In this document: positions 1 to 64,000 of the stretch, one piece after another
Layout: each line of letters opens with the position of its first letter
Numbering within the stretch: position 1 is the stretch's first letter
Assembly (NCBI GenBank): GCA_037951105.1
Contig: JBAMJV010007123.1
Coordinates: 124,001 to 188,000 of the forward strand
Length of the DNA stretch: 64,000 nt
DNA from: Echinarachnius parma
Taxonomy: Eukaryota; Echinodermata; Echinoidea; Clypeasteroida; Echinarachniidae
Reading direction: 5' to 3'
Notes under the pieces: generated by a model
What the model was told of the DNA's origin: nothing
Database searches by the model: none
Seen by the model: only the letters and a program-made list of their open reading frames with translations
Translations under genes and position numbers: made by a program

Positions 1-2466
1 TTTGGAGCATCTGTCCAGTTGATTAACATACTCTCTCAACATTGTGCATTCTCTCTTGATTCATTTGCAGTTGACATCACCAGACTGGAAAATGATCTAC
101 GCTCTTGCTGTACCCATGCCCAGTGGCTCAAATACAATGATGAAATTGAATCTTGCCTTTCTACCCATAGATCTGAACTCCTCCAACGCCGGAACCGGAA
201 AATTGGCAATCTCTCCAGGAAACGCCAAGGGACCCGCAGATTCATACAACGCACTAACAACACAGACGTTTCACCTCATACAGTTGTTAACCTCTCATCT
301 TCTCCCCTCTCCCCAGCAGAATCCTCTCTTCTCTCCAAAGGTCTCAAGTTCTGCCCCACCCCACCTGAAGTCAACCAGATCGAACTCAACCATGATCTCT
401 CCAGGTTCTACCGTACAATTCGTCTCAAGGAGTTCTTCGTCGATGAACCCCCTTCTGCCCCTGAACCTTTCCGACAGAAAAGTAGCTGGGTTCCTCCCAA
501 GAATAGAGTCCCGGCACTTGAAACCTACGTACAAGCAGTCAACTCACAAATTCTCTCCTCAGATACCCGCATCACCACACATGACAATCTCCCACGCGAA
601 GAACGCAAAGCTCTCAAGAACAGGACCGACATCATCATCAAGCCAGCAGACAAAGGCTCAGCCGTCGTTGTTATGGACCGCCAACAGTATATCGATGAAG
701 CCATGAAGCACCTTGACAACCGTTCGCACTACACAACACTTGATTCTGACCCCACCTCTGATTTCTCTGAACAGATCCAACTGACTCTAGACGATATGAG
801 GGCTCGTGAGCATCTCTCAATCAAAGCACACACATTTTTTTCTCCCACTAATGCTAAACCTGCCAGATTCTACCTTCTCCCCAAGATTCACAAACCAGGT
901 AATCCAGGCCGCCCGATCCTTTCCGGTAATGGTTCACCCACATAGAACATCTCACTCTTTGTTGATCATCACATCAAACCTCTTGTCCCCTTAGCACCTT
1001 CATACATTCATGACACCCCTGACTTTCTTAGGAAACTCGAGGACATTAAGGAACAGATACCTGAGACTGCGATCATTGGAACTTTTGATGTTTCCTCTTT
1101 GTACACCAACATCCCCTTCGACGAAGGTATCACCGCATCATGCGAAGCCTTGGCTCAGAGTGGTCACACCAATCCCCACATCTCTGACATCAAATCTCTC
1201 ATGTCCCATGTACTAACCAAAAACAACTTCACATTCTCTGACAGGCACTATCTACAGATATTTGGAACAGCCATGGGTACCCGCATGGCCTCCTCATTTG
1301 CATGTCTCTTCATGACCAAGCTGGAGCAGCAAATGTTAGACTCAGCACCTTGCCGCCCATGGATTTGGTGGCGCTACATTGACGATGTCTTCTTCATCTG
1401 GACCAGCGATGAAGAGAGCCTACACACATTCATTGACCACATGAATTCCTTCCACAGAACCATAAAGTTCACTTCTGACTTCTCCCTAGATGAAACCCAC
1501 TTCCTTGATGTCACCATCAAGAAGGAGAACAGCCAGATCACCACCAGTCTCTACACCAAGCCCACAGACACCCACCAGTACCTCCATTCATCTAGCTGTC
1601 ACCCCCGCCACTGCAAAACAGGTATTGATTACAGCCAAGCCCTTCGACTCCGCCGCATCTGCTCCAAGGACTCTGACTTTTCCCTCCATGCCAGAAATCT
1701 CAAGACACACCTCACAGCCAGGGGCCACAGTGCCAAAGCAGTTCATCTATCAATTAACAAAGTTCGTTCTCTCCCCAGATCCGAGGTTCTGAAGAAGAAG
1801 ACTCCCAACCAGAGCACCACTGTTGTCACACCCCTAGTGACCACCTTTCATCCCAACTTACCTCCCCTCCGTCGCATATTGACTAACAATCACCACATTC
1901 TTCACACTTCTGATCGCCTCCAACAGGCTGTCCCTGATGCCCCCATCCTAGCCTACAGACGCCCTCGCAACCTCAAGGACCACATTGTTCGAGCTGAACT
2001 TCCCACCCCCAATAACAACCCCTCTCCCATACAGCAAGGCACCTTTAAGTGCACCGCCGACAGATGCATTGTGTGTCAGGTACATATCCATCAGGATGAT
2101 ACCTTCACCAGCCACTCCAACAACATCTCTCACCATACCAAGGGCCACATCACATGCACCACCACCAATGTTGTATATCTTATCACGTGCAGAGTCTGTG
2201 GCATGCAGTACGTAGGCAAAACCAGGAACACCCTCAAGAGACGCTTTTACGGACACAGATCCACCATCCACACCTCCAAACATGACGCCCCAGTCGGCAA
2301 CCACTTCAACCTACCTAATCACTCCATTTCTGACATGATTCTACAGGGAATAGAATCTCTAGGTAACCGCCCGGACACACTCCGCTCCAGCAGAGAGAAG
2401 TATTGGATTAGACGTCTCTGCACCATTCATCCCCGTGGTCTCAACATCCAAGAAGGCAGTGATTAA
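1..2466 (+). pseudogene. Penelope-like reverse transcriptase with C-terminal GIY-YIG endonuclease, one in-frame stop
   Basis: The product would copy element RNA into DNA and nick target DNA. The frame runs from base 1 to the stop at 2464-2466 and is broken only by TAG at 943-945, inside the conserved block NGSPT-stop-NISLFVDHH. Visible in order: the PLE-specific KPADKGSAVVV block (about 645-680); LLPKIHKPGNPGRPI (about 870-920); TFDVSSLYTNIPFDEG with the first catalytic Asp (about 1081-1130); GTAMGTRMASSFA (about 1264-1305); RYIDDVFFIW with the catalytic DD (about 1372-1402); a CTADRCIVCQ cysteine cluster (about 2050-2080); and the GIY-YIG nuclease VVYLITCRVCGMQYVGKT with KRRFYGH (about 2170-2260). 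No frameshift is visible, so the copy is young. The GIY-YIG domain separates it from telomere-associated Athena-type PLEs. The family call is firm; the clade is not. Confidence 0.92.
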
Positions 2467-3430
2467 CCTTTGCATCTCTCCCCTTCGTCTGCACCACCAT
2501 TTGTTTGTTTTCACCCCCCATATCGATACTTTACTTTGTTCCACATACTATTCATATTCTTATTTCCCATTTTATTTTCCCCATATATTCATTTTTAGTT
2601 TCCTTTGAGATTACATTATATACACTGTCACCATTCATACACATAATCATGTTAGTTTATTAATATGTTATACTTTTTGCATTTAATTTCTCTCTATAGG
2701 TACACTGTCCATAGACATGGGCTTAATCATATACATCCACATTCTCATCATGCATAGTTCCACCTCTATTTTGATCATTGTTCCACCCTCATTTGTCTCT
2801 CCACCTTCCCTCTGATTACCTTACCTATTTAGGCTTCCTTTTGTTCACTATCTCTTTTACACTCCCTGTCCCATTCATTTGTCTATGTTGCTTCCCTACA
2901 TATCATCACCTACTGGGTCCTCATCCTTTTTCACTCTCTCCTTTGAACTCGCCTATCCTATTCATCCGATCCTGCAACACACTTCACTTCACTTTCTTTG
3001 TCCTAATCCTCTCGCTCCCATCCCCTACACTCGTAATCCCCTCTATTGTTCCTCCCCTTACAGTGCCCCAGCGCACTCCCACACCTCATCAACTGTCTTT
3101 TGTTCACATGTCTCTTTCCATTTCTTGATTTATTTCTTTGATCCTCCCTACCTCTATTCTTCTCTAAGCCTTACACTCTCATCACATTTTCTTTGACTGC
3201 AGCCACTTAAGGACCCTCCCATGCCTGTTTGCCCTGATTGGTCAAGCAGTCCTGACACTCACCCACTCACAGTTGCTATCATTGTTTTGTGTCTCCACCT
3301 CCTTTCCTCTTTCCAGCCCCCCTTCCATACATGTGTTTATGTTGGTATATATTCTGTGTTTTTTCTGTAGTAACTGTCATTTGTGCCCTGACGAAGATTC
3401 TGCTAGGATCGAAAGCTAGGCTGTATACGA
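1..3430 (+). mobile_element. Penelope-like retroelement (Neptune/Poseidon type), left end outside window
   Basis: The element has a coding part (1-2466) and about 0.95 kb of T/C-rich 3' sequence (2467-3430). Its reading frame is open at base 1, so the 5' end lies upstream. The right end is placed where sequence similar to a LINE on the other strand begins (3421-3440). The 3' part has no convincing ORF. A small CTGACGA...GAAA hairpin sits at about 3389-3417, close to the right end. Penelope-like elements typically prime at exposed chromosome or DNA ends; here the element abuts a LINE tail to tail, so it either inserted into that LINE or was joined to it. Confidence 0.85.
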
Positions 3431-6277
3431 CTCTCTATTTATATATTGTTTTAATTCTAATGAAATGTTTGGGACGGCAAGTGTCCATGGTGGTACATGG
3501 TGAACAGAAAGGGATTCCATGTCCTCTATCTTTATTTCCAAAGTTCTATATCCAAAAGGTTTATTACAGGCCTTCGCTTGTAAGTACTCAAACTGCCAAC
3601 AGGGTTGAATATGTAGTAATAAAGGGTGAAACTTTATTCTACTTATTGAACATTTAAATTTATCTACTAATATTTGCCTTCTCAAATCAAGTGGTGCTTC
3701 TCCTGTTTCTGCTTGAAGTGCGTCTAAAGGCGTGAGGGGGAGGGCTCCCATACAAATCCTTAACGATTGATATTGAATAGTATTCAATCCTTTCTTAACA
3801 CTATCGGAGGCGCTATCGTATGCCTCACACCCATAGTCCAATAAGGATCTAATATATGCACGGTATACCATCAACAAAGACTTTGAGGAACTGCCCCATT
3901 TTGTCCCTGAAAGACATCTCAATATATTTATTTTATTTTTGCATCTCTTTATAACATTTTCTACATGAGCATGCCATGTAAGTTTACTATCAAACAATAT
4001 ACCAAGAAATTTATGATTCAATTTAAATACTAAATCTACCCCATTCACCTGAATAACAGGGAACTTAGGGCTAACATTCTTAGTAAAGAGTAGTGGGGTA
4101 GTTTTCAACAAGGAAAGGGATAAACCCCATTTCTTAAACCACACATTAAGATAATTTAAATACTCTTGAACTTTTTTTGCCATAAACTTAACGTTGTTGC
4201 CTGCAATCCAAATTACAATATCGTCAGCATACATCAAAATCCCCACATGTGGGTTCACAGGTATATCTGACATCATAATATTAAATAAAAGGGGGCTTAG
4301 GATACTTCCCTGTGGAAGTCCCTTACGTAACTTCTTTGTTTCTGAACATTGATTATTTATACGAACTTGATACGACCGGTCTGTAAGGTAATTGTGCAAA
4401 AACACTAACATTCTACCTTTTATTCCTCTTTCCTCTAGCTTACAAAGAAGGCCCTTAATGTTAAGCGTATCGTACGCCTTTTCCAAGTCTAGAAAGACTG
4501 TCATAACTTGACTTTTATTATTGATATTCTTTTGAATTATGTTTTCTAGAAACACAACATTGTCCATAGCACTTCTTCCTTTTCTAAAGCCCAATTGAAA
4601 AGGAGGTAGAATCTCATGTTTTTCTACAAACCAATTCAATCTTTCTTTTACCATTCTTTCCATAATTTTAATAAAACATGGTAATAATGATATAGGTCTA
4701 TAAGAATTCACATTGTGAGGATCTTTATCAACTTTCAAGATTGGAATAAAAAGCGCATGTTTACAGGCCTTTGGAACAACTCCTGATTTCCAAATTATAT
4801 TAAACAACTTTAACAACATGTCTTTCCCTACAGGAGGGAGATTATTATACACTTCATAGGGAACCTTATAATGACCAGGTGTGGATTTTGTATTAATATC
4901 TAAAGATTTCTCTCATTCTTCTATACTAAAAGGTTCATTTATAACCATATCCAAAGCTTCATCATACATAGTATCTATATCAAACACAATGGCATCACCT
5001 CCGTTACCATTATCCATTTGAGCCCCATTTTCATAATAAAACTTCGAGAGTGCATCAGCCTTTTCTTTGTCCTCAAAGAGTTCTTTCTCATTTTCAAAGT
5101 GGGAAACTTTTTATTGTTCACACTTTGACGATTCATTCGTTTTATACATTTCCAAATCAAAGTTTCATTAGTGTAACGATTTATTTTTGAACAAAACTGT
5201 TTCCAATAAGTTTGTTCGGCTAAACGAATGGTTTTTTGGGCTTCTGCTTTTGCAGTCTGAAAATTTAAAAGTTTCATTACTGATATGCATCTCGAGAGTT
5301 TATTTTTTGCTTTATTTCTTTCTTTTATTTTGAAAGAGCACTCATTAGTCCACCAAGGGATAGGATCATGTTTATGATCTTTCTTGCGTGGTGGAGATAT
5401 TTCTTTAAGAACTTTCAATATACCCTTCATAAAATTATCATAAAATATTTGAACATCATCAACGACTACTACATCTTTGAATGTGTTCTCACATTTTAAT
5501 CTAAATTTCTCCCAATCAATATTTTTAACAAAAAACCTTTCCTCTTCATCTTTATTTTCTTGAGGAGTTTTCACACCAGTTTTCAAACTAATAATCAATT
5601 CTATTAAATAATGATCACTTCCTAAGAGTTCTACCACTTTCCAATTGCCCTTGCCTGCAAGAGAGGGAGAAATAATTGTCAAGTCTAAGTGAGATAATTT
5701 TCCCGAATGAGTATCTACTCTTGTACCCGAGCCATCATTCATGATGACTGCATTATATCTTTCCAACGCCTTTACAATAATTTTACCATTTGCATCGTTT
5801 TTCACTCCCCCAAAGAGTATTGTGGGCGTTAAAGTCTCCAATTATTATATATTCACTCTGAATTGCATATGAGAAAATTGTATCCAAAATATTCTCATCT
5901 AATTTCTTACACGGATTATAAAAGTTGACTAATATCATCTTTTGTTTTCCAAATAATATACTTATACTTTGTAATTCTAATTCTTCATCACAAACATAAT
6001 CATCATAATTAATAGAATCATGAATATACAGAGCACATCCACCTCTAGATTGTCCTATTCTATTCCTACATATACACTGATAGTTTGGAATATTAATCAT
6101 TCTACTCCCGTTGTACCAAGTCTCCTGTACACAAATTACGTGGTGGTTATATTCTGTCTTATTCAAAAAGTGGATTAATTCTTGGCCGTGCCCAAGCATG
6201 CCTTGGGAGTTCCATTGGAGAATATGGATCGCGGCCATAATAATAAACTCAATAAGTCTCATTACATACAAATTCAT
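3416..6277 (-). pseudogene. LINE-A ORF2: AP endonuclease and reverse transcriptase, two frameshifts and one stop, 3'-truncated
   Basis: The endonuclease starts ILQWNSQGM and has VCVQETWY and IIIGDFNAHNTLWGSEK, and it continues in another frame after a 1-nt loss in an A run at about 5797-5802 (NDGSGTRVDTHSG...LLGSDHYLIEL). A second frameshift lies at about 5100-5110, and TGA at 4913-4915 precedes the reverse transcriptase. The RT is otherwise intact: SYRPISLLPCFIKIMERMV, VFLDLEKAYDTL (first Asp), GLPQGSILSPLLFN, and LMYADDIVIW with the canonical YADD. The protein stops aligning with its relative just before the RNase H domain, at the junction with the Penelope-like element. Any product would be inactive. 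Confidence 0.85.
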
Positions 6278-7616
6278 TCTCTTTTATTTGTAAGAGCCTT
6301 TCGGCTGCTACCCTTATCAAATTAATATTATACAACTCATCTATTTGGTTATTGTCGTTAAACACCACTGAAATCAATGAGATTAAGAGAGTAATAATCT
6401 GTTCACCCTTTTCAATCTTATCTGGTCTTTTGTCTAGATTATGACCTTCTTGAGGCAAAGTCTTATTTCCACTACCTACTTGTTGTTGTTTAGGTTTGAC
6501 TGATTCTATATTACCATTACGGAGAGGGGGTGGGGGAATGGGCGCCACTTTTGAATCCACTTGGGTCCTTGCACCGCTTGTGGATGGAACATTTTGTCCG
6601 TCTCCCTTTGACTTTGCATTTAACTGATCACTTTTGTGTGGTATATTTTCACCAGATTGGTGGCTTAGTGCAGGAGGGGGTACTACTCTCGACTGTGTAT
6701 TTTCCCCCTCACTCTTTTGTGTATACAATTTTGCCGCGTGGGCGTACGAAACTTTATTTTCTATTTTTACTTTCTGGATGGCTTGGGCGGTTTTTGCGGA
6801 TGTGCATCCGCCATACGCAGCCGAATGTAGACCACCACAGTTCACACACTTTGGGGATTCTTTTTGTGGACAAGTTTCAAAATTGTGTTGCCCCCCACAC
6901 CTCTCCTTGTGCCTGCATTGCTGTGCAGGGTGTCCAAATCGTTGACATTTAAAACAACGTATGGGGTTTGGTATGTACTGCTTGACTTTAAAAATCTGGA
7001 AGCATAAATTAATCTGTTGGGGTGACTGGGTTTTGAAAGTGAGGATCACACTTTTCAATTCTATTCTTTGAGGATTAGCTGAACTTTGGCCTTCTATTAT
7101 ATCACTAGCTTGTGCCCTCTTTGTCATTCTAGTGACTGTGAGTACACCCTGGCTTTTCAATTATTGTAGAATTTCTTCCTGTGTCATTTCTAAGGGGACA
7201 TCGAAGATGATCCCCTTTACGCCCTGTGGAGGATCAGTAACGCGAACCGGTATATTGCCAATTACCTCAATTTCTTTAAGCATTCTTTGTTGCTTTATGT
7301 TTCTACACACAATAAGTATACCCGAACTTATTTGTTTGATCGATTGTACGGAGTCCGTACCACACTTCGCCTTTACTACTTTTGCTATGGTCAATGGGCT
7401 TACTTTTTTCAAATTCTTCGTTTTATCAATGGGCATAATCAGTAACTTCAACTCAACTTGAGGATCGTACTGTAAAGCCTTAGGCAAAGCTTGCTTGGGG
7501 GTTTGGAACATGTTGTCTGGGCCGTCAGAGTCGGATGAAGAGAGGTCGCCTGTTAAATTCTCAACAGGCAAGCTACCTTCCCTCACTTTTCTTTTGCGGT
7601 CTTCACGGCGTCGTTA
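3421..7616 (-). mobile_element. Decayed I/Nimb-like non-LTR retrotransposon (LINE-A)
   Basis: A two-ORF LINE on the minus strand: a gag-like ORF1 with zinc knuckles, then ORF2 with apurinic endonuclease and reverse transcriptase. It is clearly related to the LINE at 52613-58407, sharing ORF order, the overlapping ORF1/ORF2 junction and blocks such as LRKGLPQGSILSPLLFN. Its 3' part (RNase H, C-terminal zinc motif, tail) is missing because similarity stops at about 3421-3440, where the Penelope-like element ends. The 5' end is cut at about 7612-7616, where a foldback repeat begins. Two stops and two frameshifts show that it is dead. Confidence 0.88.
6249..7610 (-). pseudogene. LINE-A ORF1, gag-like zinc-knuckle protein with one stop
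   Basis: This ORF1 would encode the nucleic-acid-binding (RNP) protein of the LINE. The frame is broken by TAA at 7161-7163, between the N-terminal part (KLLIMPIDKTKNLKKVSPL) and the C-terminal part. The zinc-knuckle block reads CFKCQRFGHPAQQC, then a shortened second knuckle (CGGQHNFETC, lacking one Cys pair member), then CVNCGGLHSAAYGGC. It aligns along its length with the intact ORF1 at 52613-53992. No in-frame ATG is preserved at the 5' end; the frame enters from the truncated edge near 7610 after an upstream stop. The ORF ends 29 bases inside ORF2, the same overlap style as the intact relative. Confidence 0.82.
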
Positions 7617-7671
7617 GGGACTTTTCGCTAGTGTGGACGAGAACAAGTTTCCCGTTCTGAAACGACCGTTT

Positions 7672-7886
7672 CAGGGTGGCCCAGAAATAACGGAACGGGG
7701 TATTTGCCATTGTGAAGAAACGTACATAATAGGTTCACTGGATAGATACCAAACAAAAAACTACTTGACCAAATTACTGTTGTTGATATAAAATTTCTTT
7801 TTAAAAGATTATCTATCCAGTGAACCTAGTCTGTATGTTTCTTTATAATGGAAAGTACCCCGTTCCGTTATTTCTGGGCCACCCTG
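7672..7886. repeat. Foldback MITE, first tandem copy
   Basis: The ends are inverted copies starting CAGGGTGGCCCAGAAATAA, and a second internal pair (ggttcactggatagat and its reverse complement) continues the stem. The unit with its flank (gggacttttcgc...aagcaaataata) is repeated at once at 7901-8192. The terminus resembles mariner-type ends in general form, but no TA duplication is visible on the left side, so the superfamily stays open. Confidence 0.75.
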
Positions 7887-7956
7887 TATAAGCAAATAAT
7901 AGGGAGTTTTCGCTTATGTGGACGAGAACGAGTTTCCCGTTCTAGAACGACCGTTT

Positions 7957-8181
7957 CAGGGTGGCCCAGAAATAACGGAACGGGGTATTTGCCATTGTGA
8001 TAATATGTTCACTGGATAGATAATCTTTTAAAAAGAAATTCGTTATTCCGAACACCCAAACAAAAACATTACTGTTGATGATATCAAAGTTCTTTTTAAA
8101 AGATTATCTATCCAGTGAACCTAGTCTGTATGTTTCTTTATAATGGAAAGTACCCCGTTCCGTTATTTCTGGGCCACCCTG
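7957..8181. repeat. Foldback MITE, second tandem copy
   Basis: It has the same terminal and internal inverted repeats as 7672-7886, with an additional ~20-bp stretch in the centre. The shared flanks (7616-7671 versus 7902-7956, and the trailing gtataagcaaataata) show that the element and its flank were duplicated together with a period of about 285 bp. Confidence 0.75.
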
Positions 8182-8192
8182 TATAAGCAAAT

Positions 8193-8334
8193 AATATGCG
8201 TATGACGTAATACTCCACGTTGGCACTGTTTAACAATAGTAACTAGGTCCGGTAAGCTCCGGCATACTTATCTTGCCGAACCTAGTTACTATTGTTAAGT
8301 TTGCCAACGGGGAGTCTATACGTCATACGAATAT
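8193..8334. repeat. Palindromic repeat, copy B1
   Basis: The left arm tgcgtatgacgtaatactcc...gttggca pairs with tgccaacggggagt...cgtcatacga on the right. Inside it a nested inverted repeat (aacaatagtaactaggt) flanks a short loop. A second copy lies at 9615-10312, where it is interrupted by a MITE. There is no coding potential. Confidence 0.75.
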
Positions 8335-8439
8335 TATACATCACAGAAGCGGTCTATTGGATGTAGTCAACCCGTGCTGTTCACTACCTGTTCGCTGCCT
8401 TTGAACCATTTTCGTTTTTAGTTAACGCGCGTTCACAAT

Positions 8440-9175
8440 GACGTCGTTCCCTTCTACACACAATCATGACAAACACTCACACACACCGTACACTTTCAAA
8501 CATACACATGCGCAAAAACACGACCCGACTGAATTATTCAAACTCCAACACAGACACACACACACATACACGCATTCAATCACACAAAACACACACACAC
8601 ACTTACACACACGTATACTTACACGCACAAACATCCACTCCCGCACGCACGCACACACTCGCACTCAAACAAACAACAATGCACACAAACACCCCACACA
8701 TGCGCTCACACAAACACAAACCCTTACACACGCGTATACACACAAACACAACATTAATAAAACTCCCACGCATACAGATACACAACACACACCCACACAA
8801 ACACAAACACATGAATGCACACTCACAAATGCACACAAACACCCACAAACGCACATCCACATAAACACAAACACACGCACGCACACTCATCCACGCGAGC
8901 ACTCAAACAAACACAAACACACGCACACACTCAAACAAAAACCCATACCCGTACACATACGCAGATACACACACGCACGCAGGCACTCGCATTCCAACAA
9001 ACACAAACAAACACATATACACTCACAAACACACACACACGCACAAATGCGCACACACGTACACAAAGCCACACACGCACACATTCAAACACACACGCAT
9101 ACACCAGTTATATACTCCACCACACATACACATAGACATACACGTATAAAACACACACACATACATATACATGTT
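8440..9175. repeat. CA-rich degenerate simple-sequence array, copy C1
   Basis: About 0.7 kb of imperfect (CA)n with interspersed acaaacac and gcacgcac motifs. The order of imperfections is nearly the same in the second array at 10410-11008, so the pair arose by segmental duplication rather than by two independent expansions. The long His/Thr-rich frames in it are by-products of the repeat. Confidence 0.9.
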
Positions 9176-9249
9176 GATACTTCTCTGATTACGTTATTCT
9201 GAAGACGGTGCACTGGATTTTCCGACGAACCTGAAATCGAGCATGAACT

Positions 9250-9613
9250 AGTGCTCAGATTGGCCAGACGACGAGAGAGAACGTAAGTGACGTAATTTCT
9301 CGCCTAAATGACGTCATTTCTTCTAGTAGGGGCCACAAATATGGGTGTTCACTGCAGTTTGGGGTACAATGGTTTTACTTGGCATACAAACTCCTTGGAT
9401 CAAAAGAAGAACATTTATCCAAAGAGACACTCTGTATCAATTATGGAAATTAGGCCTAATTTGCATAGATACAGAGTGTCTCTTTTGACGAATTTTCTTC
9501 TTTTGATCCAAGGAGTATGTATGCCAAGTAAAACAATCGTACCCCAAAATGCAGTCATGGACCCCTTAACCACCCCACTACTCGTCGTCCTCAGGTTTGC
9601 GAAAAGTCCGTAG
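9250..9613. repeat. Foldback repeat, copy D1
   Basis: About 90-bp arms (tgcagtttggggtacaatgg...agagacactctgtatc) are inverted around a short centre at about 9437-9468. It is preceded by a gtgctcagattggccagacg flank. A near-identical copy lies at 14049-14411, with the same flanks on both sides. Confidence 0.8.
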
Positions 9614-9614
9614 T

Positions 9615-10312
9615 ATGCGTATGACGTAATACTCCCCGTTGACAAGCTTAACAATAGTAACTAGGTCCATCAAGCTCCGGTATACTTAGCTTGCCGGACC
9701 TAGTTACTATTGTTAAAGTCATACCTGTAAAGTGTCCAAATCCACGAAAATTACTTGGAGCTTCCTCGTTTCTCTTCTACCGTGTTGTTTAGCTTATGGT
9801 AAGAGAAGAATAAAATAGGGTTTGATTTTTTCAAATGTCCCTTTAGTATGAAGATAATTATCATTGAAAATCATTATTTCTAAAGCGTTAATCAACGCAA
9901 TTGAAAAAAAGTACAATGTCTTAGCTGAGAACGTCCGCATGCAGCACCCGTGAGAACATTCCGGAGATTGAACTTTGAGCCGAGCGAGTTCAAATTCCAT
10001 GAATTATGTACTACGTGTGTAAAAATACACTGGTGCGAATATCTCAAACGGATCATTCATTACTGCGACAAACGTATGGCAGACCATCAGTATTCGGTGA
10101 TAAAATATGAACTCAATATTCGTTTTTTTCACTAGGTAAACAGTGTTCGTTTTCTTTCAAACTTTCACAAATCTTTCAATTGTATTTTACAATGATATTA
10201 ATATAGGATTGAAGTCTCAAATGTCATTTTGTGCAATATCTGACACTTTACAGGTATCACTTTAAGCTTAATCTTGTCAACGGGGAGTATGTACGTTATA
10301 GTATTACGCATA
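9615..10312. repeat. Palindromic repeat, copy B2, split by a MITE
   Basis: The left arm (9615-9716) matches 8193-8300 and the right arm (about 10262-10312) matches 8305-8334. The break holds the 531-bp element at 9724-10254. This fixes the order of events: the palindrome was duplicated or present first and the MITE inserted later. Confidence 0.75.
9724..10254. mobile_element. 531-bp non-autonomous DNA element with TA flanks
   Basis: The terminal inverted repeats are CCTGTAAAGTGTC (9724-9736) and its exact reverse complement (10242-10254). TA flanks both ends (9722-9723, 10255-10256), consistent with a TA target duplication. The interior is AT-rich and encodes no transposase, so it must be mobilised in trans. 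It sits inside palindrome B2. Confidence 0.75.
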
Positions 10313-10409
10313 TTATTTGCATACATCACAGAAGCGGTCTATTGGATCTAGTCAACCCGTCCTGTTCACTACCTGTTTGCTGCCTTTCAACCATCTTCGC
10401 TTTTAGTCA

Positions 10410-11008
10410 ACACTCATGTCAAACACTCACATACACACATACACATGCGCACCGAACACTTAAATACTCAAACTTCAACACAGACACACACACACACATA
10501 CACGCATTGAATCACACAAACACACACACACACACTTACACATACGCATACTCACACGCACAAACATCCACTCCCGCACGCACGCACGCACACACTCGCA
10601 CTCAAACAAACACAAATGCACACAAACACCCCACACATGCGCACACACAAACACAAACCCTTACACACGCGTATACACACAAACACAACATTAATAAAAC
10701 TCCCACACATACGCATACAGATACACAACACACACCCACACAAACACAAACACATGAATGCACACTCACAAATGCACACAAACAACCACACACGCACATC
10801 CACACACACACAAACACACGCACGCACACTCATCCACGCGAGCACTCAAACAAACACAAACACACGCACACACTCAAACAAAAACCCATACCCGTATACA
10901 CATACGCATATACACACACGCACGCAGGCACTCGCATTCCAATAAACACAAACAAACACATATACACTCACAAACACACACACATGCACCAATGCGCACA
11001 CACGTACA
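10410..11008. repeat. CA-rich degenerate simple-sequence array, copy C2
   Basis: Same motif order as 8440-9175, cut short at its right end by the LINE that begins at about 11012. The sequence left of it (gaagcggtctattgga, tcactacctgtt) also matches the region left of C1. Confidence 0.88.
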
Positions 11009-11019
11009 CATTTTGAATT

Positions 11020-12527
11020 TTGAATTGCGATATGAAAAAGTCCTGTGGTAGTGATAATATCCCTGTTAATCTATTGAAAGAAGGTGTGTATTATGTGTCA
11101 CAACCACTCTCATATATTTTTAATATGTCGTTTCAACTGGGTGTCTTTCCACGTTATATGAAGATAGCCAAAGTTAGTCCGGTGTATAAGAAAGGTACAA
11201 GAATTGACCCAGGTAATTATAGGCCTATATCGGTCTTGCCTATTTTAAGTAAAGTTTTTGAGAAGTTAGTGAATATTCGTATAGGTAAATTTTTGAGAAA
11301 ATATGATTTATTGTATGGATTTAGGGAAAAGCATAGTACAAAGTTATCGTTGATTAGTTTAATAAATCAGTTAATTCAGTTTCAAGATGAAGGTCGAGTT
11401 ACTGTAGGTGTCTTTGTTGATTTTGCTAAAGCATTTGATACAATAAATCATAATATACTCTTAGGCAAGTTAGAAAATTATGGTGTTCGAGGAACTCAAT
11501 TGAATTGGTTTCATGATTATTTGAGTGACCGTCGTCAGTTTGTGCATCATAATGGTTCAACTTCTCCCATGTCTTTAATTAAATGTGGTGTGCCCCAGGG
11601 ATCTGTTCTAGGTCCTACACTTTTTTAAATTTATATTAATGATTTACCTAGATCATCAGACTACTTTAATGTTCGACTCTTTGCTGATGACTCTAATATC
11701 TTTCATTCTTTTTTACCTAATCAAACAGATATTAATTTATTGGAAATAACTGATAACCTAAAACACATTGATCAGTGGTGTGATGCGAATAAGATTACTA
11801 TTAATATAAAGAAAACTAATTTTATGATTGTTAAGCCAAAGAGAAAAGAGTGTCGTATGGTTGGAGTTGTGAAAATTAAGAATGAGTTATTGAATGAAGT
11901 ACAAGTATCTCTTTTTGTTGGAATATATATTGATCGGCATTTGAGTTGGAATGAACATATAAATAATTTATGCTCTGTACTTCGTAGGAAAGTTGGAATT
12001 TTGTATAGACTACGACACTTTGTTCCGAAACGAGTCCTTGTATTATTATATTATTCGTTTGTTCAGTCACATTTATCTTACGGCCTTGAAGTTTGGGGAA
12101 GTGCACCTTTGATGTTAATGAATAAGATATTGATATTACAAAAAATGGCTTTGAGAGCAATTACTTATTTACTTTCAATAATAGAATGGCCTCATCATCT
12201 CCATTGTTTTATTCATTAGGTATATTGGATGTGTATAAACTGTATAAGTTGTTGGTAACAGTTTTTATTTTTAAGTTAACTCATGAACACTTACCACACT
12301 CAGTGTTTGAATATTATACCTTTTTTGAAAACTCTTATATTACAAGACAAAAGGATGGAAATATTTTGGTTAAGCCTAGGGTGAGAACAGAGCATGGAAA
12401 AACTTCAATCTCGTTTCAGGGATCAGATATTTGGAATAGTATGCCTTTAGAGATACGGAGACTTGATAGTCTCAACCTTATTAAGATAAATGTAAAAAAG
12501 TATTTATTTAGTCAATATGTCTTGTAG
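11020..12527 (+). pseudogene. LINE-C reverse transcriptase, one stop and one frameshift
   Basis: RT motifs run in order: NYRPISVLPILSKVFEKLV, VFVDFAKAFDTINHNIL (first catalytic Asp), KCGVPQGSVLGPTLF, then TAA at 11626-11628 where Leu is expected (TTA to TAA), then IYINDLP and RLFADDSNIF with the catalytic DD. After the thumb the frame shifts at about 12165-12175 and continues to 12527 with the CR1/L2-type C-terminus (GSDIWNSMPLEIRRLDSL). Two lesions make it inactive. The family is secure; placing it in CR1 or L2 needs phylogeny. Confidence 0.85.
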
Positions 12528-12579
12528 TGTTTTGTGAATTGCTACCAAACATAAAGCAATTTTTATTCTCTTGAACAGA

Positions 12580-12939
12580 TTTTACATGTTTTATATAATC
12601 TTATTAGTGTGTCCACTATTGTAAATACTTAGTGTAGAAAATAGTGTAGAATGTTATTTAATCTTGCCTTAGTCAAATGTAAGCATATCGTCTATTCATG
12701 TACATAGGGTCTTACGCCCGACTAGCAAAAGTTGCTATTTCTGTAGGGTCCTTTTACATGTTTTATATAATCTTATAGTTTAGTAGTTATTAGTGTGTCC
12801 ACTATTGTAAATACTTAGTGTAGAAAATAGTGTAGAATGTTATTTAATCTTGCCTTAGTCAAATGTAAGCATATCGTCTATTCATGTACATAGGGTCCTA
12901 CGCCCGACTAGCAAAAGTTGCTATTTCTGTAGGGTCCTT
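12580..12939. repeat. Direct duplication in the LINE-C 3' UTR
   Basis: Two copies of a segment of about 172 bp beginning ttttacatgttttatataat and ending ctgtagggtcc. The second copy has a small insertion (atagtttagtag). Each contains a short stem formed by agggtcctac and gtagggtcc around gcaaaagttgc. Confidence 0.85.
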
Positions 12940-13033
12940 TTGCCAGTTTGTTTGTCTGTCAACATTTCTTATATTCATGTATGATTGTTATATTGTTATC
13001 TTATTGGTAATAAAGTTATTCATTCATTCATTC

Positions 13034-13607
13034 AAAGATACTTCAGCTTGGTTGCCACCATGGCAACCTCTGACAATGCCTATAATTAGCTTAATTTGAT
13101 TATTGACATAATTTGCATATTCCCAGAAATCATGTAAATTTGTGTGTTTTGTGAACCCAGCAAGTGAAATCAACGAGAAATACCACTTTTCCATGGTTTT
13201 AGGGGGCAACGAATCCATTTATGATACTTATTTCGACGTATCACCTCGGCAACCCACATAAATCCAAGATGGCGGCCTTCGTCATTTTAAAGTAAATAAT
13301 GCTATTTGCTACTTTAATGGCATTTAATTTATAAAATTATGATTTGTTTACGGTAAGCAACCAACTACATTTGGGGAGCAGCCATCTTGGATTTGAGATG
13401 GTTGCCATGGTGATACAGGTAAATAAGTATCACAAATGGATCTGTTGCCCCCCTAAACCTTGGAAAAGTGGTATTACTTGTCTTTTTTACTTGCCGGGTT
13501 CCCAATATACTGGATTTGGGGGAATATGCAAATTAGGTAAAATACATAATTATGCAAATAATATGCAATGCTAGAGGTTACCACGATGGCAACTCATCTT
13601 TGATATC
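13034..13607. repeat. Diverged foldback repeat
   Basis: The left arm (gataCTTCAGCTTGGTTGCC...) and right arm (...GGCAACTCATCTTTGATATC) are imperfect inverted copies of about 200-250 bp. Paired motifs such as atttgcatattccc and ggggaatatgcaaatt, and aagtggtatt and its complement, align along the stem. The arms carry many mismatches, so the element is old. It follows the LINE-C tail directly. Confidence 0.65.
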
Positions 13608-14048
13608 TTAAATACATACTTGGAACATAACTAACAAATAATAATCCGGAATTATTGCTTATTAGGGGCTGTAGCCACTGAAAATCAATAATATTCATAA
13701 ATATGCAAATTGGGGGCAGCCATCTTGGATTTCAGAGTGTTTCCCATACAGCACTTACAAACGAGCACTGGAAATGGAATCCTTGCCCCAAAATACTCTA
13801 GAATACTAGTTTTTATCAATATTGTACTATTCCTAAATAGCAAATGACCCCTGACCTTATTTCACAAATATGCAAATTAGCTAATTATCTTTAAAATCGC
13901 CAAAATTCACCCTGGGACCAAAAATAAAAAATGGAAACATCACTTTTTCTCATCAGTAATGTATTTAGACCAAATTAAAAACTGTTTCCAAGATTATAGC
14001 AACAAATTTCACAACATTTATGTGTACTACATTAGGGGATATAATAAG
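13608..14048. other. AT-rich non-coding stretch
   Basis: No gene seen. The motifs aatatgcaaattggggg and gcagccatcttggattt recur here and in the foldback to the left, so this is probably more of the same decayed repeat family. Confidence 0.5.
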
Positions 14049-14411
14049 TGCTCAGATTGGCCAGACGACGAGAGAGAACGTAAGTGACGTAATTTCTCGC
14101 CTAAATGACGTCATTTCTTCTAGTAGGGGCCACAAATATGGGTGTTCACTGCAGTTTAGGGTACAATTGTTTTACTTGGCATACAAACTCCTTGGATCAA
14201 AAGAAGAAAATTTATCCAAAGAGACACTCTGTATCAATTATGGAAATTAGGCCTAATTTGCATAGATACAGAGTGTCTCTTTTGACGAATTTTCTTCTTT
14301 TGATCCAAGGAGTATGTATGCCAAGTAAAACAATCGTACCCCAAAATGCAGTCATGGACCCCTTAACCCCCCACTACTCGTCGTCCTCAGGTTTGCGAAA
14401 AGTCCGTGTTG
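14049..14411. repeat. Foldback repeat, copy D2
   Basis: Near-identical to 9250-9613, including the outer flanks (tgctcagattggccagacg on the left, gcgaaaagtccgt on the right). With B1-C1-D1-B2-C2 to the left, it completes the second copy of a B-C-D block interrupted by LINE-C and the 13034-14048 sequence. Confidence 0.82.
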
Positions 14412-14632
14412 TCTAGGGGAGAGAAATAATTCGAAATCGTTGTCAGAAGGGAGGTCTACGTCGTTGTCGCTAGCGTTGGCCGCCATTTTAGACAAAGCCT
14501 AAAATGGCGGGAAAAACTAAAATTACTCTACGTGCAGTGCGATATATATAAATAAGCCCACTAATATGTTTGCTTACCCTTTTTACAGCGGTGCCATAAT
14601 ATTCCACAATTCGTTATCCAATAAACCAGATA
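14412..14632. other. Non-coding spacer with a short minus-strand frame
   Basis: A minus-strand ATG at 14484-14486 opens a 44-codon frame rich in Asp and Asn that runs into the D2 repeat. It has no recognisable domain and no second exon, so I do not call it a gene. Nothing else is visible here. Confidence 0.4.
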
Positions 14633-14888
14633 AAGGTAGACATGGGCACTCTTGGGGTGTTCATGTGCACCTTTGAAAGTGTGCTCATGTACACCCATGT
14701 TAAGGGTGCACATGTGCACCTTTAGGCTACCAAAATATGGGCCAAGACCGTGCACCCTATAAGGTAGACATGGGCACTCTTGGGGTGTTCGTATGCAGCT
14801 TTTCAAGGGTGCTCATGTACATCCTTGTTAAGGGGTGCACATGTGCACCTTTAGGCTACCAAAATATGGGACAAGATCGTGCACCCCT
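14633..14888. repeat. 128-bp tandem repeat, two copies
   Basis: Both copies begin aaggtagacatgggcactct (14633 and 14761) and run to gatcgtgcacccc or gaccgtgcaccc. They contain several gtgcacatgtgcac palindromes, so the region can form cruciforms or hairpins. A partial third unit (aggggtgcacaattagg) trails to about 14930. Confidence 0.85.
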
Positions 14889-15035
14889 AGGGGTGCACAA
14901 TTAGGGGTGTGCACAATTGCACTCCTATTTCTTAGTGTGTACATCTACATATTGATAGCTGGATAAATGTTATTCACACACATACTAGATGGATACATGA
15001 TTCAAATAATATAAATTCAACCTCAAATTTCATTC

Positions 15036-15107
15036 GGTAAAAGTGGCAAGGCACAACTAAGGTTGGACTCGAGAACCTCTTGGTAAGCGTTCGAATCCCA
15101 GCAGGGT
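15036..15107 (+). repeat. tRNA-Ser-like SINE head, unit 1
   Basis: An A-box-like gtggcaaggcacaac, an anticodon-arm-like ttggactcgaga and a B box gttcgaatccc lie at tRNA-like spacing. Reading the loop as CTCGAGA puts CGA in the anticodon position. The T stem does not pair well, so this is a derived pol III head and not a working tRNA. Confidence 0.65.
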
Positions 15108-15669
15108 ATGTATTTTTCTTTTTTTCCCTCTTCCGTGTTTAATTTGCATTATTTATTCCTTCCTTTCATGATATGATCTGTAAACACATTACTACAACTA
15201 AATTCATGCATCCTTGCTCCTTTATATATCAAAAAGAATAAAAACTTTATTTTATGGTCTACCAACCACATGCAGTTCTGCCTCAATATCGTTTAATACA
15301 TGTATTTATTTTTCTTTTATTGATAAAGTCATTTGGTGAGTCTTGGTAATTATTGTGACGTCTTGGAAAATTGCGCGTTCCCATGATAGAGCTTGGGGAG
15401 CGAATCTCAATAAACAAATCGGCTAGGCTCGCAAAACGTTTTTCGTTTTAAGATTTAATTTTCCGTGTTGCCAAGTGCAAAATAATTCGTGACGATAATA
15501 GGCGATTGTCAATCGGACCGTTGAATAGTGATCGATTCATCCATGTAATATACTGCCTTCTACATCTTACATCTAAATATAGATAGCTGGATAAATGTAA
15601 TTCGCACACACAAACATAAAAGAGGGATGCATGATTCAAATAATATAATTTCAACCTCAAATTTCGTTC

Positions 15670-15740
15670 GGTAAATATGGCAAGGCGCAACTCAAGTCCG
15701 TCTCGAGATTTTCTTAGTGAAGTTTCGAATCCCACAGGGT
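15670..15740 (+). repeat. tRNA-Ser-like SINE head, unit 2 (diverged)
   Basis: The A-box-like tggcaaggcgcaac and the B box tttcgaatccc are present. The anticodon region has drifted (gtccgtctcgagat). Same position in the unit as 15036-15107. Confidence 0.6.
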
Positions 15741-16288
15741 ATGTATGTATTTTTCTTTTTTCTCTTCCTTGTTTATTTTGTATTTATCTATTGCTCCATA
15801 TTTAATATGATCTGCAAAAATATTACAACAACTAGCTTTGTGCATCCTCGCTACTTTATACATAATAGGAATGAAACTTTATTTTATGGACCACCAACCA
15901 AATGCAGTTTTGCATCATATCGTTGAATACATGTATTCCTTTTAACAAAAAATAGATATAGACATTTGAAGTGTCTTGTAGACTATTGTGACGTCTTGGA
16001 AAATTGCGCGTTGCCATGATAGAGCTCGGGGAGCGAATCGCAATAAACAAATCGGCAAGGCTCGCAAAACGTTCTTCGTTTTAAGATTTATTTCTCCGTG
16101 TTGCCAAGTGCAAAACAATTCGTGACGATAATAGGCGATTGTCAATCGGAACGTGGAATAGTGTTCGATTCATTAAAATGTCCTCTACATCATACATATA
16201 AATATTGATAGCTGGATAAATGTTATTCACACACATACTAGATGGATACATGATTCAAATAATATAAATTCAACCTCAAATTTCGTTA

Positions 16289-16360
16289 GGTAAAAGTGGC
16301 AAGGCGCAACTAAGGTTGGACTCGAGATCCTCTTGGTAAGCGTTCGAATCCCAGTAGGGT
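16289..16360 (+). repeat. tRNA-Ser-like SINE head, unit 3
   Basis: The best preserved copy: gtggcaaggcgcaac, then ttggactcgagatcc, in which GGA and TCC close a 7-nt loop CTCGAGA, then the B box gttcgaatccc. Confidence 0.68.
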
Positions 16361-16908
16361 ATGTATTTTTCTTTTGTTTTCTCTTCCGTGTTTAATTTGT
16401 ATTATTTATTCCTTCCTTACATAATATGATCTGCAAACACATTACTACAACTAAATTCATGCATCCTTGCTCCTTTATATATCAAAAAGAATAACAACTT
16501 TATTGTATGGACTACCAACCACATGCAGTTCTGCCTCAATATCGTTTAATACCTGTATTTATTTTTCTTTTATTGATATAGACATTTGGTCAGTCTTGGT
16601 AATTATTGTGACGTCTAGGAAAATTGCGCGTTGCCATGATAGAGCTCGGGGAGCGAATCGCAATAAACAAATCGGCAAGGCTCGCAAAACGTTCTTCGTT
16701 TTAAGATTTATTTCTCCGAGTTGCCAAGTGCAAAACAATTCGTGACGATAATAGGCGATTGTCAATCGGAACGTGGAATAGTGTTCGATTCATTCAAATG
16801 TCCTCTACATCATACATCTACATATTGATAGCTGGATAAATGTTATTCACACACATACTAGATGGATACATGATTCAAATAATATAAATTCAACCTCAAA
16901 TTTGGTTC

Positions 16909-16972
16909 GGTAAAAGTGGCAAGGCGCAACTAAGGTTGGACTCGAGAACCTCTTGGTAAGCGTTCGAATCCC
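16909..16972 (+). repeat. tRNA-Ser-like SINE head, unit 4, cut at the B box
   Basis: Matches the other heads up to cgttcgaatccc, after which an inserted palindromic sequence begins at 16973. About 46 bp of the unit beyond the B box is missing compared with unit 3, so the insertion came with a deletion. Confidence 0.65.
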
Positions 16973-17092
16973 CGCTTCGGGTAATAATCATTTTGAGCCC
17001 ACCTCGGTAATAGTATACAACTAACGAATGGGCTTCTTGTGATAGTCAAATCTATTACCGAGGTGGGCTCAAAATGATTATTACCCGAAGCG
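16973..17092. repeat. Perfect 41-bp inverted repeat with 38-nt loop
   Basis: 16973-17013 and 17052-17092 are exact reverse complements (cgcttcgggtaataatcatt... against ...aatgattattacccgaagcg). The 38-nt loop (17014-17051) recurs, inverted and exact, at 17728-17765. Confidence 0.9.
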
Positions 17093-17765
17093 TAGCTGAG
17101 GGTAATAGTCATTTTGAGACCACCGAGGTAATAGATTGCCTATCAAAATCAAGCACATTCGTTAGTTGTTTTATATCACTCATCAATATCAGTGATTGTG
17201 TTCAGCTTATAGCAAAATAAGTGATAATCTCTGAATATTTAATAAAATCGCTTGTAAATTTTGATATAAAAATCAATCGACATTAAAGAAGCCAGTATGA
17301 GCCTCCAGAACCACGGCGCATCTAATACGCTTAAAGTCATTGTTATTTTGCGCACACAATCACAAAGACGCAAAACTGAGTGCGCACCAACGCGCTGGCA
17401 GTTGCGCACATACGCGATGAATGCGTGCTAGCGCTCCCACGGATGTGCTTATTGGCTGTCTTGGCGTTCTTCTTCCCGGCCAGGGTGTTAGTTTTTACCA
17501 GCAATGTCAATCACGTGACTAGAACGTGTGCGCCATAGAGTACTGCACAAATTTGATCGCGTGTGCATTTTGCTTAAACACATGATCTATGGGACGAACG
17601 CGTAACGAACTTTTAGTGTTAATTTTTGCCATCAAGCCCGGTCACGTGATTGCGCGGGGATTGCGCGTGTTGTCCAAAACTATCATTTGTCAAATACAAT
17701 GGTAAAACGATCTCATGAGGGATATAAATTTGACTATCACAAGAAGCCCATTCGTTAGTTGTATA
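17014..17765. mobile_element. 752-bp foldback/MITE-like element with perfect 38-bp terminal inverted repeats
   Basis: The termini tatacaactaacgaatggg... and ...cccattcgttagttgtata are exact inverted copies over 38 bp. The interior (about 17093-17727) has no ORF of note and contains a diverged direct copy of the stem (gggtaatagtcattttgag at about 17100). It lies inside unit 4 of the SINE-like array. TA at each end would fit a TA target duplication, but part of the host unit is deleted, so the insertion was not clean. Confidence 0.7.
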
Positions 17766-18760
17766 TTATTTATTCCTTCCTTACATAATAGTATCTGCAA
17801 ACACATTACTACAACTAAATTCATGCATCCTTGCTCCTTTATATATCAAAAAGAATAAAAACTTTAATTTATGGACTTCCAACCACATGCAGTTCGGTCT
17901 CAATATCGTTTAATACATGTATTTATTTTTCTTTTATTGATATACACATTTGGTGAGTCTTGGTAATTATTGTGACGTCTTGGAAAATTGCGCGTTCCCA
18001 TGATAGAGCTTGTGGAGCGAATCGCAATAAACAAATCGGCTAGGCTCGCAAAACGTTTTTCGTTTAAAGATTTAATTCTCCGTGTTGCCAAGTATAAAAT
18101 AATTCGTGACGATAACAGGCGATTGTCAATCGGAACCTTGAATAGTGATCGATTCATCCATGTAATATACTGCCCTCTACATCTTACATCTACATATTGA
18201 TAGCTGGATAAATGTAATTCGCACACACACACATACTAGAGGGATACATGATTCAAATAATATAATTTCAACCTTAATTTCGATCGGTATCCAGCTATCA
18301 ATATGTAGGTGTAAGATGTAGAGGGCAGTATATGGATGAATCGATTACTATTCAACGTTCCGATTGACAATCGCCTATTATCGTCACGAATTATTTTGCA
18401 CTTGGCAACACGGAGAATTAAATCTTTAAACGAAAAACGTTTTGCGAGCCTTGCCGATTTGTTTATTGCGATTCGTTCCCCAAGCTCTATCAATGGAACG
18501 CGCAATTTTTCAAGACGTCACAATAATTACCAAGACTCACCAAATGTCTATATCAATAAAAAAGAAAAAGAAATACATGTATTAAACGATATTGAGGCAG
18601 AACTGCATTTGGTTGGTAGTCCATAACATAATTTTTTTAAATTCTTTTTAATATATAAAGGAGCAAGGATGCATGAATTTAGTTGTAGTAATGTGTTTGC
18701 AGATCATATTATGTAAGGAAGATCAAAATAATACAGATTAAACACGGAAGAGAAAAAAAG

Positions 18761-18806
18761 AGGATCTCGAGTCCAACCTTATTTGCGCTTAGCCACTTTT
18801 ACCGAA
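18761..18806 (-). repeat. tRNA-Ser-like SINE head, inverted unit, B box lost
   Basis: On the minus strand, gtggctaagcgcaaat followed by aaggttggactcgagatcc is preserved, but the B box is replaced by an A/G-rich run. Confidence 0.55.
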
Positions 18807-19024
18807 CGAGATTTGAGGTTGAAATTATATTATTTCAATCATGTATCCCTCTAGTATGTGTGTGTGTGTGTGCGAATTACATTTATCCAGCTATCAATAT
18901 ATAGATGTAAGATGTAGAGGGCAGTATTTTACATGAATAAATCGAACACTATTCCACGTTCCGATTGACAATCGCCTATTATAGTCACGAATTGTTTTGT
19001 ACTTGGCAACACGGAGAAATAGAT

Positions 19025-19852
19025 AAAGGGGCAGTTGAGTTTTGGTATAGAGAGTACAGGTATTGATCAAACTGAATTTTAGTAACCAAAGCCTGCACCA
19101 TTACATTACAAACTAATAGTTATAACTCCACCATGCTCAAAAGGTATACAAAATTACAAACGTCTGTGTATTAAAAAGCCTGTTATCATTTAAAAAAAAA
19201 GAGCCGTTAAAGGAACTTAGTAGCATTGTCCATATCCTCAAAATCAAATTGAAATTCTAGCAGTTCCCTCATACCTAGTTGTATTCGTATTAAAAATAAA
19301 AGCATGGGACAAGTTTCGGTTTTTCAAATTTCCCCTTCGTTAAAAAGATATTTACGATTGAAGTGTTCAGATGTTAAATTATCCACTGGACCGTCAAAAC
19401 CGTGTACAAAGCGAGTGCAATGAGTTAGTGAATATCACTTTGCATTTTTGCTCAATCCTCGGCCATATAGCGTCCATTTAACTTGAAATTAACTTTCACA
19501 CAACACCCGGTGGACATATCAGATAACAACAATATACATTATCAACCACTCATCACTTTTTGCTCTCGTACGCATGTCAACAAAGTTACTTGATCCCTTT
19601 AAAACTCAAAAGGGCGCTCTCGAAAAACCAATTGGTTTCAACCAGTTTTAAATGAAAAATTGTGCATGTGATGTTTTGTTAAATTAATGATTAAATTGAG
19701 ACATCATCAAAAACATCTTTTGTACATTATTGAAAAGCGTAAGCATTTTTTTTGTATTATGTCATTCAAATTTGACACTCAGTTTTTCATTACCTCACAA
19801 ACAATTTATTTTGTGCAGCGCCCTCTAAACCAAAACTCAACTATCCCTTTAA
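19025..19852. mobile_element. MITE family 1, copy with a nested MITE
   Basis: The ends aaggggcagttgagttttggt and accaaaactcaactatccctt are inverted copies. The outer parts (19025-19206 and 19603-19852) match the uninterrupted relative at 63041-63582. The inner 19207-19602 is a separate element. No transposase is present. It lies just downstream of the receptor gene's last exon. Confidence 0.8.
19207..19602. mobile_element. MITE family 2, nested in family 1
   Basis: It begins ttaaaggaacttagtag and ends cttgatccctttaa. The related element at 63041-63582 lacks this segment at the equivalent point (gagccattcaaac), which acts as an empty site. A second, inverted copy is the one split at 59955-60066 and 62303-62568. 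Confidence 0.78.
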
Positions 19853-19887
19853 GGGCTGCAATTGTTTTTCTGAGTGACAAACGTTTT

Positions 19888-19960
19888 CGGTTTGGCATCG
19901 AACCGACGACCTCCGCATTGAAAGAAGAAGGCCCGAACCAATATACCACGATTGATTCAG
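19888..19960 (-). repeat. tRNA-derived SINE remnant
   Basis: On the minus strand, an A-box-like gtggtatattggttcggg is followed about 30 nt later by a B box ggttcgatgcc. The flanks carry no tRNA acceptor stem pairing that I can see, so it is a SINE head or tRNA-like relic. Confidence 0.45.
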
Positions 19961-20363
19961 TCTAGAAAAAAAATAGTTTTGTGCATATTCTTGTATATAA
20001 AATAAGTGGGCAAAAACACTTTTAAGCGAATATTGTGCTGTCCATAACTATTCGAGGAGAGGGCGACTTTGAGTGCTTGAAACATGAACAGAACTGAGAA
20101 TCATCATCATCGTCATCATAATAACAATCATAAGTATCATCTTCAAAGTCATATTATATTTGTACGTATGGCTATAATACAAACATTCGGTATCTCGGCC
20201 ACCGCGATCTCTCAATCCTTCGGTAATAAACTGGGTTTTATCCACCACAAAATGTCTGCTTTTAACATGTCTTGTGTAATTACTATACTGCGATTTGACA
20301 TGCTAAATGGTGTAATTTAGAGAGACTGAGTAACTGATGACTGAAAATTAAAGTTTGTACATT
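19961..20363. other. Region 3' of the receptor's stop codon
   Basis: Probably 3' UTR and downstream sequence of the minus-strand receptor. It holds a short atcatcatcatcgtcatc run at about 20100. I found no convincing AATAAA on the minus strand close to the stop, so the 3' end is undefined. Confidence 0.4.
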
Positions 20364-20708
20364 TCACAATTGCGAGTGGTCGAAGGAAGAGAGCGTTTTA
20401 GAGAACTGCTGGTCAGAGGTCGATGTGCCTGTCATCAGCGTCATGGATGTCGACTTCCTGTCGCTGCGTCTTTTCCAGAACATATCTATGGAAGAGGGCG
20501 GTCTTGTGGAATTGCTATGCTGACGATGACAGCAGCAGCAGGGGACGGCCCTCCACAGGAGATAGACACGCCTGTTGGCCACGAAGGCGAGACAGATGTA
20601 GACGCCCTGGAGAGAGTTGAGCGTGATGAAGACATACCAGAGGGCTTTCACCCCAGAGAAAGCAGCCACAAATCCAAAGAGCCACGTGAACCCCAGGAGT
20701 GTTGAGAT
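20364..20708 (-). CDS. Receptor exon 3: TM6, TM7 and cytoplasmic tail
   Basis: The exon starts after TTTTTTCATTAATGACAG at 20708 and ends with TGA at 20364-20366 (residues 892-1005). ISTLLGFTWLFGFVAAFSG is a textbook secretin/adhesion-class TM6, and WYVFITLNSLQGVYICLAF is TM7 with the class-typical NSLQGV. Spliced to exon 2 it restores LRIYLK-ISTLLGFTWLFGF without a gap, which is strong support for the junction. The tail (VNRR-like basic start, a CCCC cluster that could be palmitoylated, then Ser/Thr-rich sequence ending DHSQL) is about 60 residues and may be phosphorylated. Confidence 0.85.
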   Translation of the reverse strand: MSTLLGFTWLFGFVAAFSGVKALWYVFITLNSLQGVYICLAFVANRRVYLLWRAVPCCCCHRQHSNSTRPPSSIDMFWKRRSDRKSTSMTLMTGTSTSDQQFSKTLSSFDHSQL

Positions 20709-21046
20709 CTGTCATTAATGAAAAAATAGGTCGGTTTACTTCTCATTACCCGTAGAAGACCAAGCCCGAAATACTTTGAAATGACGGACTTGATCTATGG
20801 AAATACGTTATTCATCAAAATCATATCGTTTCAAATGGGATGATACAATGTGGTATACCTACATCAAAGGTAAAAAGTAAAATTTTACATTTACTAAATT
20901 ATATATTTTCTAAAAAAAGAAGAGAAGTGAGGGACACGTTTGGGTCAAGAAAGGAATATTATGTATACAGAGGGGGCATCATCGAGTGGGATCCTACATT
21001 GTATTAAGAATTATAAATAACAATAACCCAACATCTGAGTAGACTG

Positions 21047-21395
21047 CGCTTAAAGGGATAGTTCAGTTTTTGTATAGAGGGCGCTTCATGAAATATCTTT
21101 TGTTAAACTGTGTTAAACTGGCAAGAGCATACAGTTTTAATAACAGAATCAAATTTTATCAAAATATTTTATCAAGAAATAGCTGATATGTCCATAAGTA
21201 TATCAAATTTGAAACCATGTTTAGAAAATCTATAAAAAAGTTTTTTTGTATGGTTTTTGATTATCTCTCTATTGAATAATATTTTTTTAAACTAAACATC
21301 AAATTCATATTTGCCGATACAAAAAATGGTTGAAATTTGAGGTGTCTGGAGGGCGCCCTCTTGTGTAAACAGCTCTGTGTAACTTAATGGCGTAT
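21047..21395. mobile_element. MITE fragment with AAAGGGATAGTT end
   Basis: It starts ttaaagggatagttcagttt like MITE family 1 and contains agggcgccctc, shared with about 62800. The right end is lost where the LINE remnant begins. Confidence 0.6.
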
Positions 21396-21402
21396 GCACT
21401 TT

Positions 21403-22271
21403 GAATAGCAAGCTTCGAGAATTTCAATTTAAAATGCTTTATAATATTATATATACTAAATTATATTTATATACATTTAAAATGGTTGATAGTAATTTAT
21501 GTTCTTTTTGTGGTAAATATGAAGAAACTTATGAGCATTTGTTTTTTCTTTGTGAGAAAGTAAAACCAATTTGGGAAGCGTGTGGAAATTTATTTAATTT
21601 AGAAGAGATTAGAAATATAAATTGGAAAGATATCCATGTAGGAATAGTTGAGTTAAATATAGGGAAGGAACAGTTATTAAATCATATAATAATTTTGGTA
21701 AAATACATGATATTTATAGATAGTAAAAATAGAAATAAACCACCAACTGCTTTGGAGATTAAGAAAAGATTATTAGAAAATAGAAAAGAGGAGAAGAAAT
21801 TAGCTGGGGACCGTACGGTGGTGCACTAACGTATCATTTTAGAAAGTGGGACAATTTAGAATAAGGAAGGCAAATAGAAGCAATAAAACGAATAAGGCGG
21901 ACATAATGGTCGAGATTCTCTCCAGATGTAGGCATGTTTTCTGTGGATGGGTGTGTGGGTGTGTGCACGCGTGTGTGTGTGTATGTAAGCACTTGTATAG
22001 GTGTGTTCTTTGAGGGAAAAGAGTTTTTTTCCCCTCTTTTCCCCCCTTTTTATGTTCATGCTCTGCTTTATTTGATGTACAACAATACAATTTTGTTTGT
22101 ATCATTTAGATGTTAATTTAAAATTATATTTTACATGATTATGTTAAGATATGAAAATACGTTAATATACTGATTATATTATGTACTGATTTCTCTTATT
22201 GTTTGTTATTGTTATTTTGTTTTGAGCAATGAATAAAATAAATATCATTGAAAAAAAAGAAAAAAAAAAGT
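21403..22271 (+). mobile_element. 5'-truncated Tx1/L1-like LINE remnant (LINE-D)
   Basis: Only the last 142 codons of ORF2 remain (21401-21829). They carry the C-terminal zinc motif LCSFCGKYEETYEHLFFLCEK typical of L1/Tx1 ORF2 ends, preceded by KLREFQFKMLYNIIY. The 3' UTR follows and ends in aatgaataaaataaat and an A-rich tail (about 22225-22271). It is antisense to the receptor gene within intron 2. It has no RT and cannot move. Confidence 0.8.
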
Positions 22272-22430
22272 ATACTACAATTCGATAATTTGCACGTTTT
22301 AATTACTAACATTCTGTTTGATAAAACTTTACTGTATTATTTTATCCCTTTAACCAGTGGTTACTACGATTGTTTTCTAAACTTATAGCTCATTAACTAA
22401 TCATGTACGAAATGGGGAAGACAAGTTTAC

Positions 22431-25036
22431 CTTCAAATATATGCGAAGTTCATTGGCTCTTTCCTTTATGCTGGTGTTTTGGTGTATAAGCCTACTTCTA
22501 GCCTCGGTGGCCCTTCGTATTCCGAAAATAGTATGAATGAACAACACTGCATTGATGACCAGGAAAAGTGCAAGTGGACCTCCAAACGCAATGAGATTTG
22601 CCCTGTTGTCACCAATCCAGCAAACTCTCTGGCTGCCATAGTAAACGCTGATTTTGGCACCCACGGTGAAATGAAGCCCCAGACAGGTTGCTACGGTGCA
22701 AACAGGGAGTGATAATGCGAACAGGATGTATTTCATCAGAACATGTCCACTTTCTGTCAACAAGTGAAATGTATCCAGATTTCCAAACGTTTGATCAAGT
22801 TCTATAGCCAGGCAAGTGGACAGGGAAAACACGAGTAGCCATAGAAAATGGCCGACGGTTGCTACGGCAACACAAACTTCCGGTATGGCTGTCCCTAATC
22901 CGTTCAAAATCTGCAGGCTCTGGGCTAGGAACAGGACAACGCAGAGTATCAAGATGAGCTTGCTGCTAACACACTGTCGGAGGATCGGAAAGGCAATGTA
23001 GGTCAACGACGTGAACAGGAGGGCCACCAGAGAGAGGCATATCCCAATGTAGCTCAGAAGAATCTGTGTCTGGTCGTATGCAAAGAATGTCATCACGAGT
23101 GTCTCGTTGATTGTAGCGTTGCGCTCCAAACCCTCAGGAACGCAGACACTGATAAGCCCATCTGATGTCAGTATGTAATCCATAGGGCTGAGGATCTGTC
23201 CTGTCATGGTATCCATCAAGTGGTCATTTTCGTTGGTTATTGGCTTGAAGTATGACGCATTGCGAGATATCAGGGGACAAGACAACACGTTAATTTGGTC
23301 GCAGACATAGATATCGAGGCTTTTAGAATACATTGGAGTATTGTCAGTGTTGTTATAAACATAGTTAACTAGAATATTCGTCTCGTAAGGTTGGTAAACT
23401 TTGTTTCTCTCCATATCGTGCACGAAGGTTGTTCCATTACGTTCTCCTAATATCGGATTGGCCAGTTTTATCTCCGTGAGACACTGAAGCCCACTTACCG
23501 ATATGCACCTTTGCGATATTTTTACGCCATGAATCATCAAGTCAGAAGTGTTATTGTACTCATACAGTATTGCATTATCTATCTTATCTTCGAGGTCTCC
23601 ATAATTATCTTCGCTAAGGTCTACTTTGTAAAATAAAACAAAATAATCTATTGGCGTTGTTCTTGTACATTCGACAAATGATATATTTCCACTCTCTTCT
23701 CCGTCAAATACGATGTCGATTATGTTAAGGGATTGCTCGCGTACTGAAAACATATCTGCTAATTGATCAGTTATATTTGTTATCATTTTAGAACTGACAC
23801 AGAAGGTGGTGTTAACATTTCTAAACGAAACGTTGACAGACATCGTTAAAACTAGATAAGAATGTTCATAACCGCAAGTCAAATTCAATGACGGTGCAGT
23901 TTTAATACATCTGTTATCCCTCAGTGTAAAACCATTGGCGCAGTTTACTGCTTTACATTGTTCTGAAGCAAAATCATAGACTTCACCTTGCTTGCATGAA
24001 ATTTCCTTTCGAACTACTATATTTTCTGAACTGATAATTGAGACTCCCATATCTCTAGAGAAGTCGACTATGACTGAAATAGGTGTTAGCCCGTTGGAGA
24101 ATCCCCAATTGGTGACTCCTCGACCCCCACTTCCACCTGTCGAAGGAGGATGTGGTGGATCATCACCAGTGTCAGGTCTGGTAGCTTCCTCTGGAAACGA
24201 ACATGTCCTGTTGATGTAGGTGGCTTCTTCGGCGTATGTCAAGTTACTGAGGTTAGTATCGCCTACACAGAGCTTACAGTACGGGTTCTTGTAATAAACG
24301 CCACGTTCATCTTTAATTACGCTGCTATATAGTTTGCATTTGTCACTGAGGTCGCTCTCAGCATCACACGTGTCAATCAAGTTCCCCGTAAGGCATGCAC
24401 GAACACTGGAACTAGAAGCATTGACTGGTGGATATACCTTTGAGTTGCATTTGCCAGATGACAGGAGATCTTGAAGCAAGCTATCTTGAAAACCTGTTGA
24501 CGTCAAGGGACACGAGAATATCAAAGGCCAGCCTTTTAGCCTGCCACTGAACTGCTTTCCATTGCAAACAGCGCAATATATATTCCTATAGGTGATAACC
24601 CCTTCGTAAGTGACCGGTATCGCGCGCACGTCTACATTTTGCAGGATTTCAGTAGTTTCACAGTTCATTCTGACCGCATCATCACCCCACTTGTGTGCAC
24701 ACGATTCGATCATCCAGAAGGAACCAGGAATCTCGCCAAGATCAACACAACTGAACATCTGTTGCATGCCTGTGACTACCTCTTGGAAGTGTATCTGGAA
24801 ATCATGCATGACAACATCGTCGCTTGTACCAGGGAGATTGGTCCTGCTTTTGTTCCCTGATTTAGGCTTACATACATCCTCGTAATCCGCACAGCAATCC
24901 CCGAAGAAGGAACAGGCGTAGTCACAGCGGCATGGTGCGGGTTGTCCTTCCACTTCTCCACATTTAGCTGTGTGGCATAGAGAGGACGGACAGACTTGCA
25001 GCGTGCGGTTACCAACCGCTACAGTCTTCGATGCTC
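22431..25036 (-). CDS. Receptor exon 2: somatomedin-B domain, cysteine-rich ectodomain, TM1-TM5
   Basis: Residues 23-891 of a cell-surface seven-transmembrane receptor of the secretin/adhesion/Methuselah-like superfamily. Residues 38-78 form a somatomedin-B domain with the CRCDYACSFFGDCC signature. Two related motifs, YRNIYCAVCNG (about 172-182) and YYKNPYCKLCVG (about 270-281), sit in a Cys-rich ectodomain with many N-X-S/T sites. A Pro/Gly-rich linker lies near 310-335. TM1 begins at about Q680 (ILLSYIGICLSLVALLF), and TM5 lies near 834-860 (IAFGGPLALFLVINAVLF). No canonical GPS cleavage signature (CxCNHLT) is visible before TM1, which argues for a Methuselah-like rather than classical adhesion GPCR. 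The ligand is unknown. An in-frame ATG at 25080-25082 just upstream of the acceptor is an alternative start. Confidence 0.87.
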
Positions 25037-25418
25037 CTGCACATGAAAACATGTAACATGTAAATAACAATTTAAAAGGCATGGAACAAAACAAAACGAC
25101 ACTCGAGCAAATAACAACTGTTATGGTTTTAAGCTTTTCAATTCAAGTTTGGTTTAATTGCAAAAAAGAATAATAACAAAAATCTGTAGGTTAAAACTTT
25201 TATCTTACAATAATATACATTACATATAACAATAAAAAAAAGACAGCACATTTGACAAAATTTAAAATACATAAAATTATATGTTCAAAACTATGTCCTA
25301 GTTCATAATCATAATATAATGTGTTATGATACCCCAATACTAAGTTACTCATACATCAATTGAAATATAACGCGTTTTGCGAACTCGAGACTTCATTCGT
25401 TTTGTTTCGTGTCTGGTG
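25037..25418. other. Intron 1, AT-rich segment next to exon 2
   Basis: It contains the acceptor tract of exon 2 and, overlapping it, the alternative in-frame ATG at 25080-25082. The remainder is AT-rich with no feature I recognise. Confidence 0.5.
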
Positions 25419-25880
25419 CATAGGCGTACCCAGGGGGGGGGGGGGTTGGGGGTTCAACCCCCCCCCCCCCCCCCCCCCTTTGACCAAAAAATTACTGTTT
25501 TGGGGGGTTTGAACCCCCCCCCCCTTTTCAAATTTTAACTGGTCTCGAGACCAAATTTAAGCGGTCTCGACCGTCATTTCGATGGTCTCGGCCTCGAAAA
25601 TGTCGAAAATTTTTGGTCTCGGCTTCGAAATTTTTCTACGACTACCCCCCCCCCCCCCCCCCCTCGCTTACAGGATTCTCAACCACTGGGTCTCGGTCTC
25701 GAAAATTGCGGACCGGACCTGGTCTCGGTCTCGACAATTTTGAATGTACTAGGTCTCGGCTTCAAAAATTTTCGACGACTACCCTCCCCCCCCCCCCCAC
25801 CCCCCGCTGACAGAAATTTTTTCTGAAGAAACCCCCCCCCCCCCCCCCCCCCCTTTAAAAAAATCCTGGGTACGCCACTG
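25419..25880. mobile_element. hAT-type non-autonomous element with long G/C homopolymers
   Basis: The termini CATAGGCGTACCCAGG and CCTGGGTACGCCACTG are inverted copies, both starting CA in hAT style. They are flanked by an exact 8-bp duplication GTCTGGTG (25411-25418 and 25881-25888), the hAT target-site length. Inside are several runs of 9-20 C or G plus repeats of ggtctcggcttcgaaa. There is no transposase. It is inserted in intron 1 of the receptor gene. Confidence 0.85.
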
Positions 25881-27279
25881 GTCTGGTGTATGAATTTAAC
25901 AAAACTATTAACATTTCATGTCAGCGTTGACATGTGATTATGACGATTGCTTCGGTCGCACAATTAAAACAGACCGCCCCCTCCCCTTGCTTCTCATTGC
26001 TAAGACTGACTCCTCACCTTGCCTCATATTGGTAGGACTGTCCCCTCTCCTTGCCTCTTATTGGTAGGACTGTCCCCTCCCCTCTTATTGGTAGGACTAT
26101 CCCCTCCCCTTGTCTCTTATTGGTAAGACCGTCCCCTCCCCTTGCCTCATATTGGTTGGACTGTCCCCTCTCCTTGCCTCTTATTGGTAGGACTGTCCCC
26201 TCCCCTCTTATTGGTAGGACTGTCCCCTCCCCTCTTATTGGTAGGACTATCCCCTCCCCTTGTCTCTTATTGGTAAGACCGTCCCCTCACCTTGCCTCTT
26301 ATTGGTAGGACTGACTCCTCACCTTTCGTCTTATTGGTAGGACTATCCCCTCCCCTTGCCTCTTATTGGTAGGACTGTCCCCTCCCCTAGCCTCTTATTG
26401 GTAGGACTGTCCCCTCCTCTTGCGTCTTATTGGTAAGACAGTCCCTTCCCCTTACCTCTTATTGGCAAGACTATCCCATCCCCTTGCCTCTTATTGGTAA
26501 GACTGTACCCTCACATTGCCTCTTATTGGTAGGACTATCCCCTCCCATTGCCTCTTATTTGTAAGACTGTCCCACCCCCTTGTCTCTTATTTGTGAGACT
26601 GTCCCCTCCCCTTGCCTCTTATTGGTAAGACTGTCCACTCTCCTTGCCTCTTATTGGTAAGACTGTCCCCTCCCCTTGACTCTTATTGGTAAGACTGTCC
26701 CCTCCCCTTGCCTCTTATAGGTAAGACTGTCCCCTCCCCTTGCCTCTTATTGGTAAGACTGTCCACTCCCCTTGCCTCTTATTGGTAAGACTGTCCCCTC
26801 CCCTTGCCTCTTATAGGTAAGACTGTCCCCTCCCCTTGCCTCTTATTGGTAGGAATATCCCCTCCCCTTGCCTCTTATTTGTAAGACTATCCCCTCCCCT
26901 TGCCTCTTATTTGTAAGACTGTCCCCGCTCCTTGCCTCTTATTGGTAAGACTATCCCCTCCCCTTGCCTCTTATTTGTAAGACTATCCCCTCCCCTTGCC
27001 TCTTATTTGTAAGACTGTCCCCTCTCCTTGCCTCTTATTTGAAAGACTATCCACTCCCCTTGCCTCTTATTTGTAAGACTGTCCCCGCTCCTTGCCTCTT
27101 ATTGGTAAGACTGTCCCCTCCCCTTGTCTCTTATTGGTAAGACTGTCCCATCCCCTTGACTCTTATTGGTAAGACTGTCCCATCCCCTTGACTCTTATTG
27201 GTAAGACTGTCCCCTCCCCTTGCCTATTATTGGTAATACTGCCTCCTCCCTTTGCCTCTTATTGGTAATACTGCCTCTT

Positions 27280-27333
27280 GCCATAGACACTGCGAGGTTA
27301 TGGATCAAAGTTTCCTACCTGCTGCCAGGTTGA
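27280..27333 (-). repeat. Exon-1/intron-1 boundary copy 1 inside the satellite
   Basis: A 54-bp sequence identical to 51510-51563. In gene sense it has 15 exon-1 bases (TCAACCTGGCAGCAG) followed by the donor GTAGGAAACTTTG and 26 more intron bases. On the plus-strand left it is preceded by ggtaatactgcctctt, as in the original. Confidence 0.95.
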
Positions 27334-28905
27334 CTGTCCCCTCCCCTTGCCTCTTATTGGTAGGACTATCCCCCCTTGCCTCTTATTGGTAAGACTATCC
27401 CATCCCCTTGCCTCTTATCGGAAAGACTGTCCCCTCCCCTTGCCTCTCATTTGTAAGACTATCCCCTCCGCTTGCCCCTTATTTGTAAGACTGTCCCCTC
27501 CCCTTGCCTCTTATTGGTAAGACTATCCCCTCCACTTGCCTCTTATTGGTAGGTTTGTCCCCTCCTCTTGCGTCTTATTGGTAAGACTGTCCCCTCCCCT
27601 TGCCTCTTATTGGTAAGACTATCCCACCCCTTGCCTCTTATTGGTAAGACTATCCCATCCCCTTGACTCTTATTGGTAAGACTGTCCCCTCCCCTTGCCT
27701 CTCATTTGTAAGACTATCCCCTCCGCTTGCCCCTTATTTGTAAGACTGTCCCCTCCCTTGCCTCTTATTGGTAAGACTATCCCCTCCACTTGCCTCTTAT
27801 TGGTAGGACTGTCCCCTCCTCTTGCGTCTTATTGGTAAGACTGTCCCCGCCCCTTGCCTCTTATTGGTAGGACTATCCCCTCCCCTTGCCTCTTATTGGT
27901 AAGACTATCCCATCCCCTTGCCTCTTATTGGTAAGACTATCCCATCCCCTTGACTCTTATTGGTAAGACTGTCCCCGCTCCTTGCCTCTTATTGGTAAGA
28001 CTTTCCCATCCCCTTGACTCTTATTGGTATGACTGTCCCATCCCCTTGACTCTTATTGGTAAGACTGCGTCCTCCCCTTGTCTTTTATTGGTAAGACTGT
28101 CCCATCCCCTTGCCTCTTATTGGTAAGACTGCCTCCTTCCCTTGCCTCTTATTGGTAGGACCATCCCATCCCCTTGCCTCTTATTGGTAAGACTGTCCCC
28201 TCCCCTTGCCTCTTATTGGTAAGACTGTCCCATCCCCTTGACTCTTATTGGTAAGACTATCCCCTCCACTTGCCTCTTATTGGTAAGACTATCCCCTCCA
28301 CTTGCCTCTTATTGGTAAGACTGTCCCCTCACATTGCCTCTTATTTGTAAGACTATCCCCTCCACTTGCCTCTTATTGGTAGGACTATCCCCTCCCCTTC
28401 CCTCTTATTTGTAAGACTATCCCCTCCCCTTGCCTCTTATTTGTAAAACTGTCCGCTCCCCTTGCCTCTTATTGGTAAGACTATCCCATCCCCTTGCCTC
28501 TTATTGGTAAGACTGCCTCCTCCCCTTGCCTATTATTGGTAAGACTGCCTCCTCCCCTTGCCTCTTATTGGTAAGACTGTCCCATCCCCTTGCCTCTTAT
28601 TGGTAAGACTGTCCCCTCCCCTTGTCTCTTATTGGTAAGACTGTCCCCTCCCCTTGACTCTTATTGGTAAGACTGTCCCATCCCCTTGACTCTTATTGGT
28701 AAGACTGTCCCCTCCCCTTGTCTCTTATTGGTAAGACTGTCCCATCCCCTTGACTCTTATTGGTAAGACTGTCCCATCCCCTTGACTCTTATTGGTAAGA
28801 CTGTCCCCTCCCCTTGCCTATTATTGGTAAGACTGTCCCATCCCCTTGCCTATTATTGGTAAGACTGCCTCCTCCCTTTGCCTCTTATTGGTAATACTGC
28901 CTCTT

Positions 28906-28959
28906 GCCATAGACACTGCGAGGTTATGGATCAAAGTTTCCTACCTGCTGCCAGGTTGA
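28906..28959 (-). repeat. Exon-1/intron-1 boundary copy 2
   Basis: Identical 54 bp, ending 1,626 bp after copy 1. It is followed by the tatcggaaagac satellite variant, as are copies 1 and 5. Confidence 0.95.
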
Positions 28960-31301
28960 CTGTCCCCTCCCCTTGCCTCTTATTGGTAGGACTATCCCCC
29001 CTTGCCTCTTATTGGTAAGACTGTCCCATCCCCTTGCCTCTTATCGGAAAGACTGTCCCCTCCCCTTGCCTCTCATTTGTAAGACTATCCCCTCCGCTTG
29101 CCCCTTATTTGTAAGACTGTCCCCTCCCCTTGCCTCTTATTGGTAAGACTATCCCCTCCACTTGCCTCTTATTGGTAGGATTGTCCCCTCCTCTTGCGTC
29201 TTATTGGTAAGACTGTCCCCTCCCCTTGCCTCTTATTGGTAAGACTATCCCACCCCTTGCCTCTTATTGGTAAGACTATCCCATCCCCTTGACTCTTATT
29301 GGTAAGACTGTCCCCTCCCCTTGCCTCTCATTTGTAAGACTATCCCCTCCGCTTGCCCCTTATTTGTAAGACTCTCCCCTCCCCTTGCCTCTTATTGGTA
29401 AGACTATCCCCTCCACTTGCCTCTTATTGGTAGGACTGTCCCCTCCTCTTGCGTCTTATTGGTAAGACTGTCCCCGCCCCTTGCCTCTTATTGGTAGGAC
29501 TATCCCCTCCCCTTGCCTCTTATTGGTAAGACTATCCCATCCCCTTGCCTCTTATTGGTAAGACTATCCCATCCCCTTGACTCTTATTGGTAAGACTGTC
29601 CCCGCTCCTTGCCTCTTATTGGTAAGACTGTCCCATCCCCTTGACTCTTATTGGTAAGACTGTCCCCTCCCCTTGACTCTTATTGGTAAGACTGTCCCCT
29701 CCCCTTGCCTCTTATTGGTAGGACTATCCCCTCCCCTTGCCTATTATTGGTAAGACTGTCCCATCCCCTTGCCTCGTATTGGTAGGACTGTCCCATCCCC
29801 TTGACTCTTATTGGTAAGAAGGTCCCCTCCCCTTGCCTCTTATTGGTAGGACTATCCCCTCCCCTTGCCTATTATTGGTAAGACTGTCCCATCCCCTTGC
29901 CTCTTATTGGTAAGACTGTCCCATCCCCTTGCCTCTTATTGGTAAGACTGCGTCCTCCCCTTGTCTCTTATTTGTAAGACTGTCCCATCCCCTTGCCTCT
30001 TATTGGTAGGACTATCCCATCCCCTTGCCTCTTATTGGTAAGACTGCCTCCTTCCCTTGCCTCTTATTGGTAGGACTATCCCCTCCTCTTGCCTCTTATT
30101 GGTAAGACTGTCCCATCCCCTTGATTCTCATTGGTAAGACTGTCCCCGCCCCATGCCTAGTATTGGTAAGACTGTCCCATCCCCTTGCCTCTTATTGGTA
30201 AGACTGCCTCCTCCCCTTGCCTCATATTGGTAGGACTGCCTCCTCCCCTTGCCTCATATTGGTAGGACTATCCCATCCCCTTGCCTCTTATTGGTAAGAC
30301 TGCCTCCTCCCCTTGCCTCTTATTGGTAGGACTATCACATCCCCTTGCCTATTATTGGTAAGACTGCCTCCTCCCCTTGCCTCATATTGTTAGGACTATC
30401 CCATCCCCTTGCCTATTATTGGTAGGACTATCCCATCCCCTTGCCTCTTATTGGTAGGACTGTCCCCTCCTCTTGCCTCTTATTGGTAAGACTGTCCCCT
30501 CCCCTTGCCTCATATTGGTAGGACTATCCCATCCCCTTGCCTATTATTGGTAAGACTGTCCCATCCCCTTGCCTCTTATTGGTAGGACTGTCCACTCCTC
30601 TTGCCTCTTATTGGTAAGACTGTCCTATCCCCTTGCCTCTTATTGGTAGGACTGTCCACTCCTCTTGCCTCTTATTAGTAAGACTGTCCCATCCCCTTGC
30701 CTCTTATTGGTAGGACTATCCCATCCCCTTGCCTCTTATTGGTAGGACTGTCCCCCTCCTCTTGCCTCTTATTGGTAAGACTGCCTCCTCCCCTTGCCTC
30801 TTATTGGTAAGACTGTCCCATCCCCTTGCCTCTTATTGGTAAGACTGCCTCCTCCCCTTGCCTCTTATTTGTAAGACTGTCCCATCCCCTTGACTCTTAT
30901 TGGTAAGACTGCGTCCTCTCCTTGTCTCTTATTGGTAAGACTATCCCCTCCCCTTGACTCTTATTGGTAAGACTGTCCCCTCCCCTTGTCTCTTATTGGT
31001 AAGACTGTCCCCTCCCCTTGACTCTTAGTGGTAAGACTGTCCCCTCCCCTTGACTCTTATTTGTAAAACTGTCCCCTCCCCTTGCCTCTTATTGGTAAGA
31101 CTATCCCATCCACTTGCCTCTTATTGGTAAGACTGTCCCATCCCCTTGACTCTTATTGGTAAGACTGTCCCCTTCCCTTGCCTATTATTGGTAAGACTGT
31201 CCCATCCCCTTGCCTATTATTGGTAAGACTGCCCCCTCCCCTTGCCTCTTATTGGTAAAACTGCCTCCTCCCCTTGCCTCTTATTGGTAATACTGCCTCT
31301 T

Positions 31302-31355
31302 GCCATAGACACTGCGAGGTTATGGATCAAAGTTTCCTACCTGCTGCCAGGTTGA
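31302..31355 (-). repeat. Exon-1/intron-1 boundary copy 3
   Basis: Identical 54 bp, 2,396 bp after copy 2. It is followed by the tatcggatagac variant, shared with copies 4, 6 and 7. Confidence 0.95.
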
Positions 31356-34300
31356 CTGTCCCCTCCCCTTGCCTCTTATTGGTAGGACTATCCCCCCTTG
31401 CCTCTTATTGGTAAGACTGTCCCATCCCCTTGCCTCTTATCGGATAGACTGTCCCCTCCCCTTGCCTCTCATTTGTAAGACTATCCCCTCCGCTTGCCCC
31501 TTATTTGTAAGACTGTCCCCTCCCCTTGCCTCTTATTGGTAAGACTATCCCCTCCACTTGCCTCTTATTGGTAGGACTGTCCCCTCCTCTCGCGTCTTAT
31601 TGGTAAGACTGTCCCCGCCCCTTGCCTCTTATTGGTAGGACTATCCCCTCCCCTTGCCTCTTATTTGTAAAACTGTCCCCTCCCCTTGCCTCTTATTGGT
31701 AAGACTATCCCACCCCCTTGCCTCTTATTGGTAAGACTGTCCCATCCCCTTGACTCTTATTGGTAAGACTGTCCCCTCCCCTTGCCTCTTATTGGTAGGA
31801 CTATCCCCTCCCCTTGCCTATTATTGGTAAGACTGTCCCATCCCCTTGCCTCGTATTGGTAGGACTGTCCCATCCCCTTGACTCTTATTGGTAAGAAGGT
31901 CCCCTCCCCTTGCCTCTTATTGGTAAGACTGTCCCATCCCCTTGCCTCTTATTGGTAAGACTGCCTCCTCCCCTTGCCTCTTATTGGTAAGACTGCCTCC
32001 TTCCCTTGCCTCTTATTGGTAGGACTATCCCCTCCTCTTGCCTCTTATAGGTAAGACTGTCCCATCCCCTTGCCTCTTATTGGTAAGACTATCCCACCCC
32101 CTTGCCTCTTATTGGTAAGACTGTCCCATCCCCTTGACTCTTATTGGTAAGACTGTCCCCTCCCCTTGCCTCTTATTGGTAGGACTATCCCCTCCCCTTG
32201 CCTATTATTGGTAAGACTGTCCCATCCCCTTGCCTCGTATTGGTAGGACTGTCCCATCCCCTTGACTCTTATTGGTAAGAAGGTCCCCTCCCCTTGCCTC
32301 TTATTGGTAAGACTGTCCCATCCCCTTGCCTCTTATTGGTAGGACTGTCCCCTCCTCTTGCCTCTTATTTGTAAGACTGTCCCATCCCCTTGCCTCTTAT
32401 TGGTAAGACTAAACCATCCCCTTGCCTCTTATTGGTAAGACTGCCTCCTTCCCTTGCCTTTTATTGGTAGGACTATCCCCTCCTCTTGCCTCTTATTGGT
32501 AGGACTGTCCCATCCCCTTGACTCTTATTGGTAGGACTGTCCCCTCCTCTTGTCTCTTATTTGTAAGACTGTCCCATCCCCTTGCCTCTTATTGGTAGGA
32601 CTAAACCATCCCCTTGCCTCTTATTGGTAAGACTGCCTCCTTCCCTTGCCTCTTATTGGTAGGACTATCCCCTCCTCTTGCCTCTTATTGGTAAGACTGT
32701 CCCATCCCCTTGACTCTTATTGGTAAGACTGTCCCCGCCCCATGCCTATTATTGGTAAGACTGTCCCATCCCCTTGCCTATTATTGGTAAGATTGTCCCA
32801 TCCCCTTGACTCTTATTGGTAAGACTGTCCCATCCCCTTGCCTCTTATTGGTAAGACTGTCCCCTCCCCTTGCCTCTTATTGGTAGGACTGTCCCCTCCC
32901 CTTGCCTCTTATTGGTAAGACTGTCCCCTCCCCTTGCCTCTTATTGGTAGGACTGTCCCCTCCCCTTGCCTCTTATTGGTAGGACTGTCCCCTCCCCTTG
33001 CCTCTTATTGGTAAGACTGTCCCCTCCCCTTGACTCTTATTGGTAAGACTATCCCCTCCCCTTGACTCTTATTGGTAAGACTGTCCCCTCCCCTTGTCTC
33101 TTATTAGTAAGACTGTCCCATCCCCTTGCCTCTTATTGGTAGGACTATCCCATCCCCTTGCCTCTTATTGGTAAGACTGTCCCCCTCCTCTTGCCTCTTA
33201 TTTGTAAGACTGCCTCCTCCCCTTGCCTCTTATTGGTAAGACTGTCCCATCCCCTTGCCTATTATTGGTAAGACTGCCTCCTCCCCTTGCCTATTATTGG
33301 TAAGACTGCCTCCTCCCCTTGCCTATTATTGGTAATACTGTCCCATCCCCTTGCCTCTTATTGGTAAGACTGTCCCATCCCCTTGCCTCTTATTGGTAAG
33401 ACTGCGTCCTCCCCTTGTCTCTTATTTGTAAGACTGTCCCATCCCCTTGCCTCTTATTGGTAGGACTATCCCATCCCCTTGCCTCTTATTGGTAAGACTG
33501 CCTCCTTCCCTTGCCTCTTATTGGTAGGACTATCCCCTCCTCTTGCCTCTTATTGGTAAGACTGTCCCATCCCCTTGCCTCGTATTGGTAGGACTGTCCC
33601 ATCCCCTTGACTCTTATTGGTAAGAAGGTCCCCTCCCCTTGCCTCTTATTGGTAAGACTGTCCCATCCCCTTGCCTCTTATTGGTAAGACTGCCTCCTCC
33701 CCTTGCCTCTTATTGGTAAGACTGCCTCCTTCCCTTGCCTCTTATTGGTAGGACTATCCCCTCCTCTTGCCTCTTATTGGTAAGACTGTCCCATCCCCTT
33801 GCCTCTTATTGGTAAGACTATCCCACCCCCTTGCCTCTTATTGGTAAGACTGTCCCATCCCCTTGACTCTTATTGGTAAGACTGTCCCCTCCCCTTGCCT
33901 CTTATTGGTAGGACTATCCCCTCCCCTTGCCTATTATTGGTATGACTGTCCCATCCCCTTGCCTCGTATTGGTAGGACTGTCCCATCCCCTTGACTCTTA
34001 TTGGTAAGAAGGTCCCCTCCCCTTGCCTCTTATTGGTAAGACTGTCCCATCCCCTTGCCTCTTATTGGTAGGACTGTCCCCTCCTCTTGCCTCTTATTTG
34101 TAAGACTGTCCCATCCCCTTGCCTCTTATTGGTAAGACTAAACCATCCCCTTGCCTCTTATTGGTAAGACTGCCTCCTTCCCTTGCCTTTTATTGGTAGG
34201 ACTATCCCCTCCTCTTGCCTCTTATTGGTAGGACTGTCCCATCCCCTTGACTCTTATTGGTAAGACTGTCCCCGCCCCATGCCTATTATTGGTAAGACTG

Positions 34301-37300
34301 TCCCATCCCCTTGCCTATTATTGGTAAGATTGTCCCATCCCCTTGACTCTTATTGGTAAGACTGTCCCATCCCCTTGCCTCTTATTGGTAAGACTGTCCC
34401 CTCCCCTTGCCTCTTATTGGTAGGACTGTCCCCTCCCCTTGCCTCTTATTGGTAAGACTGTCCCCTCCCCTTGCCTCTTATTGGTAGGACTGTCCCCTCC
34501 CCTTGCCTCTTATTGGTAGGACTGTCCCCTCCCCTTGCCTCTTATTGGTAAGACTGTCCCCTCCCCTTGACTCTTATTGGTAAGACTATCCCCTCCCCTT
34601 GACTCTTATTGGTAAGACTGTCCCCTCCCCTTGTCTCTTATTAGTAAGACTTTCCCATCCCCTTGCCTCTTATTGGTAGGACTATCCCATCCCCTTGCCT
34701 CTTATTGGTAAGACTGTCCCCCTCCTCTTGCCTCTTATTTGTAAGACTGCCTCCTCCCCTTGCCTCTTATTGGTAAGACTGTCCCATCCCCTTGCCTATT
34801 ATTGGTAAGACTGCCTCCTCCCCTTGCCTATTATTGGTAAGACTGCCTCCTCCCCTTGCCTATTATTGGTAATACTGTCCCATCCCCTTGCCTCTTATTG
34901 GTAAGACTGTCCCATCCCCTTGCCTCTTATTGGTAAGACTGCGTCCTCCCCTTGTCTCTTATTTGTAAGACTGTCCCATCCCCTTGCCTCTTATTGGTAG
35001 GACTATCCCATCCCCTTGCCTCTTATTGGTAAGACTGCCTCCTTCCCTTGCCTCTTTTTGGTAGGACTATCCCCTCCTCTTGCCTCTTATTGGTAAGACT
35101 GTCCCATCCCCTTGACTCTCATTGGTAAGACTGTCCCCGCCCCATGCCTAGTATTGGTAAGACTGTCCCATCCCCTTGCCTCTTATTGGTAAGACTGCCT
35201 CCTCCCCTTGCCTCATATTGGTAGGACTGCCTCCTCCCCTTGCCTCATATTGGTAGGACTATCCCATCCCCTTGCCTCTTATTGGTAAGACTGCCTCCTC
35301 CCCTTGCCTCTTATTGGTAAGACTATCCCCTCCTCTTGCCTCTTATTGGTAGGACTGTCCCATCCCCTTGACTCTTATTGGTAGGACTGTCCCCTCCTCT
35401 TGTCTCTTATTTGTAAGACTGTCCCATCCCCTTGCCTCTTATTGGTAGGACTAAACCATCCCCTTGCCTCTTATTGGTAAGACTGCCTCCTTCCCTTGCC
35501 TTTTATTGGTAGGACTATCCCCTCCTCTTGCCTCTTATTGGTAGGACTGTCCCATCCCCTTGACTCTTATTGGTAGGACTGTCCCCTCCTCTTGTCTCTT
35601 ATTTGTAAGACTGTCCCATCCCCTTGCCTCTTATTGGTAGGACTAAACCATCCCCTTGCCTCTTATTGGTAAGACTGCCTCCTTCCCTTGCCTCTTATTG
35701 GTAGGACTATCCCCTCCTCTTGCCTCTTATTGGTAAGACTGTCCCATCCCCTTGACTCTTATTGGTAAGACTGTCCCCGCCCCATGCCTATTATTGGTAA
35801 GACTGTCCCATCCCCTTGCCTATTATTGGTAAGATTGTCCCATCCCCTTGACTCTTATTGGTAAGACTGTCCCATCCCCTTGCCTCTTATTGGTAAGACT
35901 GTCCCCTCCCCTTGCCTCTTATTGGTAGGACTGTCCCCTCCCCTTGCCTCTTATTGGTAAGACTGTCCCCTCCCCTTGCCTCTTATTGGTAGGACTGTCC
36001 CCTCCCCTTGCCTCTTATTGGTAGGACTGTCCCCTCCCCTTGCCTCTTATTGGTAAGACTGTCCCCTCCCCTTGACTCTTATTGGTAAGACTATCCCCTC
36101 CCCTTGACTCTTATTGGTAAGACTGTCCCCTCCCCTTGTCTCTTATTAGTAAGACTGTCCCATCCCCTTGCCTCTTATTGGTAGGACTATCCCATCCCCT
36201 TGCCTCTTATTGGTAAGACTGTCCCCCTCCTCTTGCCTCTTATTTGTAAGACTGCCTCCTCCCCTTGCCTCTTATTGGTAAGACTGTCCCATCCCCTTGC
36301 CTATTATTGGTAAGACTGCCTCCTCCCCTTGCCTATTATTGGTAAGACTGCCTCCTCCCCTTGCCTATTATTGGTAATACTGTCCCATCCCCTTGCCTCT
36401 TATTGGTAAGACTGTCCCATCCCCTTGCCTCTTATTGGTAAGACTGCGTCCTCCCCTTGTCTCTTATTTGTAAGACTGTCCCATCCCCTTGCCTCTTATT
36501 GGTAGGACTATCCCATCCCCTTGCCTCTTATTGGTAAGACTGCCTCCTTCCCTTGCCTCTTATTGGTAGGACTATCCCCTCCTCTTGCCTCTTATTGGTA
36601 AGACTGTCCCATCCCCTTGCCTCGTATTGGTAGGACTGTCCCATCCCCTTGACTCTTATTGGTAAGAAGGTCCCCTCCCCTTGCCTCTTATTGGTAAGAC
36701 TGTCCCATCCCCTTGCCTCTTATTGGTAAGACTGCCTCCTCCCCTTGCCTCTTATTGGTAAGACTGCCTCCTTCCCTTGCCTCTTATTGGTAGGACTATC
36801 CCCTCCTCTTGCCTCTTATTGGTAAGACTGTCCCATCCCCTTGCCTCTTATTGGTAAGACTATCCCACCCCCTTGCCTCTTATTGGTAAGACTGTCCCAT
36901 CCCCTTGACTCTTATTGGTAAGACTGTCCCCTCCCCTTGCCTCTTATTGGTAGGACTATCCCCTCCCCTTGCCTATTATTGGTATGACTGTCCCATCCCC
37001 TTGCCTCGTATTGGTAGGACTGTCCCATCCCCTTGACTCTTATTGGTAAGAAGGTCCCCTCCCCTTGCCTCTTATTGGTAAGACTGTCCCATCCCCTTGC
37101 CTCTTATTGGTAGGACTGTCCCCTCCTCTTGCCTCTTATTTGTAAGACTGTCCCATCCCCTTGCCTCTTATTGGTAAGACTAAACCATCCCCTTGCCTCT
37201 TATTGGTAAGACTGCCTCCTTCCCTTGCCTTTTATTGGTAGGACTATCCCCTCCTCTTGCCTCTTATTGGTAGGACTGTCCCATCCCCTTGACTCTTATT

Positions 37301-39430
37301 GGTAAGACTGTCCCCGCCCCATGCCTATTATTGGTAAGACTGTCCCATCCCCTTGCCTATTATTGGTAAGATTGTCCCATCCCCTTGACTCTTATTGGTA
37401 AGACTGTCCCATCCCCTTGCCTCTTATTGGTAAGACTGTCCCCTCCCCTTGCCTCTTATTGGTAGGACTGTCCCCTCCCCTTGCCTCTTATTGGTAAGAC
37501 TGTCCCCTCCCCTTGCCTCTTATTGGTAGGACTGTCCCCTCCCCTTGCCTCTTATTGGTAGGACTGTCCCCTCCCCTTGCCTCTTATTGGTAAGACTGTC
37601 CCCTCCCCTTGACTCTTATTGGTAAGACTATCCCCTCCCCTTGACTCTTATTGGTAAGACTGTCCCCTCCCCTTGTCTCTTATTAGTAAGACTGTCCCAT
37701 CCCCTTGCCTCTTATTGGTAGGACTATCCCATCCCCTTGCCTCTTATTGGTAAGACTGTCCCCCTCCTCTTGCCTCTTATTTGTAAGACTGCCTCCTCCC
37801 CTTGCCTCTTATTGGTAAGACTGTCCCATCCCCTTGCCTATTATTGGTAAGACTGCCTCCTCCCCTTGCCTATTATTGGTAAGACTGCCTCCTCCCCTTG
37901 CCTATTATTGGTAATACTGTCCCATCCCCTTGCCTCTTATTGGTAAGACTGTCCCATCCCCTTGCCTCTTATTGGTAAGACTGCGTCCTCCCCTTGTCTC
38001 TTATTTGTAAGACTGTCCCATCCCCTTGCCTCTTATTGGTAGGACTATCCCATCCCCTTGCCTCTTATTGGTAAGACTGCCTCCTTCCCTTGCCTCTTAT
38101 TGGTAGGACTATCCCCTCCTCTTGCCTCTTATTGGTAAGACTGTCCCATCCCCTTGACTCTCATTGGTAAGACTGTCCCCGCCCCATGCCTAGTATTGGT
38201 AAGACTGTCCCATCCCCTTGCCTCTTATTGGTAAGACTGCCTCCTCCCCTTGCCTCATATTGGTAGGACTGCCTCCTCCCCTTGCCTCATATTGGTAGGA
38301 CTATCCCATCCCCTTGCCTCTTATTGGTAAGACTGCCTCCTCCCCTTGCCTCTTATTGGTAAGACTGTCCCCTCCCCTTGCCTCATATTGGTAGGACTAT
38401 CCCATCCCCTTGCCTATTATTGGTAGGACTATCCCATCCCCTTGCCTCTTATTGGTAGGACTGTCCCCTCCTCTTGCCTCTTATTGGTAAGACTGCCTCC
38501 TCCCCTTGCCTCATATTGGTAGGACTATCCCATCCCCTTGCCTATTATTGGTAGGACTATCCCATCCCCTTGCCTCTTATTGGTAGGACTGTCCCCTCCT
38601 CTTGCCTCTTATTGGTAAGACTGTCCCCTCCCCTTGCCTCATATTGGTAGGACTATCCCATCCCCTTGCCTATTATTGGTAAGACTGTCCCATCCCCTTG
38701 CCTCTTATTGGTAGGACTGTCCACTCCTCTTGCCTCTTATTGGTAAGACTGTCCCATCCCCTTGCCTCTTATTGGTAGGACTGTCCACTCCTCTTGCCTC
38801 TTATTAGTAAGACTGTCCCATCCCCTTGCCTCTTATTGGTAGGACTATCCCATCCCCTTGCCTCTTATTGGTAGGACTGTCCCCCTCCTCTTGCCTCTTA
38901 TTGGTAAGACTGCCTCCTCCCCTTGCCTCTTATTGGTAAGACTGTCCCATCCCCTTGCCTCTTATTGGTAAGACTGCCTCCTCCCCTTGCCTCTTATTTG
39001 TAAGACTGTCCCATCCCCTTGACTCTTATTGGTAAGACTGCGTCCTCCCCTTGTCTCTTATTGGTAAGACTATCCCCTCCCCTTGACTCTTATTGGTAAG
39101 ACTGTCCCCTCCCCTTGTCTCTTATTGGTAAGACTGTCCCCTCCCCTTGACTCTTATTGGTAAGACTGTCCCCTCCCCTTGACTCTTATTTGTAAAACTG
39201 TCCCCTCCCCTTGCCTCTTATTGGGAAGACTATCCCATCCACTTGCCTCTTATTGGTAAGACTGTCCCATCCCCTTGACTCTTATTGGTAAGACTGTCCC
39301 CTTCCCTTGCCTATTATTGGTAAGACTGTCCCATCCCCTTGCCTATTATTGGTAAGACTGCCCCCTCCCCTTGCCTCTTATTGGTAAAACTGCCTCCTCC
39401 CCTTGCCTCTTATTGGTAATACTGCCTCTT

Positions 39431-39484
39431 GCCATAGACACTGCGAGGTTATGGATCAAAGTTTCCTACCTGCTGCCAGGTTGA
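39431..39484 (-). repeat. Exon-1/intron-1 boundary copy 4
   Basis: Identical 54 bp, 8,129 bp after copy 3, tatcggatagac type. Confidence 0.95.
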
Positions 39485-41853
39485 CTGTCCCCTCCCCTTG
39501 CCTCTTATTGGTAGGACTATCCCCCCTTGCCTCTTATTGGTAAGACTGTCCCATCCCCTTGCCTCTTATCGGATAGACTGTCCCCTCCCCTTGCCTCTCA
39601 TTTGTAAGACTATCCCCTCCGCTTGCCCCTTATTTGTAAGACTGTCCCCTCCCCTTGCCTCTTATTGGTAAGACTATCCCCTCCACTTGCCTCTTATTGG
39701 TAGGACTGTCCCCTCCTCTCGCGTCTTATTGGTAAGACTGTCCCCGCCCCTTGCCTCTTATTGGTAGGACTATCCCCTCCCCTTGCCTCTTATTTGTAAA
39801 ACTGTCCCCTCCCCTTGCCTCTTATTGGTAAGACTATCCCACCCCCTTGCCTCTTATTGGTAAGACTGTCCCATCCCCTTGCCTCTTATTGGTAAGACTG
39901 TCCCCTCCCCTTGCCTCTTATTGGTAGGACTATCCCCTCCCCTTGCCTATTATTGGTAAGACTGTCCCATCCCCTTGCCTCGTATTGGTAGGACTGTCCC
40001 ATCCCCTTGACTCTTATTGGTAAGAAGGTCCCCTCCCCTTGCCTCTTTTTGGTAAGACTGTCCCATCCCCTTGCCTCTTATTGGTAAGACTGCCTCCTCC
40101 CCTTGCCTCTTATTGGTAAGACTGCCTCCTTCCCTTGCCTCTTATTGGTAGGACTATCCCCTCCTCTTGCCTCTTATTGGTAAGACTGTCCCATCCCCTT
40201 GCCTCTTATTGGTAAGACTATCCCACCCCCTTGCCTCTTATTGGTAAGACTGTCCCATCCCCTTGACTCTTATTGGTAAGACTGTCCCCTCCCCTTGCCT
40301 CTTATTGGTAGGACTATCCCCCCTTGCCTCTTATTGGTAAGACTGTCCCATCCCCTTGCCTCTTATCGGAAAGACTGTCCCCTCCCCTTGCCTCTCATTT
40401 GTAAGACTATCCCCTCCGCTTGCCCCTTATTTGTAAGACTGTCCCCTCCCCTTGCCTCTTATTGGTAAGACTATCCCCTCCACTTGCCTCTTATTGGTAG
40501 GATTGTCCCCTCCTCTTGCGTCTTATTGGTAAGACTGTCCCCTCCCCTTGCCTCTTATTGGTAAGACTATCCCACCCCTTGCCTCTTATTGGTAAGACTA
40601 TCCCATCCCCTTGACTCTTATTGGTAAGACTGTCCCCTCCCCTTGCCTCTCATTTGTAAGACTATCCCCTCCGCTTGCCCCTTATTTGTAAGACTGTCCC
40701 CTCCCTTGCCTCTTATTGGTAAGACTATCCCCTCCACTTGCCTCTTATTGGTAGGACTGTCCCCTCCTCTTGCGTCTTATTGGTAAGACTGTCCCCGCCC
40801 CTTGCCTCTTATTGGTAGGACTATCCCCTCCCCTTGCCTCTTATTGGTAAGACTATCCCATCCCCTTGCCTCTTATTGGTAAGACTATCCCATCCCCTTG
40901 ACTCTTATTGGTAAGACTGTCCCCGCTCCTTGCCTCTTATTGGTAAGACTTTCCCATCCCCTTGACTCTTATTGGTAAGACTGTCCCATCCCCTTGACTC
41001 TTATTGGTAAGACTGCGTCCTCCCCTTGTCTTTTATTGGTAAGACTGTCCCATCCCCTTGCCTCTTATTGGTAAGACTGCCTCCTTCCCTTGCCTCTTAT
41101 TGGTAGGACCATCCCATCCCCTTGCCTCTTATTGGTAAGACTGTCCCCTCCCCTTGCCTCTTATTGGTAAGACTGTCCCATCCCCTTGACTCTTATTGGT
41201 AAGACTATCCCCTCCACTTGCCTCTTATTGGTAAGACTATCCCCTCCACTTGCCTCTTATTGGTAAGACTGTCCCCTCACATTGCCTCTTATTTGTAAGA
41301 CTATCCCCTCCACTTGCCTCTTATTGGTAGGACTATCCCCTCCCCTTCCCTCTTATTTGTAAGACTATCCCCTCCCCTTGCCTCTTATTTGTAAAACTGT
41401 CCGCTCCCCTTGCCTCTTATTGGTAAGACTATCCCATCCCCTTGCCTCTTATTGGTAAGACTGCCTCCTCCCCTTGCCTATTATTGGTAAGACTGCCTCC
41501 TCCCCTTGCCTCTTATTGGTAAGACTGTCCCATCCCCTTGCCTCTTATTGGTAAGACTGTCCCCTCCCCTTGTCTCTTATTGGTAAGACTGTCCCCTCCC
41601 CTTGACTCTTATTGGTAAGACTGTCCCATCCCCTTGACTCTTATTGGTAAGACTGTCCCCTCCCCTTGTCTCTTATTGGTAAGACTGTCCCATCCCCTTG
41701 ACTCTTATTGGTAAGACTGTCCCATCCCCTTGACTCTTATTGGTAAGACTGTCCCCTCCCCTTGCCTATTATTGGTAAGACTGTCCCATCCCCTTGCCTA
41801 TTATTGGTAAGACTGCCTCCTCCCTTTGCCTCTTATTGGTAATACTGCCTCTT

Positions 41854-41907
41854 GCCATAGACACTGCGAGGTTATGGATCAAAGTTTCCTACCTGCTGCC
41901 AGGTTGA
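41854..41907 (-). repeat. Exon-1/intron-1 boundary copy 5
   Basis: Identical 54 bp. It lies exactly 12,948 bp from copy 2 and is its counterpart in the macro-duplication. Confidence 0.95.
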
Positions 41908-44249
41908 CTGTCCCCTCCCCTTGCCTCTTATTGGTAGGACTATCCCCCCTTGCCTCTTATTGGTAAGACTGTCCCATCCCCTTGCCTCTTATCGGAAAGA
42001 CTGTCCCCTCCCCTTGCCTCTCATTTGTAAGACTATCCCCTCCGCTTGCCCCTTATTTGTAAGACTGTCCCCTCCCCTTGCCTCTTATTGGTAAGACTAT
42101 CCCCTCCACTTGCCTCTTATTGGTAGCATTGTCCCCTCCTCTTGCGTCTTATTGGTAAGACTGTCCCCTCCCCTTGCCTCTTATTGGTAAGACTATCCCA
42201 CCCCTTGCCTCTTATTGGTAAGACTATCCCATCCCCTTGACTCTTATTGGTAAGACTGTCCCCTCCCCTTGCCTCTCATTTGTAAGACTATCCCCTCCGC
42301 TTGCCCCTTATTTGTAAGACTCTCCCCTCCCCTTGCCTCTTATTGGTAAGACTATCCCCTCCACTTGCCTCTTATTGGTAGGACTGTCCCCTCCTCTTGC
42401 GTCTTATTGGTAAGACTGTCCCCGCCCCTTGCCTCTTATTGGTAGGACTATCCCCTCCCCTTGCCTCTTATTGGTAAGACTATCCCATCCCCTTGCCTCT
42501 TATTGGTAAGACTATCCCATCCCCTTGACTCTTATTGGTAAGACTGTCCCCGCTCCTTGCCTCTTATTGGTAAGACTGTCCCATCCCCTTGACTCTTATT
42601 GGTAAGACTGTCCCCTCCCCTTGACTCTTATTGGTAAGACTGTCCCCTCCCCTTGCCTCTTATTGGTAGGACTATCCCCTCCCCTTGCCTATTATTGGTA
42701 AGACTGTCCCATCCCCTTGCCTCGTATTGGTAGGACTGTCCCATCCCCTTGACTCTTATTGGTAAGAAGGTCCCCTCCCCTTGCCTCTTATTGGTAGGAC
42801 TATCCCCTCCCCTTGCCTATTATTGGTAAGACTGTCCCATCCCCTTGCCTCTTATTGGTAAGACTGTCCCATCCCCTTGCCTCTTATTGGTAAGACTGCG
42901 TCCTCCCCTTGTCTCTTATTTGTAAGACTGTCCCATCCCCTTGCCTCTTATTGGTAGGACTATCCCATCCCCTTGCCTCTTATTGGTAAGACTGCCTCCT
43001 TCCCTTGCCTCTTATTGGTAGGACTATCCCCTCCTCTTGCCTCTTATTGGTAAGACTGTCCCATCCCCTTGACTCTCATTGGTAAGACTGTCCCCGCCCC
43101 ATGCCTAGTATTGGTAAGACTGTCCCATCCCCTTGCCTCTTATTGGTAAGACTGCCTCCTCCCCTTGCCTCATATTGGTAGGACTGCCTCCTCCCCTTGC
43201 CTCATATTGGTAGGACTATCCCATCCCCTTGCCTCTTATTGGTAAGACTGCCTCCTCCCCTTGCCTCTTATTGGTAGGACTATCACATCCCCTTGCCTAT
43301 TATTGGTAAGACTGCCTCCTCCCCTTGCCTCATATTGGTAGGACTATCCCATCCCCTTGCCTATTATTGGTAGGACTATCCCATCCCCTTGCCTCTTATT
43401 GGTAGGACTGTCCCCTCCTCTTGCCTCTTATTGGTAAGACTGTCCCCTCCCCTTGCCTCATATTGGTAGGACTATCCCATCCCCTTGCCTATTATTGGTA
43501 AGACTGTCCCATCCCCTTGCCTCTTATTGGTAGGACTGTCCACTCCTCTTGCCTCTTATTGGTAAGACTGTCCCATCCCCTTGCCTCTTATTGGTAGGAC
43601 TGTCCACTCCTCTTGCCTCTTATTAGTAAGACTGTCCCATCCCCTTGCCTCTTATTGGTAGAACTATCCCATCCCCTTGCCTCTTATTGGTAGGACTGTC
43701 CCCCTCCTCTTGCCTCTTATTGGTAAGACTGCCTCCTCCCCTTGCCTCTTATTGGTAAGACTGTCCCATCCCCTTGCCTCTTATTGGTAAGACTGCCTCC
43801 TCCCCTTGCCTCTTATTTGTAAGACTGTCCCATCCCCTTGACTCTTATTGGTAAGACTGCGTCCTCCCCTTGTCTCTTATTGGTAAGACTATCCCCTCCC
43901 CTTGACTCTTATTGGTAAGACTGTCCCCTCCCCTTGTCTCTTATTGGTAAGACTGTCCCCTCCCCTTGACTCTTATTGGTAAGACTGTCCCCTCCCCTTG
44001 ACTCTTATTTGTAAAACTGTCCCCTCCCCTTGCCTCTTATTGGTAAGACTATCCCATCCACTTGCCTCTTATTGGTAAGACTGTCCCATCCCCTTGACTC
44101 TTATTGGTAAGACTGTCCCCTTCCCTTGCCTATTATTGGTAAGACTGTCCCATCCCCTTGCCTATTATTGGTAAGACTGCCCCCTCCCCTTGCCTCTTAT
44201 TGGTAAAACTGCCTCCTCCCCTTGCCTCTTATTGGTAATACTGCCTCTT

Positions 44250-44303
44250 GCCATAGACACTGCGAGGTTATGGATCAAAGTTTCCTACCTGCTGCCAGGT
44301 TGA
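44250..44303 (-). repeat. Exon-1/intron-1 boundary copy 6
   Basis: Identical 54 bp. It lies exactly 12,948 bp from copy 3 and 2,396 bp from copy 5. Confidence 0.95.
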
Positions 44304-47300
44304 CTGTCCCCTCCCCTTGCCTCTTATTGGTAGGACTATCCCCCCTTGCCTCTTATTGGTAAGACTGTCCCATCCCCTTGCCTCTTATCGGATAGACTGT
44401 CCCCTCCCCTTGCCTCTCATTTGTAAGACTATCCCCTCCGCTTGCCCCTTATTTGTAAGACTGTCCCCTCCCCTTGCCTCTTATTGGTAAGACTATCCCC
44501 TCCAATTGCCTCTTATTGGTAGGACTGTCCCCTCCTCTCGCGTCTTATTGGTAAGACTGTCCCCGCCCCTTGCCTCTTATTGTTAGGACTATCCCCTCCC
44601 CTTGCCTCTTATTTGTAAAACTGTCCCCTCCCCTTGCCTCTTATTGGTAAGACTATCCCACCCCCTTGCCTCTTATTGGTAAGAATGTCCCATCCCCTTG
44701 ACTCTTATTGGTAAGACTGTCCCCTCCCCTTGCCTCTTATTGGTAGGACTATCCCCTCCCCTTGCCTATTATTGGTAAGACTGTCCCATCCCCTTGCCTC
44801 GTATTGGTAGGACTGTCCCATCCCCTTGACTCTTATTGGTAAGAAGGTCCCCTCCCCTTGCCTCTTATTGGTAAGACTGTCCCATCCCCTTGCCTCTTAT
44901 TGGTAAGACTGCCTCCTCCCCTTGCCTCTTATTGGTAAGACTGCCTCCTTCCCTTGCCTCTTATTGGTAGGACTATCCCCTCCTCTTGCCTCTTATTGGT
45001 AAGACTGTCCCATCCCCTTGCCTCTTATTGGTAAGACTATCCCACCCCCTTGCCTCTTATTGGTAAGACTGTCCCATCCCCTTGACTCTTATTGGTAAGA
45101 CTGTCCCCTCCCCTTGCCTCTTATTGGTAGGACTATCCCCTCCCCTTGCCTATTATTGGTAAGACTGTCCCATCCCCTTGCCTCGTATTGGTAGGACTGT
45201 CCCATCCCCTTGACTCTTATAGGTAAGAAGGTCCCCTCCCCTTGCCTCTTATTGGTAAGACTGTCCCATCCCCTTGCCTCTTATTGGTAGGACTGTCCCC
45301 TCCTCTTGCCTCTTATTTGTAAGACTGTCCCATCCCCTTGCCTCTTATTGGTAAGACTAAACCATCCCCTTGCCTCTTATTGGTAAGACTGCCTCCTTCC
45401 CTTGCCTTTTATTGGTAGGACTATCCCCTCCTCTTGCCTCTTATTGGTAGGACTGTCCCATCCCCTTGACTCTTATTGGTAGGACTGTCCCCTCCTCTTG
45501 TCTCTTATTTGTAAGACTGTCCCATCCCCTTGCCTCTTATTGGTAGGACTAAACCATCCCCTTGCCTCTTATTGGTAAGACTGCCTCCTTCCCTTGCCTC
45601 TTATTGGTAGGACTATCCCCTCCTCTTGCCTCTTATTGGTAAGACTGTCCCATCCCCTTGACTCTTATTGGTAAGACTGTCCCCGCCCCATGCCTATTAT
45701 TGGTAAGACTGTCCCATCCCCTTGCCTATTATTGGTAAGATTGTCCCATCCCCTTGACTCTTATTGGTAAGACTGTCCCATCCCCTTGCCTCTTATTGGT
45801 AAGACTGTCCCCTCCCCTTGCCTCTTATTGGTAGGACTGTCCCCTCCCCTTGCCTCTTATTGGTAAGACTGTCCCCTCCCCTTGCCTCTTATTGGTAGGA
45901 CTGTCCCCTCCCCTTGCCTCTTATTGGTAGGACTGTCCCCTCCCCTTGCCTCTTATTGGTAAGACTGTCCCCTCCCCTTGACTCTTATTGGTAAGACTAT
46001 CCCCTCCCCTTGACTCTTATTGGTAAGACTGTCCCCTCCCCTTGTCTCTTATTAGTAAGACTGTCCCATCCCCTTGCCTCTTATTGGTAGGACTATCCCA
46101 TCCCCTTGCCTCTTATTGGTAAGACTGTCCCCCTCCTCTTGCCTCTTATTTGTAAGACTGCCTCCTCCCCTTGCCTCTTATTGGTAAGACTGTCCCATCC
46201 CCTTGCCTATTATTGGTAAGACTGCCTCCTCCCCTTGCCTATTATTGGTAGGACTGCCTCCTCCCCTTGCCTATTATTGGTAATACTGTCCCATCCCCTT
46301 GCCTCTTATTGGTAAGACTGTCCCATCCCCTTGCCTCTTATTGGTAAGACTGCGTCCTCCCCTTGTCTCTTATTTGTAAGACTGTCCCATCCCCTTGCCT
46401 CTTATTGGTAGGACTATCCCATCCCCTTGCCTCTTATTGGTAAGACTGCCTCCTTCCCTTGCCTCTTATTGGTAGGACTATCCCCTCCTCTTGCCTCTTA
46501 TTGGTAAGACTGTCCCATCCCCTTGCCTCGTATTGGTAGGACTGTCCCATCCCCTTGACTCTTATTGGTAAGAAGGTCCCCTCCCCTTGCCTCTTATTGG
46601 TAAGACTGTCCCATCCCCTTGCCTCTTATTGGTAAGACTGCCTCCTCCCCTTGCCTCTTATTGGTAAGACTGCCTCCTTCCCTTGCCTCTTATTGGTAGG
46701 ACTATCCCCTCCTCTTGCCTCTTATTGGTAAGACTGTCCCATCCCCTTGCCTCTTATTGGTAAGACTATCCCACCCCCTTGCCTCTTATTGGTAAGACTG
46801 TCCCATCCCCTTGACTCTTATTGGTAAGACTGTCCCCTCCCCTTGCCTCTTATTGGTAGGACTATCCCCTCCCCTTGCCTATTATTGGTAAGACTGTCCC
46901 ATCCCCTTACCTCGTATTGGTAGGACTGTCCCATCCCCTTGACTCTTATTGGTAAGAAGGTCCCCTCCCCTTGCCTCTTATTGGTAAGACTGTCCCATCC
47001 CCTTGCCTCTTATTGGTAGGACTGTCCCCTCCTCTTGCCTCTTATTTGTAAGACTGTCCCATCCCCTTGCCTCTTATTGGTAAGACTAAACCATCCCCTT
47101 GCCTCTTATTGGTAAGACTGCCTCCTTCCCTTGCCTTTTATTGGTAGGACTATCCCCTCCTCTTGCCTCTTATTGGTAGGACTGTCCCATCCCCTTGACT
47201 CTTATTGGTAGGACTGTCCCCTCCTCTTGTCTCTTATTTGTAAGACTGTCCCATCCCCTTGCCTTTTATTGGTAGGACTAAACCATCCCCTTGCCTCTTA

Positions 47301-49496
47301 TTGGTAAGACTGCCTCCTTCCCTTGCCTCTTATTGGTAGGACTATCCCCTCCTCTTGCCTCTTATTGGTAAGACTGTCCCATCCCCTTGACTCTTATTGG
47401 TAAGACTGTCCCCGCCCCATGCCTATTATTGGTAAGACTGTCCCATCCCCTTGCCTATTATTGGTAAGATTGTCCCATCCCCTTGACTCTTATTGGTAAG
47501 ACTGTCCCATCCCCTTGCCTCTTATTGGTAAGACTGTCCCCTCCCCTTGCCTCTTATTGGTAGGACTGTCCCCTCCCCTTGCCTCTTATTGGTAAGACTG
47601 TCCCCTCCCCTTGCCTCTTATTGGTAGGACTGTCCCCTCCCCTTGCCTCTTATTGGTAGGACTGTCCCCTCCCCTTGCCTCTTATTGGTAAGACTGTCCC
47701 CTCCCCTTGACTCTTATTGGTAAGACTATCCCCTCCCCTTGAATCTTATTGGTAAGACTGTCCCCTCCCCTTGTCTCTTATTAGTAAGACTGTCCCATCC
47801 CCTTGCCTCTTATTGGTAGGACTATCCCATCCCCTTGCCTCTTATTGGTAAGACTGTCCCCCTCCTCTTGCCTCTTATTTGTAAGACTGCCTCCTCCCCT
47901 TGCCTCTTATTGGTAAGACTGTCCCATCCCCTTGCCTATTATTGGTAAGACTGCCTCCTCCCCTTGCCTATTATTGGTAAGACTGCCTCCTCCCCTTGCC
48001 TATTATTGGTAATACTGTCCCATCCCCTTGCCTCTTATTGGTAAGACTGTCCCATCCCCTTGCCTCTTATTGGTAAGACTGCGTCCTCCCCTTGTCTCTT
48101 ATTTGTAAGACTGTCCCATCCCCTTGCCTCTTATTGGTAGGACTATCCCATCCCCTTGCCTCTTATTGGTAAGACTGCCTCCTCCTCTTGCCTCTTATTG
48201 GTAAGACTGTCCCATCCCCTTGACTCTCATTGGTAAGACTGTCCCCGCCCCATGCCTAGTATTGGTAAGACTGTCCCATCCCCTTGCCTCTTATTGGTAA
48301 GACTGCCTCCTCCCCTTGCCTCATATTGGTAGGACTGCCTCCTCCCCTTGCCTCATATTGGTAGGACTATCCCATCCCCTTGCCTCTTATTGGTAAGACT
48401 GCCTCCTCCCCTTGCCTCTTATTGGTAAGACTGTCCCCTCCCCTTGCCTCATATTGGTAGGACTATCCCATCCCCTTGCCTATTATTGGTAGGACTATCC
48501 CATCCCCTTGCCTCTTATTGGTAGGACTGTCCCCTCCTCTTGCCTCTTATTGGTAAGACTGCCTCCTCCCCTTGCCTCATATTGGTAGGACTATCCCATC
48601 CCCTTGCCTATTATTGGTAGGACTATCCCATCCCCTTGCCTCTTATTGGTAGGACTGTCCCCTCCTCTTGCCTCTAATTGGTAAGACTGTCCCCTCCCCT
48701 TGCCTCATATTGGTAGGACTATCCCATCCCCTTGCCTATTATTGGTAAGACTGTCCCATCCCCTTGCCTCTTATTGGTAGGACTGTCCACTCCTCTTGCC
48801 TCTTATTGGTAAGACTGTCCCATCCCCTTGCCTCTTATTGGTAGGACTGTCCACTCCTCTTGCCTCTTATTAGTAAGACTGTCCCATCCCCTTGCCTCTT
48901 ATTGGTAGGACTATCCCATCCCCTTGCCTCTTATTGGTAGGACTGTCCCCCTCCTCTTGCCTCTTATTGGTAAGACTGCCTCCTCCCTTTGCCTCTTATT
49001 GGTAAGACTGTCCCATCCCCTTGCCTCTTATTGGTAAGACTGCCTCCTCCCCTTGCCTCTTATTTGTAAGACTGTCCCATCCCCTTGACTCTTATTGGTA
49101 AGACTGCGTCCTCCCCTTGTCTCTTATTGGTAAGACTATCCCCTCCCCTTGACTCTTATTGGTAAGACTGTCCCCTCCCCTTGTCTCTTATTGGTAAGAC
49201 TGTCCCCTCCCCTTGACTCTTATTGGTAAGACTGTCCCCTCCCCTTGACTCTTATTTGTAAAACTGTCCCCTCCCCTTGCCTCTTATTGGTAAGACTATC
49301 CCATCCACTTGCCTCTTATTGGTAAGACTGTCCCATCCCCTTGACTCTTATTGGTAAGACTGTCCCCTTCCCTTGCCTATTATTGGTAAGACTGTCCCAT
49401 CCCCTTGCCTATTATTGGTAAGATTGCCCCCTCCCCTTGCCTCTTATTGGTAAAACTGCCTCCTCCCCTTGCCTCTTATTGGTAATACTGCCTCTT

Positions 49497-49550
49497 GCCA
49501 TAGACACTGCGAGGTTATGGATCAAAGTTTCCTACCTGCTGCCAGGTTGA
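49497..49550 (-). repeat. Exon-1/intron-1 boundary copy 7
   Basis: Identical 54 bp, 10,066 bp after copy 4 and 2,013 bp before the true exon-1 boundary. Confidence 0.95.
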
Positions 49551-51548
49551 CTGTCCCCTCCCCTTGCCTCTTATTGGTAGGACTATCCCCCCTTGCCTCT
49601 TATTGGTAAGACTGTCCCATCCCCTTGCCTCTTATCGGATAGACTGTCCCCTCCCCTTGCCTCTCATTTGTAAGACTATCCCCTCCGCTTGCCCCTTATT
49701 TGTAAGACTGTCCCCTCCCCTTGCCTCTTATTGGTAAGACTATCCCCTCCACTTGCCTCTTATTGGTAGGACTGTCCCCTCCTCTCGCGTCTTATTGGTA
49801 AGACTGTCCCCGCCCCTTGCCTCTTATTGGTAGGACTATCCCCTCCCCTTGCCTCTTATTTGTAAAACTGTCCCCTCCCCTTGCCTCTTATTGGTAAGAC
49901 TATCCCACCCCCTTGCCTCTTATTGGTAAGACTGTCCCATCCCCTTGACTCTTATTGGTAAGACTGTCCCCTCCCCTTGCCTCTTATTGGTAGGACTATC
50001 CCCTCCCCTTGCCTATTATTGGTAAGACTGTCCCATCCCCTTGCCTCGTATTGGTAGGACTGTCCCATCCCCTTGACTCTTATTGGTAAGAAGGTCCCCT
50101 CCCCTTGCCTCTTTTTGGTAAGACTGTCCCATCCCCTTGCCTCTTATTGGTAAGACTGCCTCCTCCCCTTGCCTCTTATTGGTAAGACTGCCTCCTTCCC
50201 TTGCCTCTTATTGGTAGGACTATCCCCTCCTCTTGCCTCTTATTGGTAAGACTGTCCCATCCCCTTGCCTCTTATTGGTAAGACTATCCCACCCCCTTGC
50301 CTCTTATTGGTAAGACTGTCCCATCCCCTTGACTCTTATTGGTAAGACTGTCCCCTCCCCTTGCCTCTTATTGGTAGGACTATCCCCTCCCCTTGCCTAT
50401 TATTGGTAAGACTGTCCCATCCCCTTGCCTCGTATTGGTAGGACTGTCCCATCCCCTTGACTCTTATTGGTAAGAAGGTCCCCTCCCCTTGCCTCTTATT
50501 GGTAAGACTGTCCCATCCCCTTGCCTCTTATTGGTAGGACTGTCCCCTCCTCTTGCCTCTTATTTGTAAGACTGTCCCATCCCCTTGCCTCTTATTGGTA
50601 AGACTAAACCATCCCCTTGCCTCTTATTGGTAAGACTGCCTCCTTCCCTTGCCTTTTATTGGTAGGACTATCCCCTCCTCTTGCCTCTTATTGGTAGGAC
50701 TGTCCCATCCCCTTGACTCTTATTGGTAGGACTGTCCCCTCCTCTTGTCTCTTATTTGTAAGACTGTCCCATCCCCTTGCCTCTTATTGGTAGGACTAAA
50801 CCATCCCCTTGCCTCTTATTGGTAAGACTGCCTCCTTCCCTTGCCTCTTATTGGTAGGACTATCCACTCCTCTTGCCTCTTATTGGTAAGACTGTCCCAT
50901 CCCCTTGACTCTTATTGGTAAGACTGTCCCCGCCCCATGCCTATTATTGGTAAGACTGTCCCATCCCCTTGCCTATTATTGGTAAGATTGTCCCATCCCC
51001 TTGACTCTTATTGGTAAGACTGTCCCATCCCCTTGCCTCTTATTGGTAAGACTGTCCCCTCCCCTTGCCTCTTATTGGTAGGACTGTCCCCTCCCCTTGC
51101 CTCTTATTGGTAAGACTGTCCCCTCCCCTTGCCTCTTATTGGTAGGACTGTCCCCTCCCCTTGCCTCTTATTGGTAGGACTGTCCCCTCCCCTTGCCTCT
51201 TATTGGTAAGACTGTCCCCTCCCCTTGACTCTTATTGGTAAGACTATCCCCTCCCCTTGACTCTTATTGGTAAGACTGTCCCCTCCCCTTGTCTCTTATT
51301 AGTAAGACTGTCCCATCCCCTTGCCTCTTATTGGTAGGAATATCCCATCCCCTTGCCTCTTATTGGTAAAACTGTCCCCCTCCTCTTGCCTCTTATTTGT
51401 AAGACTGCCTCCTCCCCTTGCCTCTTATTGGTAAGACTGTCCCATCCCCTTGCCTATTATTGGTAAGACTGCCTCCTCCCCTTGCCTATTATTGGTAATA
51501 CTGCCTCTTGCCATAGACACTGCGAGGTTATGGATCAAAGTTTCCTAC

Positions 51549-51615
51549 CTGCTGCCAGGTTGATGCCGATGAGAGGAAATACCAAGATGACGAGTAACAT
51601 GAGTAAGAACCGCAT
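51549..51615 (-). CDS. Receptor exon 1: signal peptide
   Basis: ATG at 51613-51615 opens a hydrophobic leader, MRFLLMLLVILVFPLIG followed by INLAA, then one base of codon 23. It ends at GCAG|GTAGGAAA (last exon base 51549). The 67-nt coding length gives phase 1, which fits exon 2's G|GA exactly and yields ...NLAAGASKTV. Upstream, GCATTTTTTCAGCAG at about 51638-51652 looks like a tandem (NAGNAG) acceptor, so a non-coding first exon may lie further out. The assignment rests on phase, splice sites and leader character. The unspliced ATG at 25080-25082 is the rival start. Confidence 0.72.
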
Positions 51616-52612
51616 GATGGCTGGTAAAGTTGATAATCTGCTGAAAAAATGCAAGTTATTTGGAGATGGTCATGCTTTGCGAATACATACAATTTGAACC
51701 AAAGTAAATAATTACAATGCAATCAAACCTTTTTTCATCACAAATGAGAATACATTTTACCCTTAACTGGACTTTTCTTTAAAAATAAGAAGATTAAATC
51801 TGACAACCTTAAACAAATTTCTAACTATTTGAAAGTTTGATTGATAACGCAATTAGTCACATAATAATGCTGCATACTACAGTAAAATTGTTTCCTCCAG
51901 TGGTTTGGAACAAATTGATTTGTTCATGCATATAAATTTGCTAGCTTAAAATAGAAATGATAATTTTTGACATTTTAACATTTTGACATTTTGACATTTA
52001 AAATGACCAATAAGAAAAATATGATTTTAATCTAGCCTTGCAGACTTGTGAGAACTTCAACAGGTATAGGAACATTGTTTCAACGATTTATACAAAAAAT
52101 ATGAAGGTATTATAAGCAAAATAAATTCATTATACTGATACTTTGAACTTGCCTTCCAGCATTAAAGTTAAAGGGTACCACCACCCAAAATGTATATATT
52201 TTGTATAAATGAAAGTATTACACCTTTATTAGTCCATTCCACCAACAAGTTCAGAAAAAATACGTTTCCAGAAAGAAAAAAATATATAATTGGGAAACGC
52301 ATCACCATACTACAACATCTGTTCATGGGTCTGCACACGAAGACTACCTTTTGTCTGAAAATATCATCGAAGCGCGGGTGCGGCACGTATGGGTCGCCTC
52401 TCCGTCCTTATTGATTACGAACTATAATTTGGATATATCTTATTTTTGGATTATATATTAATTGTGAGGATAATTGTTTGGACGATCGCGTACTGACAGG
52501 TAAGCAAACATTTTGGGCTCATTTTCGTATATGATTGCACCTCACTATAGCACAGCACCGTATATATTGTATCTATTATTGAATTTCCCGCCAAAAGGAC
52601 CCGTGGTCTCTT
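51616..52612. other. Upstream flank of receptor exon 1 and 5' region of LINE-B
   Basis: 51653-52160 is AT-rich with no gene. It includes a repeated acattttgac run at about 51970. 52160-52400 contains ttaaagggtaccaccaccca, which resembles the edges of the local MITEs. 52400-52612 is probably 5' UTR of the LINE that follows; its exact 5' end could not be fixed. No promoter was identifiable. Confidence 0.4.
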
Positions 52613-53992
52613 ATGGCGGGGTCATCAGCCGGGGAAATGATTTACTCGGCTCCCTCTGACCCTGGAGGGAGTACACCTAGAAATAGAAAGAACTCTCATC
52701 GTTTTACGAGAGTGGGTGGACCCCCAACAAAGAGAGGCCGAGAAGGTAGTCTCAATGATAATGTGGAAAGTTTGAATTTTAGAAAAGACTCGTCATCTGA
52801 CCAAGAGCATGATACCCCGTTCATGACACCAAGGGCACAAACAAAGCCAAAGAGTTTTGACTTAAAGGTGTTTATCGTGCCGATAGATACAAAAAAGTCA
52901 TTGCGAAACATTAATTTGATTCGCATTGCGAAGGATATTCAAACAATTAGCGGCACAAGCCCTGAGTACATAAAACCAGTTAGATCGGGCATTCTAGTCC
53001 AATGTTTTCATGTAAAACAGTATAACTTGTTGTTGGGGATACAAACGCTTGGAAACACCCCCGTCAAAATACAAAATGGTATCAACCAGACGAGGGGAGT
53101 AATCTCGGGGGTACCGAGCGAGATGAGCGAAGGAGATATTCAAGGGGAACTCAAGAGACAAAAGGTAGTGGGCGTAAAAAGAATCAAAAGAAAACAGCAA
53201 AATAAAGATGGGGCTAGTGTAAATCCAATTGAATGGATTCCCACACGCAGTGTTATTATCTCTTTTGATAATACGGTCTTGCCTGAAGATGTAGCGCTGT
53301 GCTATCAAAAGTTCAAAGTAAGAGAATATATCCCCCCTGTTGTTCGCTGCTACAAATGTCAGCGCTACGGTCATGTCTCCCATCAATGCAGATCAAAAAA
53401 TAGATGTGTTCGCTGTAGTGGCCCGCACACTTTTGATGAGTGCCCTCAAAAAGATGTACACAAATGCGCCAATTGCGGCAAAAATCACTCGGCTGCCTAT
53501 AATGGGTGTGAAGAAGCCAAAAAGGCGAAAGAAGTACAAAAAATAAAAGTTCAATCCAAAGTTTCTTACGCACAGGCAGCAAAGCAATTGTTGGAGAAGG
53601 GGTCAGAAAAAACGACCAATCCCATAGTAATAACACAATCATCACAGGTGAGCAGGGGACAGGGTGCCCCCCCTCAACACGTCCCCACCCCAGTTGTCCC
53701 CACCCCAGTTGTCCCCCCTGCTGCGTTTGAAGACCGAGCCCCTGGGCCCTCTCAGCAGACTCAGCGGCCAGCTAACGTATCTGTAATACCCCCTACTGCG
53801 GTACCAGCTCAAGAGAAAACAGCCAAGTTCTTAACATTGGCCTCAGATGAGGAAGTGATACAATTTATTTTTAAATTAGTATCGGGTTTCTTAGAAGACA
53901 GACCACAAGAAGATAGCCTTAGAATAATTAGGTCAGTCGTAGATAAGCTATTTTATGCAGTAAAACGAGGAACTCAAGATGGTGATACTTAA
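52613..53992 (+). CDS. LINE-B ORF1, gag-like zinc-knuckle protein (459 aa)
   Basis: This ORF encodes the RNA-binding RNP component of the retrotransposon, and it is uninterrupted. The N-terminal third is basic and Ser-rich, followed by a conserved segment (FIVPIDTKKSLRNINLIRIA) and then three knuckles from about residue 246: CYKCQRYGHVSHQC, CVRCSGPHTFDEC and CANCGKNHSAAYNGC. A Pro-rich stretch with a duplicated VPTPV motif lies at about residues 358-372. ATG at 52613 is the first in frame and is kept as the start. The stop overlaps the ORF2 start (ATGGTGATACTTAA), so ORF2 translation may depend on reinitiation or frameshifting. Confidence 0.88.
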   Translation: MAGSSAGEMIYSAPSDPGGSTPRNRKNSHRFTRVGGPPTKRGREGSLNDNVESLNFRKDSSSDQEHDTPFMTPRAQTKPKSFDLKVFIVPIDTKKSLRNINLIRIAKDIQTISGTSPEYIKPVRSGILVQCFHVKQYNLLLGIQTLGNTPVKIQNGINQTRGVISGVPSEMSEGDIQGELKRQKVVGVKRIKRKQQNKDGASVNPIEWIPTRSVIISFDNTVLPEDVALCYQKFKVREYIPPVVRCYKCQRYGHVSHQCRSKNRCVRCSGPHTFDECPQKDVHKCANCGKNHSAAYNGCEEAKKAKEVQKIKVQSKVSYAQAAKQLLEKGSEKTTNPIVITQSSQVSRGQGAPPQHVPTPVVPTPVVPPAAFEDRAPGPSQQTQRPANVSVIPPTAVPAQEKTAKFLTLASDEEVIQFIFKLVSGFLEDRPQEDSLRIIRSVVDKLFYAVKRGTQDGDT

Positions 53993-56900
53993 ATTAATTA
54001 TGACTGCGCTACTCATTCTCCAGTGGAATGCGCAGGGCATGAATGGACATAGTGGAGAATTGATTAATTATTTAAACTCGCAAGAAAAAGTTGTTCACAT
54101 AATTTGTATTCAGGAAACTTGGTATGAGGGGAATATCATAATTGATATTCCAAATTATTCATGTTTTTGTAAAAATAGAATTAATAAACGAAGAGGTGGA
54201 TGTGCTATATATATTCATACTTCCATCAATTATGAGTATGTGGAAATTGAAACAGACATAGAAATGCAATTAGTAAATATATATTATGGAGATAATCATT
54301 TAGCAGTCGTAAATTATTATAATCCATGTAATGATATAACCAATGCTATTTGGATACTTTGGTTAAGCATGTTAAAAATAAAGATAAATTATTAATAGTG
54401 GGAGATTTTAATTCCCATAATTGTTTATGGGGGAGTGAAAAAATTGATAAAAATGGTCGATTAATAGAAGATTTTTTGCTGAAACAGAATTTGGTTATTT
54501 TAAATGATGGATCTGGTACACGTCTTGACCCCATTTCGGGGAGAACATCATGTTTAGACTTATCCTTGATCTCATCGGGGATAGCCAGTAAGTGTACTTG
54601 GTCGGTCTTTGCAGACAAGTTTGGAAGTGACCACTTCCCAGTCTGCATTCAATATAGTGTTAATAATAGGGAAAAGGACAAAAAAGAAAATCAATATTTT
54701 AGGTGGTCCTTTAAAAAAATGGATTGGATAGCCTTTCAAAGATTGAGTGAAGAAAGGATCAATATGGAAACATTATATGACGATGATGTAAATGTATTCT
54801 ATGCAAACTTTATGGAATGTTTATATGATATATTAAATGAGTTATTAAGTAGTAAGAAAGGAAAAGGTTGTAATGCAGTCCCGTGGTGGACAGAAGAATG
54901 TAATGTAAAGATAAAAGCAAGAAATAAGGAAAAAAATAAATTGATGAAATTTTGGAGTGTAGAAAACGTTCAATTATATAAAGATAAGAAAAGAGATGCC
55001 CAGTGGACTATACGGCAGGCAAAACGAACCTTTTGGTTAAATTACGCTATGAAATTGAATCGTTTTACATCTGTTTCGGAATTATGGAATTTTATTCGAA
55101 TGTTAAATGGTAATATAGGGAAGAAAGTTAAACAAATGTCAGTAATATATAAAGGAGAACAGGTGATAGTAAATGACCAGGATAAAGCTAATGAGTTTGG
55201 AGAGTACTTTACATCCGTTGGAAACTCAGTTAGTGGTCATAAGACGAAGAAGAGAGAAGTGCTTGAAGCTTTTAAGCAAATTGATGTTGAGGAAAGTTAT
55301 AATAATAATTTTGATTTGGTAATAAATGAATCATTCACAATGTTGGAGTTAGAAAAGACTTTGAAGGAGAAAAAAATATCGGCTCCTGGTGAAGATGGTA
55401 TAACTTATGAAATTTATCAAAATATGTCCCAAATGGCCAAGAAGGTTTTGTTGAATTTATTTAATAAGATATGGAGTACTGGCATCGTACCAGAACAATG
55501 TAAACATGCCATTTTAATTCCTGTATTGAAGTTAAATAAGAATGCTACTATGACGTCATCTTACCGACCCATTTCTTTGTTATCTTGTTTTATGAAAATT
55601 ATGGAGAGTATGGTAAAAGAAAGATTACAATGGTATATAGAAAAGAATGAAATATTAAATAATAATCAGAGTGGTTTTAGGAAAAGTCGAGGCTCTATAG
55701 ATAACATCGTGCATTTAGAAAATGAGATACAAAGACATTTACGAGTTGGTATGAAAACTCTAGCAGTATTTATTGATTTGGAAAAAGCTTACGATACCCT
55801 TTGGACGAAGGGACTCATAGTTAAGCTTAGTAATATAGGCCTTAAAGGAAATATTCTTGTTTTTCTAAGGAATTATTTGTTGGATCGTACATTTCAGGTT
55901 CAAGTAGGGGATAGCAAATCCCAAATTATGCACCCCCAAAATGGCTTACCTCAAGGTAGTATTCTTAGTCCTTTATTGTTTAATGTGATGTTGAAGGATA
56001 TCCCTTCGCCCCCTGGCATTCATAATTTGGTTTATGCAGATGAATGTGTCATATGGAAATCTGGTTATGATATAAATATGAATACGCAATTGATACAAAA
56101 TTGCATCAATACCTTGGATTCTTGGTTTTTGTCATGGGGTTTGAAAATGTCTCTAGAGAAAACAGTTCCTGTCCTCTTTTCAAATAAATCAAATGATGAT
56201 ATTAAATTATATTTAAGAGAACATGAATTGCTTCCTCAAAAACAGCATAAGTATCTTGGAGTTATTTTTGATAAACGCCTTACTTGGCGGCCTCATATAA
56301 CAGATGTTGCAAATCGGTGTAAACGTAAATTAAATGTAGTCAAAAGTTTAGCACATGCTAAATGGAGTGGAGATGCTAAAGAACTTTTGATGGTGTATAA
56401 ATCTTTGATTTTATCAACCATAGATTACGCTTGTGAAGCTTATGACTCAGCGGCACCCAGTATTAAAAATATTTTAAATTCAGTTCAGTACCAAAGTTTA
56501 TATGTATGTGCCGGCGCACGCAAGGGGACATCTCTCAGAGACCTACAAGTGGAATTAGGAGAGATGCCCTTAGACTTACGAAGAGAAATGTTATGTTGTA
56601 AACTTAAAAAGCGAATTGAAAGTGTAAAAAATCATCCTTTGAAAGAGGATATCAAAGATTGTTGGCAATTTCATATACATGGAGGTAATAATTCTAGGAC
56701 AGCTTTTGGACAAAGATCAATGGAATTGATGAATACTTTTGATTTTGAAGTTGAGGAGATGATTTTTTCTAGAACCCCCTTTAGGCACTTGAATGTTCCT
56801 TTAATATCAATAGAATTACATGATTATATTTGTAAAAGAGACAATCAATTGCATCAAAGGCAAGCAACAATAGAAATGATAAATACAAAATGGAACAATT

Positions 56901-57748
56901 ATTTGCAAATATATACTGATGGATCAAAATCACCAGAACAGGAGAGTGCGGCCGCCGCCTTCTACGTCCCCTACTATGATTATTCATTATCTAAGAGACT
57001 CTCAAACTATACATCCTCTTATAGGGCAGAGATGGCAGCAATTGTGCTCGCCTTAGAATGGTTGGATAATCATCCTAGTTTGTACACTGGGGCAGTTATT
57101 TTTAGCGACTCTTTAAGTTCTTTACAAGCCATAAAGAGTCACAAAGAGGAACTTCCTGTATATGAAATTTTAAATTTGTGTTTACAATTGAAGAATAAAA
57201 GGACTTTTGTGTTTTTTGAATGGATTCCCAGTCATTGTGGACTTAATGGTAATGAGATTGTGGATATAGAAGCGAAACGAGGTTTGAAAAAAAAAATAGA
57301 AATTGATAATAAATTAGCAAGGTATGAAATTAATAGTATTATAAGGAAACGAATGTATGTTAAATGGCAGACAAGATGGGAAGGAACTGAATCATGTCTT
57401 AAAGATGTGCAAAAGAATGTTAAGAGTATATATATATGTAAATTAAATAATAGAAAAAATGAAAGTATATTGCACTGTTTAAGAATGGGAAACATTGGTT
57501 TAAATGTAAATTTATGTGTCTTGAAAAAACACGATACTGGGTATTGCCCTAATTGTGAGGGTATATTTGAAACTATTACACATTTTTTGTGTCAGTGTCC
57601 AGAGTACATAGTTCAAAGGGCCATGTTGATGGCTGAAACAGGTTTATATGAAGAAGGAAAAATAATGACTTTGTTAAATTCTTTAGAGCGACCCCTCCAA
57701 CAAGCTCTCGTTGATTATGTAAGAAGAACCGGGAGATTACCCGTATAA
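53979..57748 (+). pseudogene. LINE-B ORF2: endonuclease, RT, RNase H and zinc motif; one frameshift, YADE active site
   Basis: Endonuclease motifs are LILQWNAQGM, ICIQETWY, LIVGDFNSHNCLWGSEK and FGSDHFPV. The frame breaks at about 54346-54350, where one T seems lost from a T run; the two halves otherwise abut exactly. RT: SYRPISLLSCFMKIMES, VFIDLEKAYDTL (first Asp), GLPQGSILSPLLFN, then LVYADECVIW, where the second catalytic Asp is Glu (GAT GAA). RNase H is complete: YTDGSKS, YRAEMAAI, IFSDSLSSL, WIPSHCGLNGNEIVDIEAK (about 56910-57290). The C-terminal zinc motif is CPNCEGIFETITHFLCQC (about 57545-57600). A second in-frame Met at 54000 is an alternative start. The frameshift could be a sequencing error in a homopolymer; the Glu substitution could not. 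Confidence 0.87.
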
Positions 57749-58407
57749 TATTAAGAGTTTGTATTGAAATTGTTTTTGTATAATAATTATGTTTGGCTCT
57801 CGTAAAATTATATGCATGCTCAAGCCGGAACAGAGTCTGTTTACAGGACATCTGTGCAGGCCTCTGAAGCTGGTTTGATCAGCATATAAATTTTGCTGAA
57901 AAAGTAATGCGTAACTTTCTTTTGTATAATTTGTTTATGTAAATAATTAGTAAATTACATCCTGCACTTTGCACTTTCACTTTCAAAGCCCCAAAATGTT
58001 TGCTACCTTGTATGTTCTTGAATAATTGAAAATCTCTTTTTTGAGTTGATTTGATTTGATATATAATTTTGTTTTGTTTTTTGGAATCGGATGCAGGTGC
58101 AAAATAGAACGAAGGCGACCAGACCGCATCTCCATGCATCGGGGGGCCTAGACTGATTCGTCAGTTGAGAAGCCTGCTCAACGTACCGAGCCGGGTTGGC
58201 CCGATGATGCCTTTAATTTTGGTTTTGTTTATCGATGGTTTGAAAACGTTTATGCACCCCCAAAAGAAAGAAAAGAACAAATACAAATAATGAAAATATT
58301 AAAATAAAGAAAATTAATGAGAAGAATTAAAATAATATTTAGTTATTGGCGAAAATATTCAAATTGAATGAACCGCCAATAAACTCTAAACAACAACAAC
58401 AACAAAC
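57749..58407 (+). other. LINE-B 3' UTR and tail
   Basis: Non-coding and AT-rich, with a GC-richer block (about 58085-58210) and ending with taaactctaaacaacaacaa. No hairpin stands out. Confidence 0.6.
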
Positions 58408-59954
58408 GAACGCATCGTCTGGGATTCAATTGTCTCCAAACATGCGCGTGAAGAGAATTGGCGCACTCTCAGACGTTTGCCGTCTACGGAACAATGAGGT
58501 CATGTTGGTTCCGTAAGTGGTGGTAATTAATTGTACATTAGTTGTAAGACTGAATTACACAATTACACAATCCTTTGTAAAGTGTCGAGAATCTATCACA
58601 CAGCGGTACCAAAAACATATAAATAGCCTATGTGTTGTTCTTTGCCTGGTGGTCCCTTTAATGTTAAAAAAGAAAGAAAATGTGTTAATTTAGATTGATC
58701 AGTGGGAAGAACAGCGGCAATAATGCTGTTCGCATAATTATGTTGGTTAGAAAATTAAAACAACAATTATCATCGTCATCAACAAACAAACACACAAACA
58801 CACAAACCAACATACGAACAAACAAACAACCAAACAAACAAACAAACAAACAAACATACGATCAAACAAGCAACAACTGTCTTCTTATTATAAACAAACA
58901 CAAAGTAACATACTCACCCTTTTGTTCTCCCCATTATTGGTCCAGAATGGAAGCGCAGTGTATATTCACAACAACTATATCGTGATATAGATACCAATTA
59001 AATTAAATTGTCCTTGAATACAGATCAGCTGGTATCAATTCTATTTCAGTCTGTACTAATTGTAGTAAGTGCTGTGTACATGGTATCGTACTGTGTCATA
59101 ATCAAGTTGTATTATTTCTTCATTATCATAACTCCCTGTCACTCTTCAATGCTGTATTTGTATAAACGTTGTCCCTCGCTCATTATCATTTTGCTATACC
59201 ATCCAAGTGGTAGAATATACACTTGTGTGACACGATTACAAATACACAATATACTAGTAGCAAGTATGTATGTAAAGTCTGTATGTCAAGTGCCTATTTG
59301 GTGTATATATAGCTCTTCATAATCTAGGTTTCTCTTTCCATCCTTGTTTGATTGCTGTTTTGGTGTTGGTGTTTTCTCTTACTCATTTGTTTTATTATAT
59401 TCTTATGTAATAGTATAATAGTGTGATTTAAGCAACGAAAATGAAAGTTTATTGCTGGTTTATTCGTCGAAAGTCACGACATTGCCAAAAGTGTGTCGGT
59501 AATAGATTAAGCCTATTTGAATTCCGGAGTCCAGACCAGTTAGATACTATGGTTTAATACTACATCCTGCCACAATTTCCGCCTTACATTAAAGGGAAAC
59601 TCTACCAAAATCATTTAGAGCAAAAAGAAACTGGACACTTGTTTGTGTGCTAATATTGTAGACATATATACGAGAAAATAAACAATATAAAATATCAAAC
59701 TAAAGATGAAAAGATCATCTAGTCGTCTGGGTGTATATAGAATTCAAGTGTTATCATTCATGAGTGACTTATCACAGTTATATAATAAAATCAAGGTCAG
59801 TTTTAAAAAGTGCATAAAACAAACAAACAAACAAATAAGCAAGTACAAACCATGAATTACACATAAAGCGATTGTACAGTTTTGAGAGCGCTTAAATGAA
59901 TATTTGTTGTGAGGTAATGAACAATTAGGTATAACATTTAGATAGCACATAATT
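58408..59954. other. Intergenic AT-rich region with an (AAAC)n microsatellite
   Basis: No gene could be supported. 58777-58868 is an impure (CAAA)n run. About 59591 has ttaaagggaaactctaccaaaa, another edge-like sequence of the local TTAAAGGG MITE group, without a visible partner. 59820-59840 has a short acaaacaaac run. Confidence 0.6.
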
Positions 59955-60066
59955 TTAAAGGGATCTAGTGACTTTGTTGACGTGTGCAAAAAGTGATGAG
60001 TGGTTTAAACAATGTATATTGTTGTTATCTATCTGATATTATGTCCACTGGGTGTTGTGTGAACAG
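59955..60066. mobile_element. MITE family 2, left part of a split copy
   Basis: It begins ttaaagggatctagtgactt and matches, inverted, the right half of 19207-19602 up to gtgttgtgtgaa. The element resumes at about 62303. Confidence 0.75.
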
Positions 60067-60074
60067 TTTCCCCA

Positions 60075-61836
60075 CCATATCATAAAATCGAATTTAATGA
60101 AAATGAAATGGTTGCGGCTTGTTTTCTTGATATATCGAAATGTTTTGATTCCATTAATCATGAATTGTTGTTAAAAAAATTAGAATATTATGGTATTAAA
60201 GGCAATTCATTAAAATGGTTTATTAGTTACTTAAAGGATAGGAGTCAAATAGTTTATTGTCATGGTATGTTATCTAAATCTGAACGTATACTTTATGGCG
60301 TACCTCAAGGAAGTGTTCTTGGACCCATATTGTTTCTTTTATTTATTAATGACTTGTCACAATCGGTACAATTATGTTCATGTAATATGTTCGCAGATGA
60401 TGTAGTGATATATTATGCGGATACAGATATTGATAACTTGGTGAAACATTTTCAAGCTGATTTAAACTTAATTTTTAAATGGTATGAACAAAATAGATTA
60501 CGACTTAATGTAGATAAGACAAAAGTTATGCTTTTAAGTACACGTTCAACACATCAGTTAAATGTTTATATGGATGACAAGAAAATTGATCAGGTTCATA
60601 GCTTTCGGTACTTAGGTGTAGAAATTGATGATAAACTTAAATGGAGTGCTCATGTTCATAACCTTGTTAGATCTATTTCTAGTAAATTATACTCATTGCG
60701 TAAAATGTCCCAATTTTTGGATAAAAAGTCTCTATTAATGATGTATAATATGACCATTCAACCTTGTATAGATTATTCGATTACAGTCTGGGGCAATTGT
60801 TCACAGAAAAATAAGGATTTATTATATCGCTTACAAAAAAGGGCAGCTAGAATTGTTACATCTAATTATGATTATGAAACTGTAAATGGAAAAGATTTAA
60901 TTAAAACATTAAAATGGCAATCATTAGGTCAACGAATGAATTATTTTTTAGCAACACTAATGTACAAATCCGTTCATGGAACAGCTCCTACTCACTTATG
61001 TAATGCAATTGAAATGGTTTGTGATCGCCACGATATTAATACGAGAGCAGCTAACACTTTGAATATTATACTACCTAAACCGAAAGTACAATGTTATAAA
61101 AATAGCCTTATATACTCGGGTGGCATTGTCTGGAACTCGCTGCCTAGTCATTTACAATGTTCGAGGTCTCTTCCCTCTTTTAAACGTTTATATAAACAGC
61201 TGTATTTTCACTGATGTATATAATTATGACCAGCCGAACGATAGATAACTGTTTTTAATTATATTGTTTTAAATTGTTGTTTAGTAAATACTCCAACATG
61301 TACGTGATCTATCGGACAAAGCAGAACGGGTGGATGAATGTAGCTGTGTTTATTTGTGGTTATGATTCCATTGTGTCATACGGATGAGTGAATGTGCGTG
61401 CTTCTCCCATTGTGATGTGTGGCTGTGCGTGTGCCTGCTGTATGGCTGTGAGGTGTTCTGTCATGTCTGTGTTGACATTGTTCTGCTTGACTGATAATCA
61501 CGTGCTAGCTGGAGTAACCAAAACAATTTATTTCTCTCTTTCGTAAAAATTAGTATATTAATTGTATATATATATAGAAACTTAATTGTGTTTTTATGAT
61601 TAGAAATAAATTGAAACTATTTTAATACAACTTTGTCCAAAATTTTAATAAAGTATATCTTGAATCTGCTGGTCATATGCTATTTGTACATATTTTTATA
61701 TTTATATTTATCATATTAATGAATTATTGTTTTATGTATATTGTATGATGTTATATCAGGACCCTGACGAAAAACAGTATTCTTGCTGATCAGGCTATCC
61801 TGTATAAATATATTTGAATAAATAAATAAATAAATG
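60075..61836 (+). mobile_element. 5'-truncated CR1/L2-like LINE (LINE-E)
   Basis: It contains the RT from just before motif A to the C-terminus, then a 3' UTR of about 0.6 kb ending in aaataaataaataaatg, a short (AAAT)n tail. Just before the tail is accctgacgaaaaacagtat. The endonuclease and ORF1 are missing. It is inserted in a MITE family 2 copy. Confidence 0.85.
60108..61214 (+). CDS. LINE-E reverse transcriptase fragment (368 aa, uninterrupted)
   Basis: The frame is open from the truncated edge near 60069; 60108 is merely the first Met. It starts at motif A, ACFLDISKCFDSINHELL, then YGVPQGSVLGPILFLLFIND, CNMFADDVVIYYAD with an intact catalytic DD, LNVDKTKVMLLS and HSFRYLGVEIDDKLKW. It ends with the CR1/L2-type C-terminus (YSGGIVWNSLPSHLQCSRSL). 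RT motifs before A are lost, so a complete RT fold is unlikely, although there are no stops. The absence of lesions implies a recent insertion. Confidence 0.85.
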   Translation: MVAACFLDISKCFDSINHELLLKKLEYYGIKGNSLKWFISYLKDRSQIVYCHGMLSKSERILYGVPQGSVLGPILFLLFINDLSQSVQLCSCNMFADDVVIYYADTDIDNLVKHFQADLNLIFKWYEQNRLRLNVDKTKVMLLSTRSTHQLNVYMDDKKIDQVHSFRYLGVEIDDKLKWSAHVHNLVRSISSKLYSLRKMSQFLDKKSLLMMYNMTIQPCIDYSITVWGNCSQKNKDLLYRLQKRAARIVTSNYDYETVNGKDLIKTLKWQSLGQRMNYFLATLMYKSVHGTAPTHLCNAIEMVCDRHDINTRAANTLNIILPKPKVQCYKNSLIYSGGIVWNSLPSHLQCSRSLPSFKRLYKQLYFH

Positions 61837-61845
61837 TAAATACGA

Positions 61846-62229
61846 CCAACATTGAACCTTTGGGCAAGGACGGAGCATCATTCAAAGGCACTCGCTGTAC
61901 TGGCTGATCCCCGGTTCATCGCATACAGCATGGAGGCTGCCATTGATGTTTATGTAGCTCGGATTTAGAATTGGTCGCTCAAAAATGTGACGTCAAACAC
62001 GAACTACTCTTTTGTGTTTGTGCACAATCCCTGCGAGCTGCGAGAGCTAACAACAATAGCCCGAGCTTGTTAGTTCGGGTACGACGTAACATTTTAGCGC
62101 GAACAATTAAAAATCCGGGTTTTAAAACATATAATGGCAGCCTCCATGCTGTACGCGATAAATGGGGTTAGCCCATACAGCGATTGACTTTCAATGATGC
62201 CCCTCCTTTGCTCAGAAGGCAAACGTTGG
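61846..62229. repeat. Foldback repeat with ~100-bp arms
   Basis: The left arm (61846-61948, ccaacattgaacctttgggc... to ggaggctgccattgatg) and right arm (62131-62229) are inverted copies at roughly 80-85% by eye. The spacer of about 180 bp contains acgtcaaacacg and a frame with no recognisable product. It lies between the LINE-E tail and the resumed MITE. Confidence 0.8.
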
Positions 62230-62302
62230 ACATATTTGCATGCAATTATTTTTTAATGTGTAGAGAACATATTAATCAAAAGAAAATTGTAGGTGGGGAA
62301 AC

Positions 62303-62568
62303 TTCTCCTTTATGGACGTTATATGGCCGAATAATGAGCAAAAATGCAAAGTGATATTTACTAATTCATTGCACTCACTTTGTATACGGTTTTCGCGGTC
62401 CAGTGGATAATTTAACATCTGAACACTTCAATCGTAAATATCTTGTTAACGAAAGGGAACTTTGAAAAACCGAAACCTGTCCCATGATTAACGAATATAA
62501 CAAGGTATGAACCGCAAGAATTCCAATTCGATTTTGAAGATTTGGACAATGGTATCAAGTCCCTTTAA
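62303..62568. mobile_element. MITE family 2, right part of the split copy
   Basis: It matches, inverted, the left half of 19207-19602 (ttatatggccgaataatgag, cagtggataatttaacatct) and ends tcaagtccctttaa. Together with 59955-60066 it reconstitutes one element of about 0.38 kb. Confidence 0.75.
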
Positions 62569-63040
62569 GACATAATAAATTGTATTCGATCAAAAGCGGT
62601 TTTTTAATATATCCATAGATCCGATTGTAATAGATGTTGGGATTAATTTAATAATATCAGATAACATGTATAAATCCTTTACATTTTTGAAAACATGCCA
62701 TAGTGGCTTTAAAATTGTTTTTGATAATCTCTCTTATTTTAACCAAACATCACATTTACATTTGTTAATAAAAGAATGGTTGAAACCTCCGGGTGTCCAG
62801 AAGGCGCCCTCTAGTGTTAACGACTGCTTTTTAATTGAAAACAGCCCATTAACTTAGCTGTTTATATGTTTTTTTACCATTCAAGCATCATTGAATTATA
62901 CTTATTAGTTTGTAATGATAAATAACAAGTTTTGAATACTTAAATTTAATTTGACCATAACTGTACTATCCCTTTAATAAAGAAATTAATTTACACAGAG
63001 ATCATATGCAAGTAGAAGGCATTAGAAGGCATGTAAAGTC
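62569..63040. other. AT-rich sequence with a MITE-like right end
   Basis: It contains ggtgtccagaaggcgccctc, shared with 21350-21365, and a right terminus ctgtactatccctttaa at about 62969-62985, so it is probably another degraded member of the TTAAAGGG group. No gene seen. Confidence 0.5.
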
Positions 63041-63582
63041 TTAAAGGGGTAGTTTAGTTTTGGTAAGGCTGAACTTAAGTAGCTAAAACCTGCACAGTAA
63101 CATTATAAACTAATAGTTATAACTCCACCATGCTCGAAAGGTATACAAAATTACAAACGACTAAGTAAAAAGCCTGTTATCATTCAAAAAGAGCCATTCA
63201 AACACAAGAGGGCGCTTTTTTAAAAGGCATTGGTTTCAACCATTTTTCATACAAAATTATGCATGTGATGTTTTATTGATATAATGATTAAATAGCGAGA
63301 TCATCAACAACTATTAAAAAACGCTTTTTAAAATGTTTCAAAAAGTGCAAGCATTTTAGATTTTTTTTCTAAAAATCATCTAATTATTTGGGCCCCAAAT
63401 AATTATAAGATTAGATATATTTATTGATATTTCAGCCGTTTCTGGGTCGATTTTGACCAAATAAAGTTTATTCTGCCATTAAAATTGCATGTTCTCTCAA
63501 ATTCGACATTCAGTTTTTCATTACCTCACAAAAAATTGTGATGTGCAGCGCCCTCTCTACCAAAACTAAACTACCCCTTTAA
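63041..63582. mobile_element. MITE family 1, complete copy with perfect 25-bp ends
   Basis: ttaaaggggtagtttagttt plus tggta at 63041-63065 is repeated exactly in inverted orientation at 63558-63582. GTC flanks both sides. If the outer TTAA is itself the target duplication, a TTAA-targeting transposase is possible, but the ends do not start CCC as in typical piggyBac. The interior is AT-rich and non-coding. Confidence 0.82.
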
Positions 63583-63605
63583 GTCTTTCTTTTAATGACA
63601 AGTTC

Positions 63606-63816
63606 TAGTGGCGGATCTACGGGGGGGGGGGGGGGGGGGGGTTAGAGGGTTTAACCCCCCCCCCCCCCCCTTGGGCTGCCAAGTGTAAATGTGATGTGCA
63701 TAGAAAAACGCCATCATGTGTCCAGACCCACACAGTATCCGCATCGTCATTGGGTCAAACACCCCCCCCCCCCCCCCCCCCCCCCCTTAGCAAAAAGCTA
63801 GATCGATCCGCCCCTG
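63606..63816. mobile_element. Small hAT-like element with G/C homopolymers
   Basis: The ends TAGTGGCGGATC and GATCCGCCCCTG are near-inverted, close in form to the hAT-type element at 25419. The interior has G runs of about 20 and C runs of 16 and 26. The flanks share agttc, shorter than a full 8-bp duplication. Confidence 0.6.
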
Positions 63817-64000
63817 AGTTCAATAAAATATTAATATTCAATTAAGATTCTTCCTTAATGTTTCTAGAAATTGATCGAAACAGCCAAACGTTCGATTAAT
63901 ATACATTATTGGGCAGCGAAATGACCCTACTAGACCAGTAGCTGCACACACATTGCCGTATTGTTCTGCACAATTAAAGATGAGCTCGAGAATTGGTACA
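63817..64000. other. Unannotated right edge
   Basis: AT-rich. No gene or repeat recognised. Confidence 0.4.

Follow-up and report, generated by a model that had tools for sequence, protein, structure and literature searches.

How does a satellite array inside an intron come to carry exact copies of the splice donor of its own host gene, and do such copies matter for splicing? The question is raised by a window of 64,000 nucleotides from Echinarachnius parma (contig JBAMJV010007123.1, positions 124,001 to 188,000), which is the whole stretch of DNA analysed here. In this window a 32-bp satellite fills most of the predicted first intron of a receptor gene, and seven copies of the exon-1 donor, called decoys below, are embedded in it.

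The host gene and its predicted first exon

The host is probably a sea-urchin receptor gene. Its predicted protein combines a Secretin-family 7TM domain with an extracellular somatomedin B domain, as in an adhesion-type receptor. The following parts of the gene are predicted:

51549..51615, minus strand: coding part of predicted exon 1, with ATG, signal peptide and a phase 1 end at CAG/GTAGGA (prediction)
22431..25036, minus strand: predicted exon 2, with the somatomedin-B domain and the larger part of the 7TM region (prediction, Pfam)
20364..20708, minus strand: predicted last coding exon, with the stop codon (prediction)

Exon 2 exceeds the Pfam cut-offs for both 7tm_2 (37.9 bits) and Somatomedin_B (30.8 bits), and the profile search of this exon gave no Pfam match at E 0.01 for a GAIN/GPS region. 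Predicted intron 1 measures 26,512 bp. It is plausible that the coding sequence of the receptor gene begins with exon 1, as had been proposed from the sequence at first reading. Candidates for such an exon were sought on the gene strand as ATG frames of 15-45 codons ending at a phase-1 donor with a score of at least 5, and four were found: two in the exon-1 frame (hydropathy 3.66 and 3.38) and two in another frame that is weakly hydrophobic (1.5). In shuffles of the non-array sequence (n=60) such hydrophobic candidates appear at 0.083 per 38 kb. The joined model is open over 1005 amino acids, with no internal stop, and the Lytechinus protein has 1001; alignment to the latter gains 23 score units with exon 1 and 0 with the alternative start, a gain that 3.5% of 2000 shuffles of the exon-1 residues match or beat.

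These observations speak against the view that exon 1 lies outside the gene, that translation starts in exon 2 and that the copied sequence is simply unique DNA beside the array which was captured. This view, which we regard as unlikely, draws on the frame of exon 2, which continues upstream through a possible start (MPFKLL...), and on the Diadema protein, which has no signal peptide of the exon-1 kind and whose alignment to the model starts at residue 30, so that exon 1 finds no support in it. Conservation of signal peptides is poor.

The 54-bp core and the satellite around it

The copied segment is a 54-bp core made up of 15 exon bases (51549-51563), the GT of the donor (51548-51547) and 37 further bases, the last three of which (GCC) resemble satellite. 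The first-pass annotation had placed this segment once at the exon and seven times in the satellite, and an exact-match search of the window on both strands confirmed eight copies free of mismatches:

51510..51563, minus strand: core at the real exon-intron boundary (exact-match search)
49497..49550, minus strand: decoy core, class B, first intron base 49535
44250..44303, minus strand: decoy core, class B, first intron base 44288
41854..41907, minus strand: decoy core, class A, first intron base 41892
39431..39484, minus strand: decoy core, class B, first intron base 39469
31302..31355, minus strand: decoy core, class B, first intron base 31340
28906..28959, minus strand: decoy core, class A, first intron base 28944
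27280..27333, minus strand: decoy core, class C, first intron base 27318

No ninth core-like place with up to 18 mismatches in 54 positions was present on either strand of the whole window. Exact matches to a 32-base part of the core number eight forward and none reverse across the 1.2-Gb assembly, all of them at this locus, and a control pattern has none; chance origin of the eight copies is excluded. The same 32-base piece has no exact match in viral contigs, and a plasmid search with the exon-1 region gave no match.

Identity among all eight copies extends to 75 bp, made up of the core and the adjoining 21 bp towards the satellite. The earlier statement that the copies agree at every base stands, but perfect identity of the core is nothing special, because the seven internal copies hold both an invariant 145-bp stretch that includes the core and a separate invariant stretch of 111 bp without it, and other 75-mers recur in the array as many as 17 times. 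Selection preserving copy identity was also considered and is not needed, as other array stretches are equally invariant. Neighbouring units, which had been said to vary, do so between the three classes of copies, but within a class the 600-bp flanks on each side are at least 99% identical. Decoys of one class have both flanks in common; the exon copy shares the satellite-side flank only.

25971..51503, no strand assigned: 32-bp satellite array with higher-order blocks, occupying most of intron 1 (TRF and lag analysis)

According to TRF the array is 25.5 kb long, with a period of 32, 799 copies and 87% matches. A search against Rfam gave 0 matches. Anchor spacings are exactly 32 in 712 of 761 cases, so the monomers run head to tail at a single length. 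Direct lag analysis of the array revealed higher-order blocks of 0.9 to 7 kb which are 97.4 to 99.5% identical, compared with 85% at lag 32, and blocks of at least 400 bp at 97% identity or more cover 95.7% of the array. Kilobase-long blocks of 97-99.5% identity are difficult for assemblers, and some receptor paralogues on separate contigs of this assembly have near-equal scores and are perhaps unmerged haplotypes. Nevertheless, it is quite unlikely that false duplications or merged haplotypes account for some of the copies: the window holds no N, the three decoy classes have different flanks, the blocks differ from one another at scattered sites, and the receptor exon is matched in full at a single place of the assembly, with 40% for the next best. 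The closest paralogue (C11025:32271-34817) has 40% identity. Such an artefact could mean that there are fewer than seven decoys, yet it would not produce the junction described below.

The recombinant junction and the probable capture of the donor

All seven decoys carry an identical junction, GCCAGGTTGA followed by CTGTCC. The exon parent of this junction reads GCCAGGTTGA followed by TGCCG, and the satellite parent reads ATTGGTAAGA followed by CTGTCC.

40281..40282, no strand assigned: uninterrupted satellite site with the decoy flank and without the core, apparent satellite parent (280-bp flank search)

The 280-bp flank is found at eight places (at least 268 of 280 positions matching), among which 40281/40282 alone lacks a preceding core. 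Both parents of the junction, exon 1 and this site, thus apparently survive.

It is probable, in our judgement, that the satellite came first, that one tandem duplication captured the edge of exon 1, and that amplification in blocks brought the captured copy to seven. At the start the 32-bp satellite would already have lain beside the exon-1 donor, inside intron 1. A tandem duplication would then have joined exon 1, at 15 nt inside its 3' end, to the satellite, with a 2-bp match (GA) at the join; it would have kept exon 1 whole and placed a truncated 3' edge with a copy of the donor inside the intron. Unequal exchange or copying of kb-sized blocks may later have raised this copy to seven, the decoys being neutral passengers. 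The sequence itself shows the identity of the copies, the trio of junctions (decoy, exon parent and satellite parent), the amplification in higher-order blocks and how scarce acceptor-like sites are; the order of events, the mechanism of exchange, the tandem step and the silence of the decoys in splicing are what we infer from it.

The first-pass annotation had held that higher-order units took the junction along with them, and this is supported, as the seven decoys share one junction multiplied in blocks. Its further proposal, that the exon-intron boundary gave rise to the array, appears scarcely credible. The core does lie at the edge of the array, but the monomer appears unrelated to it: the local score is 8, against a mean of 10.5 for shuffled cores (p = 0.99, and 0.80 in the other orientation), and the comparisons with the rest of exon 1 and with 200 bp upstream gave p 0.28 or more. 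Since the monomer is unlike the core and the junction appears to have been formed with satellite that already existed, the array would not have grown from the boundary.

Some features fit the capture model less well. The plain site at 40281/40282 sits among the decoys, whereas the simplest single duplication predicts a position beyond them, so later rearrangement must be assumed. Alternatively, the site could be a decoy from which a nearby exchange removed the core, because the first ~30 bp of the flank equal consensus satellite. Mismatches between classes set in 22-43 bp from the core on the satellite side and are followed by background divergence, whereas on the exon side about 290 bp are common to the classes, with few mismatches; such an asymmetry is not expected from random neutral exchange and counts against the model. 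It could be imagined that the G-rich satellite of the intron breaks repeatedly at the exon-1 edge, with exchange junctions no more than tens of bases away from the satellite edge of the core in several copies, and that U1 lands on the resulting decoy donors and so preserves the long intron up to the time when the true acceptor has been made, but this is highly improbable.

Splicing potential, related systems and meaning

Donor and acceptor scores were taken from simple matrices built on frequencies that are not echinoid. By these, 12 gene-sense donor sites score at least 5 among the ~799 units of the array, namely the seven decoys and five others (26017, 26290, 26322, 26455 and 46910), which outscore the boundary copies. 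The best of the 3614 gene-sense AGs of the array, found in decoy cores, scores 1.6, and the gene's two predicted acceptors (4.04 and 1.76) are both above it. Acceptor-like sites scoring at least 2, a cut-off that would miss the gene's own acceptor at 1.76, number 0 in the gene-sense array, 260 on its opposite strand and 52 in the left flank in gene sense. A reading frame continued beyond exon 1 is closed by a stop after 26 codons, and the same would hold for extension to any of the decoys, which lie 2.0 to 24.2 kb further along. Because the array has no acceptor as good as the gene's weaker one, and because of this stop, the decoys are probably silent in splicing. They could serve U1 as pairing sites just like the true donor, and no good 3' splice site would be at hand to make exons of them; effects on splicing, which the first-pass annotation had marked as its own inference, look unlikely from the sequence. 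A pseudo-exon of ~0.8 kb, beginning in the core near 27290 and ending at the strong donor 26455, could still arise, since the best array acceptors (1.6) nearly reach 1.76. Recursive splicing at decoys was considered and is unlikely, with 35% pyrimidine across the 20 nt preceding CAG.

That the decoys match the true donor across the core, and that the gene-sense array contains 10 AATAAA, could suggest functional donors, for example U1 sites guarding the long intron against premature polyadenylation, or regulated donors. We hold this to be very unlikely, given that recent amplification explains the identity, that other array stretches are just as invariant, that five other donor-like sites are stronger and that acceptor-like sites are nearly absent. 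Selection against poly(A) signals is not shown, as AATAAA does occur in the array and repeat copies are not independent.

Among the matches listed in searches of open-licence literature, no other satellite holding copies of its host's exon-intron junction was found. In human IFI6, Turri, Cuin and Porter 1995 (Nucleic Acids Res 23:1854) reportedly described a short repeat unit that is itself a donor, with the extra donors being used. By analogy, an intronic repeat with copies of the host donor has a human precedent: in both cases a tandem repeat at an exon-intron boundary gives such copies in the transcript, here a predicted one. Unlike in IFI6, the repeat unit of 32 bp is not itself a donor; a small number of higher-order units carry the donor, and use of the decoys is putative. 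The title on the splice-donor minisatellite of IFI6 (6-16, G1P3) is cited in PMC2572611 and PMC2915984. Tandem genomic duplication of AGGT segments is presented in PMC3443670 as a source of introns, and a potato case of intron origin by tandem duplication appears in PMC4974935. As in the former, duplication of an AG/GT segment would make splice-site-like sequence; CAGGTAGG lies within the duplicated core, and such a duplication would fit the junction trio. The copy falls, however, into an existing predicted intron, none is newly evident, and the predicted transcript needs no new intron using the duplicated sites. Satellite also fills introns of coding genes in Drosophila kl-3 and kl-5, whose gigantic introns are treated in PMC6508621. 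Those span megabases, whereas this predicted one has 26.5 kb and carries host exon sequence in its satellite. Immunoglobulin switch regions (compare PMC9921937 and PMC5904731) are likewise long intronic tandem repeats with a G-rich non-template strand, as in this array; here no programmed recombination is implied, and four-run G-quadruplex motifs are absent from the array for loops of up to 15 (settings 7, 12 and 15).

It can be said that the locus is close to a base-pair record of a satellite taking a splice site from its host gene, because both apparent parents and the recombinant junction persist in one intron. In the reciprocal product of such an exchange the end of exon 1 would be missing, so arrays beside exons may be a mutational hazard. 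With its seven exact copies of a true donor, the locus is also a natural setting for testing how reliably splicing passes over such copies.

The exon edge and its copies

The putative adhesion-type receptor gene lies on the minus strand, and its predicted intron 1 is occupied by a satellite array in which a 54-bp core, made up of 15 exon bases and the donor CAG/GTAGGA, recurs seven times (these array copies are called decoys here).

Features of the receptor locus (window positions)
25036-22431, minus strand: predicted exon 2, encoding a somatomedin-B domain and the greater part of a secretin-family 7TM region
51548-25037: predicted intron 1, 26,512 bp, nearly all 32-bp satellite
25971-51503: satellite array, 32-bp unit
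27280, 28906, 31302, 39431, 41854, 44250, 49497: core starts in the array
51510: core start at the exon

No further core-like place with 18 or fewer mismatches was found on either strand of the window, and an exact-match search of the 1.2-Gb assembly with a 32-base part of the core gave eight matches, all at the receptor locus. The first-pass annotation stressed that the eight cores agree at every base; the agreement holds, with exact identity extending over 75 bp, but it is not distinctive. When the seven decoys are placed in register, an invariant 145-bp stretch includes the core, a second invariant stretch of 111 bp does not, and other array 75-mers occur up to 17 times; perfect core identity is therefore nothing special for this array. 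Decoys were grouped by their flanks: over 600 bp on each side, class A (28906, 41854) has no differences on the satellite side and one on the exon side, class B (31302, 39431, 44250, 49497) has 2-4 and 1-5 respectively, and the copy at 27280 forms class C. Amplification is recent relative to point mutation.

The same annotation had the array growing from the exon-intron boundary, a view that is not supported: the 32-bp unit is unrelated to the core. All seven decoys have one exon-side junction in common, GCCAGGTTGA/CTGTCC. When the 280 bp that lie past it were searched for in the array (at least 268 of 280 matching), eight places were returned, seven after a core and one, at 40282, after uninterrupted satellite. 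The latter reads ATTGGTAAGA/CTGTCC and the real exon, at the same breakpoint, GCCAGGTTGA/TGCCG; junction, exon and satellite together form a breakpoint trio in which two bases, GA, are shared. Decoys of one class have both flanks in common, the exon copy shares the satellite side only, and array blocks of 0.9-7 kb are 97.4-99.5% identical. These observations fit a single tandem duplication, one end of which would lie inside exon 1 and join the exon edge to satellite, and a later block amplification that would multiply the recombinant junction. Of the array, 95.7% falls into blocks that are no shorter than 400 bp and at least 97% identical; its far edge (25971-27063) is the exception.

Apparent exchange at the satellite edge

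The plain satellite site at 40282 lies among the decoys and not beyond them, which requires either later shuffling or loss of a core; in the second case 40282 would be a decoy stripped of its core by exchange within about 30 bp, and not the satellite parent that duplication followed by amplification would leave. When the classes are compared with one another and with the exon copy, mismatches on the satellite side set in 22-43 bp away from the core, after which divergence runs at background level; on the exon side, in contrast, about 290 bp are in common with few mismatches. The satellite beside the real core (50602-51498) recurs at 397-398 of 400 bases in at least five internal core-free places, the best five of which end near 33315, 36357, 37894, 46263 and 47992. 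Given these recurrences and the abrupt satellite-side divergence, exchange seems to have taken place on more than one occasion directly at the satellite edge of the core. Class flanks switch near this edge, as if exchange favoured it.

The receptor gene and its predicted first exon

Among 4887 candidates, three proteins match predicted exon 2 at E ≤ 0.001, and the two strong matches are proteins of two sea urchins, Diadema antillarum (43%) and Lytechinus pictus (41%), which makes an echinoid host probable. The joined segments 51615-51549, 25036-22431 and 20708-20364 translate into 1005 aa uninterrupted by stops, of which residues 3-1003 align with the 1001-aa Lytechinus protein at 42.5%. Paralogues in the same assembly form a large family that has a comparable long exon at 26-40% identity; of 97 candidates 52 were scored, and at least 76 matching stretches, among them the query, were counted. 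Some pairs on separate contigs score near-equally and are perhaps unmerged haplotypes.

Candidates for exon 1 were defined by an ATG, 15-45 codons and a phase-1 donor scoring at least 5. Four rows were obtained on the gene strand, two being alternative starts of the exon-1 frame (hydropathy 3.66 and 3.38) and two belonging to a second frame of weak hydrophobicity (1.5); one was obtained on the opposite strand (0.3). Sixty shuffles of non-array sequence gave hydrophobic candidates at 0.083 per 38 kb. With exon 1 included, the Lytechinus alignment gains 23 score units; it gains 0 from an alternative start in exon 2, and 12.5 on average from shuffled exon-1 residues, which reach 23 in 3.5% of 2000 trials. 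The Diadema protein, which is without the exon-1 part, counts against exon 1. An acceptor-like site 5' of the ATG (51641) scores 0.15 and would allow a 5' UTR exon ahead of predicted exon 1. The evidence for a genuine first coding exon can be called fair, short of final.

Other elements accompany the gene. The frame at 946-2466, which we take to be Penelope-like, has a reverse-transcriptase match of 27.8 bits, just below the Pfam cut-off of 29.6, and a GIY-YIG domain. Upstream of exon 1 lies a non-LTR retrotransposon (52583-57748) whose orientation is opposite to that of the receptor gene; one of its frames matches a zinc knuckle weakly, and another contains endonuclease, reverse transcriptase and RNase H. 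There are also two long tracts rich in CA whose frames resemble each other (8426-9202, 10213-11016), a repeated frame starting MTSFLLVGATNMG (9308-9613, 14105-14416), a tandem repeat at 12601-12941 (unit 186 bp, 1.8 copies, 99% matches) and, downstream of the gene, a family of similar short frames (15448-15783, 17900-18235, 18315-18626).

Splicing potential and precedents

In a simple frequency matrix that is not specific to echinoids, the true donor and the decoys score 5.19, compared with 3.19 for the donor of exon 2 and 7.1-7.2 for five further sites in the array. None of the 3614 AGs of the array in gene sense reaches an acceptor score of 2; the best, at 1.6, is located in the decoy cores, against 4.04 and 1.76 for the two acceptors predicted for the gene. 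The opposite array strand holds 260 acceptor-like sites at 2 or above, so the orientation present is the acceptor-poor one. Pseudo-exons from the array are unlikely, although some may be compatible with the matrix, because a cut-off of 2 would drop the gene's own weaker acceptor, to which 1.6 is close. Extended first exons would yield no receptor, since read-through past the exon-1 donor runs into a stop codon after 26 codons. U1 sequestration by seven sites is implausible. From the sequence we infer that the decoys are silent in splicing. Over its 25.5 kb, beginning about 45 bp past exon 1, the array in gene sense is 34% G, 16% C and 69% purine; if transcribed, such asymmetry could favour RNA-DNA hybrids.

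The human IFI6 minisatellite is reportedly a precedent for an intronic repeat providing extra host donors. Tandem duplication of AGGT segments is recognised as a way in which splice sites originate (PMC3443670), and Drosophila has introns filled by satellite (PMC6508621). Compared with these three systems, the difference here is that the host exon edge was apparently captured once and multiplied as a higher-order landmark, and that both apparent parents of the junction remain visible.
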